Positions 1 through 64,000 of a stretch of 64,000 nucleotides of DNA are shown here, in pieces. The notes below the pieces were generated by a model. It did not search any database and was not told the DNA's origin. It worked only from the letters and a program-made list of their open reading frames with translations. Made by a program: the position numbers and the translations under genes. This DNA is from Halichondria panicea (taxonomy: Eukaryota; Porifera; Demospongiae; Suberitida; Halichondriidae), in contig NW_026986607.1 of the NCBI RefSeq assembly GCF_963675165.1, positions 1-64,000 of the forward strand, written 5' to 3'. Every line of letters starts with the position of its first letter. Positions within the stretch are counted from its first letter, which is position 1.

Positions 1-337
1 CCCCCAGGACAGTAGCTCCGGGGGGGGGGGGGGGTTCCGTCCTTAGGATATTTCCTCCCCCTGGAGTTTCTGTCCTAGGACAAAAAGCTCCTACCCCAGG
101 ACCAGAGCTCCCCCATTCTGCGGTGCAGGTGAAAGTCAGTCCACATGCAGGTAATCTGAGAAGACTAGTCTAGGCTACGAAGTAAACAGCCATAGACTAG
201 ATGCAATAGATGCTGTATCTATTATGTTATAGATCTCAATACTCAATAAATACAACAATGCAAGAGAAAGAAGTACAATAAATATAACCAAAAGTGCACA
301 AATCATAAAGTGATACAACCAGAACAAAACCAATTAC
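1..337. other. unassigned left edge, low complexity
   Basis: The stretch opens with a C/G-rich segment containing a run of about 14 G, followed by AT-rich sequence. No open frame or recognisable domain was seen. It lies beyond the 3' end of the truncated PHD finger of the neighbouring Ginger1-like pseudogene, so it may hold that element's lost terminus, but no inverted repeat could be matched. Confidence 0.3.
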
Positions 338-377
338 CTACTGGTTCATTGCGAATTTTGGCACAGCGATAGTGATA

Positions 378-2154
378 CTACTCACTAAATTTGTCACACA
401 TGACCATATCCTCAAAAGAGTCCGGTCTCTTGCACATGCAGTATATTGTAATGGCAATGGTTTGTGGTGTTGGTCTTTTGGGCATCGCTTTCTTTGTGCG
501 AGGGAACCGTGAGAGTTTGCCCTTCTCAAAGCACTTAATGAGATGTGCTCTCATTTTGGCCTCATCAAACACTAGAGAATCCACATTATCGTTCATAGCA
601 GCGTGATTGCAGCAGCAATGCTAAATAGTCCGCAGTTGTTAGCACCCTCTTGCTGCTGGAGAGCCACCACAGAGCCCATTGCATTGAATTAATGGGCTAT
701 ACACTTGTGCTATCTGGAGCTCAGTACTTGGGGAAAGCATTATATGGACCTTTCCAGGTGCAGTCCATTTTCCCTCCCATTCGATGAGAATTGGCCATAT
801 TCTTTAGCATGACACTGCTGCCAACTGGATAACTCTATGACAAAAATGGCAAAAATTAAGCTAAAATTTGCTATATAAAATAACACCTTCAAAGAGTTAT
901 GCTTGTTGTCATACTGCTGCTTCTGTTTTTGCTGTGCAGCAGCAATGTTCTCCTTGGCATTGAGGTGACAGCGATCACGAATTTCCATCAACCTTCGGAG
1001 AATTCCATCCATGTCTTCTCCGTCTTCTTCATTTTCAGTCTCCTCTCCACTCAATTGGTCAGCATCTCCTCTATCTTCTATAGCGTCGGCACCATCTCGT
1101 TGATCCATATCAAAAGTAACAGCTTTCCGCGGGTGGCGATTGAACATTAAGAAAAAGGGTGTGTACTTTGATGACGCCTACAATCAAAAAATAAAAGCAT
1201 GCATGATATAATAATTAAAATTTTACCTGTTTTGATATGCGATAGGCATAAAGAGCAGCAGAGAGATGCTGATCCCAGTCATCAGTACTAGAATCGATTA
1301 CCTTCTTGAGAGTGTTCACTATAGAGTCTGGTTGAAGCGTTCATCAAGGCCATTTGTTTGTGGGTGGTAAGCACTTGATACGCAGTGCTGTATGTCAGTC
1401 AACTGAAAAAGTCGGGTGTTGATTTCGTTGACAAACTCTCTTCCTTGGTCTGATTGAATCACTTTTGGCCACCCATGCCTGCAAAATGTGTCAAACAGAA
1501 ATTTTGCTACACCTTCTGCTGATTTTGATGGGAGTGGGGCAGCCTCAGGCCACTTAGAAATAGTCTGAGAGCGTGATAATGTACTTGTTTCCAGAGCTTG
1601 TTTCAGGTAGAGGTCCTACCAAGTCAATACCAACTCTGTACCAGACCTTTGTCACAGGGATGGGATGTAGTTCTGCTCTGGGCTTCTGCAGTTGGTGATT
1701 CGTTCGTTGGCATTTGTCGCAGTGCTTGCAGAGCTGTATGACGTCAGCATGTAGGCCTTTCCAGTAGATATCCTGAGCAACCTACATGCATGAAACAGAT
1801 ATAATTATACTTTATACGATATGATGATAAATATACCTTTCCATAGGTCTTGTCTCTCCCAAAATGCATTCCATCCAGTCCATCGTGGCACATGTTTAGT
1901 ATCCTGCTTTTCTCCTCTTGCTTCACCACAACTCTTCTCATTCTATGGATGCCAGTGCTGTCCTTCTCAGGCAGGTATAAGCATTGTTGCTGCAGAGCAT
2001 ATCTTTGAACTTTGTCTCTTATACTTCTCTTGTCATTAGTGGAAAGCCCGTCTCTGTATTTCTTCTGGCCAGCATTGCTGGCAGCAGTCTTGTACAGCAG
2101 TATGTCCTCATACTCTTGTTGAGTAGCCATTCTGATTGCTAACAGTCTATACAT
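378..2154 (-). pseudogene. Ginger1-like DNA transposon transposase remnant (integrase + Ulp1 + PHD)
   Basis: Read on the minus strand from 2154, the frame gives an H2C2-type N-terminal region (around GLDGMHFGRDKT, then CKHCDKC near 1710), then the integrase core with GIDLVGPLP, an SDQGREF block and a NERF-like block (DERFNQ). After an acidic linker come an Ulp1-type active-site block (NNCGLFSIAAA near 650) and the first half of a PHD finger (YCMCKRP), which stops at about 378. Integrase followed by Ulp1 is the architecture reported for Ginger1 transposons, and no reverse transcriptase is present. The frame is broken after the DYF block near 1555 and again after FNQTL near 1340. An intron appears to sit at about 1147-1230. 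The remnant is inactive. It is related to, but clearly diverged from, the plus-strand copy at 3.4-6.7 kb. Confidence 0.75.
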
Positions 2155-2221
2155 TTCTCATGCACTCGCACGTACGCTTATACTATAGCCTTGACAGGTT
2201 TTGACAGGGTACATGTACCCG

Positions 2222-3311
2222 GTAGCCTCGATCTCAGGCCGAGTTTTCGCTTTTATAACGGTTAGGCGAACAACTGGGCCTGGTACTAGTTGTCTGCGCA
2301 TGCGTCAATCGTTCGTCAGATTCTGACGAATGGATATTCTCGTTCACTTTTGTGACATTTATATTCGTGTACTATCGTGTACTAGAAGTCAGTTCCCGTT
2401 TTATCATTATTGGAATAGATTGGAATGGCTCTTAGCTGAAGCTTCTCTCTTCTCTGAAGCTTATTCTGAAGACTGAACAACAAGGGAAGAGGTATAAAGC
2501 TTTGTCAAGCTTGTTAAGGTCAGATATTTTTGTGTGGGCCCTATGGCCGGCTATGCTATCAAGTCTTGTTCATGTTTGGCAAGAATGTAGGTAGACTATA
2601 GTTTCATCATTAATATGGTGGATCAAGTGAAGAGTGTGAGCTAGAGAACTTGGTGCTGCCATCATCAGCTCGTCGACAATGACACTATAACTGAGAAATT
2701 TAATATGTATAGGTCTACACGTATTTAAAATGTCTACTTCTCTGTACAGGAGCAATGGCTAATATCCAGCTATCCCAACAGTGCTCCTCTTGGCTATACT
2801 AACGGACGAGACTGGACAGTTTGAGGTAAGGGTTTAACCGTCTTTGGTTTCTTTTAATATTGTCCTATACTCACAGACACAGGACTGGAGTATGACCTGC
2901 TCATTCGAGCGTTGCTGGGTAGCTCAGAGACATCAAGAGAATCTACGTTTTCTCAAGCAATGAGTTACGAGTTGGGGCCTAGAATCAGAGAAGTCCAGCA
3001 GCCTGCTAAATCTTTTTGAAACGTAATTTGAAGGCATTCAATCATCTTGAAGTTGCCCTGGGTCACTGTAATTGTGCTGCAGCACAACTGGCAACTCCCC
3101 AGGCCTTTGTGAAGCAGCTCCCTATGTGCATTTTTTGTGTACTCACTCTGTGCATTTTCTGTGTACAAATTTCTATTATTGATTTATTAAATATTTTTGC
3201 CGACCACAAATATACAATGAAAATTTGACGCATGCACAGACAACTAGTACCAGGCCCAGTTGTTAGCCTAACCGTTATAAAAGCGAAAACTCGGCCTGGG
3301 ATCGAGGCTAC
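2222..3311. mobile_element. 1.09-kb TIR element (non-autonomous)
   Basis: Both ends carry an inverted repeat of about 87 bp (2222-2308 and 3225-3311) with only a few mismatches, starting GTAGCCTCGAT. The interior has no convincing coding frame. It lies between the divergent Ginger1-like remnants. No target-site duplication is visible. The same outer motif (GTAGCCTCG...CCAGGCC) recurs at 52.8-53.5 kb and possibly 24.4-24.9 kb, so this is a repeated family. Confidence 0.7.
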
Positions 3312-3437
3312 ATTGCTCCCACAATTCCGAAGTCAGTGAAAATGGACTCCAAAGTGCAAATTGGCTCCTCTAAGTTGCAAATGGAAGAGCAAGAAACTGA
3401 GACGTAGCCATATGCTGCCATCACTACTTACCTACAA

Positions 3438-6400
3438 TCAGGCATGTATCCACCAGACGCTGACAAAAAGGAGAAGCGTGGCCTCCGCAAAAGAGCGAAG
3501 TATTTCATGCTGTTCAGGGGCAAGCTGCAGTATGTAGGAGGAAATAAGAAGAACACTCCTAGATTGGTAGTGGAAGGTGAAGAAGACAGAAGAAAGATCA
3601 TTGAGAGCATCCATGGGCAAGCTCATCTAGGAAGAGACAAAACACTTTCTCAGCTAACTCAACGATACTACTGGCCAAACATGTACAAGACAGCATGTGC
3701 CTACGTAAGTTTCAAATTTATATACCTTGTTATAGTGCAGGTGTTTGGTGCATTGAACGGTATTTCTCTTGCAGATTGCTTCATGTGACCACTGCCAGCG
3801 CCAAAACCATAAGTTGCATAAAACTAATGCAACACTTCATCCCATTCCTGTTAAAGAAGAAGCCTGGTATCAGGTTGGAATGGATTTAGTGGGACCTCTG
3901 CCTGTAACTCCAGCAGGAAACAAGTTCTTGATGACAATTACAGATTACTACACAAAGTGGGCTGTAGCTGCAGCTCTAGAAGACAAAACTGCATTGTCAG
4001 TAGCCAACGTCTTATACTCGGTATAATTATATAAATTATGTGATGTGCATGCAACGGCCCTTAGTTATAATTATTTACTGTAACGCAGGTATTTTGCACA
4101 TACGGCTGCCCTACTGTTATCCTCAGTGACTAAGGAAGAGAATTTGTCAATAAAGTTACTGAGGCACTCTTTAAAAGAACAAACACACAGCATAGAATCA
4201 CTTCCGCCTATCATCCTCAAGTAAGAAGCATGCATGCACATAATTAAATACTGTATAATAAATTATGGCATATATAGATATACTTTCACACCACCCCAGA
4301 AAGGAAGTTCGAAAAAGGAGTGAACGTTTTTACTTTTACCTAGTGCAAAAAGGAGTGAATACATATAGGATATACATGCAACTATTATAATTATGGTATA
4401 ATTATTATGGCTAATTACTGAATTTTCAGACTAATGGCCTCACAGAGCGATTCAATCAGACAATCTGTCGTTCTCTCAGCAAGTTAGTGAATGAAGCACA
4501 CAATGATTGGGATACAAAGCTAGACACTATTCTGTTTGCATACCGAGTGTCGAAACACCGATCAACCGGCTATTCGCCATTCTTCATGATGTTTCATCGT
4601 GAAGCTCGGCTGCCTATAGAAGCAGATGTAGAGCAAAACGAAACAGTGACCAGTGAAGATATAGATACAGAGACAACTGCAGATGCTTTTATTGAGAAAA
4701 TGCTCAAGAGGCAAGAAGATATAAAGAGCATAGCTGGTGAAAACATAAAAAAATCTCAAAAAAAGCAAAAGGAGTGCTATGATAAACGGCATTCACCAGA
4801 GGTATATAATTATACAGCCCTATATATATTATACAGGCTGCATGCAAGTATATATACACTTGCACATTCATGTGTGCGAATGCTATAATTATGTACGAAG
4901 CATATATGATTTCAAACTGTGCAGTTTGTTCTAAGCAAATTAAATACATTTTATATTTAGGAACTGCAACCTGGAATCAAGGTTTTGGTTGAGAACACCC
5001 AACAAAAGGAGAGGAAAGGTGGAAAGCTCGAAAACAAGTATAGTGGACCATACATTATTAAGACCTCAGATGGAAAGGGTGTCTATACCCTTAAGGACTT
5101 GGATGGGAAGGTGTTAAAAAAGAAATGTAATATCAAACGTCTCAAGGTAAATATGAATGTATATAGCTAATCCTATAACTATATACCATAATTGTGATAA
5201 ATAACACATGCATAATACAGGCTTATATGGATCCTTCTTCATTGGTTGAACAAAAAGGTATTTATTTAGCTACCAGCACAGGTGGCAATTTTATACTGCA
5301 CATATATACATGCATGTAGCCTGCATGCGCATGAGATTCGATCCCTATAATGTAGCTCTCAGTGGCCAAACTCCACCGGATAAATCCAATGGCTCTACCC
5401 CACCAGAGAAATCCAATGGCCCTACCCCACCAGAGAAATCCAATGGCCCCACCTCACCAGAAGATCCAAATGGCCCCACCCCACCGAAGAAATCCAATGG
5501 CCCCACCCCACCAGAAGATCCAAATGGCCCCACCCCACCGGAGAAATCCAATGGCCCCACCCCACCAGAAGATCCAAATGGCCCCACCCCACCGGAGAAA
5601 TCCGATGGTCCCACCCCACCAGAATATATGGACATGGACCTGTGGTGACTCATTTGCAACCAATTGATGATGTCCCCTTAGATCGTCCACCACCACCTAA
5701 GAGACGAAAGTCTAATCAGTCTGTACCTAAGAGTCAAAAGGTAACTTCTGTCAGCCACGTGCACGTGCATGGCATAATTGTCCTGACATTAATTTTGTGA
5801 TCAGGCACGGTCAATTAATATGTAGAACCTAAGATATACTATTAACTACATAATAATTATTGTACATTCTCAGACCAGGTATGCTGGGAGTCTCTGGATA
5901 CCTGACTTAGATCTACGTTACAGGGATAGGGCAGTTGTAAAGAGAGGAAAACTATGTGACAAGCATATGTATGCTGCCCATGAAGTGCTGAGGTATGCGT
6001 TCCCTCATCTGCATGGTCTTCAATCGACATTACTTACTCAAAAAGAGTTTAAAGCAATGCAATGTCATGACTCTGTTGTAAGAGGTAAGGGTTAGGCTTA
6101 TATAATGTTATCTTGATGGATCACTAATTAATTATATTACTGTAATGTACATAGTGTATAATAATAATTATCGCCTATAATTATATGCAGCCGTTCAGAT
6201 ACTATTTGTTGAGGAAAGAGAGCACTGGGTTGTTTCCAGCCTCACCAATGGAAAACTGAGACTATACGACAGCTGTTCAACTGGAGAATTAACCTCAGTC
6301 TTCAAGTACAGCTAGCTCAAATATATGGCAATCAATTTGCGGTAAACAACAAACTCAAAGTTTACATTGAGCCTGTACAGAAGCAAGAAGGAGAAATGGA

Positions 6401-6740
6401 CTGTGGTGTTTTAAGCATTGCAAATGCATACAATGCTGCACAGGCGAAGAGTACAAAAGATGTAACGTATGACTCACAACAAATGCGTTCACACATTCAG
6501 CACTGTTTTGAAGCTAAAACGTTCAGCACTTTTCCTCAATCTAAAAATTCGGCAGCAATCAACAGATGTGATCCCAAACAGATAACCATCGAGCTGTACT
6601 GCACTTGTGGTCTTCCAGAGACATATGATAGCCGAATGACCGAGTGTACAAAATGCCAAAAGTGGTTTCACTTTAAATGCATGAACAAGGTCAGGCCAAG
6701 AGGATGGCTGTGTATAACATGTAGATCTAATTCATGTTAA
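3438..6740 (+). pseudogene. Ginger1-like transposase gene, near full length, broken
   Basis: Exons read by splice sites: about 3438-3704 and 3775-4020 (H2C2 finger with HGQAHLGRDKT and CDHC; then MDLVGPLP), 4089-4220, 4430-4801, 4961-5146 (GPY motif in KYSGPYIIK), a repeat-bearing exon at 5.3-5.7 kb with a basic PPPPKRRK patch, and about 5876 and 6190 onward, encoding an Ulp1-type cysteine protease (HWVV, YDS, Q, then MDCGVLSIANAY) and a C-terminal PHD finger (CTCGLPE, CTKCQKWFHFKC, CITC). Integrase with GPY followed by Ulp1 matches the published Ginger1 transposases. There are two clear breaks: an in-frame TAA at 4131-4133, directly after the SD of the second catalytic block, and a 1-nt frame loss near 6298 inside the Ulp1 domain. 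A domesticated downstream piece (6396-6740) cannot be excluded. Confidence 0.75.
5370..5624 (+). repeat. 27-bp coding minisatellite (TPPEKSNGP repeats)
   Basis: About 9.5 tandem copies of a 27-bp unit. In frame +3 of the Ginger1-like gene each unit encodes nine residues of the type TPPEKSNGP or TPPEDPNGP, and the last copies alternate EK and ED to make a 54-bp higher-order period. All three frames on the strand are open across it, as expected for a 27-bp period. It sits between the integrase GPY region and the Ulp1 domain and would form a proline-rich spacer. Confidence 0.85.
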
Positions 6741-7043
6741 CTGTATCACCAAACTGTTAAATTGTTATTAAATAGCTAGCTAGCAAGCTATATTATAGAC
6801 ATTGAATATTATTGTTTTGCCATTATTATACGTAGACCATTACTTGTTTTTGCCATTGATTCTCGACTCAACCTCCATTACTTCTAATACGTACGACGCT
6901 GGCCTCATCTCATACCGATATAATTTATGTGTAGAACCAGGAGTAGTTAACAAGAAGAAGCATGTATACGTGTACATATAATTATAATGGTTTATTGAAA
7001 GCAGTTTATAGTGACAGTTAATTAAATTTGAGGGATCAGGCCC
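6741..7043. other. gene-free spacer after Ginger1-like gene
   Basis: AT-rich sequence with GCTAGCTAGC-type self-complementary runs near 6773. No coding frame, inverted repeat or RNA gene was seen. Confidence 0.3.
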
Positions 7044-7446
7044 TCTTGTATGGAAGGGTATTAGAGTCAAAATTCCCAGCCTTTTTGTCCCAGTAAATGT
7101 CCCGGTGTTTGTCCCAGTAAACATCCCGGTAAAGGTCCCAGTACATGTCCCGGTACGCCTTTTTCCTGTGGGCAAGGTCGACCAGCCTCCCAAATTTGGG
7201 GTGTGGTTGTCACAGCCCAGCAATTACTGCTGCATCCGCTCCAGTTTCTTGCCCCGGCAAGTGTCCCGGTATGTGTCCCAGTAAGTGTCCCGGTATGTGT
7301 CCCGGTATGTGCACCGGCAAGTGTCCCAGTATGTGTCCCGGTATGTGTCCCGGCACATGCCCCAGTACCAGAATAAAGATTGCAACAAGTTAACTCATGG
7401 AATGCGCATGCGCAATGGAAGTGAATGCCTCGTGTCATAAAAGAGC

Positions 7447-7575
7447 CTTGTGGAGGCTAAGAAGATACGAAGAACCTAGCCATGTGAGGCTAAGAAGACA
7501 CAAAGAACCTAGCCTTGTGAGGCTAAGAAGACACTAAGAACCTAGCATGCAGCCTTGTGAGGGGCTAAGAAGACT
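7447..7575. repeat. 33-bp tandem repeat, about 4 copies
   Basis: Units of the form GTGAGGCTAAGAAGACACAA plus AGAACCTAGCC repeat about four times, with small insertions in the last copy. It lies in the core of the 2.1-kb TIR element. Confidence 0.8.
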
Positions 7576-7953
7576 CAAACTTCTGATTTGATTTTACACA
7601 TAAACTTATGACTGTTTGTTGTTGTTTTTTGTCTCAAGAGGAGGGTTGTAGTGAGGCAGCTGCCTATTATACAAGACCACTCCCATTTTAGTCATGTAAA
7701 CTGGATAATTATACACAAAATAAAGCCAGTGTTAAATTTAAAGTTATAACGTTTAATAGATTGGAGTACAAAGGAGTATGAAACAGCACTTGAAATGGGT
7801 GGTATTAAAGTCGTTCTAGAGGAATGCAGTCCAGTTCAAGAGTGTTTCCGTCGGTTGGTGACAGATATTCTTGGTGTTCCTCTTCATAGAAGTTACTCTA
7901 GGACTTGCTGCACTAATCTATGTGTATAGATGTATGTCAGTGACACTGATAGT

Positions 7954-8688
7954 CAGGGGCGTAGGCAGGAATTTGAGGAAGGGGGGGCTGAGCTGAAAGG
8001 GTGTGAAGGAGCGCCGAAAATTTTCGGCGACCGGAAACCACACCTCCTAATTAATGACTGATTTCGGGGAATAGTTGTTGTACCAGGAGTGTCTGGTTGT
8101 GTACGATTTATGATGTTACAATAATTATTTTGTTGTTAATATGCATGAAACATTGCTAATATTTACAGTGCTAACTACATGTACAATGTATATGATAATG
8201 TAGCTGATCAGTTACTTTGCTGGCTCTTCATCAGTACTCAGGCTGGCAGTACTAGAGGCTAGAGCTTGGCAAACTGGCACTAGAGCTTGGCAAGTTGGCA
8301 CTAGATCTTGGCCTTGACTCACGCTTGAGAAATAATGGTCCAGTTTCTGCGACATAGTTGCTGCTCTCAATCAACCTCTGTGGTAGATTATTGATCAGTT
8401 GCACAGTGCATTGCACATGTGCAAGAAATAGTTTATAGCCACACCTGTTTCAATTAAATGGTGCATGCTAGCCAGCTAGCTAGCTAGCTTAGTTACACTG
8501 AAGAATCAAAGTTACTAGTATAGTATAGAGCTAGCTCTTGGACATGCTGTTTGTCTGCCACTAATCTATACCTGTAATTCCCAGGCTCAGTGAAGACAAT
8601 CATCAGAGAAGGTGGGGCTCTTAGTGTGGTTTTTGCAGAGGAAGGGGGGGCTCCAGCCCCCAAAGCCCTGCCCCTCCCTACGCCCCTG
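7954..8688. mobile_element. hAT-like non-autonomous element
   Basis: The termini CAGGGGCGTAGGCAGG and CCTACGCCCCTG are of hAT type, and ATAGT flanks both sides (7949-7953 and 8689-8693). Purine-rich G runs follow the left end and the complement precedes the right end. No transposase frame is present. It is inserted inside the 7048-9148 element. Confidence 0.65.
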
Positions 8689-9175
8689 ATAGTGTCTTCG
8701 CTTCTACTGCACTGTCACATACATTCTACTGTACTGTCACACACATACTGTACTGTCAGATCACATACATCAAGACACTAATTATTATATATAATGCACA
8801 CTAGGCTAATCACTCCCTAAAGTGTATTGCCTCGAATAAATACCTCGTGAAGTTTTGCGTTTTATCACTGGGACACATACCGGGACACTTACTGGGACAC
8901 AAACCGGGACACTTACTGGGACACATACCGGGACACTTGCTGGGGCAAAGAACTGGAGCGGATGCAAGCAGTAATTGCTGGGCTGTGACGACCACACCTC
9001 AAATTTGGGAGGCTGGTCGACCTCGCCCACAGGAAAAAGGCGTACCGGGACGTATACCGGGACATTTACCGGGACATTTACCAGGACAAACACTGGGACA
9101 AATACTGGGACAAAAGCTGGGAATTTTGACTCTAATACCCTTCCATACTCTTGTAGCAAGAGTGATGTAGCATCA

Positions 9176-9279
9176 CGTAGGGGTCCATGATTTGATGATC
9201 TTGTTCCGTAGGGGTCCATGATTATTTTGATGATCTTGTTCCGTATATAGGGGTCCATGATTTGATGATCTTGTTCCAC
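9176..9279. repeat. 31-36 bp tandem repeat, 3 copies
   Basis: Three copies of a unit starting TAGGGGTCCATGATTTGATG and ending GATCTTGTTCCG; the middle copy has a 4-bp expansion. On the minus strand the unit encodes TRSSNHGPL-type residues that continue the end of the decayed RT-associated ORF next to it, so the array seems to have grown out of that ORF's terminal codons. Confidence 0.75.
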
Positions 9280-9881
9280 GGATGCACATAATTGAAGATC
9301 GGACGGCAGCGAAGGATAGCTTGCACCTTAGCCAACTGATTACTACTGAGTATAGTTTTTCCCTTATTTCCAGGCGAGCATGTCTGCTAGTCTTTTGTAG
9401 AAGGTGGCGGCCTCTTGCCCCAGTCCACCTGTGGTTTATAGAAGACGTCGACGAGGGGGTGAAAACTCCTTGCTCAATGTCTCTGACGCGTTGGCCGTAA
9501 GCCCGTTTATTTTTGTCCTCATGTTTCTTATACCTCATGTTTCTTGTGCAGCTTTGATGGTTCTGGAGCTGTTGCTGGGTGCATTCGGGTACATCAAAAT
9601 ATGCGTTTTGAACAGAAAACCAGAACCTCTTGCACGGATGTCTAAGCGGGCATTGTCAGTGGTTAAATGGCTGAGCGGTGGGATAAAGATTCTCGCTTAG
9701 TGGTTGTAGTCGGGGTTCTCATGTTCTGTGGCAACATTGTGGCAGACTTTGGTGAGAAGTGAAGCAGTCAGGTCACGTAGCTCGTTATGCCTTCTAGTTG
9801 GGAAGGCGCCCTTTGGTAAAAATCATTGCGCATGGTTTGCTGAGAAGGCTGAGCCACAGTTGCACTTAGTTGGGGTTGATG
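9247..9881 (-). pseudogene. decayed RT-associated retroelement ORF, C-terminal part
   Basis: Minus-strand pieces in order: a CNCGSAFSANHA zinc-like block near 9860, KGAFPTRRHNELRDLTA and LLTKVCHNVATE near 9800, ARLDIRARG near 9640, and YGQRVRDIEQGVFTP through WLRCKLSFA to SIMCIRG near 9260. This series is familiar from the region downstream of reverse transcriptase in multicopy ORFs of sponges and cnidarians. Stops and frame changes separate the blocks (for example a TGA after NHAQ), so it is a fossil. No RT domain is retained upstream. Confidence 0.6.
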
Positions 9882-10018
9882 GCAGTGGCCAGCCATAACA
9901 AATACAGGGTGCATCTCTGAAACCGTGGTCATCAATTGAAAGCCACCTTCAGAGGTTGCACCTGGCAGCTTGCTCATCGATGAGGCACCTTTCTCTCCTG
10001 GTACATGGTAGAACATTG

Positions 10019-10170
10019 CGTTGCTATCTCGAGGGGGGCCCTAAATCACTATGGGGGGCCTATATCACTAGTGCAATAGGCCCCCCCCCTAACACCCCAA
10101 ATCGCTAGCGTTTTAGGGCCGGGGGCCCCAAAAATAAGGGGGGGCCCATATCGCTTCTACACCGGTGGAA
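10019..10170. other. G/C-homopolymer palindromic segment
   Basis: Alternating GGGGGGCC and GGCCCCCC runs separated by ATCACTA or ATCGCTA spacers form imperfect inverted repeats. No coding content. It could be the fold-back core of a MITE. Confidence 0.4.
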
Positions 10171-10782
10171 CAAAACTGCTACATGTACGTGTACTGATAC
10201 CCAACCCAGAGCGCAGGGTTGGTTGGACTCCGCCCAACTAGTGCACAGTGAGGTTACAGGGATTTGAGGAGTTCTGTAATGTCGAGAGCGGAAGTACCTG
10301 TCACGTGAACCTTGGTAACAAGATTGAATTTTGGCTCATTCCAAACCAATTTTTCTCCAATAGAGCCTATTCATTTTTGTTAAACTGGGAAAACATCGAC
10401 TTACATCAGAAAGCTAAGAGCCTTTGGTAAAGGCTTTGCACCACAGCAGATTGTCAGCTGAAGCTATCCTTGAGATTCTAATCGTTTTGTGAGCTACTAC
10501 TTGCCCCAGCCTGCCCGTAAGCTGTTGAAAGTGTATCACTAGTCTCAGTAAAATCTCTCTTAGGCTAGCTCCAGCTGGATACACAGTTTGTGTGACAAAC
10601 TAATAGTATTAGCTCACGATTGGGCTCAAGGATAGCTTTAGCTGTGGTGTTTGGGCTTGCAGATAATTATAACACACACGCACACACACACGTGGGCACC
10701 AATAGTGAATACATACACATGTGCACACTAATAATTATGCAGAGCAAAGCCTCCTGTATAGGTCGATTTTTTCCCAAAATGT
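10171..10782. other. gene-free stretch with short CA repeat
   Basis: No supported gene. A short CA-rich microsatellite (ACACACACGCACACACAC) lies near 10671-10690. Confidence 0.3.
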
Positions 10783-11155
10783 TTGACTACTGTGCACATT
10801 GCGCATGCGCATATCCTGTATTGGCAAATTAATGGTGGGTTACAATTGTTTTGACACCTGGAAAATACAACACACAAGGTAAAATAAGTGTGTCTAGCTA
10901 TTTGGTGTTCTTTTATGGACAAAGTTCACGACTGATGTAACAGTTTGTGAGGAGTAGAACTCGGAAAACACCAGACAAGAGTAGCAGAGAGCATCTTGTG
11001 CAGGCAGGGGTGGTAGACAATACCAAAGCACCTGTGCATGCATGGGGAGTGACGGTTAATAATGACACTATGGACGTGCCATATAATAATAGTTGAGGGT
11101 CTAAACATTAATTTTGTGAATTGCATGCACGGAGAGTGACGGTTAATATTATAGT
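10783..11155. repeat. duplicated intergenic segment (pair of 31890-32259)
   Basis: About 370 bp, starting TTTGACTACTGTGCACATTG and ending GACGGTTAATATTATAG, nearly identical and in the same orientation to 31890-32259, just upstream of gene C. It shows that flanking DNA as well as genes was copied during duplication of the locus. Confidence 0.75.
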
Positions 11156-11777
11156 TTATTGCTTTTTAATAAGTGCTGACATCAGCGTTTTACATTCAAA
11201 TTGCACAGGAAGCGACTCATCACCGACTGTGCAGGTATTTTTCCATATCGCACACCCGGAAGTATTATTGCACACTTGTTATTGCACACTAGGAAGTGAT
11301 TCTTATTTGGAATAAAACGTTTTCAGCAGTGAGAGAACATAGTTTACACACTTATAATCATGCATTGCAATATTTATCAGTCTCTTTTCTTGTTTTCTGA
11401 TGCTCTGTATCACTTCTGTGCTCTTTTTGCAGTGAAGCTGAGGGTCAGGAGGTTGTCAGTGTTCATATTTAATTAACGCATCAAACAGGCATCAGTGTTG
11501 GAAGTGGGTGCTTTGAGCGGAGTATTGCACATGTAGAAGTGTACTGCACCACCATATAAGCCTGTTCAGGCTTGTATAAAGTCGTTTTGGCTTCAAAAAC
11601 GGTTGTCACACTTTCTTCAGTTATAGCGGTGCATGTTTGTCTTGTAAGCAATGGTGACAATTCCGAGCTGCTTCTGTTATTCTGGTTGAGTGTGTCTGTT
11701 TGGTGTGTGCATTACACTGTGTTGGTGTGAGTGGTGTTTTCATGTCATTCAATGGCTTCCTCTCTCCTACTGTACAG

Positions 11778-12615
11778 TTGAGGAGACAAGAAGAGGCACT
11801 GAGAATGGAGGTAGAGGTACAGAGTACATTAGCTGGAAAATGCATTTGTGTCATACTTTGTAGAGTCCCTTAAAGTGATTCAAGGTCAGCTATAGTGTGT
11901 CCTATTCAGCACATGATGTGTGTTTCCCTGTAATGTATTTGAAGGTGTGCAATGTACAATCATGTACGACCCCCTCCCCCCCCACCGCACACACACCTTT
12001 AGGCCTACTATGCTGCTAAGAGAGGGGCCTCACGTAAACTGGCCACTCAGACGCTAACAGACCTCAGCAGTATGGAAAAGGATATGTCATCAGAGACTAA
12101 AAACTCCCCTGACACCCAGCCCTTACATGCATCCCACCTCCAGTCTGGTGAGCAGCCTATAAGCAGTGAGGGACAGTCTGAAGACATGGGTCCATGGACA
12201 GGGGCTACTGAGGAACCTTCATCAAGAACAAGGTACGTGTGTATAATGTATAGTTATGCAGTGCAATGAGTCGACTGTGTACTATTGAATGTACAGTACA
12301 GAGAATGGGAACCTAGCATGCTTACTAACTAGTCTGTATGTACATGCACTTGTATACAAGGTATGCTTCAATGTATGCAGTTTAGGTGTGTACAGGGAAA
12401 CGTGTGTCAATTGGCTTTCAGTTTTCTCACCCCTTACTTCCTAAGCCCTCAATTTTCCACTCAGTATGACTATGACCATGTGACTCTTTAACCCCTCAGT
12501 TCCTGAGCCCCACCTCTTACTGTCTGACTCGGAAGAGGAGATAGACTTTGGATTCTGGGAGAAGGCGTCCACCCTACCCTCGGACAAGACCCCAACCATG
12601 CAAGGAAGGACCTGA
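11778..12615 (+). pseudogene. 3' end fragment of convergent + strand gene, copy A
   Basis: Exon a (11778-11810, after TGTACAG) encodes LRRQEEALRME. Exon b (12003-12232, after CTTTAG, before GTACGT) encodes AYYAAKRGASRKLATQTLTD then a Ser/Pro-rich tail. A last exon from 12500 encodes the acidic SDSEEEIDFGFWEK block. Family not recognised. Joining exon b directly to the last exon puts TGA two codons after the junction (S-S-stop), because the intermediate exon found in copy B at 17.8 kb is missing here. No 5' part of the gene is present. It converges on gene A with about 200 bp between them. Confidence 0.6.
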
Positions 12616-12820
12616 ACTTGTTATGAGACTGTCACATAATTAGTATAATTATTGTCGGTTTCTTGTCTATTCGGGAAATTTAATTATGTACCAACTAATG
12701 CCATTGATTGTTTTTGCGTAATCTTTAATAGCTGCCAATCGAAATTCAGTTGCAACTTTAATTATTATGCTAGAAAAGTATCATTAATTTATAATTATAA
12801 CACGAAGGACATGAAAAAAA

Positions 12821-15800
12821 CTAAGAACTTATAGAGAAGAAATCCACAGTTTTGATTTTAATCTTATTTACTATCTGTCCTCCGGCTACAATAACCTCTC
12901 CACTAGGAAGTACTGAGCATGTGCAGCAGTATCGTACAGTAGGCAGGTCTCCTACTTTCAACCACCTCCTGGTGTCAGGCTGGTATAGGTGGATCGATGA
13001 ACTTGGGTTGACTCTGTCATTCGCTCCACCAACGGCTAATAGTGACCTCCCAATACTGAGAGGAGCTGACAACTCGAGCGGCACTTCCTCTAACGTCTGC
13101 CAGAGAGTGGGTGTGTCCGAGTTGGAAAGGGCTTTGGCAATGAGTTCATTGAGGTCAACGTGGTGCACTGTCTTGGTTGGCCCAGTGTGATCGTACCCTC
13201 CCATTAGGTAGAGGGTGTTTCCTATGAGAGTTGATTTCAGTTCTGATCGTGAGTTAGGTAGTGACTGAGCAATGTACCATCTTCTTGATACCACGTCCAA
13301 CACCTCCACAGAGGAGATACGACCATCACCATCACGCCCACCAGCTACAATTATGTGGTTGTTGAAGGAGACAGCTGTTGAGGATTGACGAGCAATGTTC
13401 ATTGGTGGGTACGGGTGAGTCCATTCCCCTGACTCGAGCACTGAAAGTTGATTGCTGGGTGTGTTTTTTTTTGGATCACGTCCTCCCACTAGCACTAGTC
13501 GATTAGCGAGTGATGTCATACCAAACCACTTGGCAGTGTACTCTGGTAGTTTGGTCCATTGATCTTGCTCGAGCTTCATCACTGTACACATGTTACGATA
13601 ATTGTCTGCACTGCCTCCACCAACATACGCCGTGTCACCGATAACAACACTCTGTACTGTGTAGCCCATCTTGATTGGCATATCTTTTCCTCTTCTCCAT
13701 TTCAGAGTGAGTGGCAACTCTCTGGGAGGGGGACCCTGAATAATGAATGAGGATAGTGTCTACGTTATAGATAGTACATGGGCATGAGGTATCTATGTGT
13801 TATAGTGTCCCATATCACGAGGGCTTTGCCCGAGGGATGAGGGACACTATAACCATAGATACCGAATGCACATGTGCTAACTAATTTAGATCCCACTTTT
13901 CATTGGCTGCCTCAGGCAAGAAGTGTATCTATAAAAGCAGCGAGCCTTAGCAACAGCTTTACTTTTGAAAATGTCCTGTTCTGACAAGCTAGATGAGTTC
14001 TGCTTCTCTGCTAAAAACCTTTGCATTGGCCTTGCTTCAACATTGGAATGGACAAACTAGTGTCTCCACCTTGTGCAGGAAGCACTCTGCAACAATTGAG
14101 CCCAGCCTCCTCTTTTCTCTGCACTCAAGCCCCACCCCAGCTCAAGCTTCTCAGTAAACTGTTCTGATCTGTACGCTAGCTAGCAAGGAACAGCTTGCAG
14201 CAATGCTACAGTGCACTATATTGTTCCCAGGAGTCTACCAATTTTGAAACATGGCTGTTAGAAACAGAAGTCAGGAGGACGAAGTTGACAAATGCTACTT
14301 AGTTGAAGACATGCTTTCATGCTTGTGACAATGGACCCAGAACATGCAGTTAAAATCATTGGCTCTTAGTGTTCCTCGTAGACTGGCGGACAAGAAAAGA
14401 TACTGGTGAACCCTACCATAAACCCAGCAAACGCTATAGAAACTGGTAGTGAAAAAACTGAATAGCCATAGCTAATTATCATACAGCTACAGCTTTATTA
14501 TCATTTCTGTACATTCAAAAAATTATACTTGTACTTTATACCCTCAAGCTTATAATTCCCTGGGAAACTATGAGATTATGGCTCATAATTCCCTGCTAAA
14601 CACACACAAGTGGGATCTAATAACAAGCGAGTGTTACTTATTTATAGCTATAATGAAACAGCACCCTGAGGTACAGTGCTGTTGTTTGTGGCTGCAGTTA
14701 GGAATCTCATTCACACACTACATGTACGCACCTTCTTGATTGGTTGAGTGTCCCTCTTTGTTGCCTCCATTGAGTCCGAGTCTCTTGTCAGTGAAGCATC
14801 TAATTAAACATTAAAAGGAAAATCGACACATTATTCGGAAGCGTAAAACACATAATTATCATACACTACGTACTTTATAGTGCAACATTTTGGTCAACTG
14901 TACAGAACAATGTGTGTAGGTGGGGGAGTGGTAATGTAGTGAAATAATTATACTAATTAACAAACTACGTATCATTAAGTTATGCACCTATCAATGATAT
15001 ACCCCACCCCACCACCTGGGGAGCACGTGAGGGAAATGTAGTGGAATGGTCAATATGGTCAATATAGTAGAATGGTCAATATCACACTGTTGTCTGACCC
15101 TTCTTCGAGTGAAGGGGTGTGGCTTGCGATACTAATAACCCTAGGTTGCGATACTAATAACCCTAGGTGGGGGGGAGGGGGGTGGGGCATATCGTTCATA
15201 TATATAGATGCATTAATGCACCTATCAATGTAAATCCCCACCCCCCTCCCTGGATAGGGTGGGGATTTGACACTGGGAGTTGCAAACCCCCCTCTTCAGG
15301 GGGGTAGTTTTCAGTACAAATACACTACCGTAGAAACTGGATTATTAGCGCTTACTCGACTATAAGCGTATCTTTATTTTAAGCACATGCTCAACGGCAG
15401 GCTTTTTATACTCGAATTGAAGCGCTTTTCCAATTATGCAAGTTCCTGGTCAATTTAAAATGATGTAAATGAACTGTAAAATGAACTGTAACATAATAGT
15501 ATGATATAGATCCAGTTAGGGTTGCCTGCTTGCCTTGCTTGCTCACTTTCTAGCTAGCTTGCGAGTCAGCACTCATCACAGAGACATCCGGTTGCTGGGT
15601 GGGGCTCGAAATGACTGCATTATAGGCGCATTCTCGAATATAAGCGTATAGAGCTCTGCTATTGACCCCAAAAGCGCATGCGCTAATAATTCAGTTTCTA
15701 CGGTACTAAAGCACTACAAATACCCCTCCCCTAACCCACGGGATTTGACACAGTCACAAAGAATAAACAACATAGCACATAATTATGGAGTACACTCTGT

Positions 15801-16431
15801 ATACAATAGTAAGTCTGTGGTTCTATTTCAACTCAATGAAACCACAGCTCCAGCAATCACAAGTGATCCAGCTTTCTATACTGGCTGTTTGTTCCTTCCA
15901 AAGAGCTACATGTACACATGCCAGTGGGAGGTTATAAAAAAGAACTAGAAGTTAAAATTATAGTATACTGACTTGTGGCTGCTGAGTATACAAACTTAAT
16001 TACAAAAGCCCCACCCCAGGGGAATCAAATGACTTACAAATGCCCCACCCTATCCCAGGAGGGGGGGGGGGGGGTGGGGGTTTGCATTGATAGGTGCATA
16101 ATTGGTACTTACCCTCTGACTTCACATCAGTAGGATTGCTAGACTGTAGATGATCTCTCTCGATGGTCCTGGCTATGTGAACGTGGCCCACAATAGGACT
16201 AGACAATGCTTTGACAACATCTTCCCAGCTTCTCTCCCCACCTTTCAGCCATTCTTTCAAACCCTCACGATAGCAGTCATCAGGATCATCTCGCCATTTC
16301 GTACCTATACTGTCGATAGTATCTGAGGATATCTCAAGAACCAGCAAGAAGTTTCGCCACTTCACTCGAGCATCAAACGTAGCTATGTATAGTTTTCCTA
16401 GATCTGCTATTGTGAGGTAAGTGTCAGACAT
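12821..16431 (-). CDS. gene A: Death-domain/Kelch protein (433 aa), no kinase
   Basis: Three exons in one frame: 16431-16113 (Death domain, start MSDTYLTIADLG, helical signature LKEWLKGGERSWEDVVKAL), 14799-14732 (23-residue linker), 13735-12821 (Kelch). Lengths 319+68+915 give 434 codons including the stop, with consensus donors (GTAAGT, GTGCGT) and acceptors (TTAG, TTCAG). The Kelch exon has six glycine-pair blades (YVGGG, LVGGR, VAGGR, LMGGY, AVGGA, VAGGQ), i.e. a whole propeller. Compared with genes C and D, the kinase exon and the short coil exon are gone; the space holds transposon insertions (13755-14618, 15217-16098). The Kelch exon is nearly identical to that of gene D. Expected role by family: an adaptor pairing a Death fold with a partner-binding propeller and no catalytic output. 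CTACAG lies just before the start ATG, so a 5' UTR intron is possible. Confidence 0.75.
13755..14618. mobile_element. ~860-bp insertion in gene A intron
   Basis: Comparison with the same intron of genes C and D shows continuous sequence GTGTCTAC followed by TAACAAGCGAG, which is split here by about 860 bp. The insert starts with a fold-back (13779-13862: GGTATCTATGTGTTATAGTG pairing with CACTATAACCATAGATACC) and has AGATCCCACTT near 13888 and AAGTGGGATCT near 14610 as an inverted pair. No transposase frame. Confidence 0.6.
15217..16098. mobile_element. TIR element in gene A intron
   Basis: Ends TGCACCTATCAATG and CATTGATAGGTGCA, followed inward by matching C/G-rich blocks (CCCCACCC...GGGTGGGG). 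Its right end is only 15 bp from the Death-exon donor at 16113. A third copy of the terminus is at about 14984. It contains another MITE at 15326-15705. Confidence 0.65.
15326..15705. mobile_element. MITE with TACCGTAGAAACTG termini
   Basis: 380 bp with perfect 14-bp inverted ends TACCGTAGAAACTG...CAGTTTCTACGGTA and subterminal inverted motifs (ATAAGCG, AGCGC). Non-coding. Nested in the 15217-16098 element. Confidence 0.75.
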
Positions 16432-16817
16432 CTTCTCTGTAGAGTGTGGAATAAGATATTGCAGTGAAATGTATGAGCATAGTTTATATTGGGAGTGTGC
16501 AATGATTACTACACTAAAGATCTACAGTATACAGTGCTGTCTAGTCTGTACTCACTGATAATAATCCAGAGGCTACATCTTCTTCAAATTTAATACACAT
16601 GTAGTCTACGTACGTACATGTACAACACATGTCTACATGTACTTAACCTCGCGTACTTATAACAGCTACTGAGCTACAAGATACTCCCCCTTTTGAGCAA
16701 AAATATTGCTGTATCAGCAAACCACATGCTTCTTGAGATCTGGTCAAAAAAGGTTTAGGTCTGACACTTTTGAAGCATGGAGGAAGTTGGCCAAACTATT
16801 GCCTGTATTCGGTGGAA

Positions 16818-16877
16818 GCTTTGTCCAGTCCTATTGTGAACCACAGTGGCATAGCCAGGACCATGGAGAGAGACCAT
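16818..16877 (+). pseudogene. + strand Death-exon fragment, copy 1
   Basis: Encodes ALSSPIVNHSGIARTMERDH, the C-terminal helix region of the Death domains of genes A, C and D, but on the opposite strand and cut off on both sides. Homologous scraps occur at 26829-26888 and 34820-34880. They probably mark the 5' part of the decayed + strand gene whose 3' exons follow. Confidence 0.6.
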
Positions 16878-17114
16878 TGCTGAGGAAAATTGCTAACTAT
16901 GGAATGCATGTGATATTGGGAAAACCTCCACATACCAGCAGCTCATCCCTCAGGGACCAACTTGGCTGGACCACACTCCATGAAAGGCGTCAAAGGTTCA
17001 TGCTCACCCAAGTGCACAAATGTCTGCTAAACCTTGCCCCTCCCTACCTGACGAACAAGTTTAAGCTCAACTCAACAATGTACACTGGGACCCGTGGATC
17101 AGGAAACATCTACC
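16878..17114 (+). pseudogene. non-LTR retrotransposon C-terminal remnant
   Basis: The frame gives LLRKIANYGMHVILGKPP, then LGWTTLHERRQRFMLTQVHK, then LLNLAPPYLTNKF. The pattern of L-x-W-x-x-L-x-x-R-R followed by a helix, with CLLN-x-APxYL, is typical of the segment after reverse transcriptase in CR1/L2-type LINEs. No endonuclease or RT remains. It directly abuts sequence shared with the other tail copies, so the LINE may have replaced exon a in copy B. Confidence 0.6.
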
Positions 17115-17292
17115 TGTACAGGTACAGAGTACATTAGCTGGAAAATGCATTTGTGTCATACTTTGTAGAGTCCCTTAAAGTTATTCAAGGTCAGCTATAG
17201 TGTGTCCTATTCAGCACATGATGTGTGTTTCCCTGTAATGTATTTAAAGGTGTGCAATGTACGACCCCCCCCCCACACACACACACACCTCT

Positions 17293-18215
17293 AGGCCTAC
17301 TATGCTGCTAAGACTGGCCACTCAGACGCTAACAGACCTCAGCAGTATGGAGAAGGGTCTGTCATCAGAGACTAAAAACTCCCCTGACACCCAGCCCTTA
17401 CATGCAGCCCACCTCCAGTCTGGTGAGCAGCCTACAAGCAGTGAGGGACAGTCTGAAGACATGGGTCCATGGACAGGGGCTACTGAGGAACCTTCATCAA
17501 GAACAAGGTACGTGTGTATAATGTGTAGTTATGCAGTGCAATGAGTCGACTGCGTACTATTGAATGTACAGTACAAAGAATGGGAACCTAGCATGCTTAC
17601 TAGTCTGTATGTACATGCACTTGTATACAAGGTATGCTTCAATGTATGCAGTTTAGGTGTGTACAGGGAAACATGTGTCAATTGAGAACACTAGCTCACA
17701 ATATTTGTACATGACATTGTACAGTACGTGTACCAGACCCTTCATCACACTACCAGTTTGAATGTGTCCATGTGTTGTTTATCCTGGCTACAGAACACTG
17801 ACTCAGGACGAGGAGGACTTTGACAAGTTCCTGGAGAGTGTCAAAGCTCAGCAGCTCTCACTCTCCACAAAAGGTATCACTTACTCTATTCTAGTATTAC
17901 TATAATGTAAGTAAGTAATACATGATGGCGTGCAGTGAAAATTAATCCGACGGCAAAAGGCTGACTCTTACGATTATTCTAGACTCTTAGTTAATATTGT
18001 ACACCAGTACATAGCATCCCTTTATCATTGTTTCCTAAGCCCTCAAACTTCCACTCAGTATGACTATGACCATGTGACTCTTTAACCCCTCAGTTCCCAA
18101 GCCCCACCCCTCAGCACTGTCTGACTCGGAAGAGGAGATAGACTTTGGATTCTGGGAGAAGGCGTCCACTCTACCCTCGGACAAGACCCCAACCAAGGAC
18201 CTGAACTTGTTATGA
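17293..18215 (+). pseudogene. 3' end fragment of convergent + strand gene, copy B
   Basis: The only copy with the intermediate exon: exon b 17293 to about 17507, exon c about 17792-17872 (TLTQDEEDFDKFLESVKAQQ, acceptor CTACAG, donor GTATCA) and the last exon ending at TGA 18215 (FGFWEKASTLPSDKTPTK). Phases b-c-last are consistent (2, then 1). However, exon b has a 17-bp deletion after AYYAAK relative to copies A, C and D, which shifts the frame to an early stop unless translation begins at the internal ATG (MEKGLSSETK). Family not recognised. Confidence 0.6.
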
Positions 18216-18274
18216 GACTGTCACGTACACATTTTGTCTGTTTTTGTGGTCTATTCTGACAATGTAATTATATA

Positions 18275-19059
18275 TACCGTATATGCTCGATCAGAGGCCG
18301 CTCTTGTATAAAGGCCGCACTCAAATAGTAGCCTCCCTTGCTAGCAAAATGAAACATTTAGTAGCCGCTCTCAAATAGTAACCTCAGTGAACTTTAACTC
18401 TAGCATTTCTGCACGTGGCAGCCAAAAAAATTATTACTAGCAGCTAGCTACATGTACATAGCTATGAGTAGCAGCTTGTTAGTGCTTCACAAAGACTTTC
18501 TCATGGCAGAGTTCAAGTTTATGCAGGTGAAAACAACTTTTGATGACAAACTAAATTATCTGGAGCTAATAAACGCCGCTCTTGAACTGTGGCCCCTCTT
18601 GAATTGTAGCCTCCTCTTCCAGCAAAATGAAACATTTAGTAGCCGCGGCTCCTGATCAAGCATATACGGTACCTTATATGCTCGATCAGAGGCCGCTCTT
18701 GTATAAAGGCCGCACTCAAATAGTAGCCTCCCTTGCTAGCAAAATGAAACATTTAGTAGCCGCTCTCAAATAGTAGCCTCAGTGAACTAGCATTTCTGCA
18801 CGTGGGCCAAAAAATTATTACTAGCAGCTAGCTACATGTACGTAGCTAGCTACAAGTAGCAACTTGTTAGTGCTTCACAAAGACTTTCTCATGGCAGAGT
18901 TCAAGTTTATGCAGGTGAAAACAACTTTAGATGACAAACTAAATTATCTGGAGCTAATAAACGCCGCTCTTGAACAGTGGCCTCTCTTGAATTGTAGCCT
19001 CCTCTTCCAGCAAAATGAAACATTTAGTAGCCGCGGCTCCTGATCAAGCATATACGGTA
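18275..19059. mobile_element. tandem pair of ~390-bp MITEs sharing one TA
   Basis: Two direct copies (18275-18671 and 18670-19059), each with inverted ends TACCGTATATGCTCGATCAG and CTGATCAAGCATATACGGTA (the second copy's left end reads TACCTTATATG). They are joined through a single shared TA. Internally they carry AAAGGCCGC and AGTAGCC motifs in several orientations. Non-coding. Confidence 0.8.
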
Positions 19060-19413
19060 TACCAATATTGTTCATATTACTTTACTGCGACTCCTGTAAG
19101 TACAATAAAAAGCTAGTGCTTTAAATTAGTGCAAGGCTAACTCATAAGTTGAATAGAAACTTTGTGCGAGAAAATGATGCTATGAAAGATTTTAAAGAGA
19201 CTGCAACAGCCTTCAATGGGAGTCAAACAAGCCATAACTCGAATTGCTAATCCATGCACAAATCAAAATCCAAGAGAACGTGCATGGCTAGAAGCCTATA
19301 GAAACTGTTAGTTTTCGTTGCATTGCAACCGCGTTGAGCAGTTACAGATGGAACAGACACACACACACACACAGTCGTATCCCTAGCTTGTGTAGCTACG
19401 CCTTGACGCATAA

Positions 19414-20319
19414 TTAACCCTTTCCCTGCTTTAATTAAAAGTGAATATTCGCATATTTTGTTTAAAAAATTTATAACTCATGAACCGTATATTAAAAACA
19501 CTTGTAACAAAGTTCCACAGGTAGAACCGGACCTGTCGCATTCATTGAATCATCAGTGTTGCCTAGCAACCAACCACCACCCCACAAATAACAATTGTTA
19601 ACAAAAATTCGCAATTATGTACACAAACAATATTGTATGATGTTACGAAGTGACTGAACACATGATATAAGTGTTCAGAATGTTCTCACGGTGACATGGC
19701 TCACTCAGGACTCAATCAGGATCTGCAGAAACTTGTATTTGAGGTTCTATCGACAGACGCCCTTTTGCCGGGAAATATTTTCTTCACCTACACACAGGTT
19801 TACAAATTTAATGGTCTCTCATGATGTCGACTGTTCTAACTAGCCTAAACAAACCTATAGTGAAGCTATCAAGACTACAAATGCTACTCTATAGTGACTT
19901 ACCAGGTTCAGGAAGATGGTCCACCTCAAGTGTGTCTTCCTCAGGATTCTCAGGCTCTTTCTTTTTAGCTTGACCTCTGAAAGGAAGCTTCCTACCTAGC
20001 TATGATCCCAGTCACTGTCCTCTCACTCTACAAGGCCATAGGCATCGATATTCTCACTCTGTAGCTTCCCTAGAACCTCCCTGACGTTGTACTACCAAGA
20101 TCTTGTAGCAATTATAAAACGGTCACTTTTCTTTCGACAATTCTGATCGAACTGTACCTCGAAGCAAAATATTAAAAATACCACGAGGAAGAGCAGCTCA
20201 ATGCGCATGTGCTGGTACCTGCAGTGTGTGCATAGCTCCAACACAGTGTGCACAATGATTTTTTGAAATTTATCAGTAGCCATGCCGACTATAGTCGGCT
20301 AAAGCGGGGAAAGGGTTAA
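19414..20319. mobile_element. piggyBac-like non-autonomous element
   Basis: TTAA at both borders (19414-19417 and 20316-20319) with inverted ends CCCTTTCCCTGCTTT and AAAGCGGGGAAAGGG. TTAA duplication plus CCCTTT-type ends are the hallmark of piggyBac. The minus strand keeps short degenerate frames, one with an SDWD-type acidic run near 20000. It ends 22 bp beyond the stop of gene B. Confidence 0.7.
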
Positions 20320-20341
20320 GCAAGTGAAACAGTAACAACTA

Positions 20342-23300
20342 TTAAGCACTTATAGAGAAGATATCAACAGTTCGAATATAACTAAATGTTTTCGTCTCTC
20401 CTCCGGCTACAATGACCTCTCCACTAGGAAGTACTGAGCATGTGCAGCTGTATCGTGCAGTAGGCAGGTCTCCCATTTTCACCCACCTCCTGGTGTCAGG
20501 CTGGTAGAGATGGATCAACGAACTTGGATTGACTCTGCCGTCCACTCCACCAACGGCAAATAGTGACCTCCCAATACTGAGAGGAGCTGACAACTTGAGT
20601 GGTACTTCCTGTAAGGTCTGCCAGAGAGTGGATGTGTCCTGGTTCGAAAGGGCCTTTGCAATCAGTTCATTGAGGTCGACGTGGTGCACTGTCTTGGTTG
20701 CACTTTCAGCATGATCGTACCCTCCCATTAGGTAGAGGGTGTTTCCTATGAGAGTTGATTTCAGTAATGATCGTGGGTTAGGTAGTGACTGAGCAATGTA
20801 CCATCTTCTTGATGCCCCGTCCAACACTTCCACAGAGGATGTATATCCTTTATCATCACGCCCACCAGCTACAATGACGTGGTTGTTGAAGGAGACAGCT
20901 GTTGAGGAATGACGAGCAATGTTCATTGGTGGGTATGAGTGAGTCCATTCCCCTGACTCAAAAATAGAAAGTTGATTGGTTCGTTTGTTGTTTCTTGGAT
21001 CACGTCCTCCCACCAGCACTAGTCGATTAGCGAGTGATGTCATAGCGAACCACTGGGCAGTGTACTCTGGTAGTTTGGTCCATCGATCTTGCTCGAGCTT
21101 CATCACTGTACACCCGTCACGATCATTGAATGTACCACCTCCACCAATATACACCGTGTCACCGATAACAACACTCTGTACGGAGCCACCCATCTTGATT
21201 GGCATTTTTTTCCCTATTCTTGATTTCAGAGTGAGTGGAGGTCTCAACTCTCTGGGAGGGGGACCCTGAATAATGAATGAGCGTAATTAGGATAGTGTCT
21301 ACTAACAAGCAAGTGTTACTTGTAGCAATAATTGTATGCACACTAAATCACTTTCTCTAATTAGCTTAAGAGGCGACACCCACCAGTCCACTAGAATGTA
21401 CAGTACGATTATAACGGATCGAAGCTTCTACTATAGCTCTGCAATTTTATAATGGTGCATTTCGTCTCACCAGTCTCTGCTGTTGAATGATGGCGTCTCT
21501 CCTGACCAGCTCAGCATCTTTGTGCTCAATCAGTTCCCTGTGTGACTGTACAGGGGAACGTTGGTGGAAATCTTCTAATTATACGAAAAAGACGTGAATA
21601 TTATTATTGTAGCATTGGAATAATTCTACACTCATGTACAGTATAATTATAACGCGTACACCATGGTCTTGATTCTAATTACAGCACTAAGAAAAACCAT
21701 GTTATATTTGTTTGATCTATTTCGATTATTTTAATTTCATAGTTAATGAAACAACTGCGGGTGCATGCTGATACCTCAGTGGAGGCGCCAAAAAGCTATA
21801 GAAGAGTGGGCCTGGTATCGACTGCTTGCGCATGCGCTAACCATCCGCCGGTATCTGGCGGATCCGGATAACAACGTGTATGCTTAGTAAAACGATGCAT
21901 AGAGGGAAGGTTTCTAGCCTGGCCATCAGATAGTATTCTGACAGCTACCCTTAGCCTGCTATGTTAACAAAAGACTCACAGCCAGCAACAGTGTGGATGA
22001 CAATCGTCTGAACGGAGTGAAAGCTGACACGAGCCTATATGGACAGGCCACGCCAATCTAATACTAAATTTAGTGAAAAGTCTACTATGGATGACAATCG
22101 TCCAATCAATCTATCAGAAATAAAATAGCTAGCTGTATGACAAACCTACAGCTTTGTCTCTAGCTAGCTAGCTATAATAGCTTTGTGTATGACCCTCCTA
22201 CTTTGTGAGGATATTTTCGAGATTTCTTTTTTCTGGATGTAATACAGTAGACTCTCGCTATTTCGGCTCTCTGAAGTACGGCCACCTCGATATACCGGCC
22301 ATTTGGCTTGGCACGGAATGCTAGCTATATGTTTACTGCACAAAACTCACCCTGAAGTACAACCACTCGCTATTCCGTTTACCGGCCAGTGCTGGCTGTC
22401 CCAAACTAGGTTTTCAATGTAATTTTATACATATATTACGGCCGGATATGACGTTTTGGGTGTGGTTTAGCAAATAAAATTAGATTACACTTAAATAGAG
22501 AACAGAATGATTCATTATCCTACATTATCCTCGAGACAAAAACCGCAAAAGTAGTTATTAGATTCGAGGTAAGGTCATTTTAAGCCGCGGCTATTTCTTG
22601 AGCTGCAGCCAGCCACCTCGCTATTCCGGCCAAGCTGCATGGTCCCAAGGGTGACCGGATTAACGAGAGTCTACGAAATGGAACTCTTTACCACCAGAAG
22701 TTAGCAATAGCTCCTCTGTTTCATCATTTAAACCTCAGTAGCTTTTTATTAATTAGCCATAGCTCCTTAATTTTTGTTTTATTTTTCTGTTTTTGTGTTG
22801 TCCAGGGGAAGTAGCCATCTGAGCTACCTGACCTACCCTTACTTGGTTTTGCATAAAATAAAAATAAAATAGTATCATAGTTTTTTTACGGGAAAAAAAT
22901 ATTCAGCGCATGCGCAAGCAGTCAGTAGCAGGCCTCCTCTTCAGGGGAGGCCAGTGAAGGAGGTTAGGAGTGTAAGGGAAACGATCGACCAGATCGATAC
23001 CAAAAGTTCAAAGTTCATAATGGCTGCAAGCTAAAATAATGATAAACAGTGTGGCTTTGCAGCTCTTTTCTTACTCTTGCAGCTACCTATAGCTAGCGTT
23101 CTAGTGCAGACACACCGTATACCTCACTGCGCATGCGCAACTGAGGTAGCTTAGTTAGAACGACCATAACCAACAACCTACAGTTGCTGATACACATGAT
23201 CACTTTTAAATAAGTAGTGACATCAGCGTTTTACATTCAAATTGTACAAAAAACGAGTCATCATGGAAAACTACTTTGAGTGCAGATAATTATATAGCTG

Positions 23301-26300
23301 GATCACAAACGTTTTAAGGTCTTACAACCAGATCACTGTAATGCGAACATCTTGTTACCTCCACACCTATTCTAAGAACCAATTCTCAATAATTTGTCAT
23401 TCCAAATGTAGACCATTTCAAATTAATTGTTATTCAGAACAAAGACGGTGGAGTATAAGAGTGTGTGCATTTGGTGACTACTATAATACCTGTAAGAGAG
23501 CGTCCCTCTCAACTAGAGCAGCCTCTCTCTGGGAAATGATTGTTGACTCCAGTTCACTGAGTTGTCTGTCCTTGTCAGCAATCATACCATCTTTGGTGGC
23601 AGCATCAGCACGGACACTATTCAATAACTGTATAAAGTAAAAAAAGTTATTAACTTGCATGGTTAGCATAATACGAAATTGCTTGTAAAAGTGAAGTAAT
23701 AAAATTACTGACCTGTTGCTGTCTAGCAAGCTGAGTATCTTTGTCCGCTACTTCCTCATATTTTTGTGCCAGAAGTGCATTGCATCTTTCTCAGTTATTT
23801 GCTCATCTTTCCTCTCCAGTATCCTGTCCTTCTCGACCACCTCTCTCTGAGAACAGAGCACAGCATGCAGTGTCAGACCCTTGCACCCACTAGCTCACTG
23901 GACTGGACTCACTTGTAGAGCCTCTATATTCTTCTCCTTTGCCCTGAGGGTCTTCACTCGTGCAATGTCCAGCTGGAGCAGTCCTCCGTCCATCTCCCTC
24001 CCCACCTCCTCCAGAGACGAGAGGAGCTCAGCGGTGGTCGGTCTTCTCTCTGGAGTGTTGGCCAGACACTCCCTCACCAGACCAAACAGAGGGTGCTCAC
24101 ATCCACCCGCCAGACTCTTCTCAAGGAGAGCCGTGTAGGGACCTCGACGCTCAAACTCTGAGCGGGCCAGGAGGTGGTTTGGGTTGTTGGGGTCGCTGTA
24201 CGTGGGGGCAAGGAGATCTCCTGGAAACACCTGGAGTGGAAGAGCATGTCAATACTGAGTGTCATGATTGCATGTATGTACGTATGTATGAAGTGTACAT
24301 GTGTCATTTAATTGTCCAGGCCAATACAATTTGCCCAGGCGCTGAATCTCATAAATAATATGTATAGCCTCGTTCCTGGTCCAACTTTTCTGATGCCAGT
24401 GTGGCATCCAATGCAGGATCCTCCCGGACATAAATGCTCTATGCACGCATCCAATATAGGGATCCTCTGCATGGAGACACAGGCTATACAAATACTTCCT
24501 TCCGTTATACTATATGTAGTAAGTATGCATAGGACTCATACTATAGGATTGTCTGATACACGTAGGGAACAGTGGCCATGAATGTCATCTACCTCTATAA
24601 TGGTTCGCAAGTAGCAGTTGGAAACACCATAATTATAGCCTACATGTACAGAATCAGACATCCCGACCATACAACCATCATAGAGGTTGATGACAATGAT
24701 GAGAGCCTCTTCAGACTAGTGTGCAGGCCTTCTGGACCAACGTAATAGAGGGCTAAGTGCTTTACAACGAAAGACAAAGGGGATTCTCCAGATTATAGAG
24801 AGTAAATTAGTAGCGCACTATTACCCATGCAATAGGTATACCCGGCCGTACTTTTTCCCCTTCTGGCCTGGGACCGAGGCTACATCTTAAAAGGCAAAGT
24901 CAACCATTTAGGGGATCTACCCAACATATTCAATACCACAATACAGATAAGGTTACACTCCATTACCCAAAAGGAATCTACGTAAGTGCTAGATCTATGA
25001 AACCAGAGGACTGTTCAGTTCATAAAACTATACTTTTAACAGAGACTGGTAAACGATAACTTTAGCTGTTGCTCTACCTCGAATAAAGGCCGCGTGTAGA
25101 GCCAGCCAACGTTGCCAGTCCAAGCTTCTTAGTGCCTGCTTTTATACGACAAAAAGCTTGAAATCCGTTGAAAGCACTGCGGGTGCTGATGCCTCGGCGG
25201 AGGTGCCAAAGCTACATAATAGCTAGCTTTTATACACACATTGATCATGATCAACATTTTAATTTTGCTGCATGTATGCAGAATCCAGAATAACAGGGAA
25301 ACTCAAAGAGTGAATAATGATCGACGATGATTGTTGTTAAAAACGATCGATGCCAAAAGTTCAAGTTAAAATTTAATAGCTGCAAGTCAGCAGAGCCTTG
25401 CAGCTCTTTTCTCACTCTTGCAGCTACCAATAGCTAGCGTTCTAGTGCAGAGCTAACTACTAAGTAGAATAGTAACACTCGGTGAACAAGTTTTGCTATG
25501 GACTCTTCTGAAAAGGCTGCAATGGCATTCCAAGTAAGCAAAACTAGGCATAACTCGAGAACGAAGCATTATTTTGCAAATCCACGAATTAAATCCAAGA
25601 AAACATGACAAGAAACCTATAGAAACTCTTACTTGCACTTTATTGATCCTTGAGCAGCTGTAGCAGTCTACACATACACACACACCTGACTACACACACA
25701 CACACTACCGTATACCTCGCTTGCATATGCGTACCGAGACATAATAACTTGTTGTGAAAAGGCTATACATACCGTAAACGCAGTGCTATGGCAGCCAGGT
25801 GAGTATTAATAGGTATAATAACAATTACAGAGGAATCTACCAATGAGTATCAGTAACCACACACATACTTGTGTGAGTGCAAACAATTGTAGCACTCCGA
25901 AAGAGAAGACGTCCAGACTGGGTCCGTACACACTGTGGCCTCTGTCAGAGAGGGCCTCGGGCGGCATGTACACCAGTGTCCCAGGAAACCTCGTCAGAGT
26001 CCTGGCCAGTTGACCAGGCTCCAGATTCACGATACGAGAGTTACCAAAGTCTGTGATCTTGGCTCTCAGAGATACCGTCAGCAGGACGTTCCTGGCAGTG
26101 AGGTCACGATGGATCACGGACTCACGATGCAGGTGGAGCAGCCCTCGAGCCACACAGATCAGAATGTACTGGCAGACAGAGAGGGGGATGTTGGGGGTGG
26201 ACTCCAGGAGATCGTCCAGACTTGAGTCCAACCTCTCCATGACCAGGAGGGGCAGTCGAGAGCCAGTCACGAAACACAGCCCAATGAACTGGGTGATGTT

Positions 26301-26640
26301 GGGGTGACGGATGTGAGCCATGAGTCGACACTCTCGGTGGTAGTTCCCAGCTATGTTGGCCACTCCACCACGCTCGTCCGTCTCCAGGAGAACCTCGTGG
26401 ATCTTCTTGGCTGCATACACCTCACCATTGATCATCACCTGTGCATGGAGGCAGTCACACTTGAATAGCTAGCAGATACACTAGAGACAGTGCACAGAAA
26501 CAGAGCATGCAGTGACTGACCTCTTGAACAGAGCCATAGGAGCCAGTTCCTAGAACTCTCTCCTGTCCAAAGTGCTCCACATTCTCCAGCACAAACTCCC
26601 TCAAGTTAGCGTCATCTCTAAGAGAAAACATTGCAGCCAT
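20342..26640 (-). CDS. gene B: TKL-type kinase/coiled-coil/Kelch protein, one frameshifted exon
   Basis: Exons: 26640-26521, 26438-25869, 24230-23913, 23846-23713, 23627-23490, 21545-21471, 21265-20342, all phase 0. The kinase has every key motif: GTGSYGSV loop, VYAAKKI lysine, HRDLTARN, DFG, PPEA and DVFSFGV, ending RRPTTAELLSSLEEV, so it looks active and TKL-like. Then come about 120 residues of charged coiled coil (ALVERDALLQ, HKDAELVRRDAIIQQQ) and a six-blade Kelch domain. Exon 23846-23713 is 134 nt and runs into TAG; a 1-nt loss near DAM restores a coil pattern in the other frame. Because the exon is phase 0 on both sides, skipping it leaves a 714-residue protein intact. The kinase is distinct from those of genes C and D, and no Death exon precedes it. 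Start chosen at MAAMFSL. Confidence 0.75.
21755..23148. mobile_element. three-level nested repeat in gene B intron
   Basis: Outer layer: a dispersed repeat whose ends read GCGGGTGCATGCTGATACCT (left) and ACCGTATACCTCACTGCGCA (right), also seen at 25.2-25.7 and 56.9-58.3 kb. Middle layer (about 21805-22940): inverted ends around GGGCCTGGTATCGACTGC and GCAGTCAGTAGCAGGCCTC, both with a TTGCGCATGCGC-type core. Inner layer (22247-22674): inverted GTAGACTCTCG...CGAGAGTCTAC ends, resembling pogo/Tigger termini. No layer is coding. Confidence 0.6.
24362..24889. mobile_element. possible TIR element in gene B intron
   Basis: TAGCCTCGTTCCTGGTCC on the left and GGCCTGGGACCGAGGCTA on the right form an imperfect inverted pair similar to the 2222-3311 and 52775-53537 elements. 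The interior is non-coding. Confidence 0.4.
25178..25745. repeat. dispersed repeat with tRNA-free, CA-rich right end
   Basis: Starts GAAAGCACTGCGGGTGCTG and ends in a CACACA run followed by ACCGTATACCTCGCTTGC and ACCGAGACATAATA. It is the empty-site version of the inverted copy at 56868-58338, which carries two extra hAT insertions. Located in the intron between gene B exons 2 and 3. Non-coding. Confidence 0.65.
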
Positions 26641-26828
26641 TCTTTCTCTGGCTCTGCATTCTTTTGTACAGCTACAAGACACCCCCTCTTAATCTTATGT
26701 ATAAAGAATTCCAATCTCCCGTGTTGCAAAAATATTGCTGAATCAGCAAACCACATGCTTTTGAAATTAGTCTGACACTTTTGAAGGATGGAAGAAGTTG
26801 GTCAAACTATTGCCTGTATTTGGTGGAA

Positions 26829-26888
26829 GCCTTGTCAAGTCCTATTGTGGGCCACAGTGACATAGCCAGGACTATGGAGAGAGACCAT
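26829..26888 (+). pseudogene. + strand Death-exon fragment, copy 2
   Basis: Encodes ALSSPIVGHSDIARTMERDH followed by C and a stop, matching the end of the Death domains of genes A, C and D on the opposite strand. It lies 190 bp from the gene B start, head-to-head with it. Confidence 0.6.
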
Positions 26889-27343
26889 TGCTGAGGAGAG
26901 CGAGTTCCTGGCCAATCAGATGAGCCTGTATGACAAAGCTGCTTGTAAAGATGCAGCTAGAGTCTGATGACACACTGGATGATGAGTGAGTGGTAGTGGT
27001 GTTAGCCTAACAGGTTCTATCCAGAACACCTCAGCTCCCTCGACCAAAACACTTCAGCAAAAATGTGTTTGATTGTTATGACGTTGAAGAGTGCGTGAGT
27101 ACAAGCACTGTCATGGCCTCGAAACAAAACATGGCGAGAAGCACAGCGCAGCTTGCATCACTTGTTATATAGTGCAGTAAAGTAGTGCAGTAAAATACAT
27201 GATAAATTGTCTCGTTGTCTGTACGCTTATTCTAGATCGACTGATTGATTGTCTTCTGTACTATTGTTTAATTTTTCACCCCTGACCTTTGCCCCCAGTA
27301 GTGCGGCCATTTTCAGCCTGACCAAGTGTTGAGAGATGGAGAA

Positions 27344-28029
27344 GAGCTTTGTTGAGGAGACAAGAAGAGGCACTGAGAATGGAGGTACAGGTACAGAGTA
27401 CATTAGCTGGAAAATGCATTTGTGTGTCAGCTATAATGGAGCACATGATGTGTGTTTCCCTGTAATGTATTTGCATTGTACAATCATGTACGACCCCCCC
27501 CCCACACACACACACACACATACACACCTTTAGGCCTACTATGCTGCTAAGAGAGGGGCCTCACGTAAACTGGCCACTCAGACGCTAACAGACCTCAGCA
27601 GTATGGAAAAGGGTCTGTCATCAGAGACTAAAAGCTCTCCTGACACCCAGCCCTTACATGCAGCCCACCTCCAGTCTGGTGAGCAGCCTATAAGCAGTGA
27701 GGGACAGTCTGAAGACATGGCTCCATGGACAGGGGCTACTGAGGAACCTTCATCAAGAACAAGGTACGTGTGTATAATGTGTAGTTATGCAGTGCAATGA
27801 GTCGACTGTGTACTATTGAATGTAAAGTAGTACAGAGAATGGTAACCTAGCATGCTTACTTACATAGTAGGCCTGAAGTCAGTATGACTATGACCATGTG
27901 TGACTCTTTAACCCCTCAGTTCCCGAGCCCCACCCCTCACTGTCTGACTCGGAAGAGGAGATAGACTTTGGATTCTGGGAGAAGGTACCCTCGGACAAGA
28001 CCACAACCAAGGACCTGAACTTGTTATGA
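27344..28029 (+). pseudogene. 3' end fragment of convergent + strand gene, copy C
   Basis: Exon a region (ending in RRQEEALRME before GTACAG at about 27387) lies in a frame closed upstream. Exon b (27534 to about 27763) is intact and reads AYYAAKRGASRKLATQTLTD onward. The last exon (from about 27920) encodes LSDSEEEIDFGFWEK with an internal deletion. The DEEDFDKFLESV exon of copy B is missing, so exon b to last exon is out of frame. It converges on gene C. Confidence 0.6.
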
Positions 28030-28343
28030 GACTGTCACATATTTTGTCTGTTTTTGTGGTCTATTCTGACAATATTTATGTTCATACCGGACCATTGTTT
28101 ATGTTTAAACTATAACTATATTTTACAATCCAATCAAACATTATGTCATAATTAATGTTTTTTACATGATTTAATATTATTTACAATCCCTATATACCAA
28201 CAATGATATTAATAATTATTCTGTGCAAGATAGTTAGAGCCTTTCTCTTGACATGTATAAAAAAAACATCAGGATTATTAATTGTCGCAATTCATGACAA
28301 TTAAAGTGAAACCAAAAGAAATGAAACAATTAGAGAATAGTGG

Positions 28344-31300
28344 CTAAGCACTTATACAGAATAAGTCCACAGTTTGAGTGTAATCAAATAGTTGTGTCTG
28401 TCCTCCGGCTACAATGACCTCTCCACTAGGAAGTACTGAGCATGTGGAGTAGTATCGTACAGTAGGCAGGTCTCCCACTGTCACCCACCTCCTGGTGTCA
28501 GGCTGGTAGAGGTGGATCGATGACCTTAAGTTGTCTCTGTCGTCCAGTCCACCAACGGCTAATAGTGACCTCCCAATACTGAGAGGAGCTGACAACTTGA
28601 GTGGTACTTCCCGTAAGGTCTGCCAGAGAGTGGGTGTGTCCAGGTTGGAAAGGGCCTTTGAAATGAGTTGATTAAGGTCGACGTGGTGCACTGTATTGGT
28701 TGCCCCCCCAGTGTGATCCCACCCTCCCATTAGGTAGAGGGTGTTTCCTATGAGAGTTGATTTCAGTTCTGATCGTTTGTTAGGTAGTGACTGAGCAATG
28801 TACCATCTTCTTGATGCCACGTCCAACACTTCCACAGAGGAGGTACGTCTTTTATCATCAAACCCACCAGCTACAATGATGTGGTTGTTGAAGGAGACAG
28901 CCGTTGAGGAATCACAAGCAATGTTCATTGGTGGGTACGGGTGAGTCCATTCCTTTGACTCAAAGATAGAAAGTTGATTGGTTGGTTTGTTGTTTATTGG
29001 ATCACGTCCACCCACCAGCACTAGTCGATTAGCGAGTGATGTCATAGCAAAGTACTTAAAAGTGTACTCTGGTAGTTTGGTCCATTCAAGATCTTGCTCG
29101 AGCTTCATCACTGTACACCTGTCACGATCATTGTTTGCTTCACCTCCACCAACATACACCGTGTCACCGATAACAACACTTTGTACTGTGTAGCTCATCT
29201 TGATTGACATGTCTTTTGCTCTTCTCCATTTCAGAGTGAGTGGAGGTCTCAACTCTCTGGGAGGGGGACCCTGAATAATGAATGAACGTAATTAGGATAG
29301 TGCCTACTAACAAGCGAGTGTTACTTGTATAGCAATAATTGTATGCACACTAAATCACTTTCTCTAATTAGCTTAAGAGGCGACGCCCACCAGTCCACTA
29401 GAATGTACAGTACGATTATAATGGATCAAAGCTTCTACTATAGCTCTGCAATATTATAATGGTGCATTGCGTCTCACCAATCTCTGCTGTTGAATGATGG
29501 CGTCTCTCCTGACCAGCTCAGCATCTTTGTGCTTAATCTGTTCCCTGTTTTCCTGTACAGGGGAACGTTGGTGGAACTCATAGAAGAATATAATAATTGT
29601 AGCAGTAGACAATTATGTACAGTACTACAGAACAAAATTAATCTTTACGCTAAAAAAATTATGTAACCATACTTAACAATGAAACAGCACCCTAAGGTAC
29701 AGTACTTTTGTTTGTGGCTGTAATTAAGAATCTCATTCACACACTACATGTACGCACCTTCTCGACTGGTAGAGTGTCCCTCTTTGTTGCCTCCACTGAG
29801 TCCGAGTCTCTTGTCAGTGAAACATCTAAAAGTAAGAATTAAACGTAAAAAACAAAATCGACAAATTTTTCTGAAGCGTAAAACACATAATTATCATGCA
29901 CTAGGTACCGTCAGGAGCACATTAAGAGGAGTATGCAACTCCCACACACATTCCATTCTACATCTCGGACTGAATCCATCACTAACACTTGTAGTTGTGT
30001 AAACTGTTAGCCATGAATAAAATTAAATGTGTGCTGGGAGCCAGTACAAACCACATGTGTGTGTGTGCCGATATCTCTACACCCACTTAAGATGTGGTCT
30101 GATAGTGACGTGGTATGACATGCTCCTACCGTAACCTGGTTTACACTACAACTGCTACAGTTGGATACTCCTCTTTATGTACTCCTGGTACCGTATAGCG
30201 CGAAATTTTCGAGGCACTTATATTAATTTTCATGGAATGGCCTCTAAAAGCATTTCGTTGCACAATGTTCGCGGAATGACTGCTTACCGGAAGCCACGCC
30301 TTTAAATCTTTGCACGTTATAGCAGATAATTCTAATTAAAGAAAAATTTTCGTGGACTTAATTTTTGTGTAGGATTACTAACCCACGAAATCCGCGCTAT
30401 ACAGTATCTAATAGACTCACAGATGTCCCTGGCAGATGGTCTCCTCGTCATGTCTTCTTGCAAACAGCTGTCGATAAGCTTCCTCAACCTGTGTGTGTGA
30501 GGGATCTGGGCAACATGGAATGATCGATCCTTGGCTGATTTGATCGTCTCCAACTTGCAAACAATTTGTGTCAAAATCACCCCAAAGGAAAACACATCCA
30601 GGCTATTATCGTAATTCTCCTCTTCTAATCGATATGCCTCGGGAGGTAGATACCCTCTACGGTGACCAATGGCTGTGAGGGTGGAGCTGAGCTTGGAGGG
30701 ATCGTATAGTCGCGACATACCAAAGTCGGAAATCTTTGCAACAGGCACTGGCAGTGTCAGCTTCAGCAAGACGTTATCACCACAGAGGTCACGGTGGATA
30801 ATCAGCTTGCTGTGAATGTAGGCCAGACCACAAGCCATGTCTTTGGAGAGGCTAATTTCACATTTGCTAGAGAGGGACTCTTCATCAAGGCCGGAGAAAT
30901 AGGATCTCAGATTGCAATCCATCAGCTCAACAACGAGGATTGTACCACCTGATTTGGGGTGCTTAGCAGTCAATAAAAACTGAACAACGTTTGGGTGCTG
31001 AAACGACTTGAGAAAATCACTCTCACGATCAATGGCATCGCTAGCATCTTCACTTTTGGTGGCGGGAATATTTGTCTGCATCTCCATAACAACCTGATGC
31101 AATAGTTTGATAGCACAAGGATCGCCTCTGTAGCTGCCTTTGAAGACTGCTCCAAATGCACCACTACCGAGTGGCTCGTCCAGGAAAATGGTCAAATCAT
31201 CATTGATCTTCTGGTGATTTTGGTCAACTGTAGGGTGTGGGGAGAGTGAGTGGGTGAGGCAGTGAATTAACAGTGATCATGGGATTATAGGAAAGATTGC

Positions 31301-31662
31301 TAACAAACATTATATAATATGAATTCCAGCTCAATTAATTGGTACTTATACGTACCCTCTGACTTCACATCAGTAGACTGTACATGATCTTTCTCGATGG
31401 TCCTGGCTATGTAACTGAAGCCCACAATAGGACTAGACAATGCTTTGACAACATCTTCCCAGCGGCTCTCCCCATTTTTCAGCCATTCTTTCAAACCCTC
31501 ACGATAGCAGTCATCAGGATCATCTCGCCATTTCGTACCTATGCTGTCGATAGTATCCGAGGATACGTCAAGAACAAGCAAGAAGTTTCGCCACTTCACT
31601 CGAGCATCGAACGTGACTAAGTACACTTTCTTAAGATCTTCTATTGTGAGATAGTCAGACAT
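28344..31662 (-). CDS. gene C: Death/kinase/coil/Kelch protein (727 aa)
   Basis: Exons 31662-31356 (Death domain, MSDYLTIEDLKK...WEDVVKAL), 31227-30421 (kinase), 29825-29758 (linker), 29552-29478 (25-residue coil), 29270-28344 (Kelch). The lengths sum to 2184 nt, 728 codons with stop, in one frame. Kinase motifs: GSGAFGAV loop, CAIKLL, HRDLCGDN, SDFGMSR, PPEAY, DVFSFGV; all catalytic residues are kept. Death plus a TKL-like kinase recalls RIP/IRAK-type signalling kinases, but the C-terminal Kelch propeller is unlike them. Kinase and Death exons are nearly identical to the last Death and kinase of gene D, while the Kelch exon is more diverged from it. Start: ATG replaces the GTG that codes for an internal Val in gene D. 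If the kinase donor is skipped, the frame runs on into a MITE and adds about 20 residues before a stop. Confidence 0.8.
30188..30406. mobile_element. MITE beside kinase exon donor, gene C
   Basis: Inverted ends TACCGTATAGCGCG and CGCGCTATACAGTA with internal AAATTTTCG/CGAAAATTTT motifs. It ends 15 bp from the kinase exon donor. The same insertion, at the same place, is in gene D (38124-38341), so it predates the C/D duplication. Confidence 0.75.
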
Positions 31663-31889
31663 CTTTTCTGTATAGTGCTAGTGTGGAATACGAAAAAGCA
31701 ATGAATGTATAGCAAAAAGCAATTATCTAGCACATCCATATGCATACACAGTTAATTGTCTGCCCTCACTGATAATATCCCAGAGGCTACAGCATTCTGA
31801 TCACAGCATGATAATACACAGTGCTAGTGCAGTGAGGTTGGTTAGCGGAGAACAACACCAGAGCAACTTTACGAGACACGCCCTCTTTC

Positions 31890-32259
31890 TTTGACTACTG
31901 TGCACATTGCGCATGCGCATAGCCTGTCATTGGCAAATTAATGGTGGGTTACAATTATTTTGACACCTGGAAAATACAACACACAAGGTAAAATAAGTGT
32001 GTCTAGCTATTTGGTGTTCTTTTATGGACAGAGTTCACCGACTGATGTAACAAGTTGTGAGGAGTTGAACTCGGAAAACACCAGACAAGAGTAGCAGAGA
32101 GCATCTTGTGCAGGCAGGGACGATACCAAAGCACCTGTGCATGCATGGGGAGTGACGGTTAATAATGACACTATGGACGTACCATATAATAATAGTTGAG
32201 GGTCTAAACATTAATTTTGTGAATTGCATGCAAGGAGAGTGACGGTTAATATTATAGTG
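31890..32259. repeat. duplicated intergenic segment (pair of 10783-11155)
   Basis: Same orientation and nearly the same sequence as 10783-11155, with a few small indels. It sits 230 bp upstream of gene C. Confidence 0.75.
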
Positions 32260-34819
32260 TACTAGCCTAGGTACGTGTATATAGTTGGAATATGGACATA
32301 GTATGTAAAAAAATCGTGAATTGACAATTTTGTGGATTAGTCACAGAGAGCGGAATGTTTTGACACCTGTGTATAATTGTGATGGCTTATTCCAGTTCAT
32401 GTATAGCTACCTACATGTACGTACGGTAATAAGGTAATGGGGTAACGGGTGAACCCTGACCTCTCTGACATTTTTTCACCATTACATGAAGCTATTGTGA
32501 ATATGTTTTAATTGCTCTTAACAATAGAAGGTCCTTCAATTGAGTGACATTTTAACGGTGCAAACTGATCATTTTGACCCAACCAAAAACTACAGACATG
32601 CTTCAAATGAGATTACCGTATTCTCTTGAACGTACGTACTCTACCTACGTAACATAATATAGCAGCTCTTAGGAATCTTCCTACACTGCAAACCCCACCC
32701 ACCTGCTCCAGTGCTTGTTGTACACCAGCTGGTCTCCTCCGAGGGATGGACTGGGCAGGGGAAGGGGCGGAGTCTCGGGGGAGCACCAGTCAACAAGGCA
32801 TACACAGCTCTTCCATTGTGTGGTGGACTATGAACTCTGGGAGGGACTCTGTGGAGAGTGTGTGGGCAGGGGGATAAGACTGGAGGAATGGAGATATGAT
32901 TAAACCCCTTGGAAGCACACACACATTGTATTGCCATACTACAAGAATACACACTGTACATTAAGATACTGTACTGCTACTGTAACAATGTGCCTGGGTA
33001 CAGAGTTCAAATTTTACAATTGAGAAAACATTTGACACTTTGCAATCTAAATTTTGCAATAAGGAAAGTTTGTGCTATTATCATACAAGTACTGGTATGC
33101 AATCTTATTTTAGTGATGTCATAAAGCACTCACAAAGTTCGACACTGTTTGACACTTTCAAAAAATTGCAGTAGTAATACGATAGTTTAAGTTACCTTAA
33201 GGTGACATATTTTCGCGTGTATTAATTTCTGCTATTTCTGCGAATGAGAGTAAAATCGCAAAAATTAGTACTTGCAAATAATTGGCCGCCCTCTTGTTTA
33301 ATGTATCCAGATCGACATTTCGCAAAAAATTATACCGCAAAATGTACAAAACTGTAAAAACGCAAACAAATCTACCTGTGAAAATATGTCACCTTAAGGT
33401 AGTAGACACAAAGTGTGATGACTTCTTAAAGAGAATCTAGCTCTAAAAGGTAGACTAAGCAACGCAGCCACTATCACTAAACAAATAAATTACAAGAAGG
33501 AATATATAGCTCTTACTATGAAGTCGTGGGAGGTCAAGGCCCGTGGTGTGTCTAAAAGTATACTAAAGTAGTTTGAAGGACTATACTGCAAACGTTTATG
33601 AACAGTACAGCTTATCCATAGCATGAAACCATCCTATATAGCACTTAGATACATAATAACCAAGTCAAGCAATGTCCTTTGCTGTTTCGGCTTCACAGCA
33701 GGGAAAGACCTGGAGTATTTCAAGCTAAACTCAACAAAAAGTAAAAACAGAGTAAAGACAAGGGACTTAGAGCTTGTCAGTGGTGTACTTCTCTATAGAG
33801 TACCTCCCAGCTTCTGAGTGATCAATAGTGGATAGGAGAGCTAGAAACAGTTGAAATACAACCAAGTACGGTAAAAACTAAAATATTCACGAGCACGAAA
33901 TCATAACGCGAAGTGTTTCACCCGTTGACACAGGGAGGCCTGGTCGTTTCCAATCCCCTTCCTTTTCAATCTATGTTTTGATGCTAAAACTAAACACACT
34001 ATATAAACCTAGAACTCTCTGAACGCATTTTTTTACACTGGAAATTGGTCAGTTAAGTTATCGTATGGGTCTTCAAGGTTTCTGCTGACACAGCACATAC
34101 GTATACATGCATGCATACTGTGCAAGTCTTGATTAAAATCAGATCCACTAGCTAAACAAACACGTACCACATTCCATAGAGCTACATCTTTTCCTTAAAG
34201 CAGCTCTTGACAGAGTCCACAAATGTTATAGTTTAGAGCAGCACACTCACATTGCCACACCCCCATTGGCACACCCCCTTGTCCAGTTCCGTGTTCTCGT
34301 CTCGTACCGTCCAGTGTCACCTGTTGGATCATCCAATCAGCCAAGGATCTATCATTCCATGTTGCCCAGATCCCTCACACACATACACACAGGTTGAGGA
34401 AGCGTATCGATAGTTGTTTGCAGAAGATCTGTTAGTGTGTGATAATTATAATATAATTATGCCATCAATGAAACTCACAAGCAATTAATGTGTCTCTACA
34501 GTATCAATGTCTAGTCTGTGTATCTACAGTACACAGTGGTGTCTGTACTCACTGATAATATTCCAGAGACTACAGCATCTTTATTCTCATCACAGCTAGG
34601 AGTAGATACACAAGTAAGAGAACATGAGATTGAGATCCTTTTGCAGCTAGCTACAAGACACACCCTTTTCCTTGTCACATGCGCAATAACATTGCTGATT
34701 CAGCAAACATGCACATTTTTAGAGACAGAACAGGAGTTGACAGTTGAAGCATAATTAATAATCTATGATGGAACAAGCTAGTGCAGTGGCCAAACATTTC
34801 ACTGTCTGGATTTGTAGGA
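32260..34819. other. gene-poor spacer between genes C and D tail
   Basis: No supported gene. It holds one clear MITE (33193-33401), GC-richer sequence near 32690-32870 without a credible exon pair, and microsatellite-like ACACAC tracts. Sequence from about 34500 onward resembles the DNA upstream of genes A and B. Confidence 0.35.
33193..33401. mobile_element. MITE with TACCTTAAGGTGACATATTT termini
   Basis: 209 bp with inverted ends TACCTTAAGGTGACATATTT and AAATATGTCACCTTAAGGTA, and many CGCAAA/TTTGCG motifs inside. Non-coding. Confidence 0.8.
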
Positions 34820-34880
34820 AGCTTTGTCCAGTCCTATTGTGGGCCACAGTGACATAGCCAGGACCATGGAGAGAGACCAT
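34820..34880 (+). pseudogene. + strand Death-exon fragment, copy 3
   Basis: Encodes ALSSPIVGHSDIARTMERDH, a third copy of the opposite-strand Death fragment, about 300 bp upstream of tail copy D. Confidence 0.55.
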
Positions 34881-35181
34881 GTACAGTCTACTGGTGCAAG
34901 CACTGAGGAAGCCAACGTCGTATAGGTATGAGAAGGGAGGCAACTCAATGAGTGACTCTAGACTGCATAGGAAGATGACAATTCTGAGCCTGTGTTAGTG
35001 TACAGTGTGTTGTACAGTACATTATAGCATGAGATGAGTTGGAAAATACATTAAATTTTGTCATCATACAGCGTGAGCTATAGCTCGTGATGTGTGTTTC
35101 CCTGTAATGTATTTGAAGGTGTGCAATGTACAATCATGTACGACCCCACCCCCACACACACACACACACACACACCTCTAG

Positions 35182-35889
35182 GCCTACTATGCTGCTAAAA
35201 GAGGAGCCTCACGTAAACTGGCCACTCAGACGCTAACAGACCTCAGCAGTATGGAAAAGGGTCTGTCATCAGAGACTAAAAACTCCCCTGACACCCAGCC
35301 CTTACATGCAGCCCACCTCCAGTCTGGTGAGCAGCCTATAAGCAGTGAGGGACAGTCTGAAGACATGGGTCCATGGACAGGGGCTACTGAGGAACCTTCA
35401 TCAAGAACAAGGTACGTGTGTATAATGTGTAGTTATGCAGTGCAATGAGTCCACTGTGTACTATTGAATGTACAGTACAGAGAATGGGAACCTAGCATGC
35501 TTACTAGTCTGTATGTACATGCACTTGTATACAAGGTATGCTTCAATCTATGCAGTTTAGGTGTGTACAGGGAAACGTCTGTCAATTGAGAACACTGGCT
35601 CACAATATTTGTACATGACATTGTACAGTACGTGTACCAGACCCTTCATCACACTACCAGTTTGAATGTGTCCATGTCAATTGGCTTTCAATTTTCTCAC
35701 CCTTACTTCCTAAGCCCTCAAACTTCCACCGAGTATGACTATGACCATGTGACTCTTTAACCCCTCAGTTCCTGAGCCCCACCTCTTACTGTCTGACTCG
35801 GAAGAGGAGATAGACTTTGGATTCTGGGAGAAGGCGTCCACCCTACCCTCGGACAAGACCCCAACCATGCAAGGACCTGAACTTGTTAT
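35182..35889 (+). pseudogene. 3' end fragment of convergent + strand gene, copy D
   Basis: Exon b (35182 to about 35411, after CTCTAG, before GTACGT) is intact; the last exon (from about 35769) encodes LSDSEEEIDFGFWEKAS. Exon a is not recognisable, and the DEEDFDKFLESV exon is deleted at a point just after CCAGTTTGAATGTGTCCATGT, where copy B continues into that exon's intron. Out of frame as joined. It converges on gene D with about 190 bp between them. Confidence 0.6.
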
Positions 35890-36076
35890 GAGACTGTCAC
35901 ATAATTAGTATAATTATTGTCGGTTTCTTGTCTATTCGGGAAATTTAATTATGTACCAACTAATTGTTTTTGCATAATTTTTAATAGCTGCCAATCGAAA
36001 TTCAGTTGCAACTTTAATTATTATGCTAGAAAAGTATCATTAATTTATAATTATAACACGAAGGACATGAAAAAAA

Positions 36077-37000
36077 CTAAGAACTTATAGAGAAGAAATC
36101 CACAGTTTGGATTTTAATCTTATTTACTATCTGTCCTCCGGCTACAATAACCTCTCCACTAGGAAGTACTGAGCATGTGCAGCAGTATCGTACAGTAGGC
36201 AGGTCTCCTACTTTCAACCACCTCCTGGTGTCAGGCTGGTAGAGGTGGATCGATGAACTTGGGTTGACTCTGTCATTCGCTCCACCAACGGCTAATAGTG
36301 ACCTCCCAATACTGAGAGGAGCTGACAACCCGAGTGGTACTTCTTGTAAGGTCTGCCAGAGAGTGGGTGTGTCCAGGTTGGAAAGGGCCTTTGTAATGAT
36401 GAGTTCATTGAGGTCGACGTGGTGCACTGTCTTGGTTGGCCCAGTGTGATCGTACCCTCCCATTAGGTAGAGGGTGTTTCCTATGAGAGTTGATTTCAGT
36501 TCTGATCGTGAGTTAGGTAGTGACTGAGCAATGTACCATCTTCTTGATGCCACGTCCAACACCTCCACAGAGGAGATACGACCATCACCATCACGCCCAC
36601 CAGCTACAATTATGTGGTTGTTGAAGGAGACAGCTGTTGAGGATTGACGAGCAATGTTCATTGGTGGGTACGGGTGAGTCCATTCCCCTGACTCGAGCAC
36701 TGAAAGTTGATTGCTGGGTGTGTTGTTTCTTGGATCACGTCCTCCCACTAGCACTAGTCGATTAGCGAGTGATGTCATACCAAACCACTTGGCAGTGTAC
36801 TCTGGTAGTTTGGTCCATTGATCTTGCTCGAGCTTCATCACTGTACACACGTTACAATCATCGCCTGCACTGCCTCCACCAACATACGCCGTGTCACCGA
36901 TAACAACACTCTGCACTGTGTAGCCCATCTTGATCGGCATGTCTTTTCCTCTTCTCCATTTCAGAGTGAGTGGAGGTCTCAACTCTCTTGGAGGGGGATC
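36077..37000 (-). CDS. gene D exon: six-blade Kelch propeller
   Basis: 307 residues starting DPPPRELRPPLTLKWRRG and ending with a stop at 36077. Glycine-pair blades: YVGGG, LVGGR, VAGGR, LMGGY, AVGGA, VAGGQ, each followed by the usual Trp/Arg positions (RRWYIAQSLP, RRWLKVGDLP). This is a partner-binding beta-propeller. It differs from the gene A Kelch by few residues, including an inserted IT after NELI, and the shared 3' flank with A is also closer than that with C. Confidence 0.8.
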   Translation of the reverse strand, partial: DPPPRELRPPLTLKWRRGKDMPIKMGYTVQSVVIGDTAYVGGGSAGDDCNVCTVMKLEQDQWTKLPEYTAKWFGMTSLANRLVLVGGRDPRNNTPSNQLSVLESGEWTHPYPPMNIARQSSTAVSFNNHIIVAGGRDGDGRISSVEVLDVASRRWYIAQSLPNSRSELKSTLIGNTLYLMGGYDHTGPTKTVHHVDLNELIITKALSNLDTPTLWQTLQEVPLGLSAPLSIGRSLLAVGGANDRVNPSSSIHLYQPDTRRWLKVGDLPTVRYCCTCSVLPSGEVIVAGGQIVNKIKIQTVDFFSISS

Positions 37001-40000
37001 CTGAATAATGAATGAGCGTAATTAGGATAGTGTCTACTAACAAGCGAGTGTTACTTGTAGCAATAATTGTATGCACACTAAATCACTTTTTTGAATAATC
37101 GTATGGAGGGTAATGTCGTGGGGCAAAATATTCGTGGTTTTCTAGTTGAAGGTCTGACCACGAATATTTTACCCACGAATAAAGCGACCTTGCCTACCCT
37201 TCCCAGCAGTACAAGCAGCATGCAACCACGAAATGTCTCAAAATATTACCCACGAAACGTCTCAAAATGGCTGAACCACGAATATTTTGCCCCCTAAAAA
37301 TTACCCGCTATACTGAAGCTTAAGAGGTGAAGACCACCAGCCCACTAGAATGTACAAAACTATAACATCAAAGCTTCTACTATAGCTCTGCAATAATATA
37401 ATGGTGCATTGCACCTCACCTGTCTCTGTTCCTGTCTCTGTTGAATGATGGCGTCTCTCTTGACCAGCTCAGCATCTTTGTGCTCCATCTGTTCCCTGTG
37501 TGCCTGTACAGGGGAACGTTGGTGGAACTCATAGGAGAATGTAATAATTGTAGCAGTAGACAATTATGCTACAGAACTACAGAACAAAATTAATCTTTAC
37601 GCTAAAAAAATTATGTAACAATGAAACAGCACCCTAAGGAACAGTACTGTTGTTTGTGGCTGTAATCAAGAATCTCATTCACACACTACATGTACGCACC
37701 TTCTCGACTGGTAGAGTGTCCCTCTTTGTTGCCTCCACTGAGTCCGAGTCTCTTGTCAGTGAAACATCTAAAAGTAAGAATTAAACGTAAAAAACAAAAT
37801 CGACAAATTTTTCTGAAGTGTAAAACACATAATTATCATGCACTAGGTACCGTCAGGAGCACATTAAGAGGAGTATGCAACTCCCACGCACATGCATTCC
37901 ATCACTAACACTTGTAGTTGTGTAAACTATTAGCCATGAATAAAATTAAATGTGGGCTGGAGGTACAAACCACACGTGTGTGTGTGCCGATATCTAATAA
38001 CCACTACACCTACGCACCCACTTAAGATGTGGTCTGATAGTGACGTGGTATGACATGCTCCTACCGTAACCTGGTTTACACTACAACTGCTACAGTTGGA
38101 TACTCCTCTTAATGTACTCCTGGTACCGTATAGCGCGAAATTTTAGAGGCACTTATATTAATTTTCGTGGAATGGCCTCTAAAAGCATTTCGTTGCACAA
38201 TGTTCGCGGAATGACTGCTTACCGGAAGCCAAGCCTTTAAATCTTTGCACGTTATAGCAGATAATTCTAATTAAAGAATAATTTTCGTTGACTTAATTTT
38301 TGTGTAGGATTGCTAACCCACGAAATCCGCGCTATACAGTATCTAATAGACTCACAGATGTCCCTGGCAGATGGTCTCCTCGTCATGTCTTCTTGCAAAC
38401 AGCTGTCGATAAGCATCCTCAACCTGTGTGTGTGAGGGATCTGGGCAACATGGAATGATCGATCCTTGGCTGATTTGATCGTCTCTAACTTGCAAACAAT
38501 CTGCGTCAAAATCACCCCAAAAGAAAACACATCCAGGCTATTATCGTAATTCTCCTCTTCCAATCGATATGCCTCGGGAGGTAGATACCCTCTACGCTGA
38601 CCAATGGCTGTGAGGGTGGAGCTGAGCTTGGAGGGATCGTATAGTCGCGACATACCAAAGTCAGAAATCTTTGCAACAGGCACTGGCAGTGTCAGCTTCA
38701 GCAAGACGTTATCGCCACAGAGGTCACGGTGGATAATCAGCTTGCTGTGAATGTAGGCCAGACCACAAGCCATGTCTTTGGAGAGGCTAATTTCACATTC
38801 GCTAGTGAGGGACTCTTCATCAAGGCCAGAGAAATAGGATCTCAGATTGCAATCCATCAGCTCAACAACGAGGATTGTACCACCTGATTTGGGGTGCTTA
38901 GTAATCGACAAAAACTGAACAACGTTTGGGTGCTGGAACGACTTGAGAAAATCACTCTCACGATCTATTGCATCGCTAGCATCTTCACTTTTGGTGGCGG
39001 AAATATTTGTCTGCATCTCCATAGCAACCTGATGTAATAGTTTGATAGCACAAGGATCGCCTCTGTAGCTGCCTTTGAAGACTGCTCCAAATGCACCACT
39101 ACCGAGTGGCTCGTCCAGGAAAATGGTCAAATCATCATTGATCTTCTGGTGATTTTGGTCAACTGTAGGGTGTGGGGAGAGTGAGTGGGTGAGGCAGTGA
39201 ATTAACAGTGATCATGGAATTATAGGAAAGATTGCTAACAAACATTATATAATATGAATTCCAGCTCAATTAATTGGTACTTATACGTACCCTCTGACTT
39301 CATATCAGTAGACTGTAGATGATCTTTCTCGATGGTCCTGGCTATGTAGTTGAAGCCCACAATAGGACTAGACAATGCCCCCATCACATCTTCCCAGCTT
39401 CTCTCCCCACCCGTTAGCCATTCTGACAGTCCCTCACGATAGCAGTCATCAGGATTGTCACGCCATTTCGTACCTACATTGTTGATAGTAGCCGGGGATA
39501 CGTCAAGAACAAGCAAAATGTTTCGCCACTTAACTCGAGCATCAAACGTGACTAGGTACACTTTCTTAAGATCTTCTATGGTGAGATAGTCAGCCACAGA
39601 ATGTTGTTGCCTACTTGTTTGAGCATCTGTTGTCTTCAGGACGACTTCATTTAATCCACTCTCATACAAGACAGTAACAAGTTTATCTCGAGTAGCATCT
39701 TGCCCATCTCTTCTCTTCCACTCGTTGAAAAACCGATAAATCTGCTCTTTGAGGTCTCGTTCATTGGCATATTCAATTGATTGAATATCAATTTCCGTAA
39801 AACCAAGACTTCTGGCTAGGACCATCCAGTCTCGTCCAATGTGGTCAGAGACTTCACTGATGAGGGCATCCACTGACTCTACAGCATAGTCAGCATCAGG
39901 GGGCTCCAAGATTGATGGGTCTATTGCAATGGGATTCATGGTTGAGGAGGAAAGTGCATATCTCTCAAGTTCTTGAACAATTTTATCATGTCCTCGATGC

Positions 40001-43000
40001 TCCTCACTGGTCTTAAACAAGCAATCGTAGAGTAGGGCAAAACCATTTTTACCTCCATTTCTTTTTGTTAGATTGAGAAGATTAGATATTTTAGTTGAAT
40101 TATCAAGATTCGGCGATTGTACAGAATCGACGTCAGCCCGATGTACCAGACGATATTTGAGCAAGTATGGAAAGAGTGTGGATATGCTAACAAAGAGTGT
40201 GAGGTTAGGGAGACACTCTTTAAAGACATCTTCAGTCATGGAATACCGTTCAATCAGGGAGTCATCAATCAGGGAGTCATCAATCAGGGAGTCATCTGAG
40301 GATAAAAGAAAATAGTGATTATAGCTGTATGAAGTAGAAATGAGAAACATGATCTAGTATGAACGGCCCTATAATTATACTGTACTTTTAGAGCCTCTGC
40401 ATAAAGTTAAAATTATACCTGATTGTTTCAGATTCGAAATGACTTGTTGAACCTCCTCCCAGCTTGGGTTGTGATGAATGTGGAACCATTTTCTGATCAC
40501 CTCCATTAGTGCGGCATCCGTGTCTTGGCGGCACTGTACTGTTATGGTTTCCAGCGCATCACTCTCCAAGTTGAAGAGCATTCCCACTTTGTACCACGAA
40601 CTAGACCATGGAATGAGTTCAGCAAACACGTTGTGAACGGTAACTGCGTCAGCACCTATGTAATTATACAACCCAAAATAGTGATCAAGTTTTAATAATT
40701 AATTTTATACTTACTATCATGTATCTTGGTAAACCAGATGTCTTGAGTAGAAAAAAGTGCAAGCTTTTCATTTGTAGCAGAACATCTCCAGTGACCCTCT
40801 GTGCTAGGAACGATCATGTGTGTGTTGTCAACCTGACCACATGTGCAGTGAAACCCCACAACAGGAAGAGCTTGACCAGTAATGTGAAACGCTTCTGCGG
40901 CTTTGTTTAAACCAGTAACAATTGCTGTTCTGATAAATGGTAGAAACTCATAATCTTGCATCGAATTTGAATTGATATAAACAGTTAGTTCAGCATCTTC
41001 CTTTCTATACACATTTATGAGAGCATTGACTCCGGGTAGAATGAATTGCACAAAACTTTTGAATAGATCTCGACGAACATCAATTTTCCATGGCCATGGG
41101 TGACCATTGTACTGTGAGCACAAGTAGCACATGATGTATTCAAAACAACCATGGGCTAATAAACACTGGATCACAAGTGGAGCAACTTTGGTATCTTTCA
41201 AACCGGAAACAAAGCTGAAAGTTTCAACACTGACTTCTTCCCTCAGTAAGCATGGCATCAAGAATAACGAATTTTTCATTTCAATTAACAGATGTAAATC
41301 TTTAAAGAGGGATATTGCTTCTTTACATGTGAACAATCCTTCAGCATACATTACTTCACAAACTTCAAATGCAGAGAAGGGAATAATAGCTCCTCGATTA
41401 TGTTGTAGGTCAAAAAGGTTTATCTTTGCAATCAATTGGATCAATACGGTCGAATCCTTAAATATCACATTTGGAAGAACATTGCCAAAGTAAAGAATCA
41501 CACCAGTTATGTGCAGGCTAAGTAAGGCAATTTCAAGATCAGTTTCTGACATTCTGAATTCAGCAGCAATAGTCAATACTTCTTGCTTGCTAATAAAGTT
41601 CCGATTGTATTGTTGCATAACTTTCTTGATAGCGTGACCAAGCATGTGCCAGAATAAAGAGACTTGCTTCAGTTCACTCAAATCCAATGATGATACTAGC
41701 TGTCGTTCGATGTTTTCTATCTCCCTCAATGATTTGCCTACTTCAAATACTTCTTGTTTTCCATTTTTATCAGCAATTAATTTGGCTTGCTCATTATCCC
41801 TAAAGAGAATTTCACTATTTTTCTCAATCGACTCAACTTCTGCATGTGTTTCAACGACCATCAGTTTTGTTGCTAGCATACTGATGTCTTTTATTAGTTG
41901 CTTATTAGTAAAAGATACATCTGCTTCAATTTCAGTTTCGGGAACTAAAATTTTCTGAAGGATTATTTTTCCTTCGAGATCTTGGCTCAAACTCATACAG
42001 TTTATGCCTATGGCGATGCCTTTAAGGAAAATTGGTAGTACATTCAACAACCAAACATCAGAGCAGCATACGCAATTAATAATGTTCAAATTATCAAAAT
42101 CTTTTGTAAGCGATCGATCGCGATTTACCATTAGTTGTAAAATATTCTCAGGAGAGACACATTTTAATAGACTCTCTTTAGGTATTGGCTCATAGATTAG
42201 AATCTGATTAGAAGTGAGATGCTGTGGGGAGTTTCCAGCAGGTATCGATCTTGGTACTTCAACTTCTTTACCAACAGATTGAGCAGACCTTTCTTGCTTA
42301 TTTCGATCACTTGCAGAGTTTTCACTTGATGTCTCTTTGGGTCTTTGCTGTAGAAAATGTTCATCTGGCTCGGTTTGGCCAAGCACTATATTGGGTTGTT
42401 GGATGGAATGTTCATCTGACTTGTCATTTTTAGCTCCCTTTGGAGTCTGTACAGCTGCATTACAAGCAAACACCATATCCGAATCATCATCGTGTAAAGG
42501 TTTAATCTTTTCATCACTGACGGTATAGTAACTAAATTCAAAGCTGGGATCCAATGAGTGTGGTGATTCAAAAGGAGTAAAGTTCTTATCCATAATCAAA
42601 CGCTTGCAGGTATGGACATCTGATCCTGGCAGTCCAGTAAAAAGAATTGTTGTGAATCGCAGACCAAACTTCTTTCCTTTCATCGCAGCCTCAAATCTAG
42701 CCTCAGCATCTGCAACAATAAATTATTATTGGCTGTATAATTATATAGTAACACCATTATAATTTACCTTTTAGAGTAGCTATCTTTGGATGATGTTCAT
42801 CACTCAACCATATTTTGTGGGCAGCAGTGAGCTCCATTTGTTTGCCAGTATGTTCACCACATGTTACATGGTTATCAGTTGCAAATGGCAAATAATTGAG
42901 AAAGTGGATGCTAGATAAATGTTCGGAGCAAGAACATACAAATGTTAAGCGCATCGATTTCGTATTGATAACTCTTTGCAGCTGCACATTAAGAGTGGAT

Positions 43001-46000
43001 ACAATTTGAAGACATAGGTCAATATGGGGAATATTGTCATCAGTAAGTCCATCAAAGTGAGCTCGAACACAATCAATAAACTCAGTGAACACAAGCCGAA
43101 ACTGGTTATTAATTTCAAACGACACCATGTTCTTACAATTTATAAAATCGGGTGACAGTTTCCATATTATTCTGCCTTTTTTGATTCCAGAAAGTACGGT
43201 CATTAGTCTTGGAAAAAAACCTGGTGGTATAAACTTAGAGATTGGAACCAAAAACAGTGGTGCCACTTGTAAATCGGCTGGTAATACAGAACAGGCTGAA
43301 ATTCTCGTATGAAATACATGCTGATGATTAGGACAAATGGGAAGCACTTGGAGCATAGACGGAATAAAGTAGCTTTCCAGTAAAGGCATATGCATTGCTA
43401 AATGGTGTTCATCAAAGAAGTTTAGAATCCATGATAGCGGGAGACCAGTCTTACTATCCTCTAGAAGCTTTTTACCAACTTGGACATTCAGAATACCCTG
43501 TGTTTGAAGACTCTTCCATTGCTTAGGATGATCCTTATACACTTGGGGATCAAGAATAGTTCCAAGAATGGAAAGTAGGTTCTTAGGCTCAACAAAAACA
43601 TATTCTTGGAGCATTTTCTTGTTGTGATACCATATGAAGATACCAAGTTCATGAAAATAGCAAAGAGCTGCTCTAAGGTCTGTTTTACACTTTTTAGCTA
43701 TTTCACTAGCTTTTTCAAATGTCACAATTCCTGTGCAAGGCTGTTGTAAACATGATTCTCGTTCTAGATCAATCTTGAAAGCAATCCATTTGCTAGGTAT
43801 TTTTGCTTTGGCACTCTTTGTGCAGAAAACTATTTGCTCTCGCAAAGTTTTCATTCCAGGATCATCATACTTTGCTCCTGATTGTGTGTTGTCTATCTCA
43901 AACATAAAAGAGTTGGGTGTAGAAGTTGAAGGCAAGATTACCTTTTCATGAAAGTTCGTTCCTTGAGAGTTCAGATTGAGTTTTAACTGAAGGAGCATTT
44001 GATCCAAGTCTTGCTTGTCATCTACTTTAATCTGATCTTTGAAAGTACCGATAAAGGCTATTTTAGGAAAAACCGTTGCACTAGCTAATTCGAATACTCT
44101 CTTCTTTAATATATCTGGAAGGTTGCTGAGATGCACATCCAGTGAATTAGAGTCTAAGAAGGAAAGACTTCGATACAGGTAATCAGTATATGTGTAAGGA
44201 GACTCTCTCTCTATTTCAAGTGGGCAGGTAGGTCTAATGGAAGCGTTAGAATTTTCCAACAAATCACAAAGTCGAACAACAATACCATAAATGGATCTAA
44301 CTTTGGCGAAGCAAGGAAGAAGATCTTGAAACATTGGTTGCCCTCCTGTGTCCCAGAGAGTGAGATAAATATTATCTGGGTCGCTCTTATAAACACTGTC
44401 GTACTTCTTAAATACCACGGCGCTTTTCTTGGAGTCTATTGTACTTTCAAATGTTTCTTGGTAAAGCAGCTCCGGCTCCATTATGATTGTGCTTTTCTCC
44501 TTATCATTAAAGGGAATGTTCTGAAGATGCTTTCTGATGGACGTCTTTCCAACTCCCGTGTGGCCAATGAGAAGCATGTGCAAATGTGGTACCTCCAAAT
44601 ATTCAGAATCTGCTAGTTCAAAAGTAGCTTTCATTTCCAGGCTGGTTTTCTCCAACTCTAAATCGTATGAATAATTATAATGACATAGATAATTGCTGTT
44701 ACTTATAATAATACTTACTTACCTAGTATGTGTTCTAGTTCTTTGGCAACATCTGCTGTACTTGAAGAGCCTCGTTTATTGTCTGGGAACCACCTGTGCT
44801 TAAAAACGTTGAAAAGAATGTGGTTGTCAGGTAGTTTAGAATCGCTGTTGCACTGTTTACGATGAACCATCAAAAGAAGACTATCGTTGAGCCAATTCAA
44901 GCTGGGTAACTCTGGTTGGGTGTTGAGTTCCACTTTATGGAAGTAAGATTGCTCATATATAGGTAAAAACATAGCTTTTGTGTCATTAGTACTATATTTG
45001 TGTACAAACAGAGATTCTGTAGTCAATTGAAGGGTAATATTTGGTGAGAACCCAAGAACACTAATAGCAGCATTCAATAACAATGAAAGCTGTTGTATTT
45101 CAGATAAGGCCTCAGATAAAAAGCAATACTCTTTTAATGGTTGCTGAACTTCAAACAGGACAACAGGGTGTGAATAGAGTTTAGTATCAAAATGAATGCA
45201 TTTTGCTGGCATTACATTGGGCTTATTCGTTTGCACATCCTCGATGTATTTGGTGAATTTCAATTTATCACCTTCACCATTGTATACTAATGCCATACAT
45301 TGCTGTCCATTGTGAAGAGCTTTCCAGAGCGAGCATGGAGACACGTCTAGGTCCATTTCCTTTTGTAGTTCAAGTTTAGTTTCACAAAAAGTGTTGAGAA
45401 TTTGATTGTAGGTTACTTCCACTTCAGATCCAGGATCTACAATAAAATCAACTATCATACTGAATAATCTAAAAAATAATTTACTTGCCTGTAAAAGTGT
45501 ATTCAATGTCCGTGGTATCAATATCTGCCTCTTCTCCATCAATTGTCTCATTGTCTGCTTCACTACATGTACTGCTGATCTCACCCATCCCACTGCTATC
45601 GAGACTAGACACAGAACCTGCATAAATTAACAAATGACATGCATAGCTTACAAGTACCGTATATACTAGTATATACTTATACCACACTTACGTCACCACT
45701 CATTGGTCAACAGCTGTAGGATATTATAGCCCAGGCATGCACAGTTTTCAAGTTTTCAAGAAAGTAAGCAAAGACGGTTCTAAAACTCAAAGCAACGGCA
45801 GAAACACGGAAGCTGCTCTCCAACAAGATGGCTAAGCTTCCATGGCACGGTTAAGATACATTTTATCCAAGAAATCTTGCAACTCCAGTAAGGGACGTCG
45901 AATGGTCAACGCTTAGCATCTGTATAGGAGTTGACGTGTTGCTCAACTAGCTCTTTGATGGCTTGAAGAAGATCAATTGACTGCTTCAGCATATGTGCCA

Positions 46001-47485
46001 ACTCCCGTAATAGTTCACAAAAGCACTATATGTTTTGTACCTCTAGCTAGCTAGCCACTATAGATCTATTGGCAGGCTGAAAGATTAATGATTTTCATTT
46101 CAATACTTCAGCATTAGCATAGATCTATGGCATTAGATATCAGCCACTACACTTAATTGCAAGACTCCACGAGTAGAACGACGAAGATGATACAAAGCAG
46201 AGATTTGACTGAGATTTGTGATGCTCATCAATGGATGTTGTGTTACTCTAGCTAGTGGACTTAGCTGTATACATATACTGAGCGATTTTTTTACAAGATT
46301 ATCATGTGTGACTTAACTATTTATAGCACAGCAACTCAGGAGCAATAATACTAAACCAAACTAGAGGCATGCTGAGTATTTTGACGTTTTACTATAGATA
46401 TTATATGTACTGTGGACTAGGATCACAGCAAAGAAGCCTGGAGTCTCAGAATGACAAGCACCCTCATGACCCTACGCTGCCTTATAATTAAATTTTGACT
46501 CGATATTGAGACATAAAACGAGTGTGTCCATCAGAAAAGTCACGGAGAGCGCACAAAGTTGCGAAAATCGACGTAAAGAGTAATTTTTTTCCTCGTGTTT
46601 TGGTCTGCTCCCCCGCACAGTGTATGGGGGGATCTTAAGGAGGGTGAAAGCTAAAACCCTATATATATAATTATTATATTATGTATAGTTTCATAATACT
46701 CTTAATTGTGTTGTGTATACCTTGTACAGTGACATCATTCTTTGGACGCTTTGACAGAGTTTCAACTTCTTCATCTGATGGTAATGATCTTCTGCGCTGG
46801 CCTGAGGCTAGAGGATCTGTATGTAGTGTGTAGGAACAGATACAGTGCTAAATTAGAGCACTGGTGCTAACCCTCGGCTGTTGACATAAATAATTAAAAA
46901 GGAGTATTCAATTAAGATATATTTTCATCAGTCTTGGTCTGTTGATTGTTGAACACCTACACAATACCTATACCATACTCTACCAAGATTATGACCACCC
47001 TAATTGCATGCTACAAAGCAGTTACATGCATGCAGGTGGGATGAGCTTTATCTTCGAAAACATGTAGTTTACGCTCATGACTAATGAGTGCACTCATAAG
47101 TCTTTTCTGTCTGCATGACAAATGCATCACTCCTGTTCTCGAGGCAATTAGCCTATGCAGGAACTTCCACTCAAAAGTGGGGATGGGCATAATTTCGAAC
47201 GTGGGCGTAACCTTGGTAGAGTATACACGTGTACACATGCATGTGTGTGATAAATGCTGATACTAACCTCCATACATCAGCACTAAACCTTGAATGGTCG
47301 GAACACTGTCACCTATCACTGATTCAGAGTCATCCTTTTCAGAAGATATATCTCTGACTTTTTGGCTGTGCAAATCTTCAGGAACAGTTGAGGGTTTTAT
47401 CTCAGTTCTGAAACAGAAGCCACACAATTACACAGTATACTATAATGATTGACTCATTTGAAAAATCAAACACTTACCCTTGCAT
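36077..47485 (-). CDS. gene D core: pseudokinase-RocCOR-RocCOR-Death-CARD-Death-Death-kinase-Kelch giant protein
   Basis: Overview of the linked exons listed next. Hand-traced junctions: 47407-47268, 46816-46721, 45617-45489, 45436-44723, 44657-42768, 42709-40715, 40655-40419, 40295-39291, 39162-38356, 37767-37700, 37503-37420, 37000-36077. Phases agree at every junction. From ATG at 47485 (exon 47485-47478, donor GTAAGT) the total is 8097 nt, exactly 2,699 codons with stop. All junctions from 47268 to 38356 are phase 1. An earlier ATG 4 nt upstream of the chosen one opens a five-codon frame that would overlap the start. Alternatively the 47485 ATG is intronic and exon 47407 joins the 50927-51728 exon, which ends in the matching phase 2. 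By family knowledge this would be a cytosolic GTPase/kinase signalling scaffold of cell-death or immune type. It could also be two genes, and transcript data would decide. Confidence 0.65.
37100..37314. mobile_element. MITE in gene D Kelch intron
   Basis: Inverted arms: GGGTAATGTCGTGGGGCAAA and the complement around GCCCCCTAAAAATTACCC, ending CGCTATACT. Internal CCACGAATATTTT motifs in both orientations. Absent from the same intron of genes B and C, so a younger insertion. Non-coding. Confidence 0.7.
37420..37767 (-). CDS. gene D exons: linker and short coiled coil
   Basis: Exon 37767-37700 encodes YVSLTRDSDSVEATKRDT-type Ser/Thr-rich linker; exon 37503-37420 encodes HREQMEHKDAELVKRDAI and a Gln/Arg-rich end, a short amphipathic helix. 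The coil exon is three codons longer than in genes B and C through an extra RQEQ-type segment. Phase 0 on both sides of the coil exon. Confidence 0.65.
38124..38341. mobile_element. MITE beside kinase exon donor, gene D
   Basis: Orthologous to 30188-30406 of gene C: ends TACCGTATAGCGCG and CGCGCTATACAGTA, 14 bp from the donor. Confidence 0.75.
38356..39162 (-). CDS. gene D exon: TKL-like protein kinase
   Basis: 269 residues in one exon, phase 1 at both ends. It begins VDQNHQKINDDLTIFLDEPL, then GSGAFGAVFKG (glycine loop), CAIKLL (ATP lysine), HRDLCGDNVLL (catalytic Asp and Asn), SDFGMSR (metal site), RGYLPPEAY, DVFSFGV and the RRPSARDI end. All residues needed for catalysis are present. Nearly identical to the gene C kinase. 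The frame stays open past the donor into the MITE for about 30 residues (to FFN-stop), which could serve as an alternative end. Confidence 0.8.
39291..40295 (-). CDS. gene D exon: CARD + Death + Death
   Basis: 335 residues in a single phase 1-1 exon. It opens with a 15-bp coding repeat (DSLID three times), then a CARD-like helical bundle (LFPYLLKYRLVHRADVD, ISNLLNLTKRNGGKNGFALL), a Death domain (ISEVSDHIGRDWMVLARSLG, EQIYRFFNEWKRRDGQDATR) and a second Death domain (YLTIEDLKKVYLVTFDARVK, SEWLTGGERSWEDVMGALSS). The last is close to the Death exons of genes A and C. These folds make homotypic contacts in death and immune signalling platforms. CARD is called from its hydrophobic pattern and is the least certain of the three. 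Confidence 0.65.
40419..40655 (-). CDS. gene D exon: Death-like domain
   Basis: 79 residues, phase 1-1, acceptor TACATAG and donor GTATAA. Pattern: VFAELIPWSSSWYKVGMLFN, then LETITVQCRQDTDAALMEVI, then the Trp-containing PSWEEVQQVISNL end, the usual Death helix 5/6 layout (W-x-x-V/hydrophobic). A separate module between the second Roc-COR and the CARD exon. Confidence 0.6.
40715..42709 (-). CDS. gene D exon: second Roc-COR-like module, GTPase degenerate
   Basis: 665 residues, phase 1-1. The N-terminus has a P-loop-like ILFTGLPGSDVHTCKRLIMD in which the GKT/S of a working Walker A is replaced by DVHT; no DTGGQ-type switch or NKxD/THxD follows. After a low-complexity stretch come COR-type helical and winged-helix segments (INLFDLQHNRGAIIPFSAFE, VMYAEGLFTCKEAISLFKDL). 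The C-terminus FHCTCGQ...HWRC...LFSTQDIWFTKIH mirrors that of the preceding exon (FVCSCSE...HVTC...ELTAAHKIWLS), so the two exons are probably paralogous modules and the second is a pseudo-GTPase. Domain name rests on motif reading only. Confidence 0.55.
42768..44657 (-). CDS. gene D exon: Roc GTPase-COR module
   Basis: 630 residues, phase 1-1. Roc motifs: P-loop LLIGHTGVGKTSIRKHL, switch LTLWDTGGQPMFQDLLPCF, and G4-like IAFIGTFKDQ. COR-type segments follow (SLLSILGTILDPQVYKDHPK, SWILNFFDEHHLAMHMPLLE, YFIPSMLQVLPIC), and the exon ends with a Cys-containing FVCSCSE...HVTCGEH block and KIWLSDEHHPKIA. Roc-COR occurs in LRRK/ROCO proteins and DAPK1, where it works as a GTP-dependent dimerisation module; in DAPK1 it is also followed by a Death domain. 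The active-site motifs look functional. Confidence 0.75.
44723..45436 (-). CDS. gene D exon: probable pseudokinase domain
   Basis: 238 residues, phase 1-1, 5' intron of GC-AG type. The layout resembles a kinase fold: CSLWKALHNGQQCMALVYNG as an N-lobe, a hinge-like HPVVLFEVQQPLKEY, helices LSEIQQLSLLLNAAISVL, and a C-terminal SSSTADVAKELEHILG that matches the last kinase helix. No glycine loop, catalytic HRD or DFG is seen, so if it is a kinase fold it is inactive. The assignment is an inference from pattern only; structure prediction is needed. Confidence 0.45.
45489..47407 (-). CDS. gene D N-terminal disordered exons
   Basis: Three short exons: 47407-47268 (TEIKPSTVPEDLHSQKVRDI onward), 46816-46721 (DPLASGQRRRSLPSDEEVET, ending KRPKNDVTVQ, a possible nuclear-type basic patch) and 45617-45489 (SVSSLDSSGMGEISSTCSEA followed by an Asp/Glu-rich end). 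Acidic and serine-rich, predicted disordered, no domain. Junction phases 2/1, 1/1 and 1/1. Intron 46720-45618 (1.1 kb) and intron 47267-46817 show no coding content. Confidence 0.5.
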
Positions 47486-47566
47486 GCATGGGTTGTTGTC
47501 GTTACATGTACGTGGTGATTTTATTTTAGAAGTACGCAAATGCCACATATGAAACATCGTATATAG

Positions 47567-47741
47567 TGTTGGAAATCTTATTAGTTATTGTGTCACTACG
47601 TATTATGTCATCAGTATTGTAATCACATGATCAGACACATGTTGTGAGAAATGAATGAAAGATGAACAAGAGTCAATATCTGTAGTATAGCGATAATGAG
47701 AACAGTTTGAACAGTTAAGGTTAAGTAAGAGTGAATTCTGA
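47567..47741 (+). repeat. 5' LTR of BEL/Pao element
   Basis: Begins TGTTGGAAATCTTATTAG and ends GTGAATTCTGA. It contains the uninterrupted CTGTAGTATAGCGATAAT site that is split by the mariner-like insertion in the 3' LTR. Confidence 0.75.
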
Positions 47742-47835
47742 TGGTCCTTCGAACCGGATTGGAATCGGAAGTCTACAAACAAGTTTGCGAAGACTACTCA
47801 ACGGATCACTCTACTGTCTGCTCACATAGTGTGCA

Positions 47836-48895
47836 ATGACCGACGCAGAAGTCTCAACAAGGAAGAAAAGAATACGCACTGGCCACAAGGCGTCGGCCAC
47901 GCGCACTCTGGGTCAACTGGCTGTTGCTCTTGGAGAAACACCCCCAAACCCAGATCGACTGTCTCTACTTAAGCAGCCCCTCGAACAAAAGTTGGAAACA
48001 CTAAAGGGATTAGATTATTGAACTTACCCCAGAGGAAACCCTTGATGATGAAAATCAACAAGCCGACGAGTATCGGGAGCGAATATATGAAGCCTTGACA
48101 CGAATCAAAAGAGCTGAACCTCCTGCTACAGCACCTGGGATTGCCCCACCTACGACCACTCGAGGTTCTGAACGAGGGGCGAGAGTTCAACTGCCCAAAC
48201 TAACACTTCCACACTTTAATGGTGACCTGATGAAATGGCCAACCTTTTGGGACTCATATGAGTCCGCTATTCACAATAACGATGGGCTAACAGACACGGA
48301 CAAGTTCAATTATCTGAGGTCCCTGGTGGAACGAACTGCGTATGATGCCATTTCCGGACTCACCGTGTCGACCGTTAACTATCAAGAAGCGATTGAGATC
48401 CTGCAGAAAAGGTTTGGCAATAAACAACTGATAATCTCGAAGCATATGGAGACACTGTTGACGGTTGGAGGCTGTGACATCAGACCAGAACCTGAAGGAT
48501 CTGCGACGACTCTACGACAGCACCGAATCACGCATGAGAAGTTTGAAGTCCCTAGGAGTGGAATCAGAATCGTATGGGGCTATGCTCTCCTCTGTGCTGC
48601 TAACCAAGCTACCTACCGATCTGCGTCTCATTGTCAGCCGTAAGGTCACATCCACAGATTTGAACATGGATAGCCTACTTAAAACCTTCGAAGAAGAACT
48701 GGTCGCTAGAGAGAGAGCTTCCAACTCCAACTCCTCCCATACACCACCACGTCGAAACCAAGATCGAGGCCGACAAACTTCCTCTACCCTATTGTCAAGG
48801 GTGCAGGAACCATACAAGAGCTGGCGTAAGTTGTAGCTACTGCCAGCAATCCCACTCGTCAACCGACTGCAAGACTGTAATCAGCCTCACTTTTT
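47836..48895 (+). pseudogene. BEL/Pao gag, frameshifted
   Basis: Starts MTDAEVSTRKKRIRTGHKAS. The frame is lost by one base near 48018 (after LKGLDY), resumes as ELTPEETLDDE, and shifts again near 48464 (before VTSDQNLKDLRRLYDS). The Cys/His knuckle YCQGC...CSYCQQSHSSTDC precedes the deletion junction. Structural protein of the retroelement; inactive. Confidence 0.75.
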
Positions 48896-48899
48896 TCCA

Positions 48900-49710
48900 G
48901 GACGGTACTGTCAAGGAACACTTAGCGGAACTAAGCTGCGAATGGGTGTTCAACGTTGAACGCGCACCATGGTCGGGTGGTGTCTTCGAGAGAATGGTCA
49001 AATCGACAAAACGTTGCTTACGCAAAGTGATATGGAGAGCCCACCTCTCGCATGATGAACTCCTCACTGCAGTCACGGAAATCGAAGCCGTTATCATATC
49101 TCGGCCAACGATTTGGAGGAAGAACTCGCTCCTTCTCATTTGATTGTGGGACGTCGAATTCTAAACTTACCCGACCATATTGGATATCTATGTGATTCTA
49201 CCGATGATGAAGAGTTCTCAATCAATTCTACACAACTTGCGAAACGCGTTAAGCATCTCAGCAGTATACATTGAATCACTTTTGGAATCGATGGAGAACC
49301 GAGTATTTAGCAGAACTGAGGGTAGCCCATTACCATTCTGTGAAGAAAGTTGCCAATTCTGGAGACCACAACCTGTCCATTGGAGATGTCGTGATCGTAT
49401 ACAACAAACACCTACCCCGTGGACTTTGGAAGCTCGAGAGGATACAGGAACTCATGAAGGGTCAAGACGGACAATTTAGGGGTGCCACAGTCAAGATGGC
49501 CACGAGAGGTCGCCAACAGACTCTGCTGCATCGACCGATCCAACTACTATACCCCTTAGAAGTGAGATGCCCAATGGACCAGAGAAGCCAACTAACGATG
49601 CCGAGGAACCTGACACCGAACAAGAAGCTGACGTGGTCAAGGAAGGTCCTATGGAAACTCGACAAAGAACAACACGTGTTGCAGCCCAACATGTATGAAC
49701 TGGAAGACAA
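48900..49710 (+). pseudogene. BEL/Pao integrase C-terminal remnant
   Basis: Starts at about NVERAPWSGGVFERMVKSTK, the region around the last catalytic Glu, continues through HDELLTAVTEIEAVIISRPT in one frame, then in another frame NHFWNRWRTEYLAELR, GDVVIVYNKHLPRGLWKLER and TLLHRPIQLLYPLE. At least one frame change near 49125. Only the end of pol is retained. Confidence 0.75.
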
Positions 49711-49912
49711 TTGAACTTAAAGGACTGAACTTAAGATTATGTTATCCCGATTGTTGACCATGTTTGGTCAACGGGGGGAGTGTGTTGGAAATCTTATTAG
49801 TTATTGTGTCACTACGTATTATGTCATCAGTATTGTAATCACATGATCAGACACATGTTGTGAGAAATGGATGAAAGATGAACAAGAGTCAATCTAATTG
49901 AATCCTGTAGTA

Positions 49913-50589
49913 CAACCTTTTTCACCTCATTTGAAATACACATTTTAAAAACAAAAAAAGAAATGTACCACTAATTGACCTCAGGTATGTACATATAGTA
50001 ATAGTCAGAGCTGGGCATGTTCACAATTTCAAATTGTTAATGAATGATAGATTGTGCAAGACCTAGATCTAAGCCTTCTTTAGAGTGATGTGCAAGACCT
50101 AGATCTAAGCCTTCTTTAGAGTGAATCCTATAGACGTTTAGGGCATAATGTGGCAGCACTTGTAGATCTACCAGCAATCTGAATTTCAGGTAGTCGGCTT
50201 TTCAAATCATCTCAATGACGATTAGTTTATCGTGAGATCATCTAGACAGTACTCCCTTGGGCTGGCTTTATTAGCAGACACATCTCCAGTGTGTTGAAAT
50301 CTATCAACAACCCTCCAAACAGTAGCTTCAGCAACAAACAATCTATCTACTGCTTCCTTAATGGTACAGCAATTGACAAGCCTTTGCCATATACCATTCT
50401 CCACCTCAGATTCTCATGATAGGATTTTGTACGGCCAGGTTCCCCCATTATTACTTGGTCTTGCACAATCAATCATTTATGAAACTGTGAACATGCCCAG
50501 CTCTGACCATTACTATATGTACATACCTGAGGTCAATTAGTGGTACATTTCTTTTTTTGTGTATATTTCAAGTGAGGTGAAAAAGGTTG
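49913..50589. mobile_element. Tc1/mariner-type non-autonomous element inside 3' LTR
   Basis: 677 bp flanked by TA (49911-49912 and 50590-50591) with inverted ends of about 110 bp (CAACCTTTTTCACCTCATTT and its complement, extending to GAGCTGGGCATGTTCAC). The 5' LTR gives the empty site with a single TA. On the minus strand, 50404-50222 encodes a helix-turn-helix remnant (IKEAVDRLFVAEATVWRVVD, RFQHTGDV) as in the N-terminus of IS630/Tc1/mariner transposases. A direct repeat (GTGCAAGACCTAGATCTAAG...) of about 38 bp occurs twice at 50053-50122. Confidence 0.8.
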
Positions 50590-50639
50590 TATAGCGATAA
50601 TAAGAACAGTTTGAACAGAGTGAATTCTGATTATTTACA

Positions 50640-50890
50640 TATAGCAATACATACAGCATTTTCGTGAGGTGCAAAATTTCGCGTTTTTCGAAAGTATATA
50701 GAGCAGTAACACGAAAATTAAAGCCGGGATAAACTCCCATGCACGCACCGGTATTTTACATGCAAAGCTATTGGTGGGTGTGGTTTCCTGACATTGAACC
50801 GCGAATATTAGAACTCACGAACATTTTTGCTGAGGGCTCTGGAGCCAAACAGCAAACATTTGCACCCACGAAAATTTCCCGCTATAATGG
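50640..50890. mobile_element. probable MITE remnant
   Basis: AAATTTCGCG and CGCGAATA/GAAAATTTCCCGCTATA motifs are arranged as a loose inverted pair (AGGTGCAAAATTTCGC near 50668 against GCACCCACGAAAATTTCC near 50870). Non-coding. Confidence 0.4.
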
Positions 50891-50926
50891 TATGTGCCCC
50901 CTACACCTTTGTATCAGTAATAGTAC

Positions 50927-51728
50927 CTCTCAACAGTTGTAGGTGCATCTTGAAAAATACTGATTCCTGCCTCACAGAGAGAAGCTAGTTGTGAAACCGT
51001 GGGTGGAAATAACTGAGCAAAAGCCTTTGCAGAAAAAAGGAACCTTAGACACAAGCATCCATCCTCGATACTGCATAAGCGAAATGTCCATTCATTCACG
51101 TTAAAGATAGAAGCAATGGTATCTTTGGCTGAGATAACATCACGAAGGGAAGAGTATCCACTTGAAGTTAGTTTCACTGTCAAAATGTTTGTACCGTTCC
51201 TTGATTCAGGTAAGCTGGGAAAGGTGTTGCGGGGAATCTCAAAGGCACTTCTTTTACAATAGTTGTCGAATGCAATTACATAATCCTTCATGATCATTTT
51301 GTCCTTTTTGGAGCCGAATTCCAATACAATACTATTGACAATTTTGTAGTTCAAGAAAGACTTGTACGGCCTAAGGGCAACAAAAATAGAAGGAATTGTA
51401 TCAGCTATTTCCAGTTTTGCGATGTATTCCTTCTCATCCGAAGATGAAATCATATCCAAAACAAAATTTTTGACCACCGCTACATCTTCCTTCGCTACAT
51501 CTTCCTTGAGATTTTTTGCAATAGCAGTGTCGGCTCTAGCAAAGAGCTCGATCATATTCTGAGTATCCTTTCTGAGAGTGGCCTCTAGTACTGATCGATC
51601 TTCTTTAGAGAGTGCTGGTGTGTTGAGGTATGGAAAGAGGGTTTCACCAGTTGCTTTGTGGAAGGAATTTTTTGACAAGTACTGCTCAAGCGTGCATTTC
51701 TGACAATATGGACAGATAAAGCTGGGCC
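50927..51728 (-). CDS. gene E/D exon: unnamed domain, copy 2
   Basis: Exon entered in phase 1 (acceptor CTTTATAG) with a possible phase 2 donor at GAGAG|GTACTA; otherwise it ends YYY-stop at 50914. Starts GPSFICPYCQKCTLEQYLS (Cys-rich), then helices IPSIFVALRPYKSFLNYKIV and FDNYCKRSAFEIPRNTF, and a C-terminal FNVEWTF-like core, here SIFNVNEWTFRLCSIEDG. This block layout recurs in sponge Death-domain proteins as I remember them, but I know no name for it. No poly(A) signal was noticed after the stop, which slightly favours splicing onward to gene D. Confidence 0.55.
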
Positions 51729-51926
51729 CTATAAAGAAAGAAGATTATGAAAAACAGTCAATAATTATTTTAAAACCAGTAGGCTTTCACGGGTAACGTT
51801 GTACCAATCTTGAAGCGTGTATAATTATAGTATTTTGCATGCACATACGTATAAATTTCACTAGTATTCGAACTGTTATAATTATCTTGACATTGGCGTG
51901 AATGAATCAAAACAGCATGGAAAGTA

Positions 51927-52662
51927 TACCATACCCTCGCGAAAATAAGCCCACCCTTTTCTGCAAGAAGTCTAGGCTTATTAGGGGACTGGGCGTTTAA
52001 TCGCGAACGGCTTGTTTTCATTTGAATATACGCCCATTCGCGGCCTCAAATCGAGGTTTACACTTTGCTCTATGACAATTCTTTAATTTTAATACATACT
52101 TTTAGTATGAACATTTCATTGACAACAACAATGTTATAAACTAATGCGTGAGTATGATTAAAGCATGACAAGAGAATGAACACGAAGAAGTGGACTCTGA
52201 CTCTATTCGTTGCTTGTCAATGTCAGATGTTAGCAGAAACTTTCCGAAGGATGGTAGGTCACACTCCTACAGAGCAGCTATCAGGTACTTTGTTTCAGAA
52301 ACCCAAGGCAAGGTAACCTGCAAAATTAGCGTGTGTGATAACTTTCTTGGACTTTGTGTTTTCCTTTCTCAGCATGTAGGACTACTTGTTCCCTGCATAT
52401 ACATCTTTAAGAGAAAACTGATCCATACAGAGAAAGTTATATGTCTGATCTTGGTCCAGCAAGGAGTATAGTCTTACTATATCTGCTACCTAAAACTTCC
52501 TTTCTTCGTAGTTAACATGTGACATTCAGCTACTGCGCATGCTCATCTCTTTATTCTGGGTGGGCTTATAATCGAGTGAAAATACCCTCGTGCAAGAACT
52601 TCAAAGCAAAAGAGGGGATGGGCGTTTATTCAAGATGGGCTTATTTTCGCGAGGGTACGGTA
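51927..52662. mobile_element. MITE-type TIR element in intron
   Basis: Ends TACCATACCCTCGCGAAAAT and ATTTTCGCGAGGGTACGGTA with AAGCCCA/TGGGCTT following. 736 bp, no transposase. In the intron between 51728 and 54061. Confidence 0.7.
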
Positions 52663-52774
52663 CATGCATTTATCGCCTTTATCGTGTATATGAACGTGTG
52701 CTATGATATTTGTTTATGCATAATCATGTAAAAGGGCTTGTAGAATAATGAAAGCACTGCGGGTGCTATACATG

Positions 52775-53537
52775 TAGCCTCTACACAGGCTCTCCTTTTT
52801 CTGTTCTTTATCACAATCGTTCAATAAGATAAAATACTGTATTATTCGTTCAATGAGATAAAATACGGTATTAATTGGAGGAATAAAGAAAGAAATAGAC
52901 GTAAAGTTAGGAAAAAGGAGAGCCTGTATCGGGAAGTCGCGTGAGGGTAGAAGGGTGGTAGAAGGGTGAAAATGAGCGTGGGCATACTGAGCTAGAGATG
53001 TTGGACTGCCCACGCAGAGGTCTACGACTAGTAAAACTTTGCCTGCTGCAAGCTGGACATGGACTTGGAACTGGAAGTTTGCAAGCACTATAGCTAGCTA
53101 TACCTTAGGCTTAGCTAGATGATCTACTAGTCTAGATTGTATGTTTAGATTCTATCACTATTACCTTTTCTTGTGTCTTTCTACATGCTATAGTAGAATA
53201 GCTTAGTCATCATTATCATATAGCAGGTAGCTACTGCCACCAGAGCTGGCCACGCTGGTTCTCTGATCTGACTTGCAGCACAGCTTGGTGGTTGTCTCAG
53301 TGCAGTACAGTACAGTCTTACTCGGAATGCGTGGGAGAATACCTTACGTCACGATTGTGGGCTACATATCGCCCACGTTCATAAAAATCCTTGTGGATCA
53401 CGCGATTTCCCAAACCAGGCCTTACGTTTTCTTAACTGTACGCCCATTTCTTTCTTTGCTGCCTCACTATGTCTTTCTTATGTTTATGGATGAACAGTGA
53501 CAACAGCAAGAAAAAGTAAGGCCTGGGAACGAGGCTA
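52775..53537. mobile_element. TIR element with 9-bp direct-repeat flanks
   Basis: TAGCCTC at the left and CCTGGGAACGAGGCTA at the right. CTATACATG occurs directly outside both ends (52766-52774 and 53538-53546), a strong target duplication. It is inserted into another copy of the GCACTGCGGGTGCT...ATGCCTCGGTG dispersed repeat. No transposase frame. Confidence 0.7.
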
Positions 53538-53869
53538 CTATACATGATGCCTCGGTGAAGGTGTAAAACTTACATATTAACATAAAGCTGCTTTTATATA
53601 CTAGCTCTTTGACGGTTGCAAAATCCGGCATATAGTCTTGTTCTTTTTGCAGTCTGCATCGTGGGATTGAATTTTTGCTAGGGGGAGGTCCTTTTATAGT
53701 GCTGCGGTCACGTGGTATATAAGTCAGATATGCCACACCTACTCGGAGAATATGCACCCTATATATCCTCCGCTACAGTGGTTACATACCCCTCGGAGTA
53801 ACCATGCACAGTAACGGAGGATATAATTATGGGTGCATGCATATCCTCCTCTTATAGGTGTGGTATATC

Positions 53870-53965
53870 TAAAACAATTTTCGTGGGCTTAATTTTTGTG
53901 TAGGATTGCTAACCCACAAAATCAACGAAAATTAAGCCCCTCGAAAATTTAGCGATTTACGGTGT
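53870..53965. mobile_element. short fold-back MITE in intron
   Basis: ATTTTCGTGGGCTTAATTTT and AAAATTAAGC-type complements flank a short GGATTGCTAACCCAC core, ending CGATTTACGGTGTA. Similar core sequence (TGTGTAGGATTGCTAACCCA) is in the gene C and D intron MITEs. Confidence 0.55.
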
Positions 53966-54060
53966 ATACATGCAGATGCTCATACATGCAGATGCTCAAG
54001 AGTTTAATAAAGATTATGAATCTCATTAACGCTAAAAGTAATTATATATAGAGATTGTAC

Positions 54061-54759
54061 CTTGTAGAGCCGTGTAGACCTGGATATCATCAATGGTGAT
54101 GGATAGAAAGCCATTATTTGCTAAGAATTCAAGTTCTTTTCCTTGCTTCAACTGTTCCTCTATTGAGCACGCCAGAGAAGGAGGGACGTACAAGATGATG
54201 CTTTTGACACCACCTGCCACAAGAATAAATTCCTGAGATAGGGAAAATCCTTTCGAAAAAAGTTTGCTAGTTGTCTTCACATCATACAAAGTACAGTCTT
54301 CCCATTTTTTGCATACTTTTTTAACGACTATTCGTTTCAACTTAACCATTGATGGCTTTGCAATTAAATACGGCCAATAGTCAACAAAATCGCAAAGTTT
54401 AGTTTTAATAAGAAATGTTTTCCTTTCACTCTCATACTCGGCTAGCTTCCTCAGCAAAGGATTGTCTGCTTCAGTGAACATAACTCGAACCACGTGTTGG
54501 AAGAGCTCATAGTTCAAGAAATCCCAGAATTGATTTAACTTGCCCCATATCTCTGCGAGCATGTTCGCTTTCTCGAAGCATTCTTCAACATAATTTCCTG
54601 TAATGTGCTTTAACGATACACTCATGCTCGTTACAATAGCATAGAAATTGTCTACACTAATGCCAGATTTCTTAATTCGTTGATACCCTTCGTTAGTTAG
54701 CAAATTAAAGATCTCCTCCAGGTGTTTAACTTGGTCATCCAGGCTTGAGTAATCTGAGC
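54061..54759 (-). CDS. gene E/D exon: unnamed domain, copy 1
   Basis: 233 residues, phase 1-1 (acceptor CTGCAG, donor GTACAA). Starts SDYSSLDDQVKHLEEIFN and includes FYAIVTSMSVSLKHITGNYV, WGKLNQFWDFLNYELFQHVV and FLSITIDDIQVYTALQ. The W/FxxLNYELxxHVV pattern corresponds to FVALRPYKSFLNYKIV in the next exon, so the two exons are distant repeats of one fold. No name known. Confidence 0.6.
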
Positions 54760-54810
54760 CTGCAGGTAATGAATTAACTGATTGTTCAGGTTACGAAAAT
54801 CAATACTTAC

Positions 54811-54870
54811 CAATTAGGCCAGTTTCTGATAAAGGAGACGGAAATTTAGACTGCTTTTTGCTCATCATTC
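54811..54870 (-). CDS. gene E/D exon: 20-residue linker
   Basis: Encodes MMSKKQSKFPSPLSETGLI between acceptor TCAATAG and donor GTAAGT, phase 1-1, 60 nt. Joins the Death exon to the first unnamed domain. Confidence 0.5.
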
Positions 54871-54942
54871 CTATTGAAGAGCAAAAAAAGTGATCATTTG
54901 CTGAATTAATCAATAATAATTATGTTATAATTATTTGGGTAC

Positions 54943-55215
54943 CAATTCTCCACTCCTCAATCTTCTCCGCCACATCCTTACGGTCCACGGTTGGAGATCG
55001 GAGACAGTCACACACATCCCTCCATGAGAGGGGGCCACCAGAGTGCAGACGTTTAATCAGCATTTCACGGAGACAGGTGTCAAGATTTTGGCTGTTTATT
55101 TCGTGGATCGCACTCAAGTCGTTACCATCAATGTTCAGGTTCAATCCAATATTGAACCATTTAGTACGAGCAGGATAGAGTTGTTTATGCAGTGGTGAAA
55201 GGTCATCACATATAT
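54943..55215 (-). CDS. gene E/D exon: N-terminal Death domain
   Basis: 91 residues, phase 1-1 (acceptor CACACAG, donor GTACCC). Sequence DDLSPLHKQLYPARTKWFNI, then LNLNIDGNDLSAIHEINSQN, LDTCLREMLIKRLHSGGP and SWRDVCDCLRSPTV, a typical Death fold. An ATG at 55258 could start translation in frame through a His/Thr-rich leader (MRRACTHIHTHTHT), but that leader overlaps a CA-repeat acceptor tract, so splicing from an upstream exon is preferred. Confidence 0.65.
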
Positions 55216-55259
55216 CTGTGTGCGTGTGGGTGTGTATGTGTGTGCATGCTCTGCGCACT

Positions 55260-56140
55260 TAAGGCCCGGGTCCAGATTTTAACACCAAAATTTACACTAT
55301 GTTCATACTGCTGTATTATTTGCAATATACAGTGTATGCTGCATCAAAATGATCCAAAATGAAGCTCAATGTTTTCTTTTTCCAAAAAACTAATTAGCTT
55401 AATTCAATTATGCTAATTAGTCCCATAAATGATGATGACGTCATGCCACTTTCAGAAAGAGAAGTGCAAATACGGCGTTGAAGATGCCAAGATCAAGCTT
55501 TAAAAACAAGGCTAGATGAACATCTCATAGCTAGGTACTAGTATCCTTGATGGGAAGAGTAGGAGTTATTGTATTCTTGAGATACACAAAATAGCCTACC
55601 TCTAGGGTGGCTGTCAGAGCTAAAGAAGCTAGCATAGCTAAGAAAGTTTTGGACATTTTTACTTCCCATCAAGGAAACATAATCATAACAACATAATCTA
55701 TCTTTTGAGGGCCTAAACAGCTACTCTTACCTTGTTTAAGTCCGCCGTATTTGTTGCCAAAGATAATCTATAATAGTTCTAGCAGCTAGCTAAGCAAATA
55801 CATTGACCTTATGACGTCATGTGCAATGAATAACATTAATAAACATTATGAATCTCATTAACACTACATGATCTACATGATCTACATAAAATGTAGGCAA
55901 TGAATAAAATTAATCTTATCAGTGCCTGACCCAGGCCTTAACTGCCCAGAGTGCTGTGCAACAATATCTTGTAATGATTCCACTAACAAAATTCATGCCC
56001 TCATACACGATTTCTTGGAATGTGTTTTATTTGTTACACTGTACTTTCCCCCATGTTACCCTCATCCACCATGTTGAGTAGGCCAAAGAATTTACTATAA
56101 AGAGAACAATACTTCAGTCCTGTGAATAAATTAAAAAGCT
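55260..56140. other. intronic or intergenic spacer with two CRE-like sites
   Basis: No coding exon found. TGACGTCA palindromes occur at 55436-55443 and 55812-55819. Short fold-back AT sequences otherwise. Confidence 0.3.
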
Positions 56141-56145
56141 ATATA

Positions 56146-56779
56146 TACCGTAGTTAACCGTCGAACCGCCCACCTGTTTTGATGGCTTCATTTAGGCTAT
56201 AATGGTGTAGCTATAGGATTGGATCATAATAGCAAGCAAATACCTGGTGTAAAGTATAACTGGTATAAAGTATATCCAATACTGCACAGCTCTCATTTAG
56301 GCTAAACAATTAAGGGGTGGGCGGATTTGATTATGTGGCTACTAAACCGTGCAAGCACCCATCCAAGAGAGTTGTGCTGGTACTTTCTGTGAAAACTACA
56401 CAGCTCATCTTCTATACAGTTACAGATCACATGCAGAAGACACTCTGCCACAAGAGAGAAAGGGGCCTGAACTGAAAGTAGACCATGTGTTTTGGTGTTT
56501 AGAAGAAACAGTCTCTTTGAACACTTGATGTCTGTTCTAGGATAGATCTACTATAGTAACTTTTAAAGTCTGTTTTATGCATGTTTATAATGAGCTACAA
56601 GCTATTTAATAGCTCCACACAGTGAAAATCTTGCATCGTGTTGACATTTGACCTAATTATATGCATGCGCAATAGTGGGCGCTTCTATACGATTGCAATT
56701 AGGCCTCTACAAGACTTTCAGGCAAAAGTAGGGGATGGGCGGTTATTTGATATGGGCGGTTTGACAGTTAACTACGGTA
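56146..56779. mobile_element. TIR element with TACCGTAGTTAAC termini
   Basis: Ends TACCGTAGTTAACCGTCGAA and the near complement TTGACAGTTAACTACGGTA, followed inward by CCGCCCA/GGGCGG. About 634 bp, non-coding. Confidence 0.75.
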
Positions 56780-56898
56780 CACACAAGTGATAGTAAACTG
56801 ATACAATTGATCAACGTGTTAATTAAGTTGCTGCATGTGCAGCTACAGATCTGTTATTATGCCTCGGTGCGCATGCGCAAGCGAGGTATACGGTAGTG

Positions 56899-57499
56899 CA
56901 GTGGCGTAGGCAGAGGGGGGCTGACGGGGCTGGAGCCCCCCCCTTTTGTGTTTCATCAACTCCAAACCAGCTTGAATCACCTTGATCTGTCCATAGATGT
57001 GATCTGTCAATCTATTCTGTCAATCTATTCTGCAACTGCACTGCATGTGTTACTAGAATGATGTCATTCTCAATGGAAATGTGGGCAGGGTCATCTACTC
57101 ATCTACTGCGCATGCTTACTGCTGATGAATACCGTATAGCGGGTATATTTCGAGGGTATAAATTTTCGCGGATGGACCATTACAAAGGATTTCGCGGATT
57201 TTATTTTCGTGGTCTGAGTTCCAGCCTTTTGGCGCATGCGCACATCAACATGCAGCTGTACCTCCACATCGTTAGCCTCAAATCCATAATACTGAACACA
57301 CCTACTATTACAAATTTTCGTGGGTATACATTTTCACGGTACAGGCTCAATCCGCGAAAACCGCGAACATTTATACCCTCGAAATATACCCGCTATACGG
57401 TAGTGATGACCTTTTTTTTCTAAGCTATTCAGCGCCTGCTCCTGGCCCTGCTCAATGGATTTGAGCCCTGCCTTTCCCAAAATCCTGGCTATGCCACTG
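56899..57499. mobile_element. hAT-like element 1 with MITE inside
   Basis: Termini CAGTGGCGTAGGCAG and CTGGCTATGCCACTG; GGTAGTG flanks both sides in a near-8-bp duplication. It contains a TACCGTATAGCGGGTATATT...CGCTATACGGTA MITE at 57130-57402. No transposase. Confidence 0.7.
57130..57402. mobile_element. MITE with TACCGTATAGCGGG termini
   Basis: 273 bp, inverted ends TACCGTATAGCGGGTATATT and AATATACCCGCTATACGGTA, then TCGAGGGTATAAATTTTCGC and its complement. Nested in hAT-like element 1. Confidence 0.85.
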
Positions 57500-57501
57500 G
57501 T

Positions 57502-57504
<3 letters not shown>

Positions 57505-57558
<54 letters not shown>

Positions 57559-57560
57559 AT
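57505..57560. repeat. GT dinucleotide microsatellite
   Basis: A run of over 20 GT units with single interruptions. Confidence 0.9.
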
Positions 57561-57880
57561 GTGTGTAGACTGCTACAGCTGCTCAAGGATGAATCAAGTG
57601 CAAGTAAGAGTTTCTATATAGGCTTCTAGTCATGTTTACTTGGATTTTAATTCGTGGATTTGCAAAATAATGCTTCGTTCTCGAGTTATGCCTAGTTTTG
57701 CTTACTTGGAATGCCATTGCAGCCTTTTCAGAAGAGCACGTATAGCCAAACTTGTTTACCGAGTGTTGCTACTCTACTTAGTAGTTATAGCTCTGCACTA
57801 AAACGCTAGCTATTGGTAGCTGCAAGAGTGAGAAGAGAGCTAGCTGCAAGGCTCTCTGACTTGCAGCCATTAATTTTAGG

Positions 57881-58139
57881 CAGTGGCGTAGCCAGGATCA
57901 GTTTGGGAAGGGCAGGGCTCAAATCAGTTGAGCAGGGCATCACTTTTGCTCAGCAGTCAGCATGCGTATTAGATGGCCCTGCCCACATTTCCATTCAATG
58001 ACATCCGGCATTCTAGTAACTATATACACATGCAGTACAGTGCAGAATACATGGACAGATCGCAGCTGAGTAGGAGTTGATAAAGCACAAAAGGGGGGGG
58101 CTCTAGCCCCTCAGCCCCCCCCCTCTGCCTACGCCACTG
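57881..58139. mobile_element. hAT-like element 2 (259 bp, inverted relative to element 1)
   Basis: Termini CAGTGGCGTAGCCAGG and CTCTGCCTACGCCACTG; TTAGG flanks both ends. The sequence is the inverted, shorter relative of element 1, without the nested MITE. Confidence 0.7.
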
Positions 58140-58602
58140 TTAGGCTTGAACTTTTGGCATCACAATCGTTTTTAACAACAATCATGGTCGATCATTACCC
58201 ACTCCTTGAGTTTCCTTGGATTTTGCATGCAAATGTTCATAATGATAACCATGATATCCATGTGTGTAGCTTAGTAGCTTTATGTTATGTAGCTATAGCA
58301 CCTCCACCGAGGCATCAGCACCCGCGGTGCTTTCATTAGACTAGAGTTGCTTATACTAGAGGTGCTGCATGTTAATAAAATAACACTTTCTGTTAGCATG
58401 CATCATGGGTCCAATCAGGAGTACATTAAGAGAGTATCCAACTGTAGCAGTTGTAGTGTAAACATAGGAGTATGTCATACCACGTCACTATCAGACCACA
58501 TCTTAAGTGGGTGCGTAGGTGTAGTGGTTAATTACTTCAAAATGATATCACGCACATGGTCTGCTGTGGTTTGTACCTCCAGCCCACATTTAAGTATTAT
58601 TT

Positions 58603-58760
58603 AGAACACACCTAGCCAAGATTAAGTGTTTTAATCTGCGTGCCGAGGATGGCCTCGAGGTTAACGTGGTGCTCGAGGCGCAGCCGAGTGCATTACGTAA
58701 CCGAGAGGCCATCCGAGTGCACCAGCATTAAAACACGTGACTTGGCTAGGTGTGTTCTAA
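58603..58760. mobile_element. fold-back element
   Basis: Inverted arms GAACACACCTAGCCAAG and CTTGGCTAGGTGTGTTC, then GTGTTTTAAT and ATTAAAACAC, and GGCCTCGAGGTT/CCGAGAGGCC inside. 158 bp, could form a near-complete hairpin. Non-coding. Confidence 0.75.
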
Positions 58761-58799
58761 AGGATTTAGTGCTGTCACGTGAGCTCTAGCCTCGTGGCA

Positions 58800-59690
58800 G
58801 CTGCTACATTTTAAATCAGTTGCTGGTGGCTAGCTAGCTAGCTAGACGTAATAGCAAGTTTTAGTAGGTTTGTAGATCCAGTAACTGATGCAAAGGAGAA
58901 GGAGATACGATCTAAAGCTATCTGGACTGACTGGGCATGTTCTCGACTTATTTCTCCTGCTGACCAACAGTCCCGATCCCACTACTGGATATGCCTCCAG
59001 TTGATCTGGCTTACTGGATGGGAAACTTTGTGCGCAAACTATATGGCAATGAGTATCTGGTTTGCTCTTTTGGAACGCTATGATATTCGAAGCACCTTTG
59101 ATGAAACGATTATATGGATCTGGCTTAGGTACAGGTACGTACATTTTCGAAGCAAGCTGAGCCTATTTCACCAGACGAAAAAGTGATGCTATGGTCAAGT
59201 CAGCAATTCGGTACACATGAAACAAGTCGAAACAATAACATTCAACTTTCTAATACTTTTCAGCTTTGCTTGTGTACGTATTCAATCTGCTTGTATTATA
59301 TTATAACTAGGAGCATGCAGAGCATGTTTGGGGCGAGCGAGCAATTTTGTATTTGTTGTACAGTCATTTGGTACAATGTGGTAATTTTAAGTATTATTGT
59401 TTATTTATGAATCGAATGAAATGAACAGTGATTGTGAATAACCGAGTAGTCCATACATGTAGACGACTTTCCTGTGCCACCTGTGACAATTATTCTGTCA
59501 GAGTGGTGTAGGGTTGTTGTCTTTGACTGTGCATGGTGTAACTTGAAGTTGACTTACTAAGAGTGAAACAAATTATATCTATGAGTGAAAGTTCAGCACG
59601 AAAGAGCTGGCTGTACAAACTAAGCAAGGAGATATTATCACTTTTTGCTGGACCCAAATTACAAGGCTATAGTATACTGTCAGTGTAAAC
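58800..59690. other. gene-free stretch
   Basis: No splice-consistent coding exon found. GCTAGCTAGCTAGC tract near 58832. Confidence 0.3.
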
Positions 59691-59698
59691 AATCCTTA

Positions 59699-60045
59699 AA
59701 GCTACTCTGACCTGTTGTAAGCCTGTGTGGCCTCAGAAGTTTCCATCTGAGCTGGTCTGACCTGCCGTAGTGCTGTATTATCTAAAAGTGCCTGTGCAAC
59801 TTCAAAAGTCTCCATCTGAGCTGCTCTGACCTGTCCTAGTGACTGGCCTCGATCTCTGTTTTGTCCTGTTGAGCTAGCAGGTTTATTATCACAAAAACAC
59901 AAGACTTGGAAGTGAAACATGGCAAGTAAGCTGCTGTGACCTCCTGCAGGCGTGCCTGTGTGATCTTAGGCTCAGAAGGTCCCCATTTGAGCTGCTCTGA
60001 CCTGCTGTAGGCGTGCTTGTAGCCTCAAGCGTCTCTGTGTACGTG
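59699..60045. repeat. degenerate ~65-bp tandem repeat
   Basis: Units containing CATCTGAGCTGCTCTGACCTG recur four to five times with spacers of varying length. On the minus strand they read as QVRAAQMETFE-type residues, but frames change between units, so it is not a supported gene. Confidence 0.6.
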
Positions 60046-60049
60046 TCTT

Positions 60050-62060
60050 GTCTGAGTCTTCGTTCCTGAGTATAGCTAGCTCTTGTGCCCATGCGCAGCT
60101 TTCACGTAAAAGTTGGTAAAGGGTCACGAGCACAAAAAACAAATATCGTGCCGGTCCATGACACACACACAGACAAAATTGCAACGTTCATCACTAGGAA
60201 GGGACTCGCTTCGCTCGCCCCAATTATGATGACATTCAGATTCAATCTGCTTGTATTATGATTGTTTGATAAAAGTGTGCATTAACAAACCAACTTAAAG
60301 CACACTTAAGTGTGGATTAAGTTATTTAATCCATGGTCACCTGACTACTTTCAGATAAGCTGATTGGCTGGAGATCATGTGATCAGCACTAATTTTGGCT
60401 AACACAACTACAAGTGTTAGTGACGGATTCAGTCCTAGATGTAGAATAGAATGGAATGTGCGTACTCTTGATATAATACTCCTGGTCCAATGAAAAGATA
60501 TACATATATAATAGCTTCGACGACCCTCAGAGAGTGGACTCAGCAGTAAAATAAATTAACAGTATAGCAGGCTTGGATCTGTAAACTTGATCACTTTGTT
60601 GGAGAGCATAAGATTTTATGTTGCTGGATGCTCTTCAACAAAGTGATTACTACGGATACAAGCCCCGAGTATACATAATCACTTCTGTGTAAAAAAATGT
60701 TGTTGCCACTCACGACGGAACAGTTGCTAACATTTTTGCTTGAAACCACTCCCCGTGCATAACCTCTATAACAAGTGTTGCAAGCTGCGCTGTGATAAAT
60801 TCCTCTGTTATGTTTTGCTTTCGCTCAAAAAGTTATTAGAGTGATTAATTTTACCGTAATTATAGCGGGTAATTTTCGTGGGTAAAAATTCGTTATTTTC
60901 GTGGTCACTGACCTCCACGAAATTTAACGTAGGTGTGGCTTATTGTAACGTATGAATGCAGTGCAGGCAACGAGATTTATACTCACTGAGAAGTAATTAG
61001 TATAATAATTATAATGTTATGCTGACACTGTGTGATTCAGTTTTTTTGCCTATTATTATGATGGCTTGATGATCTTCAAGGATAGAAGCCAGAGGACAGA
61101 TCGAGGTTATTGCGCGTTTCCTGTCAATGAATAATGAAAAAAGGGGTGGATTTCCAATGAGGTTAGTTCACAAGGCTGTATATATGCTGGCAGTGAATAC
61201 GTGTATATGCAGCTTCGTAGCTCTTTTCTGGCTTAGCAATAGCTATAGCGCTTTAGTTCAAGGCTAGCTCATAAGTTGAATAGAAAGCGAATTACTATAC
61301 TGATGAAGAAGCCTTCACTGTGAGTCAATTAAACTAGCCATAACTCGAGAGGAAACTTTAGTTTACCATAGTGACCACAAGAATGCAGATAGTATGGCTG
61401 TAATAATTGCACACACGCAATGTTTACAATCACTGCGTGTGCGTTATCTCATTAGTTGTGGCTGCGCTCGCATGTACATTGTACTACCGTACTAGCGCCT
61501 ATCCTCACGTACGAACGCACAATATCATTTGGGGGCGTAGCTTTCATTTAAGCGAGCTATTTAGCCACTACCGTAGAGGGTAAGCGCTAAAACGTTCGAT
61601 CTAGAGTTCCACGTGCAGGATAGGGCCTATATTTAGCATAGTTAACCCATGATGTCATGTTAACAAAATTTTGATCCATATAATATGGTCTAGATTTTTC
61701 TAAACTGGGTGTGTCACAGCAAAAAAAGTCTATAAATTGAACAACACAGGAAAAAACGTTCAGTAATATTGAAAAGCATTTCAAACGGCATAAAATGATA
61801 TAAAAACCAAGTCCCTAGCACTAGTGGTTTTTTACGCGGAACCATTTTTAGCTATTCACTAAAATGGCTTGCTGTACCTCTTCCGGGTGATATTTCTTCT
61901 TGATTCTTGAGGTAGGCACTAGTAGCTTTTAAGTATAGTGAAGGACCCATGTCTCTACTGGCAGCAGTTTCATAGTTAGTTTTCCCTAGCAACAGCGTGT
62001 GGGCGTAGGTGGGCCAGCACCCTTTAAAATATCATATCTTATCATCTTAATCTTCTATCA
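60050..62060. other. gene-free stretch with repeat fragments
   Basis: A single TACCGTAATTATAGCGGGTA half-MITE lies near 60853. CAGCTTCGTAGCTCTTTTCT near 61208 and AAGCCATAACTCGAG-type text near 61330 belong to the dispersed family of 19.1 and 25.4 kb. No exon seen. Confidence 0.3.
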
Positions 62061-62068
62061 TCTTGTTG

Positions 62069-62319
62069 CCTAAGAAATTCCGCATCATTTGGCATGTTGT
62101 ATGGCTTCACTCGATACAGTTTGGTTATTGCATCTAATTAGTGTTCTTTGAACTCAGACATTAGGATTGTTTATAATAACTCAAACAACAAATAATTATT
62201 GCCCAAGTAACACTACATCCTACAACATATCTCGTGATATGAACTAAAACATAGCTTCAAAAGAGTTCAAAAGATGCAGAATTTCTTAGGCAACACGATG
62301 ATATACAATTTTAGTCTTC
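62069..62319. mobile_element. inverted-repeat element
   Basis: CATCTTGTTGCCTAAGAAAT and ATTTCTTAGGCAACACGATG face each other across about 200 bp. Non-coding. Confidence 0.6.
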
Positions 62320-62694
62320 AATGTTAATGGTTAGACAGTTACAGTTTAACTAACAGCATGCAGCCACTTCAAAAGTTGAGAATTTCTAATCAACTCAATC
62401 TCAAAAGCCATCTTTTTTTACAAAACCCAACATTTTTTCTAAGATGTTATCATACCATTCCTCAAATACATACACCAAGTTTCGTGCAATTCTGAAGACG
62501 TCACGTTTTAAATTTCGTTGAATTTATATGGAATGACCCATAGTTATCTCTTCTCTCAAGCTAGTTCGTCTGAGGCTCAACCGATTTTGGTGCAATTATA
62601 AAGCTATTGGTGGTATCCCAGGAGCGCGAGTCAGTTTTATACATGCCGTAAAACATAAGGCCACGTCATGTTTTAATTGACCATGCATGGCATT

Positions 62695-62850
62695 CCTCTC
62701 AGCCCAGAGGAGGTACGACAGGCGCGGTGCAGCTCTAGCAATTAGCCTTTGACTAATTACCCGCCCACGTTGTGTTGTTATTGCTAGTACAAATGTAATC
62801 AGAGGCTAATTGCTTTAGCTGTGCACAGCGCCTGCCGGACCTCCTCCGAC
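62695..62850. mobile_element. short TIR element
   Basis: AGAGGAGGTACGACAGGCGC on the left against GCGCCTGCCGGACCTCCTCC on the right, with GCAATTAGCC/GGCTAATTGC inside. Non-coding. Confidence 0.65.
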
Positions 62851-63002
62851 AGTATGTTTACCCGAAGACCTCTCTACCTCCAAATAAATAATTGTTGACC
62901 TCTAAAAGTAGCGACAGTTGCGTTGACAATGTCGTGTCCTAAATGGAGGCAAATTTAGCCACACTCTATAGCCGGCCCAATAGAAAATACACGTTTTTAA
63001 GC

Positions 63003-63408
63003 ACTGATCAGAGTAGTCTGGGGGCCAGACCTTTTCTCAGAGGGGGAGGAGGAAGAGAGAAAGAGGTCTGGAGACTCTTGCAGCACTTCCGTGTGCTCTT
63101 GGAATGTCAATAGGGAGGAGACTGTGATATTGGAGGTTATAAAGAAGGAGTAGATGTAGCAATACTCTCATTTCATTGGCTGCATCTAAATTCCATTGGC
63201 TGTAATCCAAATTCCACAGAGGCAATACTCACATTTCATTGGGTTAAAAATCACATGACATTTATAGGATATGCATTTCATTGGCTCTGGCCACATTCTG
63301 CTAGAGCACACGGAAATGCTGCAAGAGTCTCCAGACTTAATCCTAGCTCTCTTGATTTTGCCCCCGAGCTATTAGGTCTGGCTCCCAGACTATGATCAGA
63401 GCTACATG
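63003..63408. mobile_element. MITE with CCAGACTMTGATCAGAG-type termini
   Basis: Left arm 63005-63110 (CTGATCAGAGTAGTCTGGGG, then GGTCTGGAGACTCTTGCAGC) is inverted at 63295-63410. The centre has repeated TTTCATTGGCT/TTCCATTGGCT units. Non-coding. It lies 130 bp downstream of the candidate first exon. Confidence 0.75.
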
Positions 63409-63540
63409 CTACTCTCTATATGCGACATTCAATACAATTTTTCAACCTCCAAAATAACCAACCTCTTGCCATTTAATTATGCCTCGAGGCGTAGTTAAAT
63501 TAGGTATTGCACTGCAGTATTTATAGCTTGCCCCACTCAC

Positions 63541-63595
63541 CATCTAGTGGCGATGCCTCTCCACTGTCGACACCGTGTCCACCACCAGTAGCCAT
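63541..63595 (-). CDS. candidate first coding exon of the giant gene
   Basis: ATG at 63595 opens MATGGGHGVDSGEASPLD and one extra base before a consensus donor (GATG|GTGAGT). Phase 1 exit fits the phase 1 entry of the Death exon at 55215, giving ...SPLDDICDDLS. With it the whole 17-exon model closes in frame (9978 nt). The 8.3-kb intron would be the largest of the gene and is filled with repeats. It could belong to another gene. Confidence 0.4.
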
Positions 63596-63919
63596 AGTCT
63601 TGTGGACCCAGACCACCCTGAAGAGGCAGTATACTGAGTACAGTAGCCGTGGCGGACTATGCGGGATCGACTAAGTTCACCCAAGGGCGTATACAGAGAA
63701 GAGGGCATGCAACTCGCCCCATTCTCAGAATCATCCGACTTCGTATTGAGCTATTTTTAGAACTGCCCACAAAAACGCCCACGCGTAACCTTTGTCGTGT
63801 ATTGACTTAGTTAGTTCAAGCACGATAAGTAATAACAATCATTCAGAATTACTTGCACAAAGAGACTTATATTAATGACAAAACTCAAGTATAAATACAG
63901 CAACACAGGAAGTAAATGA

Positions 63920-63927
63920 TGACGTCA
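63920..63927. promoter_or_regulatory. CRE/ATF-like palindrome TGACGTCA
   Basis: A perfect TGACGTCA octamer about 325 bp upstream of the candidate ATG at 63595. It is a known CREB/ATF site in animals; function here is inferred. Confidence 0.3.
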
Positions 63928-64000
63928 CAATACATAAATTATACAATAAGAACAAATACTCAGTACACTACATTCCTTCCCCCTTACATTGAAGGTCTAT

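Follow-up and report, generated by a model that had tools for sequence, protein, structure and literature searches.

Gene organization of the locus

The window, the 64,000-nucleotide stretch of Halichondria panicea DNA that was analysed, is part of a 94.8-kb unplaced contig (C28). We built an exon chain independently from open reading frames, splice motifs and comparison with paralogues, resulting in a single open frame on the reverse strand that extends from an ATG at 63595 to a stop at 36077 and comprises 16 exons, 9,897 nt and 3,298 amino acids plus the stop (Table 1). Fourteen of its introns are GT-AG and one, after exon 7, is GC-AG. The frame joins two types of gene, which we termed RCD (Roc-COR-CARD-Death) and DKK (Death-kinase-Kelch). 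A sequence-only reading of this DNA had proposed the same frame from 63595 to 36077, which our chain recovered with all joins open, and three joins that it had flagged as doubtful (63541/55215, 50927/47407 and 39291/39162) use the same bases in our model. Its count of 17 exons and 9,978 nt was not reproduced; the difference in length is 81 nt, a multiple of three.

Table 1. Features of the fused gene model and of the unfused gene on the same contig.
Feature	Position	Strand	Evidence or remark
Exon 1, candidate start ATG (MATGGGHGVDSGEASPLD)	63541..63595	-	ATG and donor kept in the C1a paralogue
Exon 2, Death-like domain	54943..55215	-	32% identity over 85 aa to P0012 Death, E 6e-6
Exon 3, unnamed domain	54061..54759	-	Every indel versus C1b a multiple of 3; Ka/Ks 0.34
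Exon 4, unnamed module, possibly with a TRADD-N-like fold at its end	50927..51728	-	PF20694 at E 0.16 only
Exon 5, low-complexity linker	47289..47407	-	Donor is one of several same-phase options
Exon 6, low-complexity linker	46721..46816	-	C1a lacks an aligned counterpart
Exon 7, acidic linker, GC-AG donor	45489..45617	-	Counterpart present in P0001
Exon 8, probable pseudokinase	44723..45436	-	HRD/DFG not seen
Exon 9, Roc GTPase (P-loop GHTGVGKTS) and COR	42768..44657	-	Pfam scan
Exon 10, degenerate second Roc-COR	40715..42709	-	GLPGSD replaces the GKT/S P-loop; weak COR-A only
Exon 11, Death-like domain	40419..40655	-	PF00531 E 0.12
Exon 12, CARD - Death - (fusion point) - Death of downstream gene	39291..40295	-	Pfam, paralogues, structure model
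Fusion junction, Roc-COR gene end (CATTCTGTG) and kinase-Kelch gene Death exon (GCTGACTATCTC)	39580..39606	-	
Internal donor in exon 12	39613..39616	-	Last exon base 39615
Exon 13, protein kinase, AIK/HRD/DFG intact	38356..39162	-	Pfam and motif reading
Exon 14, linker	37700..37767	-	P0001 and P0012 read alike
Exon 15, coil-like segment	37420..37503	-	Begins further upstream in P0001
Exon 16, Kelch propeller of six blades, b-c loops hypervariable, with the stop at 36077	36077..37000	-	
Unfused Death-kinase-Kelch gene	28344..31662	-	NCBI-predicted protein P0012 (702 aa), same contig

Seven of the 15 junctions (7/8 to 11/12, 13/14 and 15/16) read alike in the NCBI-predicted paralogue P0001. Junction 14/15 begins further upstream in P0001, junction 6/7 is common to both on the downstream side only, and junctions 1/2 to 5/6 are without a counterpart there. 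Because of the fusion, junction 12/13 differs between the two genes. In comparison with paralogues, the indels found inside exons 3 and 4 have lengths divisible by three. The case that the predicted chain exceeds chance rests on such paralogues, and the linker exons 5-7 are the weakest part of the gene model.

Domain composition of the predicted protein

The Roc domain matched PF08477 with an E-value of 2.2e-10 (41.2 bits; cut-off 27), and its P-loop is intact. The COR located directly after it in exon 9 reached 29.4 bits against PF16095, below the cut-off of 35.3; in the sister P0001, the same profile reached 50 bits in two stretches, above the cut-off. With a COR directly following a Roc, the predicted protein has the composition of a Roco (Roc-COR) protein. 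The kinase of exon 13 (PF00069, E 7e-37), which carries CAIK, HRD and DFG at residues 2709, 2816 and 2839, was labelled RIP/IRAK-like (TKL) by likeness, and the Kelch exon contains six GG motifs (PF01344, E 6.2e-27).

In exon 12, a Death domain was matched by PF00531 (E 1.2e-17). The CARD profile matched four of six paralogues (best E 9.7e-4) and gave no match to the window's own copy. The domain list of the sequence-only reading was largely right. Roc, Death, kinase and Kelch scored above the Pfam cut-offs. The Death domain of DKK genes is weak by sequence, being found by Pfam in two of six copies (best E 0.04; FADD E 0.042). A structure model of exon 12 (pLDDT 68) contains three six-helix bundles, and its PDB matches include Death folds (RIPK1, ankyrin G and FADD) as well as CARDs, none of them below E 0.001 and all without matched ranges given.

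Exon 8 is a probable pseudokinase. This assignment is based on a match of PF07714 to a distant paralogue that lies below the cut-off (17.3 bits, E 0.003), and the kinase matches of the predicted fold (pLDDT 41) are only suggestive. When the CARD and pseudokinase profiles were searched against solved structures, neither a CARD nor a kinase was among the matches. The N-terminal exon 2 alone gave no match in the Pfam scan. Exon 4 aligned with the N-terminus of the Kelch protein P0055 (29% over 235 aa, E 6e-26), and its comparison with the corresponding P0001 module gave nothing or a weak match. No LRR was found in Pfam scans of exons 2-4, 8-13 and 16, and no NACHT or NB-ARC with LRR was found in the Pfam scans, so the protein is not classified as an NLR.

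Probable fusion of two genes within exon 12

The RCD sisters C1a and C6 terminate in HSVYL followed by a stop, and this stop is missing from the window gene. Instead, CATTCTGTG is followed, within one exon and in frame, by GCTGACTATCTC of the DKK Death exon. The ATG at the GCTGACTATCTC site is present in all seven other DKK copies compared and has been lost in the window. When up to two mismatches were allowed, the junction sequence was found in a single copy genome-wide. The 1.0 kb located 3′ of the C1a stop had no match in positions 1-84 kb of C28, with only scattered repeat pieces further out, and the 1 kb preceding the DKK start at 31662 had no match in positions 36-64 kb. Because the RCD stop, the DKK start codon and the flanks of the sister copies are all missing at the join, with both codons lost at 39,595, the earlier claim of one protein extending from Roc-COR to Kelch is well supported, and so is the RCD-DKK fusion as a predicted gene. 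The internal donor in exon 12 would join the kinase exon in frame and skip the fifth Death domain, as in the NCBI model of the C6 sister.

Sister copies and probable mosaic origin

A Kelch tail is present in three of seven close copies, including the window gene, and the joins differ. The C6 sister LOC135337585 (P0001) is modelled by NCBI as one protein of 3,215 aa, in which the stop is spliced out via the donor that is also present, in the same phase, in the window. The C12 sister carries a different Death-Kelch end attached at another point, and the RCD sisters C1a, C1b and C10 end after Death. Because the C6 sister is predicted as one protein, the fused architecture is not entirely without precedent in databases. 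The assertion that no counterpart had been described has to be corrected, considering that for this species NCBI predicts two fused sister proteins, LOC135337585 and LOC135345186 (P0003; 3,213 aa), both uncharacterized.

The window gene is a patchwork, in which exons 8-9 are nearest to the C1 copies, exons 10-12 are nearest to C6 and the Kelch part is 98.8-100% identical to C6:528k. Judged from these affinities, the predicted gene is a mosaic fusion and not a settled ancient protein. The possibility that C28 is an allelic version of the C6 fusion was rejected, as the upstream half of C28 is similar to the C1 copies and not to C6 (Ks of 0.26-0.33 relative to C6 in exons 8-9). Because C6 retains the native GTGTACTTATAA, which is absent from the window, the C6-type gene did not arise through simple deletion from the window gene either.

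Pairwise Ka/Ks ranged from 0.19 to 0.37 for the kinase and from 0.29 to 0.48 for exons 8-9. Weak values were obtained for exon 2 (0.95 and 0.63), exon 4 (0.68), exon 10 compared with C6 (0.67) and Kelch (0.83 and 1.08), and exon 12 differs from C6 by four nonsynonymous and no synonymous changes; constraint on those parts is therefore not demonstrated. The two protein searches that spanned the full length of the window's own fused gene returned no protein of it, although a DKK protein of the same contig was recovered; the fused protein may sit inside the P0001 cluster. Nor did the searches return long NCBI proteins for the C1 and C10:1.2-Mb copies.

Loop variation in the Kelch family

The Kelch family comprises at least 129 genomic copies in H. 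panicea. We analysed 46 protein rows, namely the NCBI-named H. panicea rows bearing this Kelch (P0012-P0063) among the best 120 of 1,019 matches; three further H. panicea rows with Kelch (P0064, P0067 and P0070) and all ENA rows were omitted. These rows are 90%-identity representatives that include isoforms of one locus and thus do not amount to 46 independent genes. Of 28 hypervariable sites, 19 fall within the 48 b-c-loop positions of 306 (P 4e-11, which is only nominal because the loop definition was set after the pattern had been seen), and eight of the remaining nine lie just before strand a. Variation is found mainly at two spots per blade, and it is similar in three N-terminal protein classes analysed separately.

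The pN/pS ratio, pooled over dependent pairs, was 2.04 in the b-c loops compared to 0.47 elsewhere in the same exon. Taken across the entire Kelch domain, pairwise Ka/Ks had a median of 0.77 and exceeded 1 in only 6% of 62 pairs. An entropy comparison (Death 1.06 and kinase 1.17 versus Kelch 0.50 bits) was dropped, as the 46 proteins are not uniform but belong to three N-terminal classes, and only the within-Kelch pattern and the DNA-based ratios were used for the variation argument. Many copies, variation on one face and a pN/pS above 1 on that face together form the pattern expected of a recognition repertoire, as far as sequence can tell. The binding face was assigned by Kelch geometry and not from a solved complex, and the hypervariable loops are probably target-binding. 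Among the best 8-20 titles per search of the open-licence literature, we found no description of this Kelch family or of a sponge Roc-COR-Kelch-Death fusion. The hypervariable Kelch family is the larger story than the fused gene.

Discussion

We think it likely that the locus holds one gene made by recombination from RCD and DKK, the product of which would be a cytoplasmic sensor. An RCD gene would have been joined inside an exon, in frame, to a DKK gene of the surrounding array, giving a putative protein with the order Death-like, unnamed modules, linker, pseudokinase, Roc-COR, degenerate Roc-COR, Death-like, CARD, Death, Death, kinase, coil and Kelch. Its domains suggest that it most likely functions as a sensor-switch-kinase. 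The hypervariable Kelch face would bind a target, Roc-COR would serve as a GTP-dependent dimer switch, the Death and CARD domains would recruit partners or polymerise and the kinase would, as in RIP or IRAK kinases, provide the output. Death-Death contact may have brought the two halves together before they were fused; the fusion would render this contact permanent and equip the Roco switch with a variable sensor.

Two rival explanations concern the join. If two transcripts persisted, the Roc-COR gene would stop within exon 12 or beyond it, and an internal promoter would drive the kinase-Kelch part, as in other members of the array. The neighbouring unfused DKK gene, predicted as a separate protein, and the RCD sisters that stop after Death are consistent with this arrangement, which we nevertheless regard as very unlikely in view of the frame that is open across the join, the missing stop, ATG and sister-copy flanks, and the NCBI model of the C6 sister as a single protein. 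On a repeat-rich unplaced contig such as this one, the join could also stem from misassembly, from a rare allele or from a gene in decay. This contig is short, the gene is a mosaic of C1-like, C6-like and C6:528k-like pieces and its long database product was not found. Against this, each of the 16 exons has an open frame and splice sites, fusions of a comparable kind occur on two long contigs (C6 and C12), and an overlap of near-identical reads could hardly produce the join because its two sides have only few bases in common; an origin of this kind appears quite improbable.

The remaining rival concerns function and attributes the Kelch variation to relaxed constraint or concerted evolution of the array and not to recognition, with the fused protein being ordinary signalling machinery. 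Patchwork identity does suggest gene conversion, and the domain-wide Ka/Ks, which exceeds 1 in few pairs, points the same way. Relaxation, however, would be expected across the domain, whereas the same two spots per blade vary in three N-terminal classes and pN/pS is raised in the b-c loops relative to the rest of the exon, and we therefore consider this explanation rather unlikely.

Sponges are without adaptive immunity, yet they tell self from non-self and host dense microbiomes. With at least 129 copies that vary mainly on one face, the Kelch family is a concrete candidate repertoire. We tentatively propose, at somewhat less than even chances, that H. panicea possesses a combinatorial system for self/non-self or microbe recognition. 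In such a system, one hypervariable Kelch cassette would be carried by several signalling chassis (Death-kinase, a different kinase together with a coil, an N-terminus that shares the exon 4 module, and the Roc-COR giants), new receptors would arise by recombination in tandem arrays and the fusion in the window would have formed recently. The fusion of Kelch to a Roc-COR switch also suggests that an LRRK-like architecture of GTPase, kinase and propeller can re-form from separate genes.

Comparison with known systems

The closest counterpart, LOC135337585, shares the pseudokinase exon, Roc-COR, degenerate Roc-COR, Death-like, CARD, Death, kinase, coil and Kelch with the window gene. It differs in lacking the fifth Death domain, in retaining the native stop within an exon from which it is spliced out, and in having another N-terminus with a 2A-like DVETNPGP motif. 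LOC135345186 combines the Roc-COR chassis with a Death-Kelch tail, but without a kinase match, with a different type of Kelch and with its join elsewhere in exon 12.

Roco flanks include WD40 and Kelch propellers according to a review (PMC6320773). As in LRRK2 and other Roco proteins covered there, Roc-COR is followed by a kinase in the window gene, which differs in that no LRR was found in the scanned exons, in the Death and CARD domains between COR and kinase, and in its separate assembly from sponge genes. Kinase and propeller are C-terminal of Roc-COR, which is the LRRK-type order; because the propeller is Kelch and not WD40, the predicted protein would work like an LRRK-type Roco without being a member. 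In the DAPK1 type, an N-terminal kinase is followed by ankyrin repeats, Roc-COR and a C-terminal Death, whereas the kinase of the window gene is C-terminal and its scanned exons gave no ankyrin match.

Novel Gene 3 of sea anemones likewise unites kinase, Death and Roc/COR in one predicted immunome gene but has TIR and SH3, and the available excerpt names neither Kelch nor CARD (PMC5094078). The TRADD-N expansion of Amphimedon is also a sponge lineage expansion, with one to three Death-like domains and many one-off architectures, some of them with a kinase; it is TRADD-N centred, and a hypervariable Kelch family is not mentioned in the excerpt (PMC8195603). For het-d/het-e of Podospora, which carry fungal WD40 and not Kelch and for which the excerpt names no Roc-COR (PMC1805685), we claim no homology but a functional likeness, in that the interaction face of a propeller is under diversifying selection and its repeats are swapped among family members.

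Exon chain and domains

From stop-to-stop ORFs, splice motifs judged by eye and a C1 copy of the downstream gene, we rebuilt a chain of 16 exons on the minus strand that runs from an ATG at 63595 to a stop at 36077 (9,897 nt, 3,298 aa), has no internal stop and contains 14 GT-AG introns and one GC-AG intron. The sequence-only reading had suggested a single frame linking the same two points; that open chain was recovered, and its three weakest joins (63541/55215, 50927/47407 and 39291/39162) fell on the same bases in our independently built chain, but its totals of 17 exons and 9,978 nt were not reproduced.

The continuous open frame keeps the Roc P-loop, the kinase motifs and the propeller repeats intact. 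In Pfam, exon 9 matches Roc above the cut-off and COR-A below it, and exon 10 matches COR-A weakly; exon 12 matches Death, exon 13 a protein kinase and exon 16 Kelch. No Pfam family matches exon 8 itself; its homologue in the database protein P0010 matches PF07714 below the cut-off (E 0.003), a low-confidence model of exon 8 (pLDDT 41) orders its strands and helices like the N-lobe of a kinase, and the best 50 of the 1,630 PDB matches to this model (E up to 10) are all kinases or pseudokinases, with ILK at the top and none below E 0.001. CARD is matched in four of six paralogues and not in the window's own copy. In the exon 12 model (pLDDT 68), 18 helices fall into three sets of six. The top PDB matches of this model, none as good as E 0.001 and with the matching bundle unspecified, are the RIPK1, ankyrin G and FADD Death folds, and CARDs rank lower.

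The upstream gene and its sister copies

The window is the first 64 kb of contig C28 in the genome of the sponge Halichondria panicea. Searches of this genome (131,455,214 bases, 39 contigs) identified six other close copies of the Roc exon at 83-95% identity, one each on contigs C6, C12, C10 and C4 and two on C1 (C1a and C1b), and four further copies on C10 at 52-55%. Because C1a aligns to the window across much of 39.6-63.7 kb, introns included, the 5′ exons are part of the same duplicated gene; exon 1 is kept in C1a with its ATG and donor. The ENA protein P0007 is 100% identical to C1a, which is therefore present in another assembly too. Window positions 47563-50658 have no counterpart in C1a. 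ORFs that we take to be retroelement-like lie at 48014-49714 (plus strand), within the intron that separates exon 4 from exon 5.

As judged from these copies, the upstream gene family swaps modules at both ends, mostly between phase-1 introns, because exon 3 has a counterpart in C1b and none in C1a, exon 4 has one in C1a and none in C1b, and the C6, C12 and distant C10 proteins have N-terminal modules that differ from the window's. At the other end, C1a and C6 finish in HSVYL-stop, C1b reads slightly beyond HSVY, C10 stops sooner, and the C4 copy, with a stop within its Roc exon, is without Death. The 2.4-3.7 kb downstream of C1a, C1b, C10 and C4 yielded no kinase or Kelch of the downstream family. 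The exon 4 module (50927-51728, minus strand) recurs at the N-terminus of the Kelch protein P0055 (29% over 235 aa, E 6e-26), so that the window gene and the Kelch family have modules in common at both ends. The motif IIAGD[VI]ETNPGP, presumably 2A-like and noted at C6 ~716.6 kb, stands near the N-terminus of five NCBI-predicted Roc-COR relatives, P0001, P0002, P0003, P0010 and P0011, at residues 93-98, or 294 in P0002; it was not found in the six frames of the window and of its contig, C28, at 64-84 kb.

By its synonymous divergence, the window gene is itself a mosaic. In exons 8-9 the C1 copies are its closest relatives (Ks 0.06-0.16 vs 0.26-0.33 to C6), whereas in exons 10-12 C6 is closest (Ks 0-0.04 vs 0.24-0.54 to C1, where exon 12 may be inflated by Death-Death matches), with the switch near 42.75 kb. 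Further along, the Death of the downstream gene shares 97% identity with the C6:585k gene; the kinase shares 97-98% with that gene and 97-99% with the C6 fusion, and Kelch shares 98.8-100% with C6:528k. Signs of constraint are weak in some exons, which counts against the reading, with Ka/Ks of 0.63-0.95 in exon 2, 0.68 in exon 4 and 0.67 in exon 10 against C6; exon 12 has four nonsynonymous and no synonymous changes against C6.

The fusion junction and other fusions of the gene

At the window junction, CATTCTGTG of the upstream gene is followed by GCTGACTATCTC of the Death exon of the downstream gene, reading H S V A D Y L. Both the native stop of the upstream gene (GTGTACTTATAA in C1a) and the start codon of the downstream gene (ATGTCTGAC) are missing. 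This start codon occupies the same site in all seven other Death exons compared, and P0012, an unfused NCBI-predicted downstream gene on C28 (702 aa), begins MSDYL. Nothing in C28 1-84 kb matches the 1.0 kb adjoining the C1a stop; the matches there are confined to scattered repeats that lie further away from that stop. Nor does 36-64 kb contain a match to the 1 kb ahead of the downstream start at 31662. C28 (94,770 bases) is unplaced, which counts against the reading. The join requires a few shared bases at most and occurs once in the genome with up to two mismatches allowed; because its two sides share almost nothing, misassembly could hardly have produced it.

A Kelch tail is found in three of the seven close copies, through three different joins. 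On C6, the upstream gene retains its stop and is joined in the intron ahead of the kinase exon via a shared TATAAT; NCBI predicts one 3,215-aa protein (P0001, LOC135337585) that uses a splice donor 5′ of the stop (...TTDAQK/IDQNHQK), and this donor is also present in the window in the same phase. On C12, the join lies earlier in exon 12 and leads to a different Death, and the NCBI prediction (P0003, LOC135345186) runs to a different Kelch without a kinase. The C6 and C28 fusions may share a common beginning, because the nearest upstream 3′ half is shared and the kinase exons are similar; on their upstream side, the joins lie about ten bases apart. In P0004, from C4, a Death-kinase of the downstream type occurs together with GTPase-like domains (weak matches to Roc and AAA) in reverse order. 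Database searches spanning the window gene's product (7,999 candidates scored each) returned the sister proteins; the product itself was not among them, and for the C1 and C10:1.2-Mb copies no long NCBI protein came back either, which counts against the reading.

The downstream arrays and their hypervariable Kelch domain

Arrays of the downstream Death-kinase-Kelch gene lie on C1, mostly at 15.5-17.4 Mb, on C6, mostly at 0.4-0.8 Mb, and on C28; the genome has at least 129 matches to Kelch at ≥79% identity and at least 143 to the kinase (E ≤0.001, identity as low as 34%). One locus lacks any kinase ORF of ≥150 aa between its Death and Kelch exons and is possibly a kinase-less array member. The proteins P0073-P0131, from many other contigs that are mostly ENA entries, are mostly kinase-Kelch proteins of ~600-1,000 aa at ~25-35% identity, with no Death in their precomputed Pfam rows.

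Features of contig C28 outside the fused gene
Feature	Position	Strand	Remark
Second-Kelch-class gene	20342-26640	-	resembles P0030
Second-class gene, different kinase	26640-26518 + 26441-25866	-	
Second-class gene, long coil	~24233-23514	-	
Second-class gene, Kelch exon	21286-20342	-	
Death exon 16431-16117 + Kelch exon 13759-12821	12821-16431	-	possibly kinase-less
Short Death and kinase exon relics between array members	26781-26924, 34331-34426, 34809-34907	+	opposite strand
ORFs presumably resembling a mobile-element integrase piece and a protease/PHD-like piece	4415-4888 and 6213-6740	+	

Our Kelch sample of 46 NCBI rows, of which one or two were scanned for each class, comprised 17 with Death-kinase, 21 with another kinase and a coil, seven whose N-terminus has no Pfam match and shares the exon 4 module, and one fragment. 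Entropy reached at least 1.5 bits at 28 positions, 19 of which fall within the 48 of 306 positions after six GG motifs (P 4e-11, nominal, the loop being defined post hoc); eight of the other nine lie directly ahead of strand a, with at least one per blade. When the three classes were taken separately, 19, 20 and 19 of the 28 most variable sites were in the loops, and 8, 6 and 8 were at the pre-strand sites, which had been picked from the pooled result. Pooled over pairs of 12 distinct genomic copies, pN/pS was 2.04 in the loops vs 0.47 in the rest of the exon. The median pairwise Ka/Ks of the whole domain was 0.77, and the pooled values were 0.33 for Death (8 copies) and 0.30 for the kinase (7 copies).

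Keap1 is among the PDB relatives of this Kelch, and the variable spots presumably resemble the Keap1 sites that hold Nrf2. An explanation without recognition would have to account for variation concentrated on one face, and we favour a face that would bind a varied target.

Proposed working and comparison with known systems

Because of its Roc-COR, the predicted window protein is a Roco protein and not of the LRRK, DAPK or NLR type. Roco proteins switch with GTP and dimerise through Roc-COR, and the corresponding part would most likely do so here; the Kelch face would bind its target, the Death/CARD chain would form an assembly and the kinase would provide the output.

The open-licence literature searched yielded no account of this architecture, nor of the hypervariable Kelch family. 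The excerpts of the sources cited here describe Roco proteins with a kinase and propellers (PMC6320773), the sea-anemone Novel Gene 3 with kinase, Death and Roc/COR together (PMC5094078), Death-rich expansions in sponges (PMC8195603), LRR exon shuffling in brown algal ROCO genes (PMC11378527) and a decrease of Kelch-motif genes, of unspecified kind, in the sponge response to microbial signals (PMC6208332). The closest working parallel is Podospora het-d/het-e, for which the excerpt reports diversifying selection on the propeller interaction surface and exchange of repeats among family members (PMC1805685).
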